DNA from: Asticcacaulis biprosthecium C19
GTDB lineage: Bacteria; Pseudomonadota; Alphaproteobacteria; Caulobacterales; Caulobacteraceae
DNA length: 60,109 nucleotides
Direction of reading: 5' to 3'
NCBI RefSeq assembly: GCF_000204015.1
Contig: NZ_GL883078.1
Location: 123,644 to 183,752 of the forward strand
Positions 1 through 60,109 of this stretch are shown here, piece by piece; positions within the stretch are counted from its first letter, which is position 1, and every line of letters starts with the position of its first letter. A model generated the notes under the pieces. It worked only from the letters and a program-made list of their open reading frames with translations. It had not been told where the DNA came from and did not search any database. The position numbers were made by a program, and so were the translations under genes.

Positions 1-2
1 TA

Positions 3-350
3 ATTAAAGAGCACTTCACGGGACCGCTGGTGTGTTCGCAAGAAAATGCCACTTTCGTTCTTGCTGGCCGGACTACTGGAGGTAAGTTCTCGGTCTATGA
101 TTACCGTTACAGGTACCTTCCAGCCGAGGGGGAAGTTATGCATGGAGGGCAGAAGGTGGTTATATTTCAAGGGAACAAGTATATTGGTCAGTATACGTTG
201 TCACCTCCTCCGTATACCGCCATATCCGTGGATGGCAAGCATGTCATATTAGATTCAATTGATACTAAAGAGAGGGTGTCACTGGACCTTACAAAGGAAC
301 CGCCAAGGGAGGTATGGGTAAATGGAGAGATGGCAGTGTTTTTTCGCTAA
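3..350 (+). CDS. 3' part of an unidentified protein, cut by the window edge
   Basis: The reading frame is open from base 3 to a TAA at 348-350, so the visible 115 or so residues are the C-terminal end of a gene that starts upstream. A GTG at 30 could be an internal start, but no ribosome binding site precedes it. The peptide is rich in Tyr, Val and Gly and looks like short beta strands (for example YDYRYRYLP and WVNGEMAVFFR at the end). No family was recognised. Base composition is clearly more AT-rich than the genes to the right, which suggests transferred DNA or the edge of an island. Bases 351-604 downstream hold nothing I can support. Confidence 0.5.
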   Translation: MKEHFTGPLVCSQENATFVLAGRTTGGKFSVYDYRYRYLPAEGEVMHGGQKVVIFQGNKYIGQYTLSPPPYTAISVDGKHVILDSIDTKERVSLDLTKEPPREVWVNGEMAVFFR

Positions 351-604
351 ATGGCCAATCTGCAATAACAAGTTCGCTATATGCACGCTTGGCATTTCGA
401 TCTTAACTGCCTATTCGACCTTTACGCCTAGAGCTTTATAGAGCGTTTCAGAAACAAACGGGGCAGCGACAGTTACGAGCTTACAGCAACTGCGTCCGCT
501 GCGTCACCAACGTCTCTTCCTCGCGCTTCTTGCTTGCCCGCCCCCTCACTGGGCGCTCGACGTCAACTTGTCGCAAATCGAGCCCCAAGTGGATACCGCA
601 GTCC

Positions 605-1090
605 TCACCCTGGGGATTTTATGCGCTTGTCGAGCGGCCTCGCGTTGAGCGCGTCGGCAGTCCGGTCGACTAAATGCCTTACGTCACCCACCTCAGCGAA
701 CAACTCGTTATAGGCCGTACGAATCTGCGCAGCGCATCGCTCGAATTTCGCAAGCTGGCTTACGCCTTCATCCGTGAGTTGAAATATCTTTCGACGGGCG
801 TCATCGTCGTCGTTTCGATGCTGTATAAGGCCAAGCCGGACGAGCTTGGGCAACTTTTGCATGACCAACTGATGCGAACACCCCAGTTCCCGCGCCAGAT
901 CCGAGGCCGACGCGGTGCCAAGGGTTGCAAGAACAGTCATGGCCGAGCACGAGCGAACCGGGATGACGATCCCCATCGCATCGAAGACGATTTTGGATTG
1001 TTCGGCGATCAGGACGCTAAGCCGCTCGACGTCGCGGCCGAGAAACACAACGTCATCAATCTCCGCCAGAGTAGGCTTGTGCTCAGTCAA
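605..1090 (-). CDS. MarR-family winged-helix transcriptional regulator
   Basis: A protein of 161 residues, the usual size for MarR regulators. The central part reads as a winged helix: a helix-turn-helix around residues 60-80 (SASDLARELGCSHQLVMQKL) followed by the wing with the DDDDARRK turn and QLTDEG, the typical MarR pattern. The start is a TTG that overlaps the last codons of the S41 peptidase gene by 8 bases; an AGGAG lies 10 bases upstream inside that gene, so the two are probably translationally coupled. No ligand can be named. It probably represses its own operon through the palindromes at 2451-2470. Confidence 0.85.
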   Translation of the reverse strand: MTEHKPTLAEIDDVVFLGRDVERLSVLIAEQSKIVFDAMGIVIPVRSCSAMTVLATLGTASASDLARELGCSHQLVMQKLPKLVRLGLIQHRNDDDDARRKIFQLTDEGVSQLAKFERCAAQIRTAYNELFAEVGDVRHLVDRTADALNARPLDKRIKSPG

Positions 1091-2414
1091 GGCGCTTGTA
1101 CTCCTGGAGGCTGCCGTCCTTGTTCACGCGCTCCAACGACGTCACTTTTCCGCGCTGAGAATTTAGACGATATCGGAAATCGGACACGCCTTCCACCGCG
1201 AACAGATTCGGGCCGATCGGCTCCAAGGCGACGCGAAACCGGTCCCGCCAGATATAGTACAGCGTGCCGTTCTCCAGAACGATCTGGCGCCCTTCATATC
1301 TCCCGACAGCTTTTTGCATCATGTCGAGGTCGATGACGGGGCGCTGTATACTTGCCGTCAAGGCCGGGAGCAGCCAGTCATAGTCCGCTCGCCTGGCATC
1401 ATTGGTCTTCGCCAGATTTTCGAGCGCCAGCATGTGTGCCCGCGCAAGTGCCTGAATGGAGGGGCTTTGAATATCGGGTTGCACCCCGGTTCCTTCGAAA
1501 TCGCCATGGTCGACCGGATCGCGTATCTGACCGATCGGCACCTGTACGAAGAAATCGTCATTGACCGGTTTCCGCGCGACCGGATGCGCCCCGCCGGCTG
1601 TCCGCTCGCCGATCAGGGTCGCCCTCCCTAGCTTCTTCATCGCGTAGGAAAACCATTCCGCGGAGGAAAACGACGTGGAACTGGTCAGGATATAGACCGG
1701 TTTGTCCACCATTCGCTTGCCAGGCAGTCCAGGCAATACCCATTGCCCACGCTCGATGCGCCTGCCGTCCTCGTTATAGTAATAATCGAAAAGGAGCTGA
1801 TCTTTTTCGCTGGAAAAGAAATAGCTCGCGAGAAATTGCGCCATTTCCAGATATCCGCCGTTATTATATCGCAGATCGATAATCACGGCATCGGTACTGC
1901 CGACGAAACGCATGGCGGAGGCTGCGGTCTCGTAGGCAAGCTCGGGATCGGCAAAATAGCTAAGCCGGATATAGCCGATATTGCCGTTGAGGCGACTGAC
2001 CTCGTCAAAGCCGAAATTGGTCGCCTCCAGACTGGCCAAGTCTTCCTTTCGTATCCGGCTCTTGACCGCCGGGTCTCCGTTCGCCCGGAATTCGGCGACC
2101 CATTTCGTGTCGACGCCGACGAAGAAGTGCAGGTCGCCGCTCACCTTAACCAGATCCTCGGTCAGCCTGGCGGCAAGCTCTTCCTTGGTGGTGGCCGAGT
2201 CATAGTCGCCCTTTTCCAGATGCGCCTGCAGCACAGGCGCAATGTTTTGGGCGATCTCCGGAAAAACATAGTTCGCTTTCAAGGTGCTATTGAGCGACGC
2301 GACAATCGCGGCCTTTTCGTCCGCCGAGATGCCCGGCGTGCCGGCAAAAGCCGCGGTTGTCCAAAATATCGACAGCGCCGAAAGCATCTGAAGCAGTGGT
2401 AGGTGATTGCGCAT
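1083..2414 (-). CDS. S41-family (C-terminal processing type) serine peptidase, exported
   Basis: 443 residues from the ATG at 2414, which has a GGGA ribosome site and begins a hydrophobic signal peptide ending near AAFAG. An upstream in-frame TTG at 2471 is less likely because it lies in the operator. The N-terminal part resembles the helical domain of IRBP-like S41 enzymes; the catalytic part has VIIDLRYNNGG and the nucleophile region SSTSFSSAEWF near residue 250, then GERTAGGAHP. Family members cleave peptides or protein C termini in the periplasm or outside the cell. It is followed by and overlaps a MarR regulator gene, so the pair looks like a small inducible operon. The substrate is unknown. 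Confidence 0.85.
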   Translation of the reverse strand: MRNHLPLLQMLSALSIFWTTAAFAGTPGISADEKAAIVASLNSTLKANYVFPEIAQNIAPVLQAHLEKGDYDSATTKEELAARLTEDLVKVSGDLHFFVGVDTKWVAEFRANGDPAVKSRIRKEDLASLEATNFGFDEVSRLNGNIGYIRLSYFADPELAYETAASAMRFVGSTDAVIIDLRYNNGGYLEMAQFLASYFFSSEKDQLLFDYYYNEDGRRIERGQWVLPGLPGKRMVDKPVYILTSSTSFSSAEWFSYAMKKLGRATLIGERTAGGAHPVARKPVNDDFFVQVPIGQIRDPVDHGDFEGTGVQPDIQSPSIQALARAHMLALENLAKTNDARRADYDWLLPALTASIQRPVIDLDMMQKAVGRYEGRQIVLENGTLYYIWRDRFRVALEPIGPNLFAVEGVSDFRYRLNSQRGKVTSLERVNKDGSLQEYKRLD

Positions 2415-2450
2415 TCTGACGATTCCCAAGGTGGCAGCCCGATATACAAC

Positions 2451-2470
2451 ATATTGCGCAATATATTGCA
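2451..2470. promoter_or_regulatory. Overlapping palindromes, probable MarR operator
   Basis: Two perfect overlapping palindromes, ATATTGCGCAATAT (2451-2464) and GCAATATATTGC (2458-2469), lie 37-56 bases upstream of the peptidase ATG, where the core promoter is expected. TTGC/GCAA half-sites in a 14-20 bp palindrome are typical of MarR operators. The function is inferred from position. Confidence 0.5.
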
Positions 2471-2541
2471 ATGATGCCCAGCAGCGTTATGTCTATCGCG
2501 GTAGGAGCAGAAAGGGGTCCGGCTGATTCAGGGACTTGGTA

Positions 2542-2838
2542 TCAATTACGGCTGCCGTCCCCGCTCGGCCATTGCCGCGCCGCATGAAGCACACGAAGGA
2601 CAAAAACCTTATGAGCGTCGAAAGCGTAAATGACGATATAGTTCGGTCGGACGACCATTTCCCTTGTACCCGCAACCCGCCCCGGACGAAACAGCTTCGG
2701 TCGAAGCTTTAGCTTTTCGACCTTGGCTTCGATGTCGTCCTTAAGCCGCTGGGCGGCGTCGGGATTGTCGTCAGAGATGTAGTCGATAATGGCCAAGAGG
2801 TCGGCTCGGGCCGCCAACCGCCATTCAAGCGCCAGCAC
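2542..2838 (-). CDS. RelE/ParE-superfamily toxin of a type II toxin-antitoxin pair
   Basis: 98 residues from a GTG at 2838 that has a good AGGAAG ribosome site; a longer frame from an ATG at 2871 exists, but its extra residues lie inside the antitoxin gene and do not fit the family. The order of elements fits RelE/ParE: an N-terminal helix with ARADLLAIIDYI, a second helix with AAQRLKDDIEAKVEKL, then the strands FRPGRVAGTREMVV and YIVIYAFDAHKVFVLRVLHAARQWP. ParE members poison gyrase and RelE members cut mRNA on the ribosome; the sequence alone does not decide which. The gene overlaps the antitoxin stop by 14 bases, the normal arrangement. Confidence 0.85.
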   Translation of the reverse strand: MLALEWRLAARADLLAIIDYISDDNPDAAQRLKDDIEAKVEKLKLRPKLFRPGRVAGTREMVVRPNYIVIYAFDAHKVFVLRVLHAARQWPSGDGSRN

Positions 2839-3121
2839 GGCGCTTCCTGTCGATGATCCGTTGGGCATCATCCATCACCTGTTGATGGTCAATCCCCGGC
2901 CGTTCATCCTCTAACGCCTCATGGACCTTGGCGCGGAACCAGGCATCGTAAGCTTCGGGTGTCGTCGTCAGGCCGGCGGGTAATCCGCCATCCTTCGCGA
3001 TGCGAACCAGCAGGATACGAACGGCATCAGAGATGGTCAGACCGACACTGGCGAGCTTTTCAGCGGCAACCGTCTTCAATTCGTCATCCACTCGAACATG
3101 GAGCATTGATGTCTGTGCCAT
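2825..3121 (-). CDS. RelB/DinJ-type antitoxin
   Basis: 98 residues from the ATG at 3121, chosen because a strong AGAGGAGAAG ribosome site precedes it (an in-frame ATG six codons upstream has none). The N-terminus, MLHVRVDDELKTVAAEKLASVGLTISDAVRILLVRIA, read in parts, is a ribbon-helix-helix of the RelB/DinJ type: a beta strand LHVRVDDEL, then two helices. The C-terminal half is acidic and ends in a basic DRKRRAGA, as expected for the toxin-wrapping tail. It is the first gene of the pair and probably represses the operon through the dyad at 3150-3167. Confidence 0.85.
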   Translation of the reverse strand: MAQTSMLHVRVDDELKTVAAEKLASVGLTISDAVRILLVRIAKDGGLPAGLTTTPEAYDAWFRAKVHEALEDERPGIDHQQVMDDAQRIIDRKRRAGA

Positions 3122-3149
3122 GGCCTTCTCCTCTTGCAACGCGACGTAT

Positions 3150-3167
3150 GTCTCTCAAATGAGATAC
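3150..3167. promoter_or_regulatory. Imperfect dyad upstream of the antitoxin gene, probable autoregulatory operator
   Basis: An 18-bp near-palindrome, GTCTCTCA-AA-TGAGATAC (7 of 8 arm bases paired), lies 29-46 bases upstream of the antitoxin ATG. Ribbon-helix-helix antitoxins normally bind such sites in their own promoter. Assignment is by position only. Confidence 0.4.
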
Positions 3168-3229
3168 GCGCAACATCAATTTTTAAGCCTCCCCGGAAAA
3201 GGCAATCCAGCGGAGCCTCGGCTTAAGTA

Positions 3230-3802
3230 TTGTCCACAGATAAGCCAGATAAGCCAGACGATCCATGGGCTGCAACGCCTAAGATTTCAGCCGCTTAAAA
3301 TCCAGCTTTGCACCACCAAAGTTGATCAGCAATCCAATAGATAGGCGCGCAGCGCGAAGATAATTCATAACCTGGGCATCTTCACGTGGCGATAGTTCAG
3401 CCAAAGCCTTCAATTCAACTAGGACATTGTCGAAGCAGATGAAATCCGCGCGATACTGACAGGCAAGGATGCTATCCCGATAATGAATGGGCAGGGCGCA
3501 TTCGCGCCGGAAGGGGACGCCCGCCCGTCCAAGCTCAATCGCAAGGGCTTCGTGATAGACAGCTTCCAGAAACCCGTGCCCCAACCGCGAATGCACCTCC
3601 ATCGCCGCGCCGATAATGGCGTAGGTCTGTGGATCACGCTTGTCCAAGCTCATCTGCTACCTCCCTGAACCGCCTTATCTACACTCGATAACACCACTTT
3701 CGCGCGAAGCGCATTACTTTTGAAAGCACCAACGCCACCAATCCAGGCGCGCAGATTGGGCCACCATGGATCATCTGGCTTCTCTGGCTTATCTGTGGAC
3801 AA
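3230..3802. mobile_element. IS-like unit: 39-bp inverted repeats enclosing one GxxExxY gene
   Basis: The left end (3230-3268) and right end (3764-3802) are inverted repeats identical at 37 of 39 positions. Each arm reads TTGTCCA, then three iterations of CAGAT spaced 9 bases apart (CAGATAAGC units), and ends inward in a CCATGG. The only gene inside is the GxxExxY gene on the minus strand, whose stop lies 10 bases from the left arm. A gene-free copy of the same repeat class is at 51001-51169. No target-site duplication was recognised. Calling it mobile is inference from the architecture. Confidence 0.55.
3279..3653 (-). CDS. GxxExxY-family protein (PDDEXK-like fold family)
   Basis: 124 residues from an ATG with a strong GGGAGG ribosome site 7 bases upstream. 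The family motif is visible as GFLEAVYHEAL (residues 27-37), preceded by the helix IIGAAMEVHSRLGHG. Further on, the strand-forming RADFICFDNVLVELKAL contains D-x10-E-x-K, the layout of a PD-(D/E)XK nuclease core, and INFGGAKLDFKRL closes the protein as in the family. No biochemical role is established to my knowledge. Here the gene is the sole cargo between two 39-bp inverted repeats, which suggests the protein acts on those repeats, although it could instead be a passenger. Confidence 0.85.
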   Translation of the reverse strand: MSLDKRDPQTYAIIGAAMEVHSRLGHGFLEAVYHEALAIELGRAGVPFRRECALPIHYRDSILACQYRADFICFDNVLVELKALAELSPREDAQVMNYLRAARLSIGLLINFGGAKLDFKRLKS

Positions 3803-4035
3803 CCCTTTCTAACCTCAGCCTCCACCACCCACGACCGCCGGAAATAACCCAGAACACAATCCCGCCGCACCCCGCGTTCATTCTAGATCAATCGATCGAT
3901 GAGTCTCTGGCGGCTATCGAATCAAGCCATACTTCCATATGGATTTTTTGCGCCGCGGTGGCGTGTGTGTTCGGTATCTGACGACAGCCGAAAGCCCCGG
4001 CATCATTCGGGCACTGGCAGAATAGAGGTGGGCAC

Positions 4036-6141
4036 GTGACGGGCGCAAGGGGTGGACTAGTCTTATGCGCCGTCAGCCTGGCCGCCCTGCTGGCCGGCGC
4101 GGCCGCCGCCCAGGAAACACAAGCCCCGCCCCCCGACGATATCGTCTCCGACGAAGCCTTCGACGAAGCCCTCCCCACCCTCGACGACACACCGGCGCCT
4201 GAACCCGAAACGCCACCCCCGGCCGAACCGGCACCACCGCCCAATCCCGACGCCACGGTCACCGTCACCGAAACCGCCCCCACCCGGGCCGACGCCCTGC
4301 CCGCCGTTACCGTCGACGACCAGGAACTCGACGCCCCCCTCCCCGCGCTGGAAGGCTATGACGTCCAGCCGCTCCAGGCCGCCGCCGAGCCCGATCGCGA
4401 CCTGCCCGAAATCCGCTACGCACTTCAGGTCGATGGCCTGTGGGGCCGCATGAAGGACCGCTTCAAGGACCTGTCCGCCCTCGAACAGGGCGACGGCAAG
4501 GCCGCCAACACCGCCATGATCCGCGCCCGCGCCAATGAGGACGAAGCCCTCATCCTGCGCCTGCTCAAATCCGAAGGCTATTTCGACGGCGCGGTCATGA
4601 CCACCCTGGCCCCCGTCACCGGCCAGCCCGACCAGACCCGCGTCGCCATCACCGTCACGCCCGGCAACCTCTATCGCCTTAACGCCATCGATATCGCCGC
4701 CCAGCCGACCACCCCGCCCGACCTGATCCGCCGCTCCCTGCCGCTCAAAAAAGACGACGGCATCGTCGCCGACACCGTCCTGGCGGCCGAGGCCAATGTC
4801 AGCCTGGAGATGCAGCGCAACGGCTATCCCTTCGCCAAGATCGGCGCCCGCGACATCGCGCTGGAAGAACTCACCCACACCGGCCATTACACACTGAATG
4901 TCGACACCGGCGACCGCTCGCGCTTTGGCGGCTTCCGCAGCGATGGCGACATCGTCTTCCAACCCGACCATGTCGAGGTCCTGACCCGTTTCGAACGCGG
5001 CGAACTCTACGACAACCGCAAGGTCGACGACCTGCGCGAAGCCCTGGTCGCCACCGGGCTGTTCTCCAGCGTCGGCGTCGAACCCGTCCCCACCGGCGAA
5101 AAGGCCGAAGACGGGACCGCCTATGTCGACCTTCTGGTTCATCAGCAGAAGGGTCCCAGCCGGACCCTGGCGGCCGAGGTCGGCTACAGCACCGGTGAAG
5201 GCTTCCAGGCCTCGGCCAGTTGGACCGATCGCAACCGCTTCCCGCCGGAAGGCGCCGTCATCTATACCGGCGTCATCGGCACCCAGGAACAGAGCCTGTC
5301 GGCGACCTTCCGCCGCTCCAACGACAAGAAGCGCGACCGCACCACCCAGTTCGGCGTCAGCGCCGCCCACAATGTCTACGACGCCTACGACGCCAACACG
5401 GCCAGCCTGGCCTTGTCGCGTTCCCGCGTCTCGACGCCGCTGTGGCAGAAGGTGTGGACCTGGTCCTTCGGCGCCGAAATCCTGGCCACCCAGGAAATCT
5501 CCACCGACCTCAGCGGTGCCGCGACCACCAACAGCGTCCGCGAAGTCTTCTACCTGGCCGACCTGCCGATCCGCATCGGCTACGACCGTTCCGACGACCT
5601 GCTCAATCCGACAACAGGCTTCCGACTTGGCATCCAGACCACCCCGGAAGTCAATCTCGGCGATACCGGCGCGCCCAACGTCAAGACCCTCCTCGATGGC
5701 AGCTATTACCGGGCGATCAACGACAAGATGGTGATCGCCAGCCGCGTCCGCCTGGGGACCCAGCTGGGCGCCCAACTCGACCAGATCGCGCCGTCCCGTC
5801 GCATCTATGCCGGCGGCGGTGGTTCGGTCCGCGGCTTTGCCTTCCAGGGTCTGGGTCCCGTCGATACCGACGGCGATCCGACCGGCGGCCTGAGCGTCTT
5901 CGAAGCCTCGGTCGAATTGCGCTACCGCCTGGGCGACCTCGGCATTGTGCCCTTCATCGATATCGGCCAGGCCTATCCCGAAGAGGTCCCCAGCTTCTCC
6001 GACCTGCGGGTCGGTATCGGCGTCGGCGCCCGGCTCTACACCAATTTCGGCCCCATCCGCATCGATGTCGCCATGCCGCTCAGCAAGCGAGACAACGACC
6101 CCCAGGTTGCGCTGTATGTCGGCATCGGCCAGGCCTTCTAA
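4036..6141 (+). CDS. tamA: TamA-like outer-membrane assembly factor (BamA/Omp85 superfamily)
   Basis: 701 residues from a GTG with GAGGTG upstream. A signal peptide ends around AAAAQ (residue 25). A Pro/Asp/Glu-rich linker follows (about 30-110), then POTRA-like repeats (about 120-360, for example the VTPGNLYRL segment), then the Omp85 beta-barrel (about 370-701) with GGGGSVRGFAFQGLGP and a terminal aromatic residue (GIGQAF). TamA works with TamB in inserting outer-membrane proteins and in lipid transport. The next gene, 2 bases downstream, is tamB, which decides TamA over BamA. The long acidic-proline linker is unusual compared with enterobacterial TamA. Confidence 0.9.
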   Translation: MTGARGGLVLCAVSLAALLAGAAAAQETQAPPPDDIVSDEAFDEALPTLDDTPAPEPETPPPAEPAPPPNPDATVTVTETAPTRADALPAVTVDDQELDAPLPALEGYDVQPLQAAAEPDRDLPEIRYALQVDGLWGRMKDRFKDLSALEQGDGKAANTAMIRARANEDEALILRLLKSEGYFDGAVMTTLAPVTGQPDQTRVAITVTPGNLYRLNAIDIAAQPTTPPDLIRRSLPLKKDDGIVADTVLAAEANVSLEMQRNGYPFAKIGARDIALEELTHTGHYTLNVDTGDRSRFGGFRSDGDIVFQPDHVEVLTRFERGELYDNRKVDDLREALVATGLFSSVGVEPVPTGEKAEDGTAYVDLLVHQQKGPSRTLAAEVGYSTGEGFQASASWTDRNRFPPEGAVIYTGVIGTQEQSLSATFRRSNDKKRDRTTQFGVSAAHNVYDAYDANTASLALSRSRVSTPLWQKVWTWSFGAEILATQEISTDLSGAATTNSVREVFYLADLPIRIGYDRSDDLLNPTTGFRLGIQTTPEVNLGDTGAPNVKTLLDGSYYRAINDKMVIASRVRLGTQLGAQLDQIAPSRRIYAGGGGSVRGFAFQGLGPVDTDGDPTGGLSVFEASVELRYRLGDLGIVPFIDIGQAYPEEVPSFSDLRVGIGVGARLYTNFGPIRIDVAMPLSKRDNDPQVALYVGIGQAF

Positions 6142-6143
6142 AC

Positions 6144-9100
6144 ATGGACACGCCGCCCGAAAAGCCGATCCTCAGACAGCGTCTCGACGCAGCCCGCAGC
6201 CACGCCACCCGCCTTAGCCGTCACGCCGCCAACGAAGTCCACGGCCGCTGGAAGGCGTTGGACTGGCGCGAAGTCACCTGGTCGAAGGTGGCGCTCAACA
6301 TCGCCATTGTCCTGGCCATCGTCACCGCCATCGTGGCCATCCTGCTGATGTCGCTGAACACCGCGCCCGGCCGGCGGCTGCTGATCGAATACGCCACCGG
6401 CATCAAGCTCAATTCCGGCCTGCAGATCGAGATCGAACGCATCGACGGCTCGCTCTACGGCGAAATGACCCTGCACAATGTCCGCGTGAAAGACCCCAAG
6501 GGCGTATTTGTCCAGAGCCCGATCATCCACCTCAACTGGCGGCCCTTCGGCGCGCTCAACAAACACGTCGATATCCGCGAATTCTCGACCCCGCGCATCG
6601 ATGTCCTGCGCCAACCGGCGCTGAACCCGTCCCAGGATCCGGAAAAGGACACGGGCCCGCTCCTGCCCGACATCAAGATCGATATAGGCAAGGTCAAGGT
6701 CGAGGCCATCAATCTGGCGCCCGAAATCACCGGCGAAGCCCGCACCTTAAGCCTCAACGGCGAAGCCCACCTGCTGAAACGCCGTGCCAAGGTCGTCGCC
6801 GACGCCCGCAGCACGCAGGGCGATCTGCTCAATGTGCTGATCGATGCCGTACCCGACGACAACCGGCTCGACATCGAAGCCCGGCTCAGCGCCCCCTCCG
6901 GCGGCCTGGTCGACGATATCCTGAAACTGGACGGTCCGGTCACCGCAGCCATCGCCGGCAAGGGCGAATGGAAACTGTGGCGCGGCAAGGCGACCGCCAG
7001 CCTCGGTGAACAATCCCTGATGAACCTGGACCTGACGGCCCAGGACGGCACCTTCTTCGTCAAGGGCCCGGCCTATCCGGGTGTGCTCCTGACCGGCGAA
7101 TCCGCCGCGCTTTTTAAGCCCGCTGTCCAGGTCGACCTGACCGCCAAGGGCAAGGACCGCCGCTTCGACACCGACCTGAAACTGACCTCGGATGCCTTAA
7201 GCCTCACCGCAAACGGCGTGGTCAACCTGGCCGGCAACCGTTTCGACAAGGTCGAGGCCCATCTGCGCCTGCTCGACCCGGACGCACTCGGCTACGGCTT
7301 TGCCGCCAGCGACCTCTATGCCGACCTGGTCATCGACGGCGAGTTCCGTCAGCCGCGCTTCGACTACGACGTCAAGGCGACGCGGTTCAATCTGGACACA
7401 CTGCGTCTGGTCGACTTCACCGCCAAGGGCACGTCGCGCGGCAGCGACGGCGTCGTCATCATCCCGGTCAATGCCCGCGCGACCGCCATTTCCGGCATTG
7501 ACCCGCGAGTCGATCCCCTGTTGACCCACCTGAAACTCGACGGCGATGTCCGCATCGAAGACGGCCAGTTGACCAGCGACAATATCCGCCTGGTCTCCGA
7601 TCGCGCCAAGGCCAGCGGTTCCCTGCGCGGCAATACCCGCGACGGCGTCTACACCGCCGACGTCAAGGCCAGCGTTGACGACTACACCATCGCCGAAATC
7701 GGCACGATGAATGTCTCGACCGTGGCCAAGATGACCTATCGTGACAAGCCGGGCTTCTCCATGACCGGTTCGGCCGATATCGTCACCACCAAATGGTCCC
7801 AGGACGGCGTGCGCGACCTCATGGGTGGCAATGCCCGCCTGACCGGCAACTATGCCTGGTCGCCCGCCGGCATCTTCTCCTTCAGCAAGGTCAGCGGCAA
7901 AGCCCCTCTCTTTACCCTGGCCTCGGCCAACGGCAATTTCAACACCAAGGGCGCCATCACGCTCAAAGCGCTGGGCACCTCGCAAACCTACGGCCCGCTC
8001 GACCTTACCGCCACCGGTACTTTCGAGCGTCCGGTCGCCGTCCTGCGCGCCGCCAGCCCGGGCCTGGGTGTCGAGATGCGCGATGTTGTCGCCAACATCA
8101 CCGGCGTTGACGGCGCCTACGCCATCGTCGGCGAAGGCAACAGCGCCTACGGCCCCTTCTCGGCCGACACGGTCCTCCTGATCAGCCAAGGCCCGCTGAT
8201 CATCGACATCAAGACGGCATCCTTCGCCGGCATCAACACCTCGGGACGGCTGACCCAAACCGACGGCGGGCCCTTCGCCGGCAACCTGGTCCTGGCCGGA
8301 TCGGGCCTGACCGGCACCGCCATCCTCAGCAACAACGCCGGCGACCAGGCGGCCATCGTCAACGCCACCGGCTCCGGAGTCGTCATCCCGGGCGACATGC
8401 CAGAAAAGAATCGTGGCACGGTCGGCCGCGCCATCATTGCCGCCAATCTGGTGCTGCGCGATCAGCTCGAACTCACCGGCGAAGTCCAGATGGCCAATGC
8501 CACCTGGCAGGATTTCAGCCTTGCCACCGGCCGCGCCAAGATCAACCTGAAGGGCGAAGCGGGCACCATCCAGGCCGTCGCCACCGGCTCGGCCGCTGTG
8601 CCGTTCCATGTCGCGGTCAACGGCACCATCGCGCCCAACCTCTACACCGTCGCCGCCAAGGGCACCGCCAACGGGCTTCCGTTTACCCTCGAAAAGCCGG
8701 CACGTATCACGAAAGCCGGAAGTGCCAAATCTGGAGCGGAATGGGTATTGCAACCGACCAAGCTGGTCATGGAGCAAGGCCGCATGGACCTGGCCGGCCG
8801 GTTTGGCGAAAAGCTCCAGATGCAGGCCCGACTGCACAATATCGACCTCTCCGTCGTCAACCTGTTCAGCAACGACCTGGGCGTCGCCGGCCGCGCCGAA
8901 GGCTCGGTCGAATTCGCCCAGGTCGGTGGCCGCTTCCCGACCGCCCGCCTGGCTCTGAAGATCGACGACTTCTCGCGCACCTCGGCCGCTGTCGTCTCCA
9001 CCCCGGTCGACATGACGGTCGACGCCCAACTCAACCCCAACCGCTCGGCTTCCTCCAACTATGTCCGCGCCGTGGTGCGCCAGGGCGGCAATGTCGTCGG

Positions 9101-10448
9101 CCGCGTCAATGCCGACCTGACGCCGTCGGGCGACGCTCGCTGGGTCGAAGCCCTGATGGACTCCGGCCTGTCCGGTGGCGTGCGCTACAATGGCCCCGCC
9201 GCCGTGCCCTTTTCGCTGGCCGGCCTGCCGCGCCAGAACCTGACCGGCGCCGTCGCTGTGGCCGCCGACATGTCCGGCCGCCTCAGCCAACCGCGCCTCA
9301 ACGGGGTGATCAAGGGCACGTCGCTGACCTACGACAACGAAACCTTCGGCACCCGCATCACCTCCCTGGCCATCGACGGCCGCTTCACCAATGACCGCCT
9401 CGAACTGACCAAGCTCGAAGGCCGCGCCGGCGCCGGCACCGTCTCCGGTTCCGGCTGGCTCAGCCTGGCCGCTGACCAGCGCTTCCCCATGTCGATCCAT
9501 GTCGACCTCTCCAACGCCCGCCTCGCCCGCAGCGACACGGTCGACTCGACCGTCTCCGGCACCCTCGACGTCACCAACTCGCAAGCCGACGGGGCATGGG
9601 TCCGGGGTGATCTGAGTCTGCCGCAACTCAAGTACGAAATGGTCCGCCAGGGTGCTGCCCAGGTCAACGTCCTGGACGGAGTCCACAAGAAGGGTTTCGA
9701 GGACAAACCCCAGGTCGCGGATTCCACAATTCCAGCCTTATGGAATTTAAGCATTGGGGTCCGCGGCGACCGCCAGATTTTCGTCTCCGGGATGGGTCTC
9801 GATTCGGAATGGGAGATGGACCTGCGCGTCATCGGCACGACGCGCGACCCGCGCGTCGTCGGCCGCATGGAGGTGGTCCGCGGCAACTATACCTTTGCCG
9901 GCAAGGCCTTCACCATCGACAACGGTAATATCATCTTCGACGGCGGGCCTTTGGTCGACCCGGAAATCTCGATCCAGGCGTCGGGCGATATGCAGGATGT
10001 CAAGGGAATCATTAGGGTTTCTGGCTCGGCCCAGCGTCCGTCCCTGGCCTTCTCCTCGACCCCGGCCCTGCCCCAGGACGAGGTCCTGTCGCGGATGCTG
10101 TTCGGCGAGAGCGTGACCAACCTATCGGCCACCGAAGCCCTACAATTAGCGAGCGCGGTCAATGGCTTACGCGGCGGGACCGACTTCCTGAACCCGCTTG
10201 GGGCCCTGCGCTCGGCGACCGGGATCGACCGGCTGCGCCTGGTTGGCGCCGACACGGAAACCGGCCGCGGCACCTCGCTGGCGGCCGGTAAGTATCTGAC
10301 AAGTAACGTTTATGTCGAGATCGTCACCGACACCAAGGGCTTTACCGCGACCCAGTTAGAGGTCGCCCTGTCGCGCGCCTTGTCGGTCCTGTCCCAGGTC
10401 GGCAACCAGGGCACCGCGGTCAGCGTCCGCTATTCGAAGGACTATTGA
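6144..10448 (+). CDS. tamB: Translocation and assembly module protein TamB
   Basis: 1434 residues from the ATG 2 bases after tamA. The start gives a basic cytoplasmic segment followed by one membrane anchor (about residues 51-74, IVLAIVTAIVAILLMSL). The long middle is made of repeated amphipathic beta strands typical of TamB/AsmA-like bridge proteins, and the C-terminal 350 or so residues carry the DUF490 signature, including GNIIFDGGPLVDPEI, SRMLFGESVTNLSA and the final VSVRYSKDY. TamB spans the periplasm and partners TamA in outer-membrane protein assembly and phospholipid transport. Upstream extension of the frame into tamA is an artefact of GC-rich coding. Confidence 0.93.
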   Translation: MDTPPEKPILRQRLDAARSHATRLSRHAANEVHGRWKALDWREVTWSKVALNIAIVLAIVTAIVAILLMSLNTAPGRRLLIEYATGIKLNSGLQIEIERIDGSLYGEMTLHNVRVKDPKGVFVQSPIIHLNWRPFGALNKHVDIREFSTPRIDVLRQPALNPSQDPEKDTGPLLPDIKIDIGKVKVEAINLAPEITGEARTLSLNGEAHLLKRRAKVVADARSTQGDLLNVLIDAVPDDNRLDIEARLSAPSGGLVDDILKLDGPVTAAIAGKGEWKLWRGKATASLGEQSLMNLDLTAQDGTFFVKGPAYPGVLLTGESAALFKPAVQVDLTAKGKDRRFDTDLKLTSDALSLTANGVVNLAGNRFDKVEAHLRLLDPDALGYGFAASDLYADLVIDGEFRQPRFDYDVKATRFNLDTLRLVDFTAKGTSRGSDGVVIIPVNARATAISGIDPRVDPLLTHLKLDGDVRIEDGQLTSDNIRLVSDRAKASGSLRGNTRDGVYTADVKASVDDYTIAEIGTMNVSTVAKMTYRDKPGFSMTGSADIVTTKWSQDGVRDLMGGNARLTGNYAWSPAGIFSFSKVSGKAPLFTLASANGNFNTKGAITLKALGTSQTYGPLDLTATGTFERPVAVLRAASPGLGVEMRDVVANITGVDGAYAIVGEGNSAYGPFSADTVLLISQGPLIIDIKTASFAGINTSGRLTQTDGGPFAGNLVLAGSGLTGTAILSNNAGDQAAIVNATGSGVVIPGDMPEKNRGTVGRAIIAANLVLRDQLELTGEVQMANATWQDFSLATGRAKINLKGEAGTIQAVATGSAAVPFHVAVNGTIAPNLYTVAAKGTANGLPFTLEKPARITKAGSAKSGAEWVLQPTKLVMEQGRMDLAGRFGEKLQMQARLHNIDLSVVNLFSNDLGVAGRAEGSVEFAQVGGRFPTARLALKIDDFSRTSAAVVSTPVDMTVDAQLNPNRSASSNYVRAVVRQGGNVVGRVNADLTPSGDARWVEALMDSGLSGGVRYNGPAAVPFSLAGLPRQNLTGAVAVAADMSGRLSQPRLNGVIKGTSLTYDNETFGTRITSLAIDGRFTNDRLELTKLEGRAGAGTVSGSGWLSLAADQRFPMSIHVDLSNARLARSDTVDSTVSGTLDVTNSQADGAWVRGDLSLPQLKYEMVRQGAAQVNVLDGVHKKGFEDKPQVADSTIPALWNLSIGVRGDRQIFVSGMGLDSEWEMDLRVIGTTRDPRVVGRMEVVRGNYTFAGKAFTIDNGNIIFDGGPLVDPEISIQASGDMQDVKGIIRVSGSAQRPSLAFSSTPALPQDEVLSRMLFGESVTNLSATEALQLASAVNGLRGGTDFLNPLGALRSATGIDRLRLVGADTETGRGTSLAAGKYLTSNVYVEIVTDTKGFTATQLEVALSRALSVLSQVGNQGTAVSVRYSKDY

Positions 10449-10455
10449 GGTAAGA

Positions 10456-10555
10456 GGTCCACAGATTACACAGATTACGCAGATTTATTCCGGATGGGGC
10501 AGCCGCAGGCGCGAAACGCAATCTTCATCTGTGTAATCTGTGAAATCTGTGGATC
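10456..10555. repeat. Iteron hairpin, class B (CAGATTACA units)
   Basis: Inverted repeat between the convergent tamB and mrp genes. The left arm (10456-10490) reads GGTCCA then three CAGAT units 9 bases apart; the right arm (10521-10555), reverse-complemented, reads GATCCA and again three CAGAT units. The central 30 bases contain GGCGCGAAACGC, a worn version of the internal hairpin seen in the copies at 44.9 and 48.4 kb. The left arm starts 7 bases after the tamB stop. Confidence 0.85.
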
Positions 10556-10586
10556 GCCTTACGAATAAAGCCGCTACGCGGTAGGT

Positions 10587-11702
10587 TCAGGACTTTCCCA
10601 CATCGGCCGCCAGGCCATCTAGTACCTTCTGGGCCATGACCTTGAATCGGGCGGCCATGTCGCCGTCTGGTTCCAACGCCGTCAACGGCCGGCCGTCGTC
10701 GCAGCCCGCCCTTAACGCTGGGTCCAGCGGCACTTCGCCCAGGAAGGGCACCTTGGAAGCATCGGCTAAGCGAGCCGCGCCGCCACGACCGAAGATCTCG
10801 ATCTCGCTGCCATCCGGCGCCTTGAAAAACGCCATGTTTTCAACGACTCCCAGCACCTTCACGCCCGTTTTCCCAAACAATGTCACAGCCCGCCGGGCAT
10901 CCGACAACGCCATTTCCTGGGGCGTCGACACGATCACTGCCCCGTCGATCAGGGTCTTTTGCGTTAGGGTCAGTTGCACGTCCCCCGTGCCCGGCGGCAG
11001 ATCGACCACCAGAACGTCCAAGGGCTGGCTTTCCGTCCCCCAACGCGTCTGCGTCAACAGTTGCGTCAGCGCCTGGGACGCCATGGGACCGCGCCAGATC
11101 ATGGCCTGGTCAGCATCGACCAGAAATCCGACGGAATTCACTTTCAAACCAAAGGCTTCCGGCGGCACCATCAACTTGTCGGGACCGAATTCCGGTGGCC
11201 GTCGCACGCCCAAAAGCGTTGGTGCCGACGGCCCATAGATGTCGGCATCCAGAAACCCAACCCGCAAACCCAATTGATGCAGGCCCAGGGCAAGCCCCAG
11301 CGACACGGTCGACTTGCCAACCCCGCCCTTGCCGGAACCCACGACGATGACCTGCTTGACGTGATCCGGTCGAGCATCGGCAACGGGCGCCGCCTTCTTG
11401 ACCTGATCGATCGCCTGGGGCGACAGCTTGGCCTGAGCGGGCTTGGGCGGCGCCGCCGCCATTTCCGCCGTCAGCACGACCTGAGCCTTACGCACGCCCT
11501 CCAGGCCCGCCAGCAGCTTTTCCGCCGCCAACCGCACAGGACCATAGGAGGTCACCTTGTCCTGCGGCACTTCCAGCATGAAGCCGACGCGCTCGGGCGA
11601 GACGATCAGCGCCCGCACCAGACCGGCATCGCTCAGCCCCTGACCGGTCGCCGGATCGGTGATGGCGTTGAGGGCAGTCAGGACTTGGTCGCGGTCTAAC
11701 AT
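10587..11702 (-). CDS. mrp: Mrp/ApbC-family iron-sulfur cluster carrier ATPase
   Basis: 371 residues. An N-terminal MIP18/DUF59 domain (about 1-90) is followed by an Ala/Pro/Lys linker and a P-loop NTPase of the Mrp/NBP35 type: the deviant Walker A GSGKGGVGKST (about residue 122), GFLDADIYGPSAPTLLG, VVDLPPGTGDVQLTLTQ and VENMAFF. Members carry Fe-S clusters to apoproteins in the cytoplasm. A CxxC cluster-binding pair is not obvious where E. coli Mrp has it (VENMAFFKAPDGSEIEIFG has none), as in several alphaproteobacterial homologues. Upstream it is divergent from miaA. Confidence 0.93.
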   Translation of the reverse strand: MLDRDQVLTALNAITDPATGQGLSDAGLVRALIVSPERVGFMLEVPQDKVTSYGPVRLAAEKLLAGLEGVRKAQVVLTAEMAAAPPKPAQAKLSPQAIDQVKKAAPVADARPDHVKQVIVVGSGKGGVGKSTVSLGLALGLHQLGLRVGFLDADIYGPSAPTLLGVRRPPEFGPDKLMVPPEAFGLKVNSVGFLVDADQAMIWRGPMASQALTQLLTQTRWGTESQPLDVLVVDLPPGTGDVQLTLTQKTLIDGAVIVSTPQEMALSDARRAVTLFGKTGVKVLGVVENMAFFKAPDGSEIEIFGRGGAARLADASKVPFLGEVPLDPALRAGCDDGRPLTALEPDGDMAARFKVMAQKVLDGLAADVGKS

Positions 11703-11748
11703 GGACGGGACTCATTTCGTTGGCTAAGGGAGGCTTAGTAAGAGGGGG

Positions 11749-11779
11749 TTGACATAAGCGTTCAAGCCCCGGCTTTAAA
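11749..11779 (+). promoter_or_regulatory. Possible miaA promoter
   Basis: TTGACA at 11749-11754 and TTTAAA at 11774-11779 are separated by 19 bases, two more than ideal. The -10-like box ends 7 bases before the miaA ATG at 11787 and no Shine-Dalgarno is seen, so the transcript would be almost leaderless. Weak evidence. Confidence 0.25.
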
Positions 11780-11786
11780 GTGGAAA

Positions 11787-12659
11787 ATGTCAGAAAGAGA
11801 CCCGCCCATCTATCTGCTGGCCGGACCGACCGCCTCAGGCAAGTCGGCCCTGGCGCTTGCCTGGGCGCGGGAAACGGGCGGGATCATCCTTAATGCCGAC
11901 TCCATGCAACTCTATCGCGACGTTCCCATCCTGACAGCGCGACCGACGGTCACCGATATGACGCAGGCCGAGCACGTCCTCTACGGTCATCTCGGACCGC
12001 AAACCCTGTGGTCGGCCGGTGAGTGGCTGCGCGCCGCCAAACCCTATCTCGATGCCGCCCTGGATGGAGGTCGGCCGGTCTGCATCGTGGGTGGTACGGG
12101 GCTCTATTTCAACAGCCTGGTGTTCGGCCTGGCCGAGATCCCGGAGATCGGCGAACTGGCCCGCACCACAGCCCGCGACACCTATGACGTCCTGGGCGAA
12201 GCCGCCTTCCGCGACCTGCTGCGCCAGCACGACCCGAAGGCGGAACGTCGCATTTTTCCGAATGATCGCCAGCGCCTGGCCCGCGCCTATGAGGTCTTTC
12301 TGCATACCGGAACCTCGCTAACCGATTGGCAGAACAAGACAAAACCTGCCCTTCCAAAACATTCCTACAAGCTGGAAATATTATATCCTGACCGCGAAGA
12401 CCTCTATGCGCGGTGCGATGCGCGCCTGCAAATCATGCTGGATCAGGGCGCGCTGGACGAGGTCCGCGACGTGATGGCACAGGGCCTGCGCGACGACTGG
12501 GCCATCATCCGCGTCCTGGGTCTGCGCGAATTTTCCGCCCACCTGAGGGGCGAGATGACGCTCGACGCAGCCCTGGCTCAGGCCCGGCAAATGACCCGCA
12601 ACTATGCCAAACGCCAGTCCACCTGGTTCCGCAACCAGTTTCCATTGCAATCGACTTGA
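11787..12659 (+). CDS. miaA: tRNA dimethylallyltransferase
   Basis: 290 residues. The P-loop GPTASGKSALAL lies near the N-terminus, then NADSMQLYRDVPILTARP, the substrate-binding region shared by MiaA enzymes, then GGTGLYFNSL and, near the end, TRNYAKRQSTWFRNQ. The enzyme transfers a dimethylallyl group to A37 of tRNAs reading UNN codons. The length is normal, although the insertion between GLAEIP and the ARD segment is short. A single gene between mrp (divergent) and the S9 peptidase cluster. Confidence 0.95.
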   Translation: MSERDPPIYLLAGPTASGKSALALAWARETGGIILNADSMQLYRDVPILTARPTVTDMTQAEHVLYGHLGPQTLWSAGEWLRAAKPYLDAALDGGRPVCIVGGTGLYFNSLVFGLAEIPEIGELARTTARDTYDVLGEAAFRDLLRQHDPKAERRIFPNDRQRLARAYEVFLHTGTSLTDWQNKTKPALPKHSYKLEILYPDREDLYARCDARLQIMLDQGALDEVRDVMAQGLRDDWAIIRVLGLREFSAHLRGEMTLDAALAQARQMTRNYAKRQSTWFRNQFPLQST

Positions 12660-12717
12660 TGACGCGCCCGCGACGCGGTAGTCTTTTCCAGAATACAGTG
12701 TCAGTTACGGGGGATCC

Positions 12718-14733
12718 ATGACTCAGATGAACCGCCGCGCCCTGCTGGGCGCCACCTCGAGCGTTTTGGCATTGGCCCTAGTGCCGCGAAGCGCGGCCGC
12801 ACAATCGGCCTCAACCCCGCCGCCGCTGATCACCTTTACTCAGCCGGCTTACGTCTATGACATCGCCCTTTCGCCCGACGGCAAACGGGTCGCCGCCGTC
12901 ACGCGCGATGGCGCCACAGACAACAAGGTCCTGGTGGTCTTCGACGTCGGCTCACCCGACTCGACTCGCATCCTGCTGGGTGACGGCAAGGTCCGCGGCC
13001 TGTTCTGGGGCGATCTCGAGCACGTTGTCCTGCTCAGCTCGTCGACGATGGATCTGCCGATTTTCCGCAACAAGCAGGAAATCAGTTTTGCCCAAAGCAT
13101 CAACGTCAAGACCAGCGACGTGAAGGTCTTCTTCACGAACCAGCCGGACATTACGACCTCGACCGGATCGGTTATGGCGAAGGCGGGCAAGTTCTATCCG
13201 ATCGCCTACCCGCCCATCGCGCGGATCAAGGTTGATGGCGAATACCGTGTCACCGCCTCGAACGTTCGCCTTGCCGACACGTTCGACCTCAGCCTGTTCA
13301 GTTTCAGTATGGGCAGTGCCATCGGGAAGCTGATGACCCAGGGTAGCAACGGCACGGACGGGTTTGTCATTACCCCCGATGGTCGGGTTGTCGCGAAATC
13401 GGCGTTCGAACTGAGAAGCGAGGAGTGGGTGCTGGCGCACAATACGGCCCTGGCTGAAGGCAAACAGAAGTTCAATCCGGTCTATCGCACAAAAGGCGAG
13501 GTTCTGGAACGTCCCAATCTGATCGGTCTGGGACGTGACGGCACGTCCGTGGTCATCGCCATCAACAATCCGCAGGCCGACGGCGCCCAGTACCACGAAA
13601 TATCGGCCGACGGCGCCCTCAGCGAAGCGTTGAGTTCCCCGAACGCCACGGGGCCAATCTCGCCGCTTTTCCATCCGACCACCTTCCGGCTGGCCGGATT
13701 TGCCTACCACACCGACACGCTGCACTACGACTACTTCGATCCCGGCATGAAGAAGGTCCATGAGGCCCTGCCTAAGGTCCTGGGTGACGGTTACCGTACA
13801 TATCCGGTCAGTCATGCCGAAGATCCACGCAAGATGATTGTCCGCAGCGAAGGTAACGGCGATGCCGGGAGCTATTACTTTGTCGACCTGACCACGGGTG
13901 ATGGCGCCCATCTGGCGTCCGACTACCCGGAATTGCCTGAAGAATGGGTGACCGAGAAACAGGTGATTTCCTATCCGGCCGCCGACGGCTTGACCATTGA
14001 TGCCTACCTGACTCTCCCACCGATGCGATCAGGACAGAACCTTCCGCTTGTGGTTCTGCCGCACGGCGGTCCGCAGGCACGTGACTATGCCGACTTCGAC
14101 TGGCAGGCCCAGGCGCTGGCGTCGCGTGGCTATGCCGTTCTGCAGCCCAATTTCCGCGGATCCAGTGGCTATGGCCAAGCTTTCGTCGAAAAGGGCTACG
14201 GTGAGTGGGGTCGAAAGATGCAGACCGATCTCAGCGATGGCGTGCGCCACCTCACCGGAAAAGGCATTATTGACCCATCCCGCGTGGCGATCCTGGGCGC
14301 TTCCTACGGCGGTTATGCAGCCATGGCCGGAGCTACACTGGATGCCGGAGTCTATCGCTGCGCTGTAGCCATTGCAGGCGTCTCCGACCTCGAAGCCATG
14401 ATCGCATGGGAAGAGATCGACAGCGGCAGCAGCAAGTCCACAACCGTCCGGTATTGGAACCGCTTCATGGGTGACAAGGCCGGATGGGCCGAGGTTTCAC
14501 CCGCTCGCCAAGCCAGCAAGGCCTATTGTCCGATCCTGCTGCTGCACGGCACAGATGATACGGTTGTGCCGATCGATCAGAGCCGGCGGATGGAGAAGGC
14601 GCTGAAGGCTGCAGGAAAACCGGTCGAATTCATCACGTACAAGGGGCAGGATCACTGGGAAACCATTGGCTCGCACCGCATCGAAATGATGAATGCGGCG
14701 GTGGCCTTCCTGGAAAAACACAACCCTGCGTAA
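12718..14733 (+). CDS. S9 prolyl-oligopeptidase-family peptidase, first of three paralogues
   Basis: 671 residues. The leader MTQMNRRALLGATSSVLALALVP (quoted here by its parts NRRALLG and VLALALVP) has the twin-arginine pattern and a cleavable AAA-Q, so Tat export is likely. Residues about 40-400 form the beta-propeller (repeats such as IALSPDGKRVAAV); the alpha/beta hydrolase follows with LVVLPHGGPQARD, nucleophile Ser in GASYGGYA (about 529), Asp in HGTDDTVVP and His in GQDHWE. Family members are dipeptidyl or acylaminoacyl peptidases. Two paralogues follow at 59 and 45 bases, so this is probably an operon and a local duplication. Confidence 0.88.
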   Translation: MTQMNRRALLGATSSVLALALVPRSAAAQSASTPPPLITFTQPAYVYDIALSPDGKRVAAVTRDGATDNKVLVVFDVGSPDSTRILLGDGKVRGLFWGDLEHVVLLSSSTMDLPIFRNKQEISFAQSINVKTSDVKVFFTNQPDITTSTGSVMAKAGKFYPIAYPPIARIKVDGEYRVTASNVRLADTFDLSLFSFSMGSAIGKLMTQGSNGTDGFVITPDGRVVAKSAFELRSEEWVLAHNTALAEGKQKFNPVYRTKGEVLERPNLIGLGRDGTSVVIAINNPQADGAQYHEISADGALSEALSSPNATGPISPLFHPTTFRLAGFAYHTDTLHYDYFDPGMKKVHEALPKVLGDGYRTYPVSHAEDPRKMIVRSEGNGDAGSYYFVDLTTGDGAHLASDYPELPEEWVTEKQVISYPAADGLTIDAYLTLPPMRSGQNLPLVVLPHGGPQARDYADFDWQAQALASRGYAVLQPNFRGSSGYGQAFVEKGYGEWGRKMQTDLSDGVRHLTGKGIIDPSRVAILGASYGGYAAMAGATLDAGVYRCAVAIAGVSDLEAMIAWEEIDSGSSKSTTVRYWNRFMGDKAGWAEVSPARQASKAYCPILLLHGTDDTVVPIDQSRRMEKALKAAGKPVEFITYKGQDHWETIGSHRIEMMNAAVAFLEKHNPA

Positions 14734-14792
14734 CGACCTTGCCTGATGGCCCGGCCGGCGGTATTGTCATGCATAATACCGGGGGGAGTTCC

Positions 14793-16781
14793 ATGACCAA
14801 ACTGAATCGCCGCGCCTTGTTTCGTCTCGGCGGTGCCGCCGCGGCGGTTAACCTCGCGACTCTGCCCGTCCGCGCCGAGGATACACCGACGACGCCGAAA
14901 ACACCTTTGCCGCCGGTCGAAGCCTATGCGGCGCCTCCCTTCGTCGATGAGATCGCTCTGTCCCCCGACGGCAGCCGGGTGGCTTTGGTTACGCAGGGCG
15001 GTGATGACAAGGTCATCATGCATTTTACCGTCGACAACCCTCAACCCGGAATTCTGACCTTGGGGCCCGGCAAGATTCGCGGGCTGTTCTTCGGCGATAA
15101 TCAGCACGTCATTCTTATCAATTCGGTGACCGCCGACCTGCCGGGCTTTTTTGGTAACCGTCACGAATTCAGTTCGGCGCGGTCCATCAATCTTGAGACC
15201 GGCGATTCGAGTGTTTTCTTCACGAAGGAAAATGGTTTTCACAGCATCGTGCTGGGGAGCTTGCAGCGCGTTCAGGTCGACGGCGAATACCATGTCACGG
15301 CGTCAAACTACCGCATGCTGGCGGGAGGGTCCATCTGTCTCTACCGTTTCCGAATGCGCGACGGAAAAAGCCAAATTCTAGCGGCTGCGCCTGCCACCAC
15401 CGAGGATTGGCTGATTACGCCCGAAGGGCATCCGCTGATGCTCAGCCAGTATTCTCGCTCAAGCAAGCAATGGGAGTTGTATTACAACCGCGCACCAGCC
15501 GGAAAATCCACTCAGTTCAAGTCGATTTACACATCTGAGCCCGGCGTCGGTCTAAGTCTGCTTGGGCTTGGCCGCGATGGCCAATCGGCCATTATCGGCT
15601 TTGATGACGACGACGGGAAAGGTGAATACCGCGAAATTTCCCCGGACGGTATCTTGGGAGCTTCCTTGGACGAGAGCGCCGATGAGCTCGGCCGTTACCC
15701 CTTGTTCCACCCCGTTACCGGTCGTCTGACCGGATTTGCCCGTCATGACGACGCCATCACCTACGACTATTCCGACCCTCTGCTGAAGAAGATCGCAGAG
15801 GGGCTTTCACCGACCATCGGACCTGACTACCGCCTAGCCATTTCCGAATTCGCGGAGGATCCGCGCAAGGTTATCGTTTACGGGGAAAGTGCCTACGACG
15901 CAGGAACCTATTTTTTCGTCGACTTCAGCACCGGCAAGGTGGTGACGCTATCCGCCAATTATCCGAACCTTCCCGAAGAGTGGATAACTCAAAAGACAGC
16001 CGTCACCTATACGGCCCGGGACGGCTTGGATATCCATGCCTATCTGACCCTGCCGCCGTTCGCCAAGCCTGTGGATCTGCCGTTGGTCGTTATTCCACAC
16101 GGCGGGCCCCAAGCCCGCGACTATATCGATTTCGACTGGCAGGCTCAGTGTCTGGCTTCCCGCGGCTACGCTGTAATCCAGCCGAATTTCCGCGGTTCCG
16201 CAGGCTATGGCGGCGACTTCATCACCAAGGGGCACGGCGAATGGGGTCGTAAGATGCAAACGGACCTGTCAGATAGTGTCACCAGTCTGGCCGCTCAGAG
16301 GATCGTCGATCCGCGGCGTGTAGCTATCCTGGGCGCATCCTATGGCGGCTACGCGGCTCTGGCCGGCTCGACGCTCGACCCCGGCGTCTACCGTTGCGCT
16401 ATATCCATCGCCGGCATTTCCGATCTCAAATCCATGATCGGCTTCACAATCGACAACAGCGGCAGTGACCGCGCGCGCTCTGTCCTTTATTGGAAAAGGT
16501 TCATGGGCGATCCCAAAACCTATGACGATATCTCGCCCGCCCGTCAGGCAGCCAAGGCCGATTGCCCCGTCTTGCTAATTCATGGTAGCGACGATACGGT
16601 CGTCCCCATTGACCAGAGCCGCCGGATGGAAAAGGCTCTGAAAGCCGCCGGGAAAGCCGTCGAGTTCGTCACGTACAAGGGCCAAGACCACTGGGAAACC
16701 GTCGGGTCACACCGCATCGAGATGATGAAGACGGTCCTGGCGTTCCTGCAAAAGCACAATCCGTCGGACGACCTTGCCTGA
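14793..16781 (+). CDS. S9 prolyl-oligopeptidase-family peptidase, second paralogue
   Basis: 662 residues from the ATG at 14793 (GGGGGGAG lies just upstream, as in the other two copies). The leader again carries a twin-arginine, LNRRALFRLGG, and ends at RAE. The propeller repeat IALSPDGSRVALV and the hydrolase motifs VVIPHGGPQARD, GASYGGYAAL, HGSDDTVVP and GQDHWETVGSHRIEMM are complete, so the triad Ser-Asp-His is intact. It is closer to the third copy (LNRRALFRxGGAAAAxNLATL) than to the first. Substrate unknown. Confidence 0.88.
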   Translation: MTKLNRRALFRLGGAAAAVNLATLPVRAEDTPTTPKTPLPPVEAYAAPPFVDEIALSPDGSRVALVTQGGDDKVIMHFTVDNPQPGILTLGPGKIRGLFFGDNQHVILINSVTADLPGFFGNRHEFSSARSINLETGDSSVFFTKENGFHSIVLGSLQRVQVDGEYHVTASNYRMLAGGSICLYRFRMRDGKSQILAAAPATTEDWLITPEGHPLMLSQYSRSSKQWELYYNRAPAGKSTQFKSIYTSEPGVGLSLLGLGRDGQSAIIGFDDDDGKGEYREISPDGILGASLDESADELGRYPLFHPVTGRLTGFARHDDAITYDYSDPLLKKIAEGLSPTIGPDYRLAISEFAEDPRKVIVYGESAYDAGTYFFVDFSTGKVVTLSANYPNLPEEWITQKTAVTYTARDGLDIHAYLTLPPFAKPVDLPLVVIPHGGPQARDYIDFDWQAQCLASRGYAVIQPNFRGSAGYGGDFITKGHGEWGRKMQTDLSDSVTSLAAQRIVDPRRVAILGASYGGYAALAGSTLDPGVYRCAISIAGISDLKSMIGFTIDNSGSDRARSVLYWKRFMGDPKTYDDISPARQAAKADCPVLLIHGSDDTVVPIDQSRRMEKALKAAGKAVEFVTYKGQDHWETVGSHRIEMMKTVLAFLQKHNPSDDLA

Positions 16782-16826
16782 CACCCATCGGCGCAGCAAT
16801 GTGGTGATATATCTTGGGGGGGGACC

Positions 16827-18810
16827 ATGACGCCAAACCTGAACCGCCGCGCCTTGTTCCGCATCGGTGGCGCCGCAGCCGCGCTTAACCTGGCCACATT
16901 GAGCGCCCGTGCCGACGAAACGCCGAAGGTACCGGCGACGCCCATGCCACCCATCGAGGCCTTTGCCTTGCCGCCGGCGATTGACGAAATCGCGCTGTCG
17001 CCTGACGGCAAGCGCTGCGCCCTTGTGACCCAGAAGGGCGACGATAAGATCTTGATGCATTTCACAATCATCGACCCCAAAACCAAGACCATCAATATGG
17101 GGCCGACCAAGATCCGTGGCCTGTTCTTTGGGGACAATGAGCACGTGGTGCTGATCAATTCGGTGACCACCGCGCTACCCGAGTTCGCCGGCTGGAAACA
17201 CGAGTTCTCCATCGCCCGATCGGTTCACCTGGATACGGCCGAGGTGGTCAACTTCTTCTCGCGGGAAGGGGGATTCTACGGCATCGTTCTGGGCGACGTC
17301 CAGCGCATCAAGGTCGATGGCGAATACCGCGTTACCGGCTCGAACTATCGCATGGCCCTGGGCTACAATCTGTGTCTGTTCAGTTTCAGCATGACCAAGC
17401 CCCGGGGCAAGCTGCTCCATGAAGGCAGCAACGACACCGAAGGCTGGGTCGTCGCCCCGGACGGGCGGCCGGTGGCCTATTCCGAGTACAGCGACGAACG
17501 CAAGACCTGGAAACTGTACTTCAACGTCGGCGAACCCGGAAAATCCCATCGCTTCAAGGAAATCTACAGCGTCAAGGAACCGCTCAACACGCCTGACCTG
17601 ATCGGCCTGGGCCGCGACGGCCAATCGGTGGTGCTGTACCTTAACGCTGGCGAGAACGAGGGCGAATATCACGAAATCTCGCCTGACGGCACCCTGGGGC
17701 CGGCGCTGGACAGCGGCGGAGACGACCGCGGGCGCGGCGCTCTGTTCCATCCCAATACCGGACGCCTGGCCGGATTCTCGCACCATGACGACTGGTTCTC
17801 CTACGACTATTTCGACCCGTTGATGAAGAAGATCGCTGCCGGACTGGCGCCGACCATGGGTGACGATTATCGCGTCGCTATGCGCGGTTTCGCCGAGGAC
17901 CCGCGCAAGCTGCTGATCTATGGCGAAAGCCCCTTCGATGCCGGCAGCTTTTTCTTTTGCCGACTTTTCGACCGGCCAGGTCGAACGTCTGGCGCTGAAT
18001 TATCCCGACATTCCCGAGGAATGGATCACGCAAAAAGCGGGCGTCACGTACAAGGCCGGCGATGGGCTGGAGATTCACGGCTATCTGACCCTGCCGCCGT
18101 TTAAGGCGGCGAAGAACCTGCCGCTGGTGGTGCTGCCGCATGGCGGGCCGGAATCACGCGACAATATCGATTTCGACTGGCAAACCCAGTGCCTGGCGTC
18201 ACGCGGCTATGCCGTCCTGCAACCCAATTTCCGAGGCTCCAGCGGCTATGGCGAGGTTTTCGTCGAAAAGGGTTTCGGTGAGTGGGGCCGCAAGCTGCAG
18301 ACCGACCTGTCGGACGGTGTGCGCTGGCTAGCGGCCCAGGGTACAATCGACCCGAAACGCGTGGCGATTCTGGGCGCCTCCTATGGCGGCTATGCCGCCC
18401 TGGCCGGTGCGACCCTGGATCCGGACATCTACCGTTGTGCCGTCTCCATCGCCGGAGTATCCGACCTGAAGTCGATGACCGGCTTCGAGCTCGACAACAG
18501 CGCGGGCAAGCAGACCCGCCGGGTGCGCTACTGGAAACAGTTCATGGGCGATGCCAAGACCTTTGATGCCGTGCCCCCGGCACGGCAAGCGGACAAGGCC
18601 TATTGTCCCATTCTGTTGATCCACGGCACCGACGACACCATCGTTCCCATCGACCAGAGCAAACGGATGGAAAAAGCCTTGAAGGCCGCCGGGAAACCCG
18701 TGGAATTCATCACCTATAAGGGCCAGGACCACTGGGAAACCGTCGGTTCGCACCGTATCGGCATGATGACATCGGCTTTGGCGTTCCTTGAAAAGCACAA
18801 TCCGGCCTGA
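16827..18810 (+). pseudogene. S9 peptidase, third paralogue, split by a one-base frameshift
   Basis: The first frame (from 16827) gives a Tat-type leader and the whole propeller, then leaves the family pattern after DAGSFFF and ends at 18104. The hydrolase half, with VVLPHGGPESRD, GASYGGYAAL, HGTDDTIVP and GQDHWETVG, continues in the +1 frame to a TGA at 18810. Alignment with the paralogues (DAGTYFFVDFSTG) places the shift at the T-runs 17949-17958: one extra T gives TTTTGCC where TTTGCC would restore ADFSTG. Everything else is intact, so this is either a very recent mutation, a sequencing error in a homopolymer, or a +1 recoding site. Confidence 0.8.
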
Positions 18811-18860
18811 GTGCGTTTCGATCCAGAAGATCGGCCCGGCACCCTCAGCTTTTGTTTTGA

Positions 18861-18901
18861 AGCGCATACCCAAAAGTGCGTCACCCTTTTGGGTATGCGC
18901 T
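18861..18901. repeat. REP-like hairpin, copy 1 (16-bp perfect stem)
   Basis: AGCGCATACCCAAAAG (18861-18876) pairs exactly with 18886-18901 around the loop TGCGTCACC. It is preceded by CTTTTGTTTTGA, as in the copy at 32.1 kb. The two-hairpin layout with TTTTGTTTTGA and a GCGCAT..ATGCGC stem resembles a dispersed repeat common in Alphaproteobacteria. It lies between two convergent genes and touches the stop of the DUF3828 gene, so it probably also works as a terminator. Confidence 0.75.
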
Positions 18902-19798
18902 CTAAGGCTCAAGCCCGACGACCCCATCGTTCTCGATATAGGCCGTCAGGGAGAAGCCCTGGGGAAAGGTCTCATTCTCCGGGTAGCGGACGTCGCGGAT
19001 TCGCCAGCCGTCCGCCTGTTTGACAAAGTCATAGATGACCGCCGTGGCTGTGCCCATATTGGCGAAAAAGGCCGTTACGGTCTGCTCACCCGGTGTGTCC
19101 TTGTCGCTGGCGACAACATAAACGTATTCGATCCGGGCGTCCTGGCCGCTGACGAAGATGTCCCAGTCGATCAGCGGCATCTCACCGTCCGGCGAGTCCT
19201 GAACCGCCTTGTCGTACTGGGCTTCCAACTCCGCCGTGAACGGCATGAACGGCTCATCGCCGGAACCGGGCGATTGTTCCATCATGGGCCGGTAGTATCG
19301 GACAATCGTCGATGCCGGTTCCGGGTCCGAAGCCGGGGTCGCGATGAGGAGATGGACGAAACGGCGCAGGTCGAATCCCGGTCCGTTTTCGTCGTCGGGA
19401 TAGCGGACATTGTCGATTCGCCAGCCGTCCGGCGTCGCGATAAAATCGAAATAGATCGTTGTTGCCTCGCCCAGATTGTCGAATTTCGCGGTGACCGTGC
19501 CGACATCACGCTTGAGCTTCAGCCGCGTGACGCCAAAGTCCTGGCCATTGACGAAAATGTCCCAATCCAGCGGCGGAAGGTTATTATCGGGCTCGGTCGA
19601 CCCGACCGTGTACAGAACCGCCAGTTCAGTCGTCATCAGCCGCTGCGGCCGGACATCGGGATAGGGCGCCATCCCGACCGGCTTGTACAGGGCATAGAGA
19701 TCACGAAGGATCTGCTCGGGCGAAGGGCCCGGCGTCTGCGCAAAAGCCGGCGCCGCCGGCATCGCGAGGACGGAGATAAGAAATGTGCGGCGCTGCAT
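18902..19798 (-). CDS. Exported protein with two DUF3828-like domains
   Basis: 298 residues with a signal peptide ending at AFAQ (the RR in MQRRTFLISV may make it a Tat substrate). The mature part is an internal duplication: PPLDWDIFVNGQDF and PLIDWDIFVSGQDA, then DGWRIDNVRYPDDE and DGWRIRDVRYPENE, about 125 residues apart. The spacing and the GWRI..V.YP motif fit DUF3828, a small family of unknown role often found in secreted proteins. It is divergent from the FadR-type regulator gene and shares its upstream region with it. No enzymatic residues are evident. Confidence 0.7.
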   Translation of the reverse strand: MQRRTFLISVLAMPAAPAFAQTPGPSPEQILRDLYALYKPVGMAPYPDVRPQRLMTTELAVLYTVGSTEPDNNLPPLDWDIFVNGQDFGVTRLKLKRDVGTVTAKFDNLGEATTIYFDFIATPDGWRIDNVRYPDDENGPGFDLRRFVHLLIATPASDPEPASTIVRYYRPMMEQSPGSGDEPFMPFTAELEAQYDKAVQDSPDGEMPLIDWDIFVSGQDARIEYVYVVASDKDTPGEQTVTAFFANMGTATAVIYDFVKQADGWRIRDVRYPENETFPQGFSLTAYIENDGVVGLEP

Positions 19799-19887
19799 GA
19801 CGGCCTCCCCTGGGTTACCTCAAGTCTAAGCTTTTCGCCGACAAGGCGCCATGCACAAACCCTGTAATGGAAGCTCCTCTATACTCA

Positions 19888-19961
19888 GACAAATGTAAGA
19901 ATTTGTCTCGCCAATACGCTACAAATTAGCTTTGTCAAACAGACAATTCGATGTCATGACA
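19888..19961. promoter_or_regulatory. Cluster of TTGTC/GACAA dyads, probable FadR-type operator region
   Basis: Three dyads lie between the divergent DUF3828 and regulator genes: GACAAAT-N6-ATTTGTC (19888-19907), TTGTC-N5-GACAA (19932-19946) and TGTCATGACA (19952-19961), the last just before the regulator ATG at 19967. The half-site also occurs as ATTGTCTGAC at 20867-20876 upstream of the epimerase gene. Autoregulation and control of the downstream sugar genes are inferred. Confidence 0.4.
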
Positions 19962-19966
19962 AGGAC

Positions 19967-20788
19967 ATGAGAAAACCCGCCCCTCCCGAGTCGGCTGGCG
20001 AAGACAAGTCCTCCGACATCAAGACGCTGTCCCGCCGCCTCAAGATGAGCGCCGTGCGCCCCCACGACAGCGGTTCCGGCCAGAGCCACCTGATGTATCA
20101 GGGGCGGTTGCACGGAGCGCTGGCGCGCCAACTCGGCGTCGACATTCTGCGCGGCGTCTACAGGCAGGGCGAGATCCTTCCCAACGAAATCGATTCGTCG
20201 TCGTCTCTGGACATTTCGCGGTCGGCCTATCGCGAGGCGATCCGCATCCTGGCCGCCAAGGGCATGGTCGAAAGCCGCCCCAAGACCGGCACGCGGGTCA
20301 CCGAGCGGGCGCGCTGGAATCTGCTGGATCCCGAAGTCCTGGGCTGGATGTTCGAGACCGAGCCCCCCCATGACTTCGTCAAGGCGCTGTTCGAGCTGCG
20401 CCTGATCACCGAGCCGGCAGCCGCGGAACTGGCAGCCCAGCGCCGCACCGATGAGCAGATCGAATCGATGCGGCATTCGCTCGACATCATGAAGCGCGAA
20501 ACCTTGCAGACCGAGGCCGGCCGCCGCGCCGACCTGGAATTCCACCATGTCCTGATCCAGGCGACCGACAACGAGGCCCTGGCTTCGCTTAGTTCCTCGA
20601 TCGGTGCGGCAGTGTCGTGGACGACGCGGTACAAGGCAAGGCACAACGCCCTGACCCGCGACCCGGTGCCCGACCACGAGCGTGTCTTCGAAGCCGTGGC
20701 CGCGGGCGATGGCCGGGCAGCGCGGTGGTGCATGGAATCGCTGATCCGCATGGCGCACGAAGACACCGAACGCGCTTTCCAGAACTGA
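19967..20788 (+). CDS. GntR-family regulator, FadR subfamily (FCD domain)
   Basis: 273 residues. A basic N-terminal extension of about 40 residues precedes the winged helix (LGVDILRGVYRQGEILPNE and SLDISRSAYREAIRILAAKGMVESRPKTGTRV, seen in order), followed by the all-helical FCD ligand domain (about 130-270) with the metal/ligand residues D and H in ADLEFHHVLIQATDN and the late PDHERVFEAVAAGD. FCD regulators typically bind sugar acids or other carboxylates. The next genes encode an aldose epimerase and an aldonate dehydratase, so it probably controls them in response to an aldonate or a keto-deoxy acid. Confidence 0.85.
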   Translation: MRKPAPPESAGEDKSSDIKTLSRRLKMSAVRPHDSGSGQSHLMYQGRLHGALARQLGVDILRGVYRQGEILPNEIDSSSSLDISRSAYREAIRILAAKGMVESRPKTGTRVTERARWNLLDPEVLGWMFETEPPHDFVKALFELRLITEPAAAELAAQRRTDEQIESMRHSLDIMKRETLQTEAGRRADLEFHHVLIQATDNEALASLSSSIGAAVSWTTRYKARHNALTRDPVPDHERVFEAVAAGDGRAARWCMESLIRMAHEDTERAFQN

Positions 20789-20990
20789 CCCTTCCGCAAA
20801 GGCAGGCGCGGAGCTTGCCTTGACGGCCCGGCACGGCGGTTATTTTGTGTGATTTATAGATTTCCTATTGTCTGACTTTATCGTCACGGCTATGACTCGT
20901 GCGATAAATGAGCGCCCGCCGCACGGCCGGGTGCATAACGGGTGTTGGAAACGGACTTTCACAGTCCCAAGCGTCTCAGGAGAGGCAAGC

Positions 20991-22166
20991 ATGATGTCGA
21001 TGGTAAAGAGATTGGGTTTGGCAGTGAGCCTGGGTGCGATCATGTGTCTGTCGGCGTGTGCCGACAAGGGCGCGGACGCCTCCAAGACTGCTGCCGCAGT
21101 AAGCGCGACGCGCGCCGACTGGGGCGCGCTGTCCGATGGCGCCAAGGTCGAGGCCGTCGAACTGAAGAATTCCAAGGGCGTCTCCGCCCGTATCATCACC
21201 TACGGCGCCACCCTGCAGAACCTGATCGTGCCTGACAAGGCCGGTCTCCCAGGGGATATCGTCATCGGCTATGACAACATTGAAGGCTACGAAAAGACCC
21301 CGAACTATACCGGCGTCACCGTCGGCCGCTACGCCAACCGCATTGCCAAGGGCAAGTTCACCATCGATGGCAAGGAATACACGCTCGCCATCAACAATAC
21401 GCCAAACGCCCTGCACGGCGGCCTGAAGGGCTGGGACAAGCGCAATTGGACCATCACCGACGTCAAGAGCGGTGATACGGCGTCCGTGACCTTGCAATAT
21501 GTCTCGCCCGACGGCGAGGAAGGCTATCCCGGCACGGTGACCGCTGAGGTCACCTATAGCCTGAACGAAAACAACGACCTGACCGTCAGCTACAAGGCCA
21601 CGACCGATAAGCCGACCGTCGTCAACATGACCAACCACTCCCTGTTCAACCTGGGCGGCGTACCGGTCACCCGTTCGGCACTGGACGCCTATGTGAAGAT
21701 CGAGTCCGACGCTATCCTGGCCGTCGACAAGACCCTGATCCCGACCGGCGAGCTCAAGGTTGCGGGTACCCCGTTCGACTTCAACACCCCGGGCCTGATC
21801 AGCGAGCGCGTCACCTCGACCCACCCGCAAATCGTCATCGGTAATGCTGGCATCGACCACAATTACATCATCCGCGGCGGACTGACGGCTGCCCCCAAGC
21901 CTGCCGTCACGATCGAAGACAAGACCTCGGGCCGCGCCATGACCATCGCCACGACCGAACCGGGCATCCAGATGTATACCGGCAACTTCCTGGACGGCAC
22001 GATTGCCGGCAAGGGCGGCCAGAAACTGGTCAAGTACCAGGCCGTCGCCTTCGAAGCCCAGCGCTATCCCGACAGCCCCAACCAGGCTTCGTTCCCGACG
22101 ACCCGCCTGGATCCGGGCCAGACCTACACCCAGACAACCGTCCATCACTTCTACACCGTCCAGTAA
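20991..22166 (+). CDS. Aldose 1-epimerase (galactose mutarotase family), lipoprotein
   Basis: 391 residues from the ATG at 20991, which has AGGAGAGG upstream. Residues 1-24 are a lipoprotein signal with lipobox LSAC (Cys about 23), so the enzyme is membrane-anchored in the periplasm, unlike cytoplasmic GalM. Family motifs are present: [45 protein letters not shown] (catalytic His), [13 protein letters not shown] (second His) and GIDHNYI, with the catalytic Glu in [15 protein letters not shown]. It interconverts alpha and beta anomers of aldoses. It lies 7 bases before the dehydratase gene, so both are likely co-transcribed. Confidence 0.92.
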
Positions 22167-22173
22167 GCCTCCT

Positions 22174-23976
22174 ATGTCCTTCGATAAGCCTGCCCAAAAA
22201 ACGCTGCGCTCGCGCGCCTGGTTCGACAACCCGCACAATGCCGACATGACGGCGCTCTACCTGGAGCGTTACATGAACTTCGGCCTGTCGCTGGAGGAGC
22301 TGCAATCCGGCAAGCCGATTATCGGCATTGCCCAGACCGGCTCCGACCTGTCGCCCTGCAACCGGCACCACCTGGTGTTGGCCGACCGCATCCGGGCAGG
22401 CATTATCGAAGCGGGTGGTATCCCGCTGGAATTCCCCGTTCACCCGATCCAGGAAACCGGCAAGCGACCGACCGCCGGACTGGACCGCAACCTGGCCTAT
22501 ATCGGCCTGGTCGAGGTCCTCTACGGCTATCCGCTGGATGGCGTCGTTCTGACCATCGGCTGTGACAAGACCACGCCTGCCTGCCTGATGGCGGCCGCCA
22601 CGGTCAATATCCCGGCCATCGCCCTCTCGGTTGGGCCCATGCTGAACGGCTGGTACAAGGGTCAGCGTACCGGCTCGGGCACCATCGTCTGGAAGGCCCG
22701 CGAACTGCTGGCCGCCGGCGAGATCGACTACCAGGGCTTTATCAAGCTGGTGGCGTCGTCGGCGCCGTCGACCGGCTACTGTAATACCATGGGCACGGCC
22801 ACCACGATGAACTCGCTGGCCGAAGCCCTGGGGATGCAACTCCCCTACGCGGCCGCCATTCCGGCACCGCACCGCGACCGCCAGGAATGCGCCTGGCGGA
22901 CGGGCAAGCGCATCGTCGACATGGTCCATGAGGACCTGAAGCCCTCGGACATTCTGACCAAAGACGCCTTCATCAACGCCATCCGCGTCAACTCGGCCAT
23001 CGGCGGTTCGACCAATGCGCCGATCCACCTCAACGCCCTGGCCCGCCATATCGGCGTCGAGCTGAAGGTCGAGGACTGGCAGACCTATGGCGAGGAAGTG
23101 CCCCTGATCGTCAACCTGATGCCGGCCGGCGAATATCTCGGTGAAGACTATCACCATGCCGGCGGTGTCCCAGCCGTCGTGAAGCAACTGATGAACCAGG
23201 GCCTGATCTTTGAAGACGCCCTGACCGTCACCGGCACGTCGCTGGGCGACAACTGCCGTGACGCCGTCACTGAAGACGAGAACGTCATCCGCCCTTACGA
23301 CAAGCCGCTGAAGGAACGCGCCGGTTTCCGCGTCCTGTCTGGCAACCTGTTTACCTCTGCCGTCATGAAGGTCAGCGTGATCTCGCCGGAATTCCGCGAA
23401 CGCTACCTGGCCAATCCGGACGACCCGGAGGCCTTCGAAGGCCGCGCTATCGTGTTCGACGGCCCGGAGCACTATCACAACAGCATCGACGACGAATCGC
23501 TTGGGATCGACGAACACTGCATCCTGTTTATGCGCGGCGCCGGCCCGATCGGCTATCCGGGCGCGGCCGAGGTCGTCAACATGCGTCCGCCGTCCTACCT
23601 GATCAAAAAGGGCATTTCTTCTCTGGCCTGTATCGGAGACGGTCGCCAGTCAGGGACCTCGGGCTCGCCGTCGATCCTGAATGCGTCGCCGGAAGCGGCG
23701 GCCGGGGGCAACCTCGCCCTGCTGCAGATGGGCGATCGGGTCCGCGTGGACCTCAACACCAATACGGTCAATGTGCTGCTCTCCGACGCGGAACTGGCCG
23801 AGCGCCGCGCTGATCTTGAGGCCAAGGGCGGCTATCAGTATCCGAAGAGCCAGACGCCGTGGCAGGTCATGCAGCGCGCCGTCGTCGGCCAGATGGACAC
23901 GGGCGCCACGTTGGAAGACTCGGTGCAGTTCCAGCGCATTGCCCAGACCATGGGCCTCCCGCGCGACAATCACTAG
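22174..23976 (+). CDS. IlvD/Edd-family sugar-acid dehydratase (xylonate/arabinonate type)
   Basis: 600 residues. It carries the Fe-S dehydratase signatures [35 protein letters not shown] and [15 protein letters not shown], and C-terminal [26 protein letters not shown]. The N-terminal [25 protein letters not shown] (in parts: [20 protein letters not shown]) matches the aldonate branch, as in Caulobacter XylD, rather than IlvD proper or 6-phosphogluconate dehydratase. It would dehydrate an aldonate to a 2-keto-3-deoxy acid. The preceding epimerase and FadR-type regulator support a sugar-acid pathway; the exact sugar (xylose, arabinose, galactose) is not decided by the sequence. Confidence 0.88.
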
Positions 23977-23983
23977 ATACCGT

Positions 23984-24014
23984 TTGCAAACGCCTCAGGC
24001 TGAGGCGTTTGCAA
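23984..24014. terminator. Bidirectional terminator hairpin
   Basis: TTGCAAACGCCTCAG pairs perfectly with CTGAGGCGTTTGCAA around a single G, between the convergent dehydratase and hutU genes. The stem is 15 bp. T-rich tails are short on both sides. Confidence 0.65.
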
Positions 24015-24032
24015 TACGGCATCTCCGAGGAC

Positions 24033-25697
24033 CTAAAGTATCGCTGGCAGATCCAGCCCATGCTCGCGGGCGCAGTCCAGCGCGATGTCGTAGCCGGCAT
24101 CAGCGTGGCGCATGACGCCCGTGGCCGGGTCGTTCCACAGCACCCGGCGCAAGCGGCGGTCGGCGTCTTCGCTGCCATCGCAGACGATGACCATGCCGGC
24201 GTGCTGCGAATAGCCCATCCCAACCCCGCCACCATGGTGCAGCGACACCCAGGTCGCACCCGACGCGGTGTTCAGCAACGCATTGAGCAGCGGCCAGTCG
24301 GAGACGGCGTCCGAGCTATCGCGCATGGCCTCGGTTTCGCGGTTGGGGGATGCCACCGAACCGGAATCGAGGTGGTCTCGTCCGATGACCACTGGCGCCT
24401 TCAGTTCACCGTTGCGCACCATCTCGTTAAACGCCAGGCCCAGGCGGTGGCGATCCCCAAGCCCCACCCAGCAGATCCGAGCCGGCAGCCCCTGGAACTT
24501 TATCTTTTCCCGCGCCATGTCGAGCCAGTTGTGCAGGTGGGCATTGTCCGGGAGCAGTGCCTTGACCTTGGCATCCGTGCGGTAGATGTCCTCAGGGTCG
24601 CCGGACAGGGCCACCCAGCGAAACGGACCAATGCCGCGGCAGAACAGCGGCCGGATGTAGGCCGGGACGAAGCCCGGGAAATCGAAGGCGTTGGTGACGC
24701 CTTCGTCCAGGGCGACCTGGCGGATATTGTTGCCATAATCGACCGTGGCGACACCGGCCTTGGCGAAGTCCAGCATGGCGCGGACATGGACGGCCATCGA
24801 CGCCTTCGCCGCACGCGCCACGGCCTGCGGATCGCTTTCGCGCATGCTCAGCCATTGCTCTACCGTCCATTCGGCCGGCAGGTAACCGTTGACGGGATCG
24901 TGGGCCGAGGTCTGGTCGGTCAGCATGTCCGGGCGGACGCCACGCCGGTACAGTTCGGGCAGGATTTCGGCAGCATTCCCGAGCAAGCCAACCGACAGGG
25001 GCGTTTTTTGGGGCGTCTTCGCTTCGGTGATCCAGGCCAGAGCTTCGTCGATATCGGCTGTCGAACGGTCGAGATAGCCGGTGCGCAGACGCATCTCGAT
25101 CCGCGACGCCTGGCATTCGATGGCCAGGCACGAAGCCCCGGCCATGACAGCGGCGAGCGGCTGCGCCCCGCCCATGCCACCCAGGCCGGCCGTGAGCAGC
25201 CAGCGGCCTTTCAGGTCGCCGCCGAAATGCTGACGGCCCATCTCGGCAAAGGTTTCATAGGTCCCCTGGACGATGCCCTGAGTGCCAATATAGATCCACG
25301 ATCCGGCCGTCATCTGGCCGTACATCATCAGGCCCTTGCGATCCAGGTCGCTGAAATGCTCCCAGGTCGCCCAGCGTGGCACCAGATTGGAGTTGGCGAT
25401 CAGGACGCGTGGCGCGTCGCGGTGAGTTTGGAAAACGCCAACCGGTTTGCCCGACTGGATCAGCAGTGTCTCGTCATCGTCGAGGCGGCGCAGGGTCTCG
25501 ACAATCTTGTCATAGCTGTTCCAATCGCGCGCTGCCCGCCCAATGCCGCCATAGACGACAAGATCTTCCGGTCGTTCGGCGACGTCGGGATGCAGGTTGT
25601 TCATCAGCATGCGCAGCGGCGCTTCGGTCAGCCAGGACTTGGCGGTCAGTTCGGTGCCGGTGGCCGGCAGGATGCGGCGAACATTGTCGGTCGACAT
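24033..25697 (-). CDS. hutU: Urocanate hydratase
   Basis: 554 residues, the normal length. The NAD-binding [12 protein letters not shown] and the region [18 protein letters not shown] are present, as is the conserved [25 protein letters not shown] with the catalytic area, and the C-terminal [22 protein letters not shown]. The enzyme hydrates urocanate to imidazolonepropionate, the second step of histidine degradation. The gene is the last of hutI-hutH-hutU on this strand, 9 bases after hutH. Confidence 0.97.
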
Positions 25698-25706
25698 GGG
25701 GGCTCC

Positions 25707-27233
25707 TTACGGATTGACGTCGGGCAGGGCGATGCCGGCGGCCTGGGTAACGGCACCGGTACTTGCCAAAGCGATGGCCTTGGTCAGGTCGGGGTGGAAA
25801 TGGCGGTCGTCATCAAGGGCCGGGACCCAGGCGCGGACCAGGGCACGTACCCGTTCCAGCGCTGCTGACGAGGTCAGAGGGGCGTGGAAGTCGCAGCCTT
25901 GGGCCGCTGCCAGGAGTTCAATCCCGAGCACGCCAAAGGCGTTGTCAGCCATGTCTTTCAGTCGGCGCGCACCGTGGGCCGCCATCGAGACATGGTCTTC
26001 CTGATTGGCCGAGGTCGGGATGGAATCTACGCTGGCGGGATAGGCTCTCTGCTTGTTTTCTGAGACCAAAGCGGCGGCGGTGACCTGGGGGATCATAAAG
26101 CCGGAATTCAGCCCAGGATGCGGCGTCAGAAAGGCTGGCAGGCGCGACAGGGCCGGGTCGACCAGCATGGCAACCCGGCGTTCGGCCAGGGAGCCGATCT
26201 CGCAAATAGCCAGGGCGATGATGTCGGCGGCAAAAGCCACCGGTTCGGCGTGGAAATTGCCGCCGGACAGGGCAACATCCGGGTCGGTGAAGATAAGTGG
26301 ATTGTCGGAGACGCCATTGGCTTCGGTTTCGAGAGTGGCGGCCGCCTGGCGCAGGATATCGAGCGCCGCGCCCATGACCTGGGGCTGGCAGCGCAGGCAG
26401 TATGGATCCTGGACTCGCTCATCGCCTTTCAGATGCGAGGCGCGGATAGCCGATCCGACCATCAGTTCACCCAGGGTGTGGGCGGTATCGATCTGGCCAC
26501 GATGACGGCGCACGGCGTGGATTCGCGGGTCGAATGGAGCGTCGGAACCTTTAGCCGCTTCGGTCGACAAGGCGCCGCACACCAGGGCGGTTTGCAACAA
26601 GCGTTCAGCTTCGAACAGGCCGGCCAGAGCATTGGCGGTCGAGAACTGGGTGCCGTTCAGCAGGGCCAGGCCTTCCTTGGGGCCCGGGACAAGCGGGCTC
26701 AGACCGGCCGTTTTGAGGGCGTCCGCGGCCGGCATGACGGTGCCGCCGGCGTCGATCTCCCCTACCCCCATCATAGCCGCCGCCATATGGGCCAGCGGCG
26801 CCAGGTCGCCGGAGGCGCCAACACTGCCCTGGCACGGGATCAATGGCATAAAGTCAAGGGTCAGCAGGGCTTCGAGCAGGGTCAGGGTGGCGATCTGCAC
26901 GCCCGACACGCCCTGGGCCAGGCTGACCAGTTTCAGCGCCAGCATCAGCCGCACCACCGGCCGCGGCGATGGCGCTCCGACCCCGGCGGCGTGGGACAGG
27001 ATGATATTCCGTTGCAGCCTTGCCAGGTCGTGGTCGTCGATTCGGGTCGAGGCCAGCTTGCCAAAGCCGGTATTGATGCCATAGACCGGTTCGCCCTGGG
27101 CCAGGATGCGCAGCACAGCGGCGGCGCTGGCCTCGACGGCGCCCAAACAGGCCGGATCGAGTTTGAAGGCAGCGCCGCGATAGATGTCGCGCCAGTGGTC
27201 CAGTGTGACCTGGCCGGCCGTCAGGGTGATCAT
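25707..27233 (-). CDS. hutH: Histidine ammonia-lyase
   Basis: 508 residues. The Ala-Ser-Gly that cyclises to the MIO cofactor is in [15 protein letters not shown] (about residue 142), and [12 protein letters not shown] provides the catalytic Tyr. [15 protein letters not shown] and [19 protein letters not shown] are also typical. It deaminates histidine to urocanate. The ATG overlaps the hutI stop by 4 bases (ATGA), so translation is coupled to hutI. Confidence 0.97.
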
Positions 27234-28420
27234 GACACCGCTCCGTTGAAAACGCGTTGGTACAAGGGATTGAGGCCGACGCGGCAGACCAGTTGTTCCG
27301 GTGCGTCAACATCCCAGATGGCCAGGTCGCAGGCCTTACCGGGTTCGAGCGTACCGATTTCTGCGCCGAGGCCCAGGGCCGTCGCGGCATGACGGGTGAC
27401 GCCCGCCAGGCATTCGCCGACCGTGAGACGAAACAGGGTCGCCCCCATATTCATGGTCAGCAACAACGAACTGAGCGGCGAGGTTCCAGGATTGTGGTCG
27501 GTGGCCAAGGCGATCGGTACACCGGCGCGGCGCAGGGCGTCGATCGGCGGGACTTTGGTTTCGCGAAGGGTATAGAAGGCGCCGGGGAGTAGCGTAGCGA
27601 CCGTGCCGGCGGTGCGCATGGCGGCGATGCCGGCCTCGTCGAGATATTCGAGATGGTCGGCGGACACGGCGCAATGGCGGGCGGCCAGGGTGGCACCGTT
27701 CAGGTTCGACAACTGCTCGGCATGAAGCTTGACCTGCAGGCCATGGGCGCGAGCGGCTGTCAGGACGCGCTCGGTCTGGTCGGGCGTAAACCCAATGTTT
27801 TCGCAAAAGGCATCGACGGCTACGGCCAGACCTTCGGCGGCGACGGCCGGGATCATCACCTCGCAGACCTCGGTGATATAATCGTCCGGACATCCGGCAT
27901 ATTCCGGCGGCAGAGCATGGGCGCCCAGAAACGTGGTGACGATCCGTACTGGGCGATGCGTCGCCAGGGCATGGGCGGCGCGCAGCATCTTCAGTTCGTC
28001 AGCCAGGGTCAGGCCATAGCCCGACTTGATCTCGACGGTGGTCGTGCCTTCTGCCAGCAGGGTATCGAGCCGCGGCAGGGCCTGGGCGATCAGATCGGCC
28101 TCGCTGGCTGCGCGGGTCGCCTTGACCGTTGTGGCGATACCGCCGCCCGCACGGGCGATATCCTCGTAGGACGCGCCTTCCAGCCTCAGGCGGAATTCGT
28201 GGCAACGGTCGCCGGCATAGATAAGGTGAGTGTGGGGATCGATGAGGCCCGGCGTTACCAGCCGTCCAGCCAGGTCGTGCGTGGTGTCAGCATCAAAATC
28301 GTGCTCCGGACCGGCATAAACTATGCGGCCGTCACGGGCGGCAATCATGCCCTCGACGATCTCCACTCCGGAGGTCATGGTGATGAGGCGAGCCTTGGTC
28401 CACAGCGTATCGCAGCGCAT
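27230..28420 (-). CDS. hutI: Imidazolonepropionase
   Basis: 396 residues from the ATG at 28420, chosen over one five codons upstream because the conserved N-terminus is [13 protein letters not shown]. The amidohydrolase metal site is in [16 protein letters not shown], with LHAEQLSN, the later [12 protein letters not shown] and [10 protein letters not shown]. It opens the imidazolone ring to formiminoglutamate, the third hut step. First gene of the minus-strand hut operon; its promoter region contains the two HutC-like boxes. Confidence 0.96.
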
Positions 28421-28436
28421 CGGCCGTCCCCACAAT

Positions 28437-28470
28437 TATGTCTAGACATAAAAGATAATGTATAGACATT
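28437..28470. promoter_or_regulatory. Pair of HutC-like operator boxes
   Basis: TATGTCTAGACATA (28437-28450, a perfect palindrome) and AATGTATAGACATT (28457-28470) lie 20 bases apart centre to centre, two helical turns, between hutI and hutF. They match the TGT-A/C-TA-G/T-ACA type of box bound by GntR-family HutC repressors, and hutC is in this locus. Histidine or urocanate would relieve repression of both arms. Confidence 0.75.
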
Positions 28471-28523
28471 ACTTCTGGCAAGCGGCAAACTGTCCGGCGA
28501 CGCAGTTTTCGTGAGGTGGCCCG

Positions 28524-29876
28524 GTGCAGAGCCGACTTTGGTTCAGAGAAGCCCTGCTCAGTACCGGGTGGGCACAGGATGTCCGCCTGACCGTGCGCCG
28601 CAATGTCGGCGTTGTTGCCCGGATCGAAACCGGTGTGGCGCCGGAAGCCAGCGACGAACGTCACGCCATCGCCCTTCCCGGCATGCCCAACCTGCACAGC
28701 CACGCCTTTCAGCGCGCCATGGCCGGGCTGACTGAGCGCCGTGGAACCGGTGAGGACAGTTTCTGGAGCTGGCGCGATCTGATGTACCGGTTCAATGCCC
28801 GCATCGGCCTGGAGGAACTGTGGGCCATAGCCGCCATGGCCTATATGGAAATGCTGGAGGCCGGCTTTACCCGCGTAGGAGAATTCCACTACCTGCATAA
28901 CGCTCCCGATGGCCGCGCCTATGACAATCCGGCCGAAATGGTGGGGGCAATCGGCTCCGCCGCCATCGAAACCGGCATCGGCCTGACCTTGCTGCCGGTG
29001 TTTTACGCGCATTCCGGCTTTGGGGGCGCGCCACCGACCGAAGGCCAGAAGCGGTTCGTTTCCACGCTCGACAGCTATGCGCGGCTAATTGAAGCCTGCC
29101 ACCCCTATATCGACGAAATACCGGGCGCCCGGCTGGGCGTCGCGCCTCACTCCCTGCGCGCGGTCACCGAGGAAGAACTGTCCGTGCTGTCCGCCCTGGC
29201 CGGCGACCGGCCGATCCATATCCACATCGCCGAGCAGGTGCGCGAAGTCGAAGACTGTCTGGCCTTTACCCGGCAAAGGCCGGTGGAATGGCTCCTCGAC
29301 CACTGCGATGTCGGGCCGAACTGGTGCCTGGTTCACGCTACCCATATGACAGAGGATGAAACTGCCCGGCTGACGCGCAGCGGCGCCGTCGCGGGTCTGT
29401 GCCCGATCACGGAAGCCAATCTTGGCGACGGACTCTTCCCGGCGGCCGAATATGCGGGCCGCTGGGGGATCGGCAGCGATTCCAATGTCTGCATCAGCGT
29501 CGCCGAGGAATTGCGGGTGCTGGAATATGGCCAGAGACTCTCGCGCCGGGCGCGTAATGTCCTGGCGAAGCCTGGCCAGTCGACAGGTGCGCGGCTCTAT
29601 ACGGACGCCGCGGCGGGGGGCGCTCAGGCCCTGGGCTATCGGGCCGGACTCTTCGAGAGTGGACCTGCGGATATCGTCAGCCTGAACGCCGATCATGCGG
29701 CGCTGGCGGGAAAGTCAGGCAACGAGATCCTCGATTCCCTGGTTTTTGCCGCCACGGGCAGTCTGATCGATCGGGTCTGGCGGTATGGTCGCCTGCAGGT
29801 TCAGGACGGTCGCCACATCATGCGCGACCGGATTCTACCGAAGTATGTTCGCGCCTTGGAGACCCTGCGCGCATGA
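28524..29876 (+). CDS. hutF: Formimidoylglutamate deiminase
   Basis: 450 residues from a GTG with GAGGTGG upstream. It is an amidohydrolase: metal ligands in MPNLHSHAFQRAMAGL, the motif WSWRDLMYRFNARI, then HIHIAEQVREVEDC, LVHATHMTEDE and GIGSDSNVCISVAEELR. It converts N-formimidoyl-glutamate to N-formylglutamate, so this organism uses the five-step hut route, which also needs HutG; no hutG is in the window. It overlaps hutC by 4 bases. Confidence 0.95.
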   Translation: MQSRLWFREALLSTGWAQDVRLTVRRNVGVVARIETGVAPEASDERHAIALPGMPNLHSHAFQRAMAGLTERRGTGEDSFWSWRDLMYRFNARIGLEELWAIAAMAYMEMLEAGFTRVGEFHYLHNAPDGRAYDNPAEMVGAIGSAAIETGIGLTLLPVFYAHSGFGGAPPTEGQKRFVSTLDSYARLIEACHPYIDEIPGARLGVAPHSLRAVTEEELSVLSALAGDRPIHIHIAEQVREVEDCLAFTRQRPVEWLLDHCDVGPNWCLVHATHMTEDETARLTRSGAVAGLCPITEANLGDGLFPAAEYAGRWGIGSDSNVCISVAEELRVLEYGQRLSRRARNVLAKPGQSTGARLYTDAAAGGAQALGYRAGLFESGPADIVSLNADHAALAGKSGNEILDSLVFAATGSLIDRVWRYGRLQVQDGRHIMRDRILPKYVRALETLRA

Positions 29877-30574
29877 GCCTTGTTGGTAAAGGTTGGGCCC
29901 TGCACCGCCGCATAAGCCGCGACCTGGAAGACCGCATACGTTCTGGCGATCTACGGCCCGGCCAGCGCATCCCGACCGAGCACGACTTGATGCAGACCTA
30001 TGGCTGCGCCAGGATGACGGTCAACAAGGCGCTGAGCCAACTGGCCGGTGACGGCCTGATCGAGCGGCGCAAGCGCGCCGGCTCCTTCGTGCGTATGCCG
30101 CGGCTGGAAACGCCCGTGCTGGAGATCCCCGACATCGAGGTCGAGGTCACCGCGCGCGGCGACCGCTACCGTTTCCAACTGTTGATCGCGCAGACCCGCA
30201 ACGACAGCGATCTCAACGGCCCAACCCTGTCCCTGACCGGCATCCATTTCGCCCAGGACCGCGCCCTGGCCTATGAGGAACGCCGGATCAGTCTGACGGC
30301 GGTCCCCGAAGCGTCGACAGCGGACTTTACGGTGCAATCGCCGGGGCACTGGCTGTTGCAGGCTGTACCGTGGACGCGGGTCGAGCACATGGTCAGCGCC
30401 CTCGCCGCCCCCGCATCGATCGCCGCCCGGCTAGGCGTTGATAGAGGCGCTGCCTGCCTGGTGGTCGAGCGCCGGACCTGGAAGGACGAGAGCGTGGTCA
30501 CCGTCGTCCGCCAAGTCTTCGACGGCACGGCCTACCGGTTGACCGCGTCCTTCGGCAAAACCGAGACCCGCTGA
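29873..30574 (+). CDS. hutC: Histidine utilisation repressor
   Basis: 233 residues. The GntR winged helix is at the start (LEDRIRSGDLRPGQRIPTEHDL, seen as DRIRSGDLRPGQRIP and CARMTVNKALSQLAGDGLI), and a UTRA ligand domain fills about 80-230. HutC repressors bind urocanate and control the hut genes. Co-transcription with hutF (ATGA overlap) and the two boxes at 28437-28470 support the assignment. Confidence 0.93.
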   Translation: MSLVGKGWALHRRISRDLEDRIRSGDLRPGQRIPTEHDLMQTYGCARMTVNKALSQLAGDGLIERRKRAGSFVRMPRLETPVLEIPDIEVEVTARGDRYRFQLLIAQTRNDSDLNGPTLSLTGIHFAQDRALAYEERRISLTAVPEASTADFTVQSPGHWLLQAVPWTRVEHMVSALAAPASIAARLGVDRGAACLVVERRTWKDESVVTVVRQVFDGTAYRLTASFGKTETR

Positions 30575-30644
30575 TCCACCCTGATCACAATCGCCAGCTA
30601 AAAAATATCGCCGTTAGATATTCACCGATGAGGGGAGCCCTTCT

Positions 30645-30658
30645 TGACACCGGTGTCA
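30645..30658. promoter_or_regulatory. 14-bp palindromic operator before the uronate transporter gene
   Basis: TGACACCGGTGTCA is a perfect palindrome centred 89 bases upstream of the transporter ATG. CG-centred palindromes of this type are typical of LacI-family regulators. The same site with one change is found upstream of the pectate lyase gene (58780-58793). The regulator is not in the window. Confidence 0.6.
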
Positions 30659-30740
30659 CGGTGAGGCTTATTGCTCTGGACAAAAGGCCCAAAAAGGGCT
30701 TGATGGCGCTAACAAGGCACATAACACAGGGACAGTCTAA

Positions 30741-32111
30741 ATGCCGAACGACCTGGATCGTGACCAGATCACCTCCGCCGCGGTGCAGAAAGCCAGCAAC
30801 TACCGCTGGATCATCTGTATCCTGTTGTTGGTGGCGATGGTCATCAACTACACCCACCGCCAGACCTTTGCGCTTTTGAAGGATGTCGTCGGCCCCGAAC
30901 AGGGCTGGACTGAGCAGACCTATGCCGACATCGTCTTCTGGTTCCAGTGCGCGTACGCCATCGGCTATGTCAGCTTCGGTGGCATTATCGACCGCATCGG
31001 CGCGCGGGCCGGTTACGGCATCGCCTTCGTCATCTGGACCGTGGCCCATACCCTGACTGGATTCGTTGGCAATGCCTTTCAGTTCATGATCATGCGCTTT
31101 GCGCTGGGCATTGGGGAATCGGGCAGCTTCCCGGCTAGTCTGAAGGCCATTGCCGAGTGGTTCCCGCAGAAGGAACGCGCCCTGGCGGTCGGCATCTTCA
31201 ACGCCGGCTCGAATCTGGGCGCCATCGTCGCGCCGTTCGCCGTGCCGCTGATCACGCTGGGCACCGTCCATATGACGCTCGGCGATTTCAAACTGGAAAT
31301 GCAAGGCCTGGGCTGGGGCTGGCAAGCGACCTTCTTTGTCACCGGCCTGGGCAGCATGGCCTGGGTCCTGGCCTGGTGGGCCCTGTACCGCCGTCCGCGC
31401 GAACATCCCAAGGTCAATGCCGCAGAACTGGCCATTATTGAGAGCGATGCCGCCGACAAGAGCACCAAGGTGCCGTGGCTGAAGATCATCGGCGTCAAGG
31501 AGACCTGGATCTTCGCGATCGCCAAGTTTCTGATCGACCCGATCTGGTGGGTCTGGCTGTTCTGGCTGCCCGGCATGCTGAAAAAGAATTATGGCCTGGA
31601 CCTGTCCAGTTTCGGCCTGCCAATCATCATCATCTACCTGATGTCCGACGTCGGTTCGGTCGCCGGCGGCTGGATGTCGTCGCAACTGATCAAGTCCGGC
31701 GTTTCCGTCAACTGGTCACGCAAGATCACCCTGTTCGTCTTCGCCCTGATGGTGCTGCCAGTCTTCTTCCTGGACGGCGTCAAGGATCTGTGGACAGCGG
31801 TTTTGATCATCGGTGTGGCCACGGCCGCGCACCAGGCCTTCTCCGCCAATGTCTACACCATTCCGACCGACACCGTGCCGCGCGCGGCGGTGGCTTCGGT
31901 CATTGGTTTTGGCGGCATGTGTGGCGCCATTGGCGGCATGCTGATGTCCAAGAATGTCGGCTTCATCCTTGAAACCACCGGGTCTTACCGGACCATCTTC
32001 TGGATCGCCGGTTCGGTCTATCTGATCGCCGTCCTCGTCATCCACGTCATGAGCCCGAAGCTCGAGCGCACCACCAAGCTGGACGGTGTTGCCGAAACGC
32101 CCAAGGCGTAG
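30741..32111 (+). CDS. MFS transporter, hexuronate (ExuT-like, ACS family)
   Basis: 456 residues with about 12 membrane segments. The early NYTHRQTFALL, the A-loop motif GGIIDRIGARAGYG and FALGIGESGSFPASLKAIAEWFPQKERALAVGIFNAGSNLGAI are characteristic of the anion:cation symporter family (ExuT, GudP, DgoT). Substrates are hexuronates or aldonates imported with protons across the inner membrane. The palindromic operator upstream is shared with the pectate lyase, which favours galacturonate or its oligomers. It follows hutC by 166 bases but has its own regulatory site, so it is probably not part of the hut operon. Confidence 0.85.
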   Translation: MPNDLDRDQITSAAVQKASNYRWIICILLLVAMVINYTHRQTFALLKDVVGPEQGWTEQTYADIVFWFQCAYAIGYVSFGGIIDRIGARAGYGIAFVIWTVAHTLTGFVGNAFQFMIMRFALGIGESGSFPASLKAIAEWFPQKERALAVGIFNAGSNLGAIVAPFAVPLITLGTVHMTLGDFKLEMQGLGWGWQATFFVTGLGSMAWVLAWWALYRRPREHPKVNAAELAIIESDAADKSTKVPWLKIIGVKETWIFAIAKFLIDPIWWVWLFWLPGMLKKNYGLDLSSFGLPIIIIYLMSDVGSVAGGWMSSQLIKSGVSVNWSRKITLFVFALMVLPVFFLDGVKDLWTAVLIIGVATAAHQAFSANVYTIPTDTVPRAAVASVIGFGGMCGAIGGMLMSKNVGFILETTGSYRTIFWIAGSVYLIAVLVIHVMSPKLERTTKLDGVAETPKA

Positions 32112-32118
32112 CACCTTG

Positions 32119-32213
32119 GAGCGCGGTTCGATCCGGTAGAACCGCGCTCTAAGTTTTTGTTTTGACGCGCGTCTTTATCCAACAAGTGCGTCACACTTTT
32201 TGGGATGCGCTTT
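32119..32213. repeat. REP-like two-hairpin element, copy 2
   Basis: A first hairpin, GAGCGCGGTT/AACCGCGCTC (32119-32128 with 32140-32149), is followed by TAAGTTTTTGTTTTGACGCG and an imperfect second hairpin with AAGTGCGTCACACTTTT and GGGATGCGC. It is the fuller copy of the element at 18.86 kb and lies just after the MFS transporter gene. Confidence 0.7.
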
Positions 32214-32246
32214 AAGCGGGAGACGGCATAGCTGGTCGGCTTCTGG

Positions 32247-32272
32247 GGCCGGAACGCTCAGGCGTTCCGGCC
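32247..32272. terminator. GC-rich hairpin downstream of the transporter gene
   Basis: GGCCGGAACGC pairs perfectly with GCGTTCCGGCC around TCAG. It is followed by CTTACTGT rather than a clear T-tract, so it may be a terminator or a stabilising hairpin. Confidence 0.5.
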
Positions 32273-32353
32273 CTTACTGTATCTAAACACCGCCACGGTT
32301 TGTTCAGGCTTTTTTGCTAGACTGCACACCTGATAGTTCTCTGAGGCTAGCTC

Positions 32354-33187
32354 ATGTCGATCCGCGCCCGTATTCTTGCCCTGGTGGGTAGTTTTGCCAT
32401 CATGGCCCTGGCTGTTACCGCATTGGGTCTGGTCACCCTGTCCGACTACAACCGCATGATGGAACGATCCGACCGCGCCTACCTCAACGCCTGGCGCGGA
32501 GAACACCTCAATCGCCTGGTCAGCCAGGTGGTCATGGAAGCACGCGGTCTGTATATCGCCAACGATGCTACGGAAACGACAGTGTTTGCCAGCAATCTCA
32601 ACCGCAATCTCGATGAGATGGAGGTCCTGCTGGCCGACTGGCAAAAGGACGCCAACAGCGCTCAGGTCGCAGCGCTTCGCCAAGAAGCGACGGCCTTTAT
32701 CGCCCTGCGCCGCGAACTGGCGCAGGTCGGGGCCGCCGGCGACCACGCCGGCGCGGAACGACTGGGCGTCGCCAACCGCCCGACCCGCATCGCCTTCCAG
32801 AGCAAGGTCGAGGCCCTGGTCCAGTCGACCCACGCCGAATTGACGGCAGCACGAACCGACGCCGATCGCTTCACCCAGCGCCGTGCGGTCGAGTTCTTCG
32901 CGGCGTCGATCATCGGTATCGTCATCATGCTGAGCCTGGCCCTGTGGGTGGTGTCGCATTTCGTCACCCGCCCGCTGCGTGATATCGCCACCGCCATTAT
33001 CCACACGTCCAGGGGCGACTACGCTGTTCCGCTGCAGGAAACCGGCGGCAAGGACGAGATCTCAACCGTATGGCAGGCCCTCGCCGTGCTCAAGGAACGC
33101 GCCATCGAGCACGAGCGTCTGACTCAGGCGCAACGCGAAGCCGAACGCCAGGACGAGCTCAAGCTTCGTGAAATCCTGCTGGACTGA
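32354..33187 (+). CDS. Membrane sensor with four-helix-bundle and HAMP domains, no output domain
   Basis: 277 residues: a first membrane helix (about 8-30), a periplasmic helical bundle like those of chemoreceptors (about 31-185), a second membrane helix (about 188-210), then a HAMP domain (VTRPLRDIATAIIHTSRGDYAVPL..DEISTVWQALAVLKERAIE, given in parts) and a basic-acidic coiled-coil tail ending at LREILLD. The protein stops where a chemoreceptor signalling domain or kinase would begin. No remnant of one is seen downstream, where ssrA begins about 100 bases later. It may be a complete stand-alone protein or a truncated receptor. Confidence 0.7.
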   Translation: MSIRARILALVGSFAIMALAVTALGLVTLSDYNRMMERSDRAYLNAWRGEHLNRLVSQVVMEARGLYIANDATETTVFASNLNRNLDEMEVLLADWQKDANSAQVAALRQEATAFIALRRELAQVGAAGDHAGAERLGVANRPTRIAFQSKVEALVQSTHAELTAARTDADRFTQRRAVEFFAASIIGIVIMLSLALWVVSHFVTRPLRDIATAIIHTSRGDYAVPLQETGGKDEISTVWQALAVLKERAIEHERLTQAQREAERQDELKLREILLD

Positions 33188-33284
33188 TGCCGGGACGTAG
33201 TACCTGCCCGTGCCGGGTTCGCGTTTTCGATGCCTTTTTTCGCGCCCTTCCCTTCCCATGGCCGATGAGCGGGCCTATATAGAG

Positions 33285-33600
33285 GGTGTCCGGGCAACCG
33301 GACTATGGGGATAAACGCCCACGTAATAAGCGAACTGGACCCGGGTGCGATTCCCGGCGGCTCCACCATTCTCCCCTCGGGGATTTCTATGGGGCCGATC
33401 AGCATCGACAGGCGTGTAAAGGTGAAGCCTTCCCTCGGTATGAGCCTCCGCGATCGGCTCATTTTTTAACTGCGAACGATAACTTCGCTCAGGAGCATGC
33501 CCTTGCTGCGTAATGCAGCGGGGATCCTCCACCTAAACTCCTAGGGAATAAGCCCCCTAGGCGGGGCCCGGCAGGCGCCTTGCAACAGAAGCCTGCCACC
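33285..33600 (+). ncRNA. ssrA: Transfer-messenger RNA, two-piece (circularly permuted) type
   Basis: The 3' acceptor piece comes first: a T-arm with GGTGCGATTCCC and the acceptor end GGCTCCACCA finishing at 33368. After a spacer of about 22 bases, the 5' piece begins at 33391 with GGGGCCGATCAGCATCGACA; its GGGGCCG pairs with CGGCTCC of the first piece. The tag frame is at 33472-33510, GCG AAC GAT ... GCT GCG, then TAA, giving (A)ANDNFAQEHALAA. GC-rich pseudoknot-like stems follow to about 33600. The outer ends are approximate. tmRNA rescues stalled ribosomes and tags the product for ClpXP. Confidence 0.95.
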
Positions 33601-33739
33601 TACCCATAATTCCCATGCCAGCGGCGGAGATAACCATCGCTTTTTCGTGACCGGACAATTTTGCGGTTTCGTTTGCCTCCCGGCGTGCTAAGCCTTATTG
33701 CTGCGCCCGCACACGCCCTCAGTCTCGACCAAGGATACC

Positions 33740-34285
33740 ATGACCGACGATCAGATAAGTTCCGATCTGATGGACTATGCCAGCCTGACCCAGAACGCCC
33801 TGCGCGGCGTGATCCGGCAGGCCTTGCAGCGTGCTGCCTCGCCACAGGGCCTTCCGGGCGAGCACCACTTCTACGTCACCTTCCTGACGCGCGGTTCCGG
33901 CGTGTCCGTGCCGGAAGATCTGCTGGCGCGCTATCCGTATGACATCACCATCGTACTTCAGCACCAGTACCGCGACCTGCGGGTGGCCGATGACTTCTTC
34001 CGCGTCACCCTGACGTTTGGCGGTGCGCCCAAGGTGCTGACCGTGCCCTACGCTGCCATTACCCGCTTCCACGACCCCTTCGCCCAGTTCATGCTGGAAT
34101 TCGAAGTGGAGGACAGCCGCGCCCTGACCCAGGACACCGATCCGGCCGACATGCTGGACGATGGATCTGAACCCGAGGTCGCAGCGCCGGACCTGGCCTC
34201 GCCCGCAGCGTCCGAGGCTAAGGAAACCGAAGCCCCCGACGACGCGCCCAAGGTCATCTCGCTGGACCACTTCCGCAAAAAGTAA
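33740..34285 (+). CDS. sspB: SspB-family ClpXP adaptor (alphaproteobacterial type)
   Basis: 181 residues from the ATG at 33740 preceded by AAGGA. The folded part (about 1-125) has the SspB features HFYVTFLTRGSGVSVPEDLLARYP (seen in parts), MTIVLQHQ-like ITIVLQHQYRDL and a conserved FGGAPKVLTVPYAAITRFHDP. A long acidic, Pro/Ala-rich linker leads to a C-terminal tail, VISLDHFRKK, the motif that docks on ClpX. SspB delivers ssrA-tagged proteins to ClpXP. It lies about 140 bases after ssrA, the gene that makes the tag. Confidence 0.92.
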   Translation: MTDDQISSDLMDYASLTQNALRGVIRQALQRAASPQGLPGEHHFYVTFLTRGSGVSVPEDLLARYPYDITIVLQHQYRDLRVADDFFRVTLTFGGAPKVLTVPYAAITRFHDPFAQFMLEFEVEDSRALTQDTDPADMLDDGSEPEVAAPDLASPAASEAKETEAPDDAPKVISLDHFRKK

Positions 34286-34388
34286 TCGTTCCCGGACTCC
34301 AAAAAGGACCTACGTCCCGCTCCCAGAATCGATTAAACTTACCGCCAAGGCTTATCGTATCGGCAGGCGTATCGGGATCTCAGACAAC

Positions 34389-36719
34389 ATGATGTGGCGC
34401 GCTTTTTCGGCTGGCGGCAGGATTTCGAGCATAGCCCCCGCGCTGGCTCTCATACTGGCCGTGACGGCTGGTCCGGCCGTGCCGCAGGAGACCGAAGTGG
34501 CAGCCTCTCCACCGGCTGCGGCCCCTGTTCAATCGTCCCTGAAACCCTATGTTCCGCCAGCGTCGTCCGCCTCGTCCAGCGCCGCCAGTGCCCCCAAGCC
34601 GAAGCCGCGCCCCCGTCCGGCGGCGGCTTCGGCCAGCGCCTCCAGTGCGACGTCATCGCCTGCGGGGCCCAGCTATCTCCAGCCCGTCACAGCGACGCCT
34701 GCCCCGCCGCAAGCGGCCACTACCCAAATAGCGCCCCCAATAGCGCCCATGGCCGTAGCCGATGCTGCCCCCGCCGCCAGCAATGTCCCGATCAGCGCGG
34801 ACGACATTGAGACCTTCACCGATTCGGTTGTTCGGGCGTTGATGCAGCGGGACCATGTTCTTGGGGCGACGGTCGCTGTGGTCCAGGGCAACACACCGCT
34901 GCTGGTCAAGGGTTACGGCTATGACCGCCTGTCGCCGGCGCGCCGCGTCGACCCTAATACCAGCATGTTCCGCGTCGGTTCGGTCACCAAGACCTTCACC
35001 TGGATCGTGGCACGCCAGGAGATGGAGGCCGGCCGCATCGGACTGGACACGCCGATTGGTCAGCACGTTCCGGCCGATGTCTTCGCTGAGCGCGGCGTCT
35101 ACAAGCCCCTGACCTTACGTAACCTGATGTCACACACCGGCGGCTTCGAGGACACCAGTCTGGGACACCTGTTCCAGCTCAATGGTGCCCAGCTGTCCGG
35201 TCCCGACGGCTATTTCCGCCGCCATACACCGCGCCAGGTGCGGGCGCCGGGTCAGTTCAGTTCCTATTCTAACTTCGGTGTCGCCCTGGCCGCCACGGCG
35301 CTCAGTCAGACCGCCGAGGCCAAGGACGTGCCGTCGCTGATGGAGGCGCGCATCTTCCAGCCCCTGGGCATGGATCACACCACCCTGCGCGAGCCTTACG
35401 CCACTGGCCCAGCCGACATCCAGAACCTGCCGGCACCGCTGGCCGCCAACCTCACCGGCTCGCTGTCGGATGGTTTTATCTGGGACGGCGCTACCTACAA
35501 GGCCCAGCCCTTCGACCATGCCATCGCCATGTCTGGGGCCCTGGGCGGATCGACGACGGCGCGCGACATGGCGCGGCTGATGTCGGTGATGCTGGCCAAC
35601 GGCCAGGCCGACGGTATCTCGCTTTACAATGCCGACTCGGCACGTGCCTTTCGTACGCCGCTGCTCAAGATGCCGGAAGGTTATAATGGCTGGGCTTCGG
35701 GCCTGATGGTCGGCACGGCGCCGTCGGGTCTGGCGACCTATGGCCACAGCGGTGCGACCTTGTGGTTCAATGCCAACCTGGTCATCGTGCCGGAGATGAA
35801 CCTCGCCATCTTTATCAGCACCAATACCCAGTCGGGCGCGGCCCTGGCCGAAAGCTATCCCGACCTGCTGCTAGATCATCTGGAAGGTGATTTGGTACGG
35901 CCGCCGCTGATGCCGGCTGCGGCCCAGGCCTATGCCGCCAACAAGCGCTATTACGACTCTCTGCGTGGTCACTATGTCTCGACCCGGCGCGCCTATGGCG
36001 GGCTGGAAGGCGCCATCACCCGGCTGATCAACACGGTCGAGGTCAGTGTCGACGGCGATGGCCGGCTCATCCTGACCACGGAGGACGGCATCTCCGCCTT
36101 TGTGCCAGCATCAGCTCAGGACTTCTTCAATCCCCAGGACAGCGAAAGCAGCGGTCCGGCCGGCAAGCTGGGCGGGTTGCATTTCTTGTTCGCCAAGCCG
36201 GGCGGCAAGGCGCAATCATTCGAAACCGCCAGCAACCTGATGCGCTACGAACGCATTGGCTGGATTCACAAGCCGGACACCCTGCACTTTTTGACCGGGC
36301 TTATGGCTGCGACCTGCATCCTGGTCTGGGTGTCCGCGGTACGCGGGCTCACGCGCAACGAACGGCCTACCGAGGTCCAGGCGCGGGCATCGCTGATCTC
36401 GGCGGGTCTGTCGCTGGCGTGGCTGGCGGCCATCTTTACCTTCAACGCCTGGCAGACCAGCCTGGCAGAAGATCCCGGCAAGCTGTTCACCCATTGGCCC
36501 AGTGGCCAGGTGCAACTGGCCTCATGGCTGGCAATCGTTGGGACCTTCGGCACCTTGTATCAAGTGGCGACCTTCTATTTCGTCGCCAACGAGGCGCAGA
36601 GGTTCAGTGTCAGCGACGGCTGGGCGCTGTGGCAGAAGATCGCCCACGGCGTGATGCTGGGCTATTGGTTGTTCTATATCATTGTGCTGGCGTGGTGGGG
36701 TGCGCTGATGCCGGTGTAA
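34389..36719 (+). CDS. Serine hydrolase of the class C beta-lactamase family with C-terminal membrane region
   Basis: 776 residues from tandem ATGs at 34389/34392. A signal segment (about 1-30) is followed by a low-complexity Ala/Pro/Ser/Lys linker (about 35-125), then the penicillin-binding/beta-lactamase fold (about 130-500) with SVTK (SxxK), YSNFG (YxN) and the late GHSGA in place of KTG. The C-terminal 200 or so residues hold a beta-rich segment and about four to five membrane helices ending ILAWWGALMPV-like. Family members act on D-Ala peptides or esters in the periplasm; the substrate is unknown. No ribosome site of good quality is seen. Confidence 0.82.
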   Translation: MMWRAFSAGGRISSIAPALALILAVTAGPAVPQETEVAASPPAAAPVQSSLKPYVPPASSASSSAASAPKPKPRPRPAAASASASSATSSPAGPSYLQPVTATPAPPQAATTQIAPPIAPMAVADAAPAASNVPISADDIETFTDSVVRALMQRDHVLGATVAVVQGNTPLLVKGYGYDRLSPARRVDPNTSMFRVGSVTKTFTWIVARQEMEAGRIGLDTPIGQHVPADVFAERGVYKPLTLRNLMSHTGGFEDTSLGHLFQLNGAQLSGPDGYFRRHTPRQVRAPGQFSSYSNFGVALAATALSQTAEAKDVPSLMEARIFQPLGMDHTTLREPYATGPADIQNLPAPLAANLTGSLSDGFIWDGATYKAQPFDHAIAMSGALGGSTTARDMARLMSVMLANGQADGISLYNADSARAFRTPLLKMPEGYNGWASGLMVGTAPSGLATYGHSGATLWFNANLVIVPEMNLAIFISTNTQSGAALAESYPDLLLDHLEGDLVRPPLMPAAAQAYAANKRYYDSLRGHYVSTRRAYGGLEGAITRLINTVEVSVDGDGRLILTTEDGISAFVPASAQDFFNPQDSESSGPAGKLGGLHFLFAKPGGKAQSFETASNLMRYERIGWIHKPDTLHFLTGLMAATCILVWVSAVRGLTRNERPTEVQARASLISAGLSLAWLAAIFTFNAWQTSLAEDPGKLFTHWPSGQVQLASWLAIVGTFGTLYQVATFYFVANEAQRFSVSDGWALWQKIAHGVMLGYWLFYIIVLAWWGALMPV

Positions 36720-36734
36720 CGCGCGACAACTTAT

Positions 36735-36944
36735 GGGGTTTGGGGGTGAGAAGCGCAGGTTTGTCGCATGGCCGGCAAACCTGATGAAATCGACCCAGTG
36801 GGTCGATTTCCGCGACGAACGCCCAGAGCCATGCGGCGGGCGGCCCCATAAAATCTTTCTTTTTCCTTTTCCTTAGCCTCACCTCAAAAGGCGAGGCTAA
36901 GGAAAAGGAAGAGGGAAGACTTGGGGCCACGGGCCCCAAACCCC
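36735..36944. repeat. Large multi-branched hairpin region with terminator
   Basis: Nested and consecutive perfect stems: an outer GGGGTTTGGGG/CCCCAAACCCC (36735-36745 with 36934-36944); CAGGTTTG/CAAACCTG (36756-36763, 36776-36783); GAAATCGACCC/GGGTCGATTTC (36786-36796, 36800-36810); GGCCCCA/TGGGGCC (36842-36848, 36922-36928), and inside it an 18-bp stem (36863-36880 with 36893-36910). It fills the gap between two convergent genes. The last stem may terminate both; the rest is not explained. A minus-strand frame across it is a by-product. Confidence 0.6.
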
Positions 36945-36952
36945 GTTACCTG

Positions 36953-37312
36953 TCAGCGCTTCAACGCATACACCTTTATCGTAATCTGTTCGCGTTCCCC
37001 TGGGAACCGCTCGACTAGCAACCTTGCCACCTGACTATCGTCGTGGAAAACAAACCCCTTGATCGCATCCAGCAGCGCCTTGGCCAGGTTGTCCAGGTCC
37101 ATCCAGGGGGGATCGCCGATATGCTCCATGCGGATATCGACGGCGTGGTCTCCCCAGGCCGGCCGCGAACCGCGCCACTCTTTGCGGAAAAACTCATAGA
37201 CCAGCGGCTTGTAATACCGCCCTTGCGTCGTCAGTCCGTCGATGACGATCTCCAGCCCTTCGGCCGTCTCACGGGCCTTGACCTTGCCCGAAACCACCCA
37301 GCCATCGCTCAC
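36953..37312 (-). CDS. RusA-family Holliday-junction resolvase-like endonuclease
   Basis: 119 residues, the size of RusA. The catalytic segment WMDLDNLAKALLDAIKGFVFHDDSQVARL shows, in parts, the acidic triad layout of RusA (LDNL..K..LDA and the DDSQV that follows). It starts with a GTG that overlaps the cyclophilin stop by 4 bases, so it is translated with that gene. Most RusA genes are in prophages; no phage genes surround this one, and chromosomal RusA-like genes are known in this group. Confidence 0.82.
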   Translation of the reverse strand: MSDGWVVSGKVKARETAEGLEIVIDGLTTQGRYYKPLVYEFFRKEWRGSRPAWGDHAVDIRMEHIGDPPWMDLDNLAKALLDAIKGFVFHDDSQVARLLVERFPGEREQITIKVYALKR

Positions 37313-38160
37313 GATGCAACCCGGCCGGCCACCGGCACATCACATGCCGAAAAATCCGCCCCGCGTTCTGCGCGAATGACAGCGACCTTTTCGGCGAAAC
37401 CTGTCCCGGCTGTGTCCTCAACCTCCAAGCGTCCGTTGTCCTTCACATCGGCCAAAACCCGGACCGTCCGGATGACATCCGGTGCCGCCGGCGGTTCGCC
37501 CTGCGGAAGACCGGCCAGAATATCCTGCCCTACAACGACGCGACCGACCGGCGTGTATTCCCGGTCAATCCCCGGATAGACACCGGTCATGAAAAACAGC
37601 TCGGCATTGGCCGAATCCCGTTCAGCGTCGCGGCCCATACCGACGACACCCGTGCAGTAACTGATCCAGGCCGAACGGCTTCCGTCGGCAGCCTTCGGCG
37701 TCCCCCACGAGTTCTTTTCCACCGCAATATAGGGCATGGCGCCGATAAAGCCACTTTCCAGCCCCTTCGGCTTAGCGATCACCGTATGCGGCGCATCCAC
37801 CTTCAACCTAAACCGAAACTCCGGCGGCAGGTTGGGTAGCTCGGTCTTGCCGCCTTCGACATTACCGACATCGATCTGGACCACGAAATTCGGCGCCACG
37901 CGCCAGAACTGCAGGCCGTCATAGGTGCCGCGACGGGTCAGCAGCTTGATGCGCTCAACCGCCTTGGGCGCCATCTCCGGGTGCAGTTCGACGAAGATCC
38001 GTCCCTTGGCCGTATCGACCACCAGCACATTCTCTGGATCGACGGCTTTCCATTTCGTGTCACCGGCCTGGGCCGCGCCCGCCGCCAACATCAAACCCAA
38101 AAGGGCAACGTGTACGCAGCCCCAAATGCGACGTTGCCCTAAGTTTTTTAGACGCCTCAT
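37309..38160 (-). CDS. Periplasmic peptidyl-prolyl isomerase, cyclophilin type
   Basis: 283 residues from the ATG at 38160. A signal peptide ends at AAQAG (about 33). The cyclophilin core follows: VVDTAKGRIFVELHPEMAPKAVERIKLL, YDGLQFWRVAPNFVVQ (the FxRV-like catalytic region), ESGFIGAMPYIAV and ELFFMTGVYPGIDREYTPVGRVVVGQDIL, all seen in order. The family catalyses proline cis-trans isomerisation in exported proteins. The start codon and the first 20 or so codons lie in a REP-like repeat (38102-38192), so this N-terminus may have been recruited from the repeat. Confidence 0.88.
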   Translation of the reverse strand: MRRLKNLGQRRIWGCVHVALLGLMLAAGAAQAGDTKWKAVDPENVLVVDTAKGRIFVELHPEMAPKAVERIKLLTRRGTYDGLQFWRVAPNFVVQIDVGNVEGGKTELPNLPPEFRFRLKVDAPHTVIAKPKGLESGFIGAMPYIAVEKNSWGTPKAADGSRSAWISYCTGVVGMGRDAERDSANAELFFMTGVYPGIDREYTPVGRVVVGQDILAGLPQGEPPAAPDVIRTVRVLADVKDNGRLEVEDTAGTGFAEKVAVIRAERGADFSACDVPVAGRVAS

Positions 38161-38192
38161 GTCTACCCAAAAAGTGGCAATCCACTTTTTGG
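38102..38192. repeat. REP-like two-hairpin element, copy 3, overlapping a gene start
   Basis: AGGGCAACG/CGTTGCCCT (38102-38110 with 38132-38140), then TAAGTTTTTTAGACGC and CCAAAAAGTGG/CCACTTTTTGG (38167-38177 with 38182-38192). The order of a first hairpin, TAAGTTTTT and a second hairpin on AAAGTG is the same as in the copy at 32.1 kb. It covers the ATG and signal-peptide start of the cyclophilin gene. Confidence 0.65.
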
Positions 38193-38219
38193 CAAGAGGC
38201 TTTGCCGCTGTCTTCATCA

Positions 38220-40505
38220 TCATGCCCGATCTACGAAACTGTCGATGACCTTCTTTTCGCCACTGGTCTCGAAATCCACCAGCAGTTTATTGCCCTCCAC
38301 CTCGGTCACCTGGCCGTAGCCGAACTTGACGTGGAAGACCCGCTCGCCGACCTTCAAATTCTTGGCGTCCGGCTTGGCGGCCACCGGCTGACGGTGCGGC
38401 ACCGGCTTGCGCTCCAGGCGTGACATGTCGACACCGCCGGGCTGACTGTTATCACGCTCGCGCTTGGTATGGTTCGGTTGATAGCCTGCCCGGTCCCAGC
38501 GCGATTCCTGCGACGTCCATCCGGCATTGCCATAGCCCGTCTGGGAAGCCGCCTCGACATGCTCGATCGGCAACTCGTCGACGAAGCGCGACGGAATCTG
38601 GCTGGTCCAGCGGCCATAGACCTGGCGGTTGGCGACGAAGCTCACCTTGGCCTGCTCGCGCGCCCGGGTCAGGCCGACATAGGCCAGCCGACGCTCTTCT
38701 TCGAGGGACTTCAAGCCACCCTCGTCCATAGAGCGCTGCGAGGGGAAGATGCCCTCCTCCCAGCCCGGCAGATAGACGATCGGGAATTCCAGTCCCTTGG
38801 CGGCGTGCAGGGTCATCAACCGCACGCTGTTGGCGCCATTGTCGCGCTCCAGATCCATCACCAGGGCGACATGCTCCAGGAAGGCTTCGAGATTGTCGAA
38901 GGCAGCCATCGAGTCGCCCAGTTCCTTCAGGTTGTCCAACCGCGTCTGTCCCGAGGTCTTGTCGGCGCGCTGCATGTCGTAATAACCGCTGTCAGTCAGG
39001 ATGGTGTCCAGCACGACTTCCGCCCGGCTCTCCTTTGCCAAGCCGGCCCAGCGGTCGTAGTCGCGCATAAAGGCGATCAGCGGCGTCTTGGACCGGCCCG
39101 GCAACTCATCCGTCTGGATCAGGTCGCGCACGGCCGTCATCACGCTCTGGCCGGAGAGACGCGCTTGCTGCAGCAGTTTCTGCACCGTCGCGTCGCCAAT
39201 GCCACGCTTTGGGACGTTGATGATGCGTTCAAAGGCCAGGTCGTCGTCCGGTGACTGGATCAGGCGCATATAGGCGATGGCGTCACGTATTTCCGCCCGT
39301 TCGAAGAAGCGCGGTCCGCCAACGACGATGTACGGTATCTGCAGCATGACGAAGCGCTCTTCGAAGGCCCGCATCTGGAACGAGGCCCGCACCAGGATGG
39401 CCATATCCGCCCAGTTACGGCCGGACTTCTTGAGCTTCTCCATATCTTCGGCGATGAACTGGGCCTCGGCAGCGCCGTCCCAGATACCGTTGACGCGAAC
39501 CTTGTCGCCCCCCTTCTGTTCGGTGAACAGCGTCTTGCCCAAACGCGCCGAATTGGCCTTGATAAGGCCCGACGCGGCGCCCAGAATATGCTGGGTCGAA
39601 CGGTAGTTGCGCTCCAGCCGGATAACCTTGGCGCCAGGGTAGTCGCGCTCAAACTTCAGGATGTTGTCGACCTCGGCACCCCGCCATCCATAGATCGACT
39701 GGTCGTCGTCACCGACGCAGCACAGGTTGCGATTGGCGTTGGTCAGCAGACGCAGCCAAAGATATTGGGCGACGTTGGTGTCCTGATACTCGTCGACCAG
39801 GACGTATTTGAAGCGCTTGTGATAGTGCTCCAGAACGTCCTGGTGCTGCGTCAGGATGGTCAGGTTGTGCAGCAGCAGATCACCGAAGTCGCAGGCGTTC
39901 AGGATGCGCAGCCGGTCCTGGTACATCTGATACAGCTTCTGGCCGCGATTGCCGGCAAACTCCGTCCCGTCCCCCTTCACCTTGTCCGGCGACAGGCCTT
40001 TGTTTTTCCACTGGTCCAAATGCCAGGCGAAGGATTTCGGCGTCCAGCGCTTTTGGTCGATGTTCTCCCCTTCGAAGATGCCCTTAATCAACCGCACCTG
40101 GTCGTCGTCGTCCAGAATGGTGAAACTCGACTTCAAACCCACCAGTTCGGCGTGGCGACGCAGGATCTGCGCGGCGATCGAGTGGAAGGTGCCGAGATTC
40201 GACAGGCCTTCGGCAGACGGCCCGATCAGACGTTCGGTACGTTCGCGCATTTCGCGCGCCGCTTTGTTGGTGAAGGTGACGCAGAGGATCTCCCACGGCC
40301 GGGCCAAGCCGGTCTGCAGGATATGGGCGATTCGGGTGGTCAGCACGCGCGTCTTGCCCGTTCCGGCGCCAGCCAGGACCAGAACGGGGCCTTCCGTGGC
40401 ACGGATGGCGGCGTCCTGTTCGGGGTTCAGGCCGGAAAACAGCTCCGGGCGTTCGGGAGGCCTGACGGCGGCGAGTTCGCTGATGCGGGTAGTGACAGAT
40501 TCCAT
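38220..40505 (-). CDS. uvrD: ATP-dependent DNA helicase UvrD/PcrA
   Basis: 761 residues. Superfamily 1A motifs appear in order: LNPEQDAAI (Q), VLAGAGTGKTRVL (I), TFTNKAAREMRER (Ia), VDEYQDTNVAQY (II), VGDDDQSIYGWRGA (III), LERNYRST (IV), VRLMTLHAAKGLEFPIVYLPGWEEGIFPSQRS (V) and EERRLAYVGLTRAREQA (VI). The C-terminal 50 residues end in the Tudor-like KVGERVFHVKFGYGQVTEVEGNKLLVDF. It unwinds DNA in nucleotide excision and mismatch repair; uvrC is 5 kb away. Confidence 0.95.
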   Translation of the reverse strand: MESVTTRISELAAVRPPERPELFSGLNPEQDAAIRATEGPVLVLAGAGTGKTRVLTTRIAHILQTGLARPWEILCVTFTNKAAREMRERTERLIGPSAEGLSNLGTFHSIAAQILRRHAELVGLKSSFTILDDDDQVRLIKGIFEGENIDQKRWTPKSFAWHLDQWKNKGLSPDKVKGDGTEFAGNRGQKLYQMYQDRLRILNACDFGDLLLHNLTILTQHQDVLEHYHKRFKYVLVDEYQDTNVAQYLWLRLLTNANRNLCCVGDDDQSIYGWRGAEVDNILKFERDYPGAKVIRLERNYRSTQHILGAASGLIKANSARLGKTLFTEQKGGDKVRVNGIWDGAAEAQFIAEDMEKLKKSGRNWADMAILVRASFQMRAFEERFVMLQIPYIVVGGPRFFERAEIRDAIAYMRLIQSPDDDLAFERIINVPKRGIGDATVQKLLQQARLSGQSVMTAVRDLIQTDELPGRSKTPLIAFMRDYDRWAGLAKESRAEVVLDTILTDSGYYDMQRADKTSGQTRLDNLKELGDSMAAFDNLEAFLEHVALVMDLERDNGANSVRLMTLHAAKGLEFPIVYLPGWEEGIFPSQRSMDEGGLKSLEEERRLAYVGLTRAREQAKVSFVANRQVYGRWTSQIPSRFVDELPIEHVEAASQTGYGNAGWTSQESRWDRAGYQPNHTKRERDNSQPGGVDMSRLERKPVPHRQPVAAKPDAKNLKVGERVFHVKFGYGQVTEVEGNKLLVDFETSGEKKVIDSFVDRA

Positions 40506-40582
40506 CAGAACAATTTAGCAACTGCCGCCGCCAAGTCCAACCCCGATTCCGTGATATCCGCAGAAGCCTTCACACGCACCTT

Positions 40583-41002
40583 CTATTGGCAGCCCGCATC
40601 CATCCATGACCCTTCTGCCGAGTGCAGACGGTCGGATGCGTCGAAATGAACGGTGATGTTATAGCGCACCTGGCAGGGATCGATCTGAAAGCCCTTGCCC
40701 ATGGTTTTGCCATATACGCCCAGGGAAGGTTCACCCGGCCGCGGCGCAACGATGCCGGTATTGAACAGACGATAGCCGGCCGCGTTTAACTGACGCTCGA
40801 CATCTGCCTTGGGCGCACCGGTACGCAGCGGCGGAATCAGGCCGATGCTCTCGCCTTGCGCCGGAGCGGCGTCACGGATAGCCAGGGTCAGGGCGTCAAT
40901 GTCGCCCTGACCGCCGACCGCCGGTGTCGTCTGACAGGCGCCGAGGAACAGCGCCGCCAGTCCGAGTACCGGCAAAAACGAACAGGATCGCGGGAGGGTC
41001 AT
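40583..41002 (-). CDS. Small lipoprotein of unknown function
   Basis: 139 residues from the ATG at 41002, chosen because it starts a lipoprotein signal with lipobox LGAC (about residue 23). The mature part has the motif LRTGAPKADVERQLNAAGYRLF, like the first half of SmpA/BamE-type domains (a helix hairpin then strands), and two Cys (CQVRY, DAGCQ). A SmpA/OmlA-like fold is possible but not established. Its stop lies 77 bases from the uvrD start on the same strand. Confidence 0.6.
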   Translation of the reverse strand: MTLPRSCSFLPVLGLAALFLGACQTTPAVGGQGDIDALTLAIRDAAPAQGESIGLIPPLRTGAPKADVERQLNAAGYRLFNTGIVAPRPGEPSLGVYGKTMGKGFQIDPCQVRYNITVHFDASDRLHSAEGSWMDAGCQ

Positions 41003-41144
41003 GACGATATCTCTGGGCAATAGTCTATGGTTTCCACCAGAATGGTGAAAATCATGGCCGAGATAGGGCACGCGTACCAATTACCCGGCCCGGACATAAC
41101 ATTGTTATGATTTGGGCCGCAAAATTCCCCGGAAATACTGTTAC

Positions 41145-41381
41145 TCAGACCTTCTTGCGCTTGATCGTGGCACGTCCCTGGACAAAGGCCAGGGCGGACA
41201 GACGGCAGAAGGAGGCCAGAAGGCTTTCTCCACGTTTCGAATCAAGCTCCGCAATCAGGGCCGCGAGGCTGATTCGACGTTCTTTGGCGATGTTCTCCAG
41301 CACCACCCAGAACTCGGGTTCAAGGGCAACCGATGTGGCATGTCCAGCAAGGTTGACCGATCGTTTCTTTAGGCCAGGCAT
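41145..41381 (-). CDS. Ribbon-helix-helix domain protein
   Basis: 78 residues with a GGAGGA ribosome site. The fold is read from KRSVNLAGHATSVALEPEFW, which supplies the strand and first helix, and RRISLAALIAELDSKRG, the second helix with S-L-A-A-L-I. This is the alphaproteobacterial RHH_4 type, a small DNA-binding protein of unknown targets. A DUF4169 gene lies 150 bases upstream on the same strand; the two families are commonly neighbours in this class. Confidence 0.75.
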   Translation of the reverse strand: MPGLKKRSVNLAGHATSVALEPEFWVVLENIAKERRISLAALIAELDSKRGESLLASFCRLSALAFVQGRATIKRKKV

Positions 41382-41528
41382 TTATTTTTCCTCCGGATCG
41401 TTGATGACCCGCTTTTGCAGTGTGCGCCGGTTTTGGCCGTCTCTATACGCAACTGTAACCCGTGTACTTACGCAAGCTTGTGGTAATATTAGACCACACC
41501 CCCTCCTCGAAAGTTAATCTGGGGTTTT

Positions 41529-41741
41529 TTATTGTTCCCCGTCAACAGGTTTTTGATTTTCAACAGTTGTCGCAAGACGATGACCGTCAACCTGTGCCAT
41601 TTGCCGCTCACGTTCCCGGCTGGCCGCTTCGCGCGCTTTGACGGAAGTGCCGAAACGAATGCGATTTTCAGCCGCCTGTTTCGTTTTGCTTTGTTTTAGC
41701 TTGGCTTTTCGCGCCTTATTGAGATTGATAATGTCCGTCAA
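41529..41741 (-). CDS. DUF4169 family protein
   Basis: 70 residues, highly charged. The N-terminus DIINLNKARKAKLKQ and the later AAENRIRFGTSVKARE and DGHRL are the DUF4169 signature. The start is a TTG with AAGGAG 7 bases upstream, the only plausible start. Probably a single long helix; the role is unknown. Confidence 0.75.
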   Translation of the reverse strand: MTDIINLNKARKAKLKQSKTKQAAENRIRFGTSVKAREAASRERERQMAQVDGHRLATTVENQKPVDGEQ

Positions 41742-42122
41742 TTAGGTCTCCTTCCGAGCCGATTCTGCGCTGCCCGGCGCACGGGTCAGCGCGATTTTTG
41801 ACGTGAAGACGCAGGGGGCGTATAGACGGGCGCTTGAGATAACGCCTCGCAAATGCAAGTAGAGCCTACTTGCGTTTTCATGTTTCGACTGGGCCGCCCC
41901 GCCCGCCTGTAAGCAACCAATACCGCCATCGTTACGAACGATAGTTGTCAGGCAAGTATATACCTTATCTTTTTCCGCGTCCAGCCTTGAGTGTAGCCCG
42001 GACAGGAACGAGACGTTCCGGACATCTGCGGTTTTTGGATAGGATGGAAATAAATGAAAATTAAGGTGAAGCCCATCACAAGGTGTCTATAATCCGGTGT
42101 CATCTGAAACGGGTGACATCTT
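41742..42122. other. Gene-free interval with two hairpins
   Basis: No coding frame here is supported. GCAAGTAG/CTACTTGC (41855-41862 with 41866-41873) followed on the plus strand by GTTTTC could terminate leftward or rightward transcription, and GGAACG/CGTTCC (42005-42010 with 42014-42019) sits in a larger imperfect dyad. The promoters of the divergent DUF4169 and yccF genes must lie here; no clear boxes were recognised. Confidence 0.5.
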
Positions 42123-42521
42123 ATGACTTTTATTCTCAACATTCTCTGGCTGATTTTCGGCGGTTTCATATCCGGCTGCCTGTGGCTTTTGGGGGGCGCC
42201 ATCCTGGCCCTGACCATCGTTGGGCTCCCCTGGACCTTTGCCGCATGGCGAATCGCCGGATTCGTTTTCTGGCCCTTTGGACGCGAGATTGTCGACCGCT
42301 CCGAGTACGATGGCCAGCCCGATATCGGCACGGGTTGCCTGGGTGTCGGCCTCAACATCATCTGGTTTATTTTTGCCGGCTGGTACATCGCGCTGAGCCA
42401 TATCCTCATCGCGATCGCCGAGGCCGTTACGATTATCGGCATCCCGTTCGCCTTCAAGGACGTGCAATTGGCCGCCCTAGCTCTGGCCCCTATCGGCAAG
42501 AAGATCGTCGACAAGCCATAG
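42123..42521 (+). CDS. YccF-domain inner-membrane protein
   Basis: 132 residues with two copies of the YccF domain: the first includes ILWLIFGGFISGCLWLLGG and TIVGLPWTFAAWRIAGFVFWPFGREIV, the second NIIWFIFAGWYIALSHILIA and TIIGIPFAFKDVQLAALALAPIGKKIV. Each has a membrane hairpin and an amphipathic end. The function is unknown. Only the region from 42525 on, filled by repeats, separates it from the GIN-domain gene. Confidence 0.85.
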   Translation: MTFILNILWLIFGGFISGCLWLLGGAILALTIVGLPWTFAAWRIAGFVFWPFGREIVDRSEYDGQPDIGTGCLGVGLNIIWFIFAGWYIALSHILIAIAEAVTIIGIPFAFKDVQLAALALAPIGKKIVDKP

Positions 42522-42570
42522 CACTGTCGCTCCCAATGAGCGCCCGCTGTCGAAACAAGGATTTCTGCGT

Positions 42571-42738
42571 CCCAGCGCCGAAATCCCCAGCATGCGACGG
42601 CATGCCGCCGCCCCTACCCAGCCTCGCGTCGCTTGAGCGACGAAAACGAGCCTCGCGGCGCCGGAGTGCCGCACAGACAAAGATTTCGGCGTCCCCAGCG
42701 CCGAAATCCCCAGCATGCGACGGCATGCCGCCGCCCCT
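42571..42738. repeat. Two identical 45-bp repeats with embedded hairpins, plus 29-bp degenerate units
   Basis: Bases 42571-42615 recur exactly at 42694-42738. Each copy carries CGCCGAAATC, which pairs with a GATTTC(T/G)GCG just before it, and GCATGC-GACG-GCATGC. Around them a degenerate unit of about 29 bases (CCTCGCGGCGCCTGAGCGA type) occurs four times, at about 42621, 42651, 42747 and 42776. The block lies between yccF and the GIN-domain gene and encodes nothing convincing. Confidence 0.75.
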
Positions 42739-42868
42739 GCGGCGAGCCTCGCGGCGCCTGAGCGATGAAAGCGAGCCCCGCGGCGCTAGAGCAGCAAAGA
42801 TGACTCCCTTTTAATTTGATTTCGTTGCGGCCAAGGGCCACTTTACAAGGAAGTTTCGGAGTATCCCT

Positions 42869-43909
42869 ATGCGTAAGTCCCTGATCACGTTCGCCGCCAG
42901 TATCGTCGCCATCACCTTGGCCACGGATGCCGTGGCCCAGATGCGCCTGATTTCCGACGGCCCGCAGATTGAACTGCGCGACCTGGCCGCCCGCGTCGTG
43001 GTCACGCCCGAGGATCGCAGCGACATCGACATCAAGGTTCGCTACGGCAAGGCCAAGGTACCGACCCTGATGATCTCCCAGCGCGGCAATGTGACCGTGC
43101 TGAACGGCCATCTGTCGGGCGGCAAGAGCAAGATGAACCTTCACTTCAACGAGGATGACCTGGCCAATGGTCAGGTGGCCATCGCCGGCCTGGGCAAGGT
43201 AAGATTCGACGACCTGCCGCTGATCTTCGTGCGCGTGCCCAACAACGCCGTGGTCAAGGACGCCGCCCTGACGGTCGGTCATGTCAAGCCCAGCCGCAGT
43301 CTGGACATGATCATGAGCGGCGCCGGCAGTTGGACGGTCGAGCCTGTCTCCGGACCGCTCAACATCATCAACAGCGGCGCCGGCGACATCAGCGTCTCGA
43401 CCGCTGGTGACTCCATTATCGACAATATGGGCTCGGGCGATATCAACGTTCAGTCGGTGCGCAAGCTGAAGCTGACCCAGACGGGGTCGGGTGGGTTCTC
43501 GGCGCACAACAGCCAGGACGTCGAGATTTTCAACCAGGGCTCGGGCGATGTAGAGGTGCTGAATGCGCGCTCGGTCAAGGCCAAGATGAACGGTTCGGGT
43601 GACCTGACGCTGGGCAATGTGATGAACGGCCTGACCCTGGTCAACAACGGTTCCAGCGACGTGTCGGTACAAAAGATAGCCGGACCTGTCTCGCTCAGCC
43701 TGGCCGGGTCCGGTGATGTCGACATTGCCGGTGGCCATATTCCGGGCTTTGTCATGAAGGGTTCGGGCTCGGGCGATGTTGCCTTCGGCGGCATTGCCGG
43801 CACGGTCAATATCGACGCCAACGGTCCGGGCGACATCAGCATCATGAAAGCCACCGGCCCCGTCATCACGAAGGTGAATGGCTCAGGCGAAATGTACATC
43901 GGCCAGTAA
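42869..43909 (+). CDS. Exported GIN-domain (DUF2807) beta-helix protein
   Basis: 346 residues with a signal peptide ending at AVAQ. The C-terminal 200 residues repeat the pattern GSGDI/GSGDV about every 20 residues (MSGAGSW, NSGAGDI, NMGSGDI, NQGSGDV, MNGSGDL, LAGSGDV, KGSGSGDV, NGPGDI, NGSGEM), which builds a right-handed beta-helix of the putative auto-transporter adhesin, head GIN domain. It is probably periplasmic or on the cell surface; the ligand is unknown. The ribosome site AAGGAAG is good. Confidence 0.85.
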   Translation: MRKSLITFAASIVAITLATDAVAQMRLISDGPQIELRDLAARVVVTPEDRSDIDIKVRYGKAKVPTLMISQRGNVTVLNGHLSGGKSKMNLHFNEDDLANGQVAIAGLGKVRFDDLPLIFVRVPNNAVVKDAALTVGHVKPSRSLDMIMSGAGSWTVEPVSGPLNIINSGAGDISVSTAGDSIIDNMGSGDINVQSVRKLKLTQTGSGGFSAHNSQDVEIFNQGSGDVEVLNARSVKAKMNGSGDLTLGNVMNGLTLVNNGSSDVSVQKIAGPVSLSLAGSGDVDIAGGHIPGFVMKGSGSGDVAFGGIAGTVNIDANGPGDISIMKATGPVITKVNGSGEMYIGQ

Positions 43910-44005
43910 ATCCACCACGCCTGCCTGCCGTTTGCCGTTGGCAAATGGTTAACGGCAGTGTAGTCTTCCGTCGGTGGCCGCGAAAACGGCTGTAAGGGGG
44001 CTTTC

Positions 44006-44833
44006 ATGGATCAGGTGATTTCCGTATTCAATGCCATCGGTGGTGGCATCGGCGGTGTGTGGGCTGCCTTGGGCGCCCTGTCGGTGCCAGTCCTGGTCCT
44101 GTTGATCGTCTTCGTCGCCATGGGGTTGAAAATCAATCAGGAATGGGAACGCGGCGTCGTCTATTTCCTGGGCCGCTATGCCTCGACGCGCGGTCCGGGT
44201 CTGTACTGGATCATCCCCTTCATCGAATACGTCAAACGGGTCGACGTCCGCATCCTGACGGTCAAGCTGGAAACCCAGGAAACCCTCAGCCGCGATGGCG
44301 TGGCGGTCCGCGTCAATGCCGTGGTGTGGTACAAGGTCATCGATCCAGCCAAGGCGCTGAACGCCGTGTTCGATCCCTATATGGCCGTGTTGCAGGCATC
44401 GGAAACGGCGCTGCGTGACACCATCGGCCAGCACGGTCTCGACGAATTGCTGAAGCATCGCGAGATGGTCAATGCCAAGCTGATGGACATGCTGGAACGG
44501 TCGGCGTCCAAATGGGGCGTAGATATCGACACCGTCGAAATGCGCGACCTCGACATTCCGGAACAGATGCAGCGCGCCCTGGCCCGTGAAGCCGAAGCAA
44601 CTCGCGAAGCCAAGGCCCGACTGATCAAGGCCCAGGGCGAAGCGGCGGCGGCGGAAACCCTGGTGGCGGCCGCCAAGATGATTCAGAGCGCCCCGGCGGC
44701 GCTGGAGCTGCGGCGTTTGCAGACCCTTAGCGAAATCGGCTCCGAGCAGAACACGACGATCGTTCTGGCCCTGCCGATGGAAATGACTCAGGCGGCAAGC
44801 GGTCTGATCGACATGGTCAAGAACAAGACCTAA
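44006..44833 (+). CDS. Slipin (stomatin/SPFH family) membrane protein
   Basis: 275 residues. One membrane helix (about 26-46) precedes the SPFH domain with INQEWERGVVYFLGRY, GLYWIIPFIEYVKRVDVRI, TVKLETQETLSRDGVAVRVNAVVWYKV and the later LDELLKHREMVNAKL and DIPEQMQRALAREAEATREA, then a coiled coil. Slipins make oligomeric membrane scaffolds. Many bacterial slipin genes pair with an nfeD gene; none is beside this one. It is convergent with uvrC across an iteron hairpin. Confidence 0.9.
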   Translation: MDQVISVFNAIGGGIGGVWAALGALSVPVLVLLIVFVAMGLKINQEWERGVVYFLGRYASTRGPGLYWIIPFIEYVKRVDVRILTVKLETQETLSRDGVAVRVNAVVWYKVIDPAKALNAVFDPYMAVLQASETALRDTIGQHGLDELLKHREMVNAKLMDMLERSASKWGVDIDTVEMRDLDIPEQMQRALAREAEATREAKARLIKAQGEAAAAETLVAAAKMIQSAPAALELRRLQTLSEIGSEQNTTIVLALPMEMTQAASGLIDMVKNKT

Positions 44834-44887
44834 GAGCGATCGAGATTAAGTTGTAAGGCGTCCGCGAGGCGGCTTCGTTCGCTAAGT

Positions 44888-44985
44888 GGTCCACAGATTA
44901 CACAGATTAGGCGCGCAAGCGCGCTGATTTTAATTGGCGCGAAGCGCCGTTCTTAATCCCGTCTAATCTGTGTAATCTGTGGATC
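44888..44985. repeat. Iteron hairpin, class B, with two internal hairpins
   Basis: The arms (44888-44910 and 44963-44985) match at 22 of 23 positions and carry CCA plus two CAGAT units 9 bases apart, with a worn third (GGGAT) on the right. Inside are GCGCGC-AA-GCGCGC and GGCGC-GAA-GCGCC, so the strand can fold as a three-branched structure. The locus lies between the slipin and uvrC genes and ends 5 bases before the uvrC stop. The copy at 48335-48450 is the same element in reverse. Confidence 0.88.
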
Positions 44986-44990
44986 CCCTT

Positions 44991-46895
44991 CTACCCTTCG
45001 CCATGGAAGAAGTCGTAGATCTTCTGCGCCAAGGCCGCGGAAATGCCTTCGACTTTTTGCAACTCCTCGACCCGTGCACTCGCGACCTCGCGGCCGGAAC
45101 CGAAGGCCGCCAACAGCGCTCGCTTTCTCCGCGCGCCGATGCCGTCAATATCGTCCAGCGGATTCTGTGAGATCGCCTTGTCGCGCTTGTGCCGGTTGGC
45201 GCCGATGGCATAGCGGTGGGCCTCATCGCGCAGCCGTTGCAGGTAATACAGGACCGGCGATTTCGGCTCCATCATGAACGGTAAGCGTCCAGGCATGAAG
45301 AAGCGCTCAAGACCCGCATCACGATCGGGTCCCTTGGCGACACCTACGATGCGGATATCCTCCATCGCCAGTTCCGCCATCACGCCGAGAACAGCGTCCA
45401 GTTGCCCCTGGCCGCCGTCGACCAGGACCAAATCCGGTTTGCCGAAGGCTTTCTCACCTTCGGGCACGTCCTTTTCCTTGATTAGCCGCATGAAACGGCG
45501 CCGGAAGACCTCGGCCATCATGGCGTAGTCGTCGCCCGGCTTGGTATCGAGATCCCGGATGGTGAACTTGCGGTACTGCCCTTTCATGAAGCCTTCCGGC
45601 CCGGCGACCACCATGCCGCCGACCGCATGGGTGCCGCCCAGGTGTGAGTTGTCGTAGACCTCGATGCGGATCGGGGGGGCGTCCAGGCCAAACGCCTCGG
45701 CCACGCCCTGCAACAGCTTCGACTGGGCCGAATGCTCGGCCAGCCGCCGCCCCAGTGCCGCCTTGGCGTTGTTCAAAGCATGCTGGACGATCTCGCACTT
45801 GCCACCGCGCATCGGCCGGGTGATCTGAACTTTGCGTCCGGCTTTCAGGCTGAGCGCCTCCATCATCAGGTCCGGCTCGTTGAGATCGTGGGACACCAGG
45901 ATCAGGCGCGGCACCTGGCGGTCCTGATAAAATTGCCCCAAGAAGGCATCGAGGATGGCGCCTTCGGTATCTTCGCTATCGACCCGCGGGAAGTAGGCGC
46001 GGTCGCCCCAATTTTGGCCGGCGCGGTAGAACACCACCTGCACGCAGGCGCCACCGCCTTGGGCAAACACCGAAAAGACATCGGCCTCTTCCTCGTTCAG
46101 ATCCACCGAGGTCGACATGGCGACGTGATTCAACGCCCGCACTCGGTCACGCAGATGGGCGGCACGCTCGAAGTCCATCTCGTCGGAAGCCTGCATCATC
46201 TCGGCGCTCATGCGCTCGATGACCTTGCGGCTCTTGCCCCGCAGGAAATCATGAGCCTGGCTGGCCAAGGCATTGTAGTCCGGCAGCGAGATGACGCCGG
46301 TGCACGGCGCACTGCACCGCTTGATCTGGTGCAGCATGCACGGCCGGGTGCGCGACGCGTAAACACTGTCCGTGCAGGTGCGTAACAGGAAGGCTTTCTG
46401 CAGCGTATCCAGGGTATTGTTGACGGCAAAGGTCGAGGCGAAGGGGCCGAAATAGTCGCCCGGAATGGAATGGGCGCCGCGATGTTTGGTGACCTGTGGC
46501 GCTTCGTGATCCTTGCGCACCAGGATCTCGGCAAACATCTTGTCGTCGCGCAGCAGCACATTGTAGCGCGGCTTTAAGGCCTTGATCAGCCGCGCCTCCA
46601 GCAGCAGAGCCTCGCCTTCGGTGTCAGTGCGGATCAGCACCATTTCACGCGTCAGGGCGACCATGCGGGCGATGCGCTGGGTATGGAACCGACCTTGCGC
46701 ATACTGCAGCACGCGCTTTTTGAGCGACTTGGCCTTGCCGACGTACAGGACCTCGCCGTCGTCGCCGAGCATGCGGTAGACGCCCGGCTTGTCAGGCGCC
46801 AGGGCCGCTTCACGCCGGATCAGCTCCGCGCCCTTCAGCGGTTCTTCCGGCGCCGGACTGTCCGGCGTAGCGATGGTGATTTCTGGATGGTCCAC
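44991..46895 (-). CDS. uvrC: UvrABC excinuclease subunit C
   Basis: 634 residues from a GTG. The GIY-YIG nuclease is at the N-terminus (KPGVYRMLGDDGEVLYVGKAKSLKKR), then the Cys-rich region (CTDSVYASRTRPCMLHQIKRCSAPC), a UVR helix (EMDFERAAHLRDRV), the RNase H-like endonuclease half with IEVYDNSHLGGTHAVGGMVV and LVDGGQGQLDAV, and a C-terminal double helix-hairpin-helix (LDDIDGIGARRKRALLAAFGS). It makes the incisions in nucleotide excision repair. Confidence 0.97.
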   Translation of the reverse strand: MDHPEITIATPDSPAPEEPLKGAELIRREAALAPDKPGVYRMLGDDGEVLYVGKAKSLKKRVLQYAQGRFHTQRIARMVALTREMVLIRTDTEGEALLLEARLIKALKPRYNVLLRDDKMFAEILVRKDHEAPQVTKHRGAHSIPGDYFGPFASTFAVNNTLDTLQKAFLLRTCTDSVYASRTRPCMLHQIKRCSAPCTGVISLPDYNALASQAHDFLRGKSRKVIERMSAEMMQASDEMDFERAAHLRDRVRALNHVAMSTSVDLNEEEADVFSVFAQGGGACVQVVFYRAGQNWGDRAYFPRVDSEDTEGAILDAFLGQFYQDRQVPRLILVSHDLNEPDLMMEALSLKAGRKVQITRPMRGGKCEIVQHALNNAKAALGRRLAEHSAQSKLLQGVAEAFGLDAPPIRIEVYDNSHLGGTHAVGGMVVAGPEGFMKGQYRKFTIRDLDTKPGDDYAMMAEVFRRRFMRLIKEKDVPEGEKAFGKPDLVLVDGGQGQLDAVLGVMAELAMEDIRIVGVAKGPDRDAGLERFFMPGRLPFMMEPKSPVLYYLQRLRDEAHRYAIGANRHKRDKAISQNPLDDIDGIGARRKRALLAAFGSGREVASARVEELQKVEGISAALAQKIYDFFHGEG

Positions 46896-47117
46896 GACTC
46901 AACTTCTACTCTGTCTTCTGCCAATAGACGACAGCGGCGCATAACTCTAAATCAGGATTCTACCCTGATTTGGCAAGGGCATCAGATAGCTTCTTGGCCA
47001 GCCGCGCACGTTTGTGCGAGCCCGCGCGGCGCGTGAGCGCATACAGTGTAACAATTTCTGTTCACGGGCGCGTGATATTGCACTTGCGAAAATCGCCGTT
47101 TTTAGTATCCACAGCAT

Positions 47118-48305
47118 ATGCGTTTTGTATCGTCCGTTTTCCAGAGTCTGAAGGTGGCTTCAGGATCTTTCGCTGCGGCATTGACCGCCGCGGCGCCGGG
47201 ATCGTCCCCGGCCGAGATCCGTTCGCTCACCGGCCTGCGCGGCCTGGCGGCTCTGTACGTGGTGATCTTCCACGCCAACGGGTTCTGGAAGTTCCCTGAT
47301 CCGGTGCGGCCGTTCATCCATCACGGCTATATGGCGGTCGACCTGTTCTTCATTCTAAGCGGGTTCGTCATGGCGATGACCTATGCCCACATGTTCGAAG
47401 ACGGCTTCTGCTTCAAGAAGTTCAAGCACTTCCTGGTACTACGCCTGGTGCGGATCTATCCGTTGTTCGCCCTGATGACGGTGCTGACCGCAATCCTAAT
47501 CGTCACCGTCCTGGCGCCGACCTACCGCTTCGAAGACCTGCCTCTGGCCCTTCTGCCGAACTTTACCCTCACCCAGGTGTGGGGCCTGTCCAACTCGATC
47601 GTGCCCCAAGCATGGTCGATTTCGGCGGAATGGGCCGCCTATCTGCTGTTCCCTCCCGGTGTCTGGCTGGCGCTGAAGGTGTCGCGACGCTGGACCGTGC
47701 TGGGCCTGCTGGCCAGCTTTGCTGTGTTGGGCGCCATTGCCTACGGCCCGCACTGGATTGCCGAAACGCCGCTGCGCGGCCGCCACGGCCCCCTGGATAT
47801 CGTCAGCTCCTACGCCCTTGGCACGACCCTGCGCTGCCTGGCGTCGTTCTACATCGGCCTCGTCGCCTGGCGGTTCAAGGACCTGATCCCGGCGCGCGCC
47901 GCCGGCGTTCTGTTCCTTCTGGCGTTGCTCCTGCTCTCTATGAAGGGGTCGGACCTGATCCTGGTCGGCGTCTTTGGCGTGCTGATTATGGCGCTCAGCC
48001 ACGACACCGGATGGGTGGCGCGGCTGATGCAGGTGCGCTGGGTCTATTGGCTGGGCGGCATTTCCTATGCCCTGTATCTGATCCACGACATCGTCCAGAA
48101 GATCATCTTCCAGTCCTTTCCGGGCTGGGGCCTCAGCGGCGCCCTGCCGAAGTGGGGCTGGGTCATCGTGTCGGTGACCGTATCGATTGCCCTGGCAGCG
48201 CTGAGCCATTACCAGTTCGAAAAGCCCTCACGGACATGGTTCCGTCGCCTGATCAAGAACCCGCCGGCCTCGAAGCCGCGCGAAGTCCTGACGCCAGCGG
48301 AGTAA
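47118..48305 (+). CDS. Acyltransferase 3 family membrane protein
   Basis: 395 residues with about ten membrane helices. The N-terminal IRSLTGLRGLAALYVVIFHANGF supplies the catalytic-type His after the first helix, followed by HGYMAVDLFFILSGFVM and the RLVRIYPLFALM motif with conserved Arg; further on GISYALYLIHD. The family (OafA/WecH type) acylates sugars of surface polysaccharides or exported metabolites using cytoplasmic acyl-CoA. The ATG at 47118 follows a weakly AT-rich stretch, and no good ribosome site is seen. Confidence 0.88.
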   Translation: MRFVSSVFQSLKVASGSFAAALTAAAPGSSPAEIRSLTGLRGLAALYVVIFHANGFWKFPDPVRPFIHHGYMAVDLFFILSGFVMAMTYAHMFEDGFCFKKFKHFLVLRLVRIYPLFALMTVLTAILIVTVLAPTYRFEDLPLALLPNFTLTQVWGLSNSIVPQAWSISAEWAAYLLFPPGVWLALKVSRRWTVLGLLASFAVLGAIAYGPHWIAETPLRGRHGPLDIVSSYALGTTLRCLASFYIGLVAWRFKDLIPARAAGVLFLLALLLLSMKGSDLILVGVFGVLIMALSHDTGWVARLMQVRWVYWLGGISYALYLIHDIVQKIIFQSFPGWGLSGALPKWGWVIVSVTVSIALAALSHYQFEKPSRTWFRRLIKNPPASKPREVLTPAE

Positions 48306-48334
48306 ACCCTCGCGCCGGTTACTGCGGCAGTCTT

Positions 48335-48450
48335 CGCGAAGTGGGTCCACAGATTACACAGATTAAGAGAGATTAAGAACGGCGCTTCGCGCCAAGAATA
48401 ATCAGCGCGCTTGCGCGCTTAATCTGTGTAATCTGTGGACCCACTTCGCG
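48335..48450. repeat. Iteron hairpin, class B, reverse-oriented sister of the 44.9-kb copy
   Basis: Perfect 33-bp arms (48335-48367 with 48418-48450) start with CGCGAAGTGGGTCCA and carry two CAGAT units 9 bases apart. The interior, read on the other strand, has the same two hairpins in the same order as the copy at 44888 (GCGCGC-AA-GCGCGC and GGCGC-GAA-GCGCC) and a shared GTTCTTAAT. It lies between convergent genes. Confidence 0.9.
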
Positions 48451-48486
48451 TAAATGGCCGCTACGCGGCGCTTTCGAGACAGGCAT

Positions 48487-49812
48487 CTATTCTAGCTTAT
48501 CAGCCTTGTACAGCGTCGGGAACAGCTTGATCCAGGCGCCCGTCACAATCAGAGAACCGATGCCGCCGAACAGGGCCGCACCGACCGGGCCTAGTATGCG
48601 CGCTGCCACGCCGCTTTCAAATTCGCCCAACTCGTTCGACGCCCCGATAAACAGGTAGGACACCGACGCCACCCGACCGCGCATATGGTCGGGCGTCACA
48701 ATCTGGACCAGGGTACCGCGGACATAGACGCTGATCATGTCGGCCGCGCCCAGCACGGTCATGGCGAAGATCGACAGCCAGACATTGGTCGACCGGCCGA
48801 AGACGATCGTCGCCACGCCGAAGATGGCCACACCGCCGTACATCCACGGCCCGGCATGACGGCGCAAGGGCCGAAGCGACAGGTAGAAGGACATGATCAG
48901 CGCACCAATCGCCGGCGACGCCCGCAACAGACCAAAGGCAATTGCCGCCGGCAGCAGGGTATCGGCAACGATGACGTCGCGGACAAACACCGGCATCAAC
49001 GCCGTCGCACCGCCCAGCAGCACGGCGAACAGGTCCAGCGAAATCGCGCCCAGGATCAGCTTGTTGGTCCAGATATAGTTCCATCCCTCCTTCACCATCT
49101 GGGTCTTGGAGGTGGTGGACGGTTCCGGCGCCGTCTTCGCCTTGATCGTGAACACCAGGACCGACGCGACGACCAGCAGGACGGCACAAAAACCATAGGC
49201 AAAATGGGTCGAAAATCCGATCAGCACGCCGCCGAGGGCCGGGCCGACGATCAGGCCGGTCTGAAAGGCCATGGAGTTGACGGCAATCGCCTTGGGCAGC
49301 ACGAACTTGGGCACCAGCATCGGGCCGATGGCCGAACTGGCCGGCGCGCTGAAGGCGCGGAAAGCGCCCAGGACGGCGCTGAGGGCAAAAAAGCCCCAGA
49401 ACGGCGCCGCCGGCAGAAACGAATAGGCCAGGAACCCCAGCGACAGCAGCATTTGCCCGACCAGGACGATAGAGATGATCTTCTTGCGATCATAGCGGTC
49501 CGCAATGATGCCAGCCGGGATGGTGAAGGCGAACAGGGTAATGAACTGCGCCAGGCCGATGAGGCCGACATACAGCGCCGATTCCAGCACGTTGGAGGTC
49601 TGACGGGCGATGTCGTAAACCTGCCAGCCTATGGCCGCGCTTTGCGCCGATGTCCCCAACACACCGCACAGGCGCGACAGCCAGAAGGCGCGGAAATCGG
49701 GGATCTGGAGCGGGTGGCGCTGATCCTGATCGGCATCAGGCACGTTGGGGGTCTCGCGTGGAGTCTCTGGCGTCACGGCAACAGCCTTTGCACACAAATG
49801 AGTTGCGGGCAC
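48487..49812 (-). CDS. MFS transporter of the EntS/DHA3 drug-exporter type
   Basis: 441 residues from a GTG at 49812, or 429 from a GTG at 49776; the first is 26 bases from the dapE ATG, so the second leaves more promoter room. The N-terminal signature PDFRAFWLSRLCGVLGTSAQSAAIGWQVYDIARQ (in parts) and the motif PAGIIADRYDRKKIISIVLVGQ are those of the MFS_3 family, with FRAFSAPASSAIGPMLVP and DHMRGRVASVSYLFIGASNELGEFESG near the end. Twelve helices are expected. Substrates may be siderophores or drugs; unknown here. Confidence 0.85.
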   Translation of the reverse strand: MPATHLCAKAVAVTPETPRETPNVPDADQDQRHPLQIPDFRAFWLSRLCGVLGTSAQSAAIGWQVYDIARQTSNVLESALYVGLIGLAQFITLFAFTIPAGIIADRYDRKKIISIVLVGQMLLSLGFLAYSFLPAAPFWGFFALSAVLGAFRAFSAPASSAIGPMLVPKFVLPKAIAVNSMAFQTGLIVGPALGGVLIGFSTHFAYGFCAVLLVVASVLVFTIKAKTAPEPSTTSKTQMVKEGWNYIWTNKLILGAISLDLFAVLLGGATALMPVFVRDVIVADTLLPAAIAFGLLRASPAIGALIMSFYLSLRPLRRHAGPWMYGGVAIFGVATIVFGRSTNVWLSIFAMTVLGAADMISVYVRGTLVQIVTPDHMRGRVASVSYLFIGASNELGEFESGVAARILGPVGAALFGGIGSLIVTGAWIKLFPTLYKADKLE

Positions 49813-49838
49813 CCTATTTGAGTCTTACATCCACCGCC

Positions 49839-50990
49839 ATGCCGAACACCGTAAAATCCACGCCAATTGACCCTGTTGTCCTGACCCAGAACCTGATCCG
49901 CCGCGAGTCGGTCACGCCGGCCGATGCCGGCGCCATGGATGTGGTCCAGCGGGTCCTGGAAGGCCTGGGCTTTGCCTGTGAGCGGCTGAAATTCGGTCAA
50001 ATCGAAAACCTCTATGCCCGCCGCGGCACCACTGGGCCAAACCTGTGTTTCGCCGGCCATACCGATGTTGTGCCGGGCGGCGTGCGGTCGTTGTGGCGGT
50101 ACGATCCGTTCGGCGCTGAAATCCACGATGGCCTGGTGATCGGCCGCGGCGCCGTAGATATGAAGGGCGGCATTGCCGCCTGGATCGCGGCTGTGTCGCG
50201 GGTCGACGTCCCAGGGTCCCTTTCGTTCCTGATCACAGGCGACGAGGAAGGCGAAGCCAGCGACGGCACGATCCGGGTGGTCGAATGGCTGCGTGAACGC
50301 GGTGAGGTCATCGATCACTGCATCGTCGGCGAGCCGTCTTCCTCGGCGCAGTTGGGTGACATGATCAAGGTCGGCCGGAGGGGCTCGATCAACGCCACCT
50401 TCACCGTCACGGGCAAGCAGGGCCATGTCGCCTATCCACAGCGCGCTCTGAACCCCCTGCCCGTTCTGGTCGACCTGGTGGCGGCGTTAAAGGCGCGCGT
50501 CCTGGATGATGGTTATGAGGGCTTTCCGCCGTCGAACCTGGAAATTACCACGATCGATACCGGCAATACAGCGACAAATGTCATCCCGCAGTCTGCGATG
50601 GCACGGGTCAATATCCGCTTCAACCCCACACATACCGGGGCTGAGTTGAAAGCATGGTTCGAGGGGCTGGCGGTGGACCATGCCGCGCGGTCGGGTGCCA
50701 AGATCGATGTCCGGGTCAGCATTTCGGGCGAGGCCTTCCTGACCGAGCCCGGCCCCTTTGTCGACCTGATCGCCGAGGTCATCCAGGCGCAATTCGGCAT
50801 CGAGACGGATCGTTCAACCACGGGCGGAACCTCGGACGCGCGGTTTATCCGGGCGCTGTGTCCGGTGGTCGAATTCGGCCTGGTCGGCCAGACCATGCAC
50901 CAGATCAATGAGTGCGTCCCGGTGACGGAACTACAGGCTTTGACGGACGTGTATGCGGCTTTGATTGAAGCCTATTTCAGGAGATTCTGA
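49839..50990 (+). CDS. dapE: Succinyl-diaminopimelate desuccinylase
   Basis: 383 residues, the normal length. M20 metallopeptidase motifs: CFAGHTDVVPGG (first metal His and Asp), GRGAVDMKGGIAAW (bridging Asp), ITGDEEGEA (catalytic and metal Glu), the dimerisation domain with KQGHVAYPQRALNP, and GTSDARF and the final TMHQINECVPV. It makes diaminopimelate for lysine and peptidoglycan. It is divergent from the MFS gene and convergent with truA. Confidence 0.95.
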   Translation: MPNTVKSTPIDPVVLTQNLIRRESVTPADAGAMDVVQRVLEGLGFACERLKFGQIENLYARRGTTGPNLCFAGHTDVVPGGVRSLWRYDPFGAEIHDGLVIGRGAVDMKGGIAAWIAAVSRVDVPGSLSFLITGDEEGEASDGTIRVVEWLRERGEVIDHCIVGEPSSSAQLGDMIKVGRRGSINATFTVTGKQGHVAYPQRALNPLPVLVDLVAALKARVLDDGYEGFPPSNLEITTIDTGNTATNVIPQSAMARVNIRFNPTHTGAELKAWFEGLAVDHAARSGAKIDVRVSISGEAFLTEPGPFVDLIAEVIQAQFGIETDRSTTGGTSDARFIRALCPVVEFGLVGQTMHQINECVPVTELQALTDVYAALIEAYFRRF

Positions 50991-51000
50991 CAGCAATAAG

Positions 51001-51169
51001 GTTGTCCACAGATAAGCCAGATAAGCCAGATGGACAGCGCTTCCGAACCATAGCTTGTTGAAATGTATGAAGTTTCGACGAGCTTTGCTCGTCATTTTTC
51101 CGTTGGTTGATCCGCGATTTCAACCGTCTGCGCTGTCCATCTGGCTTATCTGGCTTATCTGTGGACAAC
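51001..51169. repeat. Iteron hairpin, class A, perfect 40-bp arms, no gene
   Basis: 51001-51040 and 51130-51169 are exact inverted repeats of 40 bases: GTTGTCCA, three CAGAT units 9 bases apart (CAGATAAGC type) and GGACAGCGC. This is the same class as the ends of the GxxExxY unit at 3.2-3.8 kb. The 89-base centre holds GTTGAAAT/ATTTCAAC (51057-51064 with 51117-51124) and GACGAGC-TTT-GCTCGTC. The locus lies between the dapE and truA stops. Confidence 0.92.
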
Positions 51170-51184
51170 CCTTTTTGCGCACGT

Positions 51185-51958
51185 TCAGATCGAGCTGTAG
51201 GTGCCGAAATCGGGCTCCGCCTCATAGGTGACATGCGTCAGATACAGCCCTTCCGGCGGGGCGACTTGGCCGCAGGCGGCGCGGTCTTTGGCCGCCAGAG
51301 CCTCCGCCACATCCGCGATATCCCAACGGCCGATACCGGCTTCTACCAATGTCCCCGTCATCGACCGCACTTGGCGATGCAGGAAGGATCGTGCCGCGAA
51401 GACCAGATGGATTTCGTCACCGAAGCGCTTCACCCGCGCGATATCCAAAGTCTTGACCGGGGATTTCGCCTGGCATTCAACGTGGCGGAAGGTCGTAAAA
51501 TCATGCGTGCCGACCAAAGCTTTCGCCGCCTGCGCCATCACCTCGGCATCCAGCGGCTTCTTGACATGCCAAACCCGGCCCATATCCAAGGCCGGTGGGG
51601 CCCGTCGGGTGAGGATGCGATAGAGATACATCCGCCCCGTTGCCGAAAACCGCGCCGAGAACTCATCATCGACCTGTTCGGCCGCAAGGACCGACACCGG
51701 CTCGCGCGCCAGGAAAGCATTCATCGCGTCGCGTACCGTATCGGCCTTGAACGCTTTGCTGAGGTCGAAGCTGACCACCTGCCCCGTCGCATGCACGCCT
51801 GTATCGGTCCGGCCAGCCGCCGTGATGCGCAGAGCTTCACCCGAAAAGCCCAGGATGGCACGCTCAAGTGATGCCTGGACGGTCGGATGGTCGCCCTGGG
51901 CCTGGAAGCCCTTATAGGGGCGGCCATCATATTCGATCAGGCAGCGATAGCGCGGCAT
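51185..51958 (-). CDS. truA: tRNA pseudouridine synthase A (positions 38-40)
   Basis: 257 residues from the ATG at 51958, which overlaps the fmt stop by one base (TGATG). Motifs: [34 protein letters not shown] with the catalytic Asp, and the second half with [31 protein letters not shown] and [20 protein letters not shown]. It converts uridines 38-40 in tRNA anticodon arms. Last gene of the def-fmt-truA group. Confidence 0.96.
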
Positions 51959-52887
51959 CAGATGAACCGGTCGCCCGGCTGCAGGTCGGTGCCGTTGAGA
52001 AAGTCCAAGGCGTCTTGCGCAGCCTTGCCTTCGCGCTGCAGCCGCAAGATCTGGATGACACCGTCGCCGGTCGCCACCTTGAGCCCGCCCAGCAGCAGGG
52101 TGCCGGGCGTCTCGCCGGAGTGTTCGTCGCTCAGGCGCGACATCAGCACCTTGACTCGGACTTCGCCCTTGCCGGTCGCCATGGTCGTCCACGCACCGGG
52201 GAATGGCGACAGGCCGCGGATATGCCAGTCGAGTTCGCGCGCCGGCCGGTCCCAGTCGATGCGCGCCTCCTCCGGCGTGATCTTGCGGGCATAGGTGACC
52301 TCGCCAGACTGTTCCTGTTCGTTGGCACCACCGCGTTCGATCGCTGCCAGGGCCACCGGCAGCAGGGAGGCGCCAAGGGTCGCCAGTTTGTCATGGAGGG
52401 ACTGGGCGGTGTCCTCGTCGGTGATTTCGACCCGGCCCGACAGGATGATCGCCCCCTCGTCCAGGCCTTCCGACATGCGCATGACTTCGACACCGGTATG
52501 GCTGTCGCCGGCCATGATAGCGCGTTGGATGGGGGCCGCGCCACGCCAGCGCGGCAGCAGCGAGGCGTGGAGATTGAAACAACCCAGAGGTGGGTGGTCT
52601 AGCACGGCCTTTTTCAGGATCTGGCCATAGGCAACGACGATACAGGCATCGATGTCCAGCGCCTGGAACTCGGCAATGGCGTCGGCATCCTTCATCGATT
52701 TGGGCGTGCGCACGGGCAGGCCCAGGGAGGCGGCGAAGGCATGGACCGGCGACGGGCTCAGCACCTGGCCACGGCCTTTCGGCGCTGGCGGCTGGGAGTA
52801 GACGCAGACGATGTCGTGACCGGCCGCGACCAGTTCGGCCAGGGCCTTCACGGCGAATTCGGGGGTGCCCATAAAGGCCAGACGCAT
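51958..52887 (-). CDS. fmt: Methionyl-tRNA formyltransferase
   Basis: 309 residues. The start [13 protein letters not shown] is canonical; the catalytic region is [27 protein letters not shown] with Asn, His and the later Asp in the [15 protein letters not shown] segment, and a C-terminal OB-like domain follows. It formylates Met-tRNA for initiation. The Shine-Dalgarno GAGG lies in the 3' arm of the hairpin at 52894-52921, 9 bases from the ATG. Confidence 0.96.
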
Positions 52888-52893
52888 GAAAAA

Positions 52894-52921
52894 GACCTCG
52901 CGACGGTTTCGCCGCGAGGTC
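52894..52921 (-). terminator. Hairpin with T-tract between def and fmt, covering the fmt ribosome site
   Basis: GACCTCGCG pairs with CGCGAGGTC around 10 bases; on the transcribed strand the stem is followed directly by TTTTT and then CATG, the fmt start. It has the form of an intrinsic terminator, and the 3' arm contains the GAGG that would serve as the fmt ribosome site. It may attenuate fmt-truA expression relative to def. Confidence 0.6.
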
Positions 52922-52950
52922 TAATCACAAATGCTATGTGGAGCAAGCCT

Positions 52951-53484
52951 TTAGGCGGCGCGGGTAAGCTTCTTCACTTTCGTAATCGCGCGGTCACGCT
53001 TGAGCTTCGACAGATGATCGATGAACAGCGTACCTTCCAGGTGGTCCATCTCATGCTGGATACAGACGGCGAACAGGCCGTCGGCGTCTTCTTCGACGGC
53101 GTTACCGTTGTAGTCGAGATATTTCAGCTTCACCTTGGACGGGCGCAGGACCTCATCGTAGATTTCCGGCACGCTGAGGCAGCCTTCTTCGTACGGCGCC
53201 ACCTCCTCGGACCTCCAGATAATCTCGGGATTGACGAAGTAGCGCGGCTTCTTGACGCCTTCGGCATCGGGCTCGGCGCCTTCGGGTTTCTCCTGCAAAT
53301 CCATGACGATGACGCGGATCGGCTCACCGATCTGGACAGCCGCCAGGCCAATGCCCGGCGCGTCATACATGGTTTCCAGCATGTCATCCATCAGGCGGCG
53401 CAGATCGTCGTCGACCTTGTCGACGGGCTTGGACACCTGTTTCAGGACGGGGTGGGGTACAGTCAGAATTTCACGAATAGCCAT
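52951..53484 (-). CDS. def: Peptide deformylase
   Basis: 177 residues from the ATG at 53484. The three family motifs are complete: [10 protein letters not shown] (G-x-G-L-A-A-x-Q), EEGCLSVPE (E-G-C-L-S with the metal Cys) and [12 protein letters not shown] (H-E-x-x-D-H metal site with catalytic Glu). It removes the N-formyl group from new proteins, complementing Fmt. Frames that extend 26 codons further upstream run into the repeat at 53533 and are not real. Confidence 0.96.
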
Positions 53485-53532
53485 GTCGCAGATGTAGTCG
53501 TTTGCCCCGGAACAATCAAGATATACAAGAGC

Positions 53533-53826
53533 TTTGAACCACGGATGGACACGGATGAACACGGATTTCCGGTTTAGTCTGCCCCTGCCGCGCAGCGGCG
53601 TCTAAGTTGATTTGGAACCGCGAATGGACGCGAATGAACGCGAATATCCATGGTGATTTCAAACCGTGGAGTGTCTCAGATTTTTTTTTTGAGCGCGCAT
53701 GGCGCTCCCTCTATTCGCGTTCATTCGCGTCCATTCGCGGTTTGAATCCCCCAGATGCTTCCGCTGCGCAATTGTATCAGGCTTGACCGGAAATCCATGT
53801 TTATCCGTGTCCATCCGTAGTTCAAA
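53533..53826. repeat. Iteron hairpin, class C (outer), 10-bp CGGAT units
   Basis: Arms 53533-53572 and 53787-53826 match at 37 of 40 positions. Each reads TTTGAACCA (or TTTGAACTA), three CGGAT units 10 bases apart on the left (GGAT with one change each on the right), then TTTCCGG. The interior contains the smaller hairpin 53616-53742, so one element sits inside another, and GCCGC-GCA-GCGGC. It lies between def (upstream end) and rmuC (downstream end), both on the minus strand. Confidence 0.88.
53616..53742. repeat. Iteron hairpin, class C (inner), 10-bp CGAAT units
   Basis: Perfect 30-bp arms (53616-53645 with 53713-53742): AACCG then three CGAAT units 10 bases apart. The centre holds TCCATGGT/ACCGTGGA (53647-53654 with 53663-53670), a run of ten T at 53681-53690 and GAGCGC/GCGCTC. 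The unit differs from the outer element at the same positions in each iteration (CGGATGGACA versus CGAATGGACG), so the two are related but distinct versions. Confidence 0.9.
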
Positions 53827-53830
53827 ACCC

Positions 53831-55123
53831 TTAGACCGTCTCGTCCTCGGCCGGCGAAAGGGCCTGGAGCTTGGTCGCGGCGCGCGGTTGGGTTTCGATC
53901 GACGGCAGGTCGGGGATCGACTTGCCCTGATGTTCCACCTGCAGATCCTCGAACCGACGCGCCTGGGTCAGCACCTTGGTTTCCAGCGACCCAACGAACG
54001 CATTGTACTTGTCGACCGCGCGCGACAGGGATGAACCCAGGTCGCCGACATGGCCGCCCATCACCGACAGGCGGGCATACAGTTCACGCCCAAGATCGGC
54101 TATCTGGTTGGCGTTTTTCATCTGGTCTTCAACCCGCCAGCCGTAGGCCACCGCCTTGCACAGGGCAAACAGCGTCGTCGGGGTGACGATGATCACCTTT
54201 CGGTCCATCGCCTCGGTCATCAGGTTGGGCTCATGGTCCAGCGCCGTCGACAGAAGACCGTCGCCCGGAATAAACATCACCACGAAATCCGGCGAAACCT
54301 GGTCCTTGAACTGATCCCAATAGGCCTTCGCCGACAGGTCGCGGACGTGAGCGCGCAAAGCCTGGGCGTGGCGCTTCAGATGCAGATCCCGCGTCGCCTC
54401 ATCCGTGGCTTCGGCAGCTTCGAGATAGGCGGTCAGATTGACTTTGGAGTCGATGACAAACACAGCCTCGGCCGAATTGCCCGGCAGCTTGACCACCACG
54501 TCAGGACGCCGCCGGCCTTCGTCGCCGTCCAGATTCTGTTGTTCGATAAAGTCGTAGCGCGACGACAGCCCCGCCGCCTGCAACACGTTACGTAAAACCT
54601 CTTCGCCCCAACGGCCCTGAACCCCGGCGCCGCGGCGCAGGGCGCCGGCCAGTTTCTGGGTCACTTCGCGGGTAGCGTTGGAGGCGGTCAAAAGGTCGGC
54701 GATCTGTTGCTTCAGCCCACCGGTATCGCCGGCGCGCGCCTCTTCCATGGCCTTCACCTGGGCCTCGAAGCGTGTCAGGTGTTCGGCGACCGGCTTGAGG
54801 CTGGAGCTCATCTTTTCCATGGCCAGCTTTTCGCGGGCGACAAACGCCTCCTCCGCCCGCTTCAGCAGCGAATCCGCCGAGACTTGCATGGCCTGCTGCG
54901 ACACCAGTTGGAACTGCTCGCTCATGGTCGTGCGTGCCTCTTCCAGAGCCCTCGCCCGTTCGCGAAGCTGCGCCACCTCGACCTCGCTGCGGCGCAGGCT
55001 GTCCGCCATTTCGTCCTTTTGGGTCCTGAGCCGGCGGCCTTCGGCAAAGGCCAAATACCAGGCACCGGCGAAGACCAGGGCCAGGACCATAAAACCGAGA
55101 GACATGAGGTCGAGTGCGTTCAT
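53831..55123 (-). CDS. rmuC: DNA recombination protein RmuC
   Basis: 430 residues. A single N-terminal membrane helix (about 5-27), a long coiled coil (about 30-150), then the RmuC core with QGRWGEEVLRNVLQAAGL, RRPDVVVKLPGNSAEAVFVIDSKVNLTAYLEA, PDFVVMFIPGDGLLSTAL and the C-terminal DLGRELYARLSVMGGHVGDLGSSLSRAVDKYNAFVGSLE, in order. The core is a PD-(D/E)XK-like nuclease fold. It limits recombination between inverted repeats; exact biochemistry is unclear. Its stop lies 5 bases from the outer iteron arm. Confidence 0.93.
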   Translation of the reverse strand: MNALDLMSLGFMVLALVFAGAWYLAFAEGRRLRTQKDEMADSLRRSEVEVAQLRERARALEEARTTMSEQFQLVSQQAMQVSADSLLKRAEEAFVAREKLAMEKMSSSLKPVAEHLTRFEAQVKAMEEARAGDTGGLKQQIADLLTASNATREVTQKLAGALRRGAGVQGRWGEEVLRNVLQAAGLSSRYDFIEQQNLDGDEGRRRPDVVVKLPGNSAEAVFVIDSKVNLTAYLEAAEATDEATRDLHLKRHAQALRAHVRDLSAKAYWDQFKDQVSPDFVVMFIPGDGLLSTALDHEPNLMTEAMDRKVIIVTPTTLFALCKAVAYGWRVEDQMKNANQIADLGRELYARLSVMGGHVGDLGSSLSRAVDKYNAFVGSLETKVLTQARRFEDLQVEHQGKSIPDLPSIETQPRAATKLQALSPAEDETV

Positions 55124-55230
55124 GTATTGTTCTTAGAGGGATTCCGCGAAACTGGCCAGTCCAATCTCTCCCCTTGCGCGTACACCCTTTCGCTGACAGT
55201 CTCAGCTCAGGCACGTTTCGGGGATAGGCA

Positions 55231-55788
55231 ATGAACGTCAGGACGTTGGCTGGCAAGGTGCTCACAGGCAAGACGCCGTGGACCTATCTCTACCTGTTCC
55301 TAATTCCGTTTATCAACTGGTGCTTCGCAGCCGTTCCGCAAATCGCCTTGCCCGACGGCGGTTCCTGGACGCCGATGGCGATTGTTACGGGCTTCGTTCT
55401 TGTTGTGCGTGACTTTGCCCAGCGCGAAATCAATCACTGGATTATCGGCGCCCTGGGTGTCGGCCTGGCACTGTCGTTCCTGACGTCCGATCCGGCCGTG
55501 GCACTAGCCAGCACCTGCGCCTTTGCCGTCAGCGAACTGGTCGACTGGGCCGTCTATACCTTTATCAGGCGGCCCCTGTCGCAACGTGTTGCCATTTCGA
55601 CAGCGATCAGCGCCCCACTGGACTCCGTGGTGTTTTACGCCATCGCCAGCACCTCGATTGCTGGAATCTTCAACATCTGGTCGCTGGCTTCGTCGGTCAT
55701 TTCGAAGCTGATCGGCGTCTTGGTTGTCTACCTGATCTTGCGCCGTCGCGAAAAAGCCATGCCGCCGCCTTCGGGAGCCGTGCTCTAA
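55231..55788 (+). CDS. VUT-family transporter, probable queuosine precursor uptake
   Basis: 185 residues with about five to six membrane helices. The segment VVRDFAQREINHWIIGALGVG and the later ASTCAFAVSELVDWAVYTFIRRP fit the VUT/YhhQ family (PF02592), which imports preQ0/preQ1. The family's usual length is a little greater. Its stop codon overlaps the recR stop by three bases on the opposite strand. Confidence 0.8.
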   Translation: MNVRTLAGKVLTGKTPWTYLYLFLIPFINWCFAAVPQIALPDGGSWTPMAIVTGFVLVVRDFAQREINHWIIGALGVGLALSFLTSDPAVALASTCAFAVSELVDWAVYTFIRRPLSQRVAISTAISAPLDSVVFYAIASTSIAGIFNIWSLASSVISKLIGVLVVYLILRRREKAMPPPSGAVL

Positions 55789-56387
55789 CGCCGGGTCTTC
55801 AGCGCATGGGCGATGGTGCCGTCGTCCAGCCAGTCCAGGTCACCGCCGACCGGCACGCCGCGCGCCAGGTAGGTCACGGTCGCCTGGTTCTGCAGTCCTT
55901 TCAGGCGATCGGCGATATAGTGCGCCGTGGTCTGACCCTCGACCGTCGCTGGCAGCGCCATGATGATTTCGTGGATGCCGCCTTCGCGCACCCGGGCGAC
56001 CAGGCCATCGAGGCGGAGGTCCTCCGGCCGTACCCCGTCCAGCGCCGACAACAACCCGCCCAGGACATGATAGCGGCCGCTGAAGGCGCCGACCCGTTCC
56101 ATGGCCCAAAGGGCGCTGTCCTCTTCGACAACGCAGATCATGGTCGTGTCACGCGCCGGATCGGAACAGGTGGCACAAGGGTTGCGCGTCGATAGTGCCC
56201 CGCAGACACCACAGGTCACCACCTTATCGGCAGCGTCCTGCATGGCCACGGTCAGCGGGATCAGCAGTTGTTCACGCCGCTTCAACAGGGCGAGCGCAGC
56301 GCGCCGGGCCGAACGCGGCCCAAGGCCCGGCAGCTTGGACAGCAGGGCCATCAGGCGTTCGATTTCCGGACCGGCACCTAAGGCCAT
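55785..56387 (-). CDS. recR: Recombination mediator RecR
   Basis: 200 residues. A helix-hairpin-helix (LLSKLPGLGPRSARRAAL), the zinc finger CGVCGALSTRNPCATC and a Toprim domain (ICVVEEDSALWAMERVGAFSGRYHVLGG) are in the family order, with the final GVPVGGDLDWLDDGTIAHALKTRR. RecR loads RecA at gaps with RecO/RecF. It lies 6 bases after ybaB. Confidence 0.96.
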   Translation of the reverse strand: MALGAGPEIERLMALLSKLPGLGPRSARRAALALLKRREQLLIPLTVAMQDAADKVVTCGVCGALSTRNPCATCSDPARDTTMICVVEEDSALWAMERVGAFSGRYHVLGGLLSALDGVRPEDLRLDGLVARVREGGIHEIIMALPATVEGQTTAHYIADRLKGLQNQATVTYLARGVPVGGDLDWLDDGTIAHALKTRR

Positions 56388-56393
56388 GATATC

Positions 56394-56723
56394 TTAAAAG
56401 AACTTCGGCATTTTGGGGATGCCGCCCAACGGCCCCAGTTCGCCGGCGGCCTCCTGCAGATACTGACGGTTCAGCTCTTCCAGCTTGCGGCGCGCTTCGC
56501 CATAGGCTGCGCGGATCAGGTCGGACAGGACCTCGCCCTCACCCGGCGCCAACAGGCTTTCGTCGATGTTCAGCACGGTCATCTCGCCCGAGCCCTTCAG
56601 CTCCAGCGTGACCAGACCACCACCGGACGACCCCGTGGCCGTGCTCTCGCTGGTCTTGGCGTCGGCCTCATGCAGTTTCTGCTGCACGATCTGGGCCTGC
56701 TTCATCATCTGGGCAAAATCCAT
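56394..56723 (-). CDS. ybaB: YbaB/EbfC nucleoid-associated protein
   Basis: 109 residues: DFAQMMKQAQIVQQKLHEAD (helix), a Ser/Gly turn, GGLVTLELKGSGEMTVLNIDESLL (strands) and LIRAAYGEARRKLEELNRQYLQEAAG (helix), the usual EbfC layout. It binds DNA as a tweezers-shaped dimer. The ATG overlaps the dnaX stop by one base; the dnaX-ybaB-recR order is widely conserved. Confidence 0.95.
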   Translation of the reverse strand: MDFAQMMKQAQIVQQKLHEADAKTSESTATGSSGGGLVTLELKGSGEMTVLNIDESLLAPGEGEVLSDLIRAAYGEARRKLEELNRQYLQEAAGELGPLGGIPKMPKFF

Positions 56724-58531
56724 CAGTCTTCGTCCTTGTCTATGCGCTCGTCTTCGGGCACGGCCGGCGTGATATCGGTGACGGCGGGTTGCGGCCGGGC
56801 ACGGACGGCCGTGATCTCCGCGCCGGGGAAGGTTTCCAACAATTTGGCGACGAACGGGTCAGCTTTCAAGCGTGCCCGCGCCGCATCGTTTTCACGCTTG
56901 TCGCGCTCATAAACGCTTTCGGCGCCGCCACCGCCTTCGGTGGCGATAAGCCAACGCTCGCCCGTCCATTCGCGCAGGCGCATGGACAGGCGCCGCACCA
57001 GGTCGGCCGGCGCCCGTGGCGCCAGTTCGAAGGTGATGGCGCCGGGCTTGAACGAAATCAGGCGGACATATTGTTCGACGTCAGTACGCAGACCGATATC
57101 GCGGCGTTCGGCAATCAGAGTCAGGACCTGGTCGAAGGTTTGCGGCTTGGGCGCCACCTGCTGGACCTGCGGCCGCACGGCCTGAGCGGCACCGCCCGAG
57201 ACAGACTGGCCGCCACCTGGACCGCCGCCGCCCGGACCCGGGACGAGAGGTTCACCGTTCTGCAGCCGTTTCATCAGGACTTCCGGTCCCGGCAGGTCGG
57301 CGGCATAGCACAGCCGGACCAGGGCCATTTCGAAAGCCGCCGGCGCATCGGGGGCGCGACGCAGTTCCTCGAACGCCTTCAGCATCAGGGTCCACAGGCG
57401 CGACAGAGTCCCGGCGGACAGTTGTGCCCCCAGTGCCGTCACCCGCATGGCCTGAGCCTTGGGCATACGCGTGGCATCAGCCCCCAGGATCTTGGCGACC
57501 GACGTGCCGTGGCAGTATTCTAGCAGATCGCCCATGATCTGGGTCGGGTCGGCGCCATAACCATACAGGGTGCGGAAGCCCAACAGGGCCTCGCTCATCT
57601 GGCCGGAAATGATGTTTTCGAACAAGGCCAGGGTCGCCGACCGATCGGCCAGGCCCAGCATGTCGCGCACAACCTCGGCACCGACGATTTCGCCGGCTTC
57701 ACCCTGGACCAGAGCCTGATCGAGCAGGCTCAAGCTGTCACGCACCGAACCTTCGGCGGCGCGTGCGATCAGGGCCACGGCGTCGGCGTCGATGCGCACG
57801 CCTTCCAGGCCGCATATCTTTTCCAGGTGCGGGGTCAGGGTTTCCGGCTCGACCCGGCGCAGGTCGAAACGCTGGCAGCGCGACAGGATGGTCACCGGGA
57901 CCTTGCGGATTTCGGTGGTGGCGAAGATGAACTTGGCGTGCGGCGGCGGTTCTTCCAGCGTCTTCAGCAGAGCGTTGAAGGCCCCGGTCGACAGCATGTG
58001 GACTTCGTCGATGACATAGACCTTATAGCGCGCCTCAACCGGGGCATAGCGCACGCTTTCCAGCAGGTCGCGCATGGCGTCGACCCCGGTGCGCGAGGCG
58101 GCGTCAAGCTCCAGCACGTCGATATGGCGGCCGTCGATGATGGCCTGGCAGTGGATCCCCATGGTGGTCAGATCGACGCTGGGGCCCCCTCTTCCTCCTG
58201 AAGACTGCACCGTGTCCGATTCGTAGTTCAGCGCCCGGGCCAGCAGGCGCGCGGTCGTGGTCTTTCCGACCCCGCGGACGCCGGTCAGCATGAAGGCGTG
58301 GGCGATACGGCCGGCGGAAAAGGCGTTGGTCAGGGTACGGACCATGGCCTCTTGGCCGATCAGGTCCTCGAAGGTGCGCGGGCGGTATTTACGCGCCAGC
58401 ACCGTATAGGCTTCGGATTTTTCGATCGGCTTGGCGGCCGGCAGGGACGCCCCGAACATATCGTCGGTGTCCAGATCGCGCTCGATGGGCTCGGCGGCGA
58501 AGGGGTCATCGTGGTCGGCGGTGTCGGACAT
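56723..58531 (-). CDS. dnaX: DNA polymerase III tau subunit (clamp loader)
   Basis: 602 residues. The AAA+ part starts at YTVLARKYRPRTFEDLIGQE, with Walker A GVRGVGKTTTARLLAR, Walker B VYVIDEVHMLS and sensor FIFATTE. In place of the usual Cys zinc ligands, the region after the Walker A (NYESDTVQSSGGRGGPSVDLTTMGIHCQ) has only one Cys, so the zinc module seems degenerate. A Gly/Pro/Gln-rich hinge (about 440-470) precedes the tau C-terminal domain. It loads the sliding clamp. Confidence 0.94.
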   Translation of the reverse strand: MSDTADHDDPFAAEPIERDLDTDDMFGASLPAAKPIEKSEAYTVLARKYRPRTFEDLIGQEAMVRTLTNAFSAGRIAHAFMLTGVRGVGKTTTARLLARALNYESDTVQSSGGRGGPSVDLTTMGIHCQAIIDGRHIDVLELDAASRTGVDAMRDLLESVRYAPVEARYKVYVIDEVHMLSTGAFNALLKTLEEPPPHAKFIFATTEIRKVPVTILSRCQRFDLRRVEPETLTPHLEKICGLEGVRIDADAVALIARAAEGSVRDSLSLLDQALVQGEAGEIVGAEVVRDMLGLADRSATLALFENIISGQMSEALLGFRTLYGYGADPTQIMGDLLEYCHGTSVAKILGADATRMPKAQAMRVTALGAQLSAGTLSRLWTLMLKAFEELRRAPDAPAAFEMALVRLCYAADLPGPEVLMKRLQNGEPLVPGPGGGGPGGGQSVSGGAAQAVRPQVQQVAPKPQTFDQVLTLIAERRDIGLRTDVEQYVRLISFKPGAITFELAPRAPADLVRRLSMRLREWTGERWLIATEGGGGAESVYERDKRENDAARARLKADPFVAKLLETFPGAEITAVRARPQPAVTDITPAVPEDERIDKDED

Positions 58532-58635
58532 GGAAGATTTTATAACGCCAAAAGAAGCAAGCGTCTCTCATAAAGCGCGATTCCTGCGCCGCTGGTACGA
58601 CTGATTTTTGGGGAAAGGTGAGGCTTTATGGGAAA

Positions 58636-58727
58636 GGTGAGACGGCCGACCCGAAGGTGAATTCGTTGTGGCTGCTGCCTTCCGGCCCTGACCAGGTTGG
58701 CGAGGCCTTCGCCCGGCCGCCTCACCG
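58636..58727 (-). ncRNA. ffs: Signal recognition particle RNA (4.5S)
   Basis: On the minus strand the SRP hairpin core is read as CCTGGTCAGG, GCCGGAAGGCAGCAG, the conserved symmetric and asymmetric loop region bound by Ffh. The ends pair: GGTGAGGCGGCC (5', from about 58726) with GGCCGTCTCACC (to about 58636), with one G-U pair. Length about 92. Ends are approximate. It lies upstream of dnaX on the same strand, the usual place in many bacteria. The GGGAAAGGTGAG at its 3' end is duplicated 20 bases further on. Confidence 0.93.
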
Positions 58728-58779
58728 CCTATATGCGCAATCTTGCCTTCGGATGCAAGAGGTGGAGAGCGTGATTTTA

Positions 58780-58793
58780 TGACACCGGTATCA
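58780..58793. promoter_or_regulatory. Operator before the pectate lyase gene, matching the transporter operator
   Basis: TGACACCGGTATCA differs at one position from the palindrome TGACACCGGTGTCA at 30645-30658. It lies 63-76 bases upstream of the pectate lyase ATG. A LacI-family uronate regulator is the likely binder, by analogy. Confidence 0.6.
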
Positions 58794-58855
58794 TTTCGGT
58801 TGCGGACGGGTGGAGGTGGTGGCATGGTCGCGCCAAAAGTACCGGAGAAACGCCT

Positions 58856-60100
58856 ATGAAATCCCCTGCCTTGCTGCTCGCCCTGTGTCTGGCTGTGCCG
58901 GGTTTCGCTCAAGCCAAGGTCATCGGCACGACGGTTCCGGCGCAGCCGTTGACGGTGAAGCGGATTGCCGATTTGCCGCCCGAACAGCAGGCGCCGTGGA
59001 CGCAGTACCTCGCGCGATCGCAGGGCCAGATGAAGATGGACCAGGCCATTCTGGCGGTAGAACGCACAGGTCTCAGCGATATCGTCTACGGCAAGACCGG
59101 CGATGGCACCAAGACCATGCCGCTGAACCGCGACGCCGCCTGGTACGGCGCAACCGACGCGCGCCATATCGCCGACGCCATCGTCAGCTACCAGACTCCG
59201 GCCGGCGGTTGGGGCAAGAACGCACCGCGCGACGGAGCCTTGCGTCAGAAAGGCGAAAGCTGGATCGCCGGCAAAGAAGAGGGCTGGCACTATGTCGGCA
59301 CCTTCGACAATGGTGCCACCACGACCGAAATCCAGTTCCTGGCACGGGTTCAGGCGCAGTTTCCGGGCGAAGACGGCAACCGGTATCGTGCGGCCCTCTA
59401 CGCCGGCCTGAACTATATCTTCACGTCGCAATATCCCAACGGCGGCTGGCCCCAGGTGTGGCCGCTGGAAGGCGGCTACCATGACGCCGTCACCTTCAAT
59501 GACAATGCGCTCAGCGATATCGCCGGCGTCCTGCGGTCGGTGGCCGGCGGTCAGGGCGACTATGCCTTTTTTCCGCCGTCAATTCGCACCCAAGCGGGTG
59601 ACGCGCTGGACCGCGCCATCGGGGTGATCCTGTCGTCGCAGGTCCGCATCGAGCGCCAGCCGACCGCGTGGGGTCAGCAGCACGATACCCTGACCCTGAT
59701 GCCGGTCGGCGCACGCAATTTCGAGCCCGCCTCGCTTTCGTCGAGCGAAAGTGCGGCGCTCTTGCTGGAATTGATGCAGGTTGAAAACCCTTCGTCCGCC
59801 GTAGTGGCGTCGGTCCATGCCGGAGCGGCCTGGCTAAAGAGCAAGGCCATGACCGGTGTCGCTTGGGTAAAGGTCGGCAACGACAAGGCTCTGGTCCAGG
59901 ATGCCTATGCCAAGCCTTTGTGGGCGCGCTACTATAGCCTTGAGACCGGTCAGCCGATCTTCGGTGATCGCGACCTGACCATCCATGACGATGTCGCCGA
60001 GATCAGTGTCGAACGCCGCAATGGTTATGCCTGGTACGGCACCTCGCCGCAAAAGGCGCTGGATGTTTATGCCGAATGGAGTCAAAAACACTCGCAATAG
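58856..60100 (+). CDS. pelA: Pectate lyase, polysaccharide lyase family 10
   Basis: 414 residues with a signal peptide ending at GFAQA, then the (alpha/alpha) fold of family 10: QTPAGGWGKN, TFDNGATTTEIQFLARV, YPNGGWPQVWPLEGGYHDAVTFNDNA with the catalytic and calcium residues, and the late KPLWARYYSLETGQPIFGDRD with the conserved Arg and NGYAWYGT. It cleaves polygalacturonate by beta-elimination, probably in the periplasm or outside. GGAG lies 9 bases before the ATG. Complete within the window. Confidence 0.94.
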   Translation: MKSPALLLALCLAVPGFAQAKVIGTTVPAQPLTVKRIADLPPEQQAPWTQYLARSQGQMKMDQAILAVERTGLSDIVYGKTGDGTKTMPLNRDAAWYGATDARHIADAIVSYQTPAGGWGKNAPRDGALRQKGESWIAGKEEGWHYVGTFDNGATTTEIQFLARVQAQFPGEDGNRYRAALYAGLNYIFTSQYPNGGWPQVWPLEGGYHDAVTFNDNALSDIAGVLRSVAGGQGDYAFFPPSIRTQAGDALDRAIGVILSSQVRIERQPTAWGQQHDTLTLMPVGARNFEPASLSSSESAALLLELMQVENPSSAVVASVHAGAAWLKSKAMTGVAWVKVGNDKALVQDAYAKPLWARYYSLETGQPIFGDRDLTIHDDVAEISVERRNGYAWYGTSPQKALDVYAEWSQKHSQ

Positions 60101-60109
60101 GCTGGAACT

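Follow-up and report, generated by a model that had tools for sequence, protein, structure and literature searches.

The hairpin-forming inverted repeats that lie between genes of Asticcacaulis biprosthecium C19 (genome G000) are probably the ends of small mobile elements whose only gene encodes a GxxExxY nuclease, and the hairpins that stand alone are probably gene-less forms of the same elements. The element family is apparently widespread and undescribed. The window analysed here is a stretch of 60,109 nucleotides from this genome, and the features found in it are collected in Table 1.

Table 1. Iteron-arm elements and the enclosed gene in the window.
Feature	Position	Strand	Evidence
Left arm, gene-carrying element, class CAGAT+AAGC	3225..3268		inverted-repeat search
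GxxExxY gene, 124 aa, PD-(D/E)XK nuclease-like	3279..3653	-	TIGR04256 E 6.3e-42, PF13366 E 1.5e-39
Right inverted arm, gene-carrying element	3764..3807		inverted-repeat search
Solo hairpin, class CAGAT+TACA	10458..10553		arms 10458-10484 + 10527-10553
Solo hairpin, class CAGAT+TACA	44890..44983		arms 44890-44913 + 44960-44983
Solo hairpin, class CAGAT+TACA	48324..48461		arms 48324-48367 + 48418-48461
Solo hairpin, class of 3225 arm (CAGAT+AAGC)	50995..51175		arms 50995-51040 + 51130-51175
Outer hairpin, class CGGAT+GGACA, second element inside	53527..53832		arms 53527-53598 + 53761-53832
Nested hairpin, class CGAAT+GGACG	53616..53742		arms 53616-53646 + 53712-53742, 100% complementary

The iteron-arm hairpins are real: as originally predicted, the window contains seven inverted pairs with a period of 9-10. 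A repeat search of the whole window gave 20 inverted pairs, the first seven of which include six pairs of that prediction (I1-I4, I6 and I7, starting at 53527, 50995, 48324, 53616, 10458 and 44890). The remaining pair, at 3230, is beyond the distance limit of this search and was found instead in genome locus L001, where its arms (1438-1481 and 1977-2020, the first and third rows of Table 1) are 91% complementary and 495 nt apart. It had been taken for a hairpin like the others, but it encloses a GxxExxY gene and is therefore not a solo hairpin. The four arm classes are also borne out, with two or three cores each and a period of 9 or 10. The arm is CCACAGAT-AAGC-CAGAT in class CAGAT+AAGC, CCACAGAT-TACA-CAGAT in class CAGAT+TACA, CCACGGAT-GGACA-CGGAT in class CGGAT+GGACA and CCGCGAAT-GGACG-CGAAT in class CGAAT+GGACG. 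Short GC-rich inner hairpins are likewise present in most elements.

The arm patterns are far from chance level. The exact class patterns have 18, 17, 74 and 13 matches in G000. When reversed, three of them have no match in 25 Asticcacaulis genomes, and the fourth has none in 398 genomes. When mismatches were permitted, six class patterns together had 100 arm matches and one backward match in 878 kb from three genomes. REPIN/RAYT systems carry a tag motif such as GTAG next to the palindrome; here a different motif, AAG(N0-2)G, is present outside the core in 27/41 Asticcacaulis arms compared with 54/352 control stretches; in other genomes the figures are 29/184 and 168/1501.

The most informative element is the one that carries a gene. 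Its protein scores 142.6 bits with the TIGR04256 profile (curated cut-off 35) and 135.4 bits with PF13366, PDDEXK_3 (curated cut-off 22). Conserved positions in GxxExxY proteins are E, D, ExK, Q and Y, and the catalytic residues are almost invariant in full-length proteins (E30 in 176/176, D70 in 174/176, E80 in 175/176 and K82 in 176/176). QxxxY is a mark of the RecB/Cas4 group. The genes are under purifying selection. A sequence search for a solved relative returned a single chance match (E 0.53); the structure model resembles Cas4, and its best fold matches, Cas4, RecE and lambda exonuclease, are DNA nucleases, with tRNA splicing endonucleases among the weaker ones. A defence system was considered as well: the window protein has no PADLOC family, and a relative (L002) has weak matches to PDC-M36A (E 0.0057), Cas4b (0.016) and Cas4 (0.019). 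G000 holds six GxxExxY genes, five of which are enclosed by inverted iteron arms. Of the window's four arm classes, two have a GxxExxY gene in this genome; classes CGGAT and CGAAT have none among the six.

The association of gene and arms extends over many phyla. The GxxExxY family is large: one search found 4,300 relatives with E values of 0.001 or below. From 211 loci, 188 of them distinct, five with short flanks were dropped, leaving 183; L032-L111 are the best 80 of 584 confirmed matches, the genome-search loci are the best by E-value, and L335-L374 are 40 places hand-picked from two lists (34 + 6). Strong inverted arms were found at 117/183 loci, compared with 0/575 control windows. Scores are under 40 at 66/183 loci and under 32 at 40/183, with L005, L011, L015, L024 and L029 among the low ones. 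Mismatched flanks of different loci often match (64/930 at score 40 and 3217/6006 at score 30), since the arms within a class resemble one another, and gene-free windows and PIN genes were therefore used as controls. In the comparison that includes PIN loci, all loci with cut flanks were dropped, leaving 28, 28 and 26 of 30; a single one of the 28 PIN loci exceeds 32, with a score of 35 that comes from iteron arms more than 300 bases away on both sides. Within one family, f39, the link between arms and gene is weak (17/21 versus 28/53 by hand count, p 0.03). In one planctomycete genome the gene and its arms occur three times, at unrelated sites. Plasmids and phages were considered as the usual vehicle and rejected: each of two queries was found in 8 of 72,556 plasmid records, and one query in none of 50,697 phage records.

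The core word tracks the GxxExxY protein tree. A score of 34 or more was reached by 135 loci, of which 124 yielded a core word under a rule of our own, which expects [CAT][AGC][AG]A followed by any base; the tree holds the 116 full-length ones. Arm words include CAGAT, CGGAT, CGAAC, CAGAG and CGAAG, with 2-4 iterons per arm. The proposal of one design in several classes, with paralogous proteins each having its own class, thus stands by association, in that the genes are enclosed by the arms and the phylogeny of the proteins is mirrored in the core word. The idea of a protein that contacts the cores from a single side of the helix did not fare as well: the spacing is mostly 9-10, and the commonest value is 9 (209, versus 76 for 10), which is not a full helical turn.

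Solo hairpins are gained and lost between Asticcacaulis species, replaced by other classes at one site, and nested. The hairpin at 10458, between convergent tamB-like and apbC-like genes, is absent from G007, which has 15 bases there instead of 179, and in G009 the site is occupied by an element of classes CGGAT/CGAAT. The 44890 hairpin lies between the convergent genes Band_7 and uvrC, where other, longer sequence is found in G007 and G009. The 48324 hairpin is absent from G007, and in G009 its site holds a hairpin of class CGAAC. At 50995, between convergent dapE and truA, G009 has the same class with a different loop and G003 a CGAAC-class hairpin. The outer hairpin at 53527 is absent from G007 and present in G009. 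The G007 side of this site (originally placed at 53533) retains a GTTCAA stretch resembling an element end, and so may be a remnant rather than an empty site. No target duplication is evident at the sites originally placed at 10456, 48335 and 53533 or in the three planctomycete copies, in comparisons at 82-91% identity.

The position of these hairpins raises the question of whether selection maintains them at convergent genes as bidirectional terminators or as structures that protect RNA, with the link to GxxExxY being secondary. Arm clusters lie between convergent genes in 19/42 cases, compared with 101/539 intergenic gaps (p 2e-4), as counted with a crude home-made gene caller that called 51001 divergent (truly the convergent dapE/truA pair) and 53533 tandem, and counted the 3225 and 3764 arms as two clusters; the counts were left unaltered. 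The region has 17 terminator-like sites, compared with 7.9 on average in shuffled sequence, and the small inner hairpins of 44888, 48335 and 51001 have terminator-like scores. The original view that terminators do not explain the hairpins holds for the arms, but several of the small inner hairpins resemble terminators. However, terminators require no iterons, lineage-specific word or enclosed nuclease gene, the hairpins are absent or swapped for another class at orthologous sites, and a location at 3' ends is also what would survive selection on insertions. We thus regard the terminator explanation as very improbable.

On the basis of these observations, we hypothesise that the full element consists of a GxxExxY gene, about 375 bp long, and the inverted arms on either side of it, which carry a lineage-specific core repeated mostly 9-10 bases apart, and that solo hairpins are short gene-less copies, presumably moved in trans by the GxxExxY protein of the same class. 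The arms would fold into a hairpin in single-stranded or cruciform DNA, where the PD-(D/E)XK nuclease would bind the iterons and cut near the outer ends of the arms. Host repair or replication would then install a copy elsewhere, in most cases at a 3'-intergenic position, with no clear target duplication. Sequence comparison lends support to such elements, through the gene between the arms, the class that tracks the protein, presence and absence at orthologous sites, multiple copies of gene and arms within a single genome, the catalytic residues and purifying selection. Within one class the loops are often unrelated, though the arms are 90-98% alike, which is odd for copies of one master.

Some genomes do not fit easily. 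TACA arms occur in G009 (48 matches), G014 (32) and G022 (15), and AAGC arms in G007 (24), where no intact gene of the same class was found; G016 has 18 TACA arm matches and no GxxExxY match at all; and the CGAAC-like-class gene L012 lies in a genome (G015) with no match to the CGAAC pattern. Such hairpins lacking an intact cognate gene, found in several genomes, would be expected if the hairpins were miniature elements moved in trans by an unrelated transposase or RAYT, with GxxExxY as a passenger, and Y1_Tnp matches are indeed present in 40/47 GxxExxY-bearing genomes. In G000, however, the transposase search, which was for Y1_Tnp, found no HUH/Y1 (RAYT) gene, yet one arm class alone has 74 matches there. 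A passenger is also not expected to track the arm word across phyla or to keep its catalytic residues. This alternative is in our opinion unlikely.

The same architecture is seen with a second protein. Relatives of the 23S_rRNA_IVP family (PF05635) also occur between inverted iteron arms, here with a period of 7, and this suggests a wider principle. In the accessible text of PMC open-licence papers, no description was found of a link between these genes and period-7 arms. It might be argued from this family that the elements move or act as RNA, with arms that pair in the transcript and a protein that works in RNA processing or reverse transcription; the tRNA splicing endonucleases among the weaker fold matches would agree with this. 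The top fold matches are DNA nucleases, and we think an RNA route quite unlikely. The near-palindromic form of the hairpins favours neither RNA nor DNA. To return to a nuclease acting on DNA, a more general form of the hypothesis has in our view about an even chance of being right: that the elements form a new class of bacterial mobile elements, in which hairpins are mobilised without a transposase by a stand-alone Cas4/RecB-like nuclease that recognises the tandem word of the arms, one word per nuclease lineage; that GxxExxY (period 9-10) and 23S_rRNA_IVP (period 7) are two branches of one architecture with unrelated small proteins; and that in many phyla much intergenic palindromic DNA consists of miniature copies of them.

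The tie to iteron hairpins gives the GxxExxY family a probable role, and explains a widespread kind of intergenic repeat. It also makes available many natural pairs of protein and word, which could show how so small a nuclease recognises its sequence. If the mechanism is true, a stand-alone PD-(D/E)XK nuclease would here be the agent of mobility. In PMC open-licence papers the six arm words are absent, and none has PDDEXK_3 together with an inverted repeat; in the text of these papers that was accessible, neither a role for GxxExxY nor a link between it (TIGR04256, PF13366) and flanking repeats was found.

Several known systems invite comparison. Iterons of plasmids and replication differ in their setting: no initiator match was found among the 12 window proteins scanned, and the neighbours include apbC-like, uvrC, dapE and truA genes. 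Unlike a DDE insertion sequence with its MITEs, the window element has GxxExxY rather than a transposase between its arms (the other loci were chosen by that gene). The 23S rRNA intervening sequence is described as a small selfish element that has a single small gene (PMC4990558), and is similar in this respect; the protein (GxxExxY) and the period (9-10 rather than 7) are different, and the window has no rRNA match, so that a location in 23S rRNA does not apply. With Cas4, RecE and lambda exonuclease the protein shares the modelled fold and the conserved residues given above (E, D, ExK, Q and Y), but it is a stand-alone protein of 124 aa. The closest parallel is REPIN/RAYT (REPtron), described in PMC3116915 and PMC8266576 as a system of short, hairpin-forming repeats that are arranged as inverted doublets, dispersed between genes and tied to a cognate gene. 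Here too the repeats are hairpin-forming inverted doublets, which flank the gene itself and also occur in gene-less forms; the gene, however, is PD-(D/E)XK nuclease-like and not an HUH/Y1 enzyme, and the arms are tandem iterons. By analogy, our best reading is that the elements may work like REPIN/RAYT, with an unrelated nuclease.

The original prediction of seven inverted pairs in the window is borne out: six are among the first seven repeats listed for it, and the seventh (3230) was recovered in the genome locus. The arms also follow the plan foreseen, namely a CC[A/G] start and then two or three cores at a period of 9 or 10. Across 25 genus genomes and 398 phylum genomes, exact searches gave many matches to the true patterns and none to the same patterns written backward; with mismatches allowed, in 878 kb of three genomes, the figures were 100 and 1.

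Gene-enclosing arms and other features of the window
Feature	Positions	Strand
Left arm enclosing GxxExxY gene	3225-3268	
Right arm enclosing GxxExxY gene	3764-3807	
Alphaproteobacterial (permuted) tmRNA gene	33249-33600	
Long pyrimidine-rich hairpin, 34-nt arms, 4-nt loop, not of the iteron family	36851-36922	
Small SRP RNA	58632-58727	minus

The tabulated arms enclose a 124-aa gene, identified by profile match, of the GxxExxY family of small nuclease-like proteins, and the arms of hairpin 51001 are of the same class. Among named relatives of this protein the nearest is from Asticcacaulis, the genus of the window. The genome (G000; 5.41 Mb, six contigs) has six GxxExxY genes, five of them within inverted iteron arms: two CAGAT+AAGC, one CAGAT+TACA, one CGAAC and one CGGAA. 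The TACA gene shares its class with hairpins 10456, 44888 and 48335. The sixth gene (L005) is flanked on one side by a CGGAA hairpin and also has a masked stretch. None of the six is of CGGAT or CGAAT class; a CGAAT-class gene occurs in G007, another Asticcacaulis genome.

This organisation is widespread. We sampled 211 GxxExxY loci (31 from the genus, 80 from named contigs, these being the best 80 of 584 confirmed matches, 30 from the phylum, and 70 from 40 named genomes plus the phylum). Removing duplicates left 188, and the flanks could be used for 183 of them. An inverted-arm score of at least 40 was reached by 117/183 loci and 0/575 control windows, and a score of at least 32 by 143/183 and 3/575. 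Cores are spaced by 9 in 209 cases and by 10 in 76 (124 loci with a core word).

The original prediction proposed a test for enrichment with particular genes. In the phylum (398 genomes), GxxExxY is present in 19/24 genomes with a CRGAT triplet (one a weak match) and in 46/374 without, with the qualification that most of the triplet-bearing genomes come from one family, inside which p is 0.03. Among 25 genus genomes, AAGC, CGAAC or TACA arms occur in 9 of the 13 with GxxExxY sequence, three of these 13 having broken pieces only, compared with 1 of 12 without (p 0.004). An intact gene of a class is accompanied by at least 12 arm matches of that class (AAGC: G000 18, G009 14; CGAAC: G000 17, G007 12, G009 42; TACA: G000 74, G021 42), except in G015, where a CGAAC-like gene (L012) is present yet the genome has no arm match. 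Conversely, no intact cognate gene accompanies the TACA arms of G009, G014, G016 and G022 or the AAGC arms of G007.

The core word follows the protein tree. On a tree of 116 proteins (120 columns; 41/113 inner branches open), 24 changes suffice for the nine word groups, where shuffling gives 52.5 on average; the CAGAT group (61 proteins, many phyla) needs 5, compared with 38.5. For the CGGAT, CGAAG, CAGAA and CGAAC groups, of 3-5 proteins each, clustering is absent or marginal. Judged from these comparisons, the results show that arms and GxxExxY gene travel together. The match speaks for such co-travel rather than for binding as such, because common descent of the whole element predicts the same pattern.

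Some genomes hold several copies. A Schlesneria genome has three (L319, L347, L359), 89-91% alike, in mostly unrelated flanks. All three have the gene and both arms in common; likeness stops 17-30 bases beyond the left arm, and on the right it stops 4-6 bases past the arm in two pairs and about 59 bases past it in the third. Two copies 17 kb apart in G007 are 98% alike across one arm and the gene, and diverge from the stop codon onward, the other arm being alike in part only. Among separate hairpins, arms are alike (AAGC 98%, CGAAC 90%), in contrast to loops, where only 15/28 AAGC and 15/120 CGAAC pairs exceed shuffles.

Hairpins differ between species at the same sites. Hairpins 10456, 48335 and 53533/53616 are missing from G007 (about 87% identical), and the 61.5 kb of G007 colinear with the greater part of the window contain no arms of six classes. 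At the 48335 site, G007 has convergent stop codons 2 bases apart and G009 carries a CGAAC hairpin; a CGGAT/CGAAT element occupies the 10456 site in G009. Between dapE and truA, G000 and G009 carry AAGC hairpins with differing loops, and G003 carries a CGAAC hairpin. Nesting is also seen: a TACA hairpin within a CGAAC hairpin (L248), lone TACA arms within two further CGAAC hairpins (L239, L260), and a CGAAT hairpin within another hairpin (L242). At one orthologous genus site (L012, L013, L014), the GxxExxY elements of different species do not share their word, and the flanks are about 84-87% alike; the word, CGAAC in L012 and CGAAA in L013, differs in the iterons of both arms, by either element replacement or concerted change.

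It is worth adding that several iteron-free palindromic repeat families, for example with CCTCCCC/GGGGAGG arms, are likewise present or missing when G000 contig C2 and the window are compared with G007 and G009. At 42594-42734 the window has two copies of GCGACGGCATGCCGCCGC, within a 258-base stretch missing from G007.

A second family was compared, TIGR02436, chosen because we take it to belong to rRNA intervening sequences; three of its members match PF05635 (23S_rRNA_IVP). These genes (L411-L440, from genomes among G431-G470) are enclosed by inverted iteron arms, unlike the PIN genes of the same genomes, and the period is 7 in 35/46 arms. In the set of 40 genomes, with one locus for each of 30, scores of at least 36 were found for 20/28 GxxExxY, 18/26 TIGR02436 and 0/28 PIN loci, and of at least 32 for 24/28, 23/26 and 1/28. 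Since two protein families have the same plan, the results point to a wider architecture.

A RAYT, the transposase of the known REPIN repeat hairpins, does not account for the unit in G000, which has no Y1_Tnp match.

Comparison between copies and genomes supports an element unit and its turnover. We take the unit to be a mobile element whose nuclease would act on its own arms: the GxxExxY protein would bind the arms and may cut there, and the element would then be inserted. For this putative way of working, the REPIN/RAYT systems are taken as the model (PMC3116915, PMC8266576).
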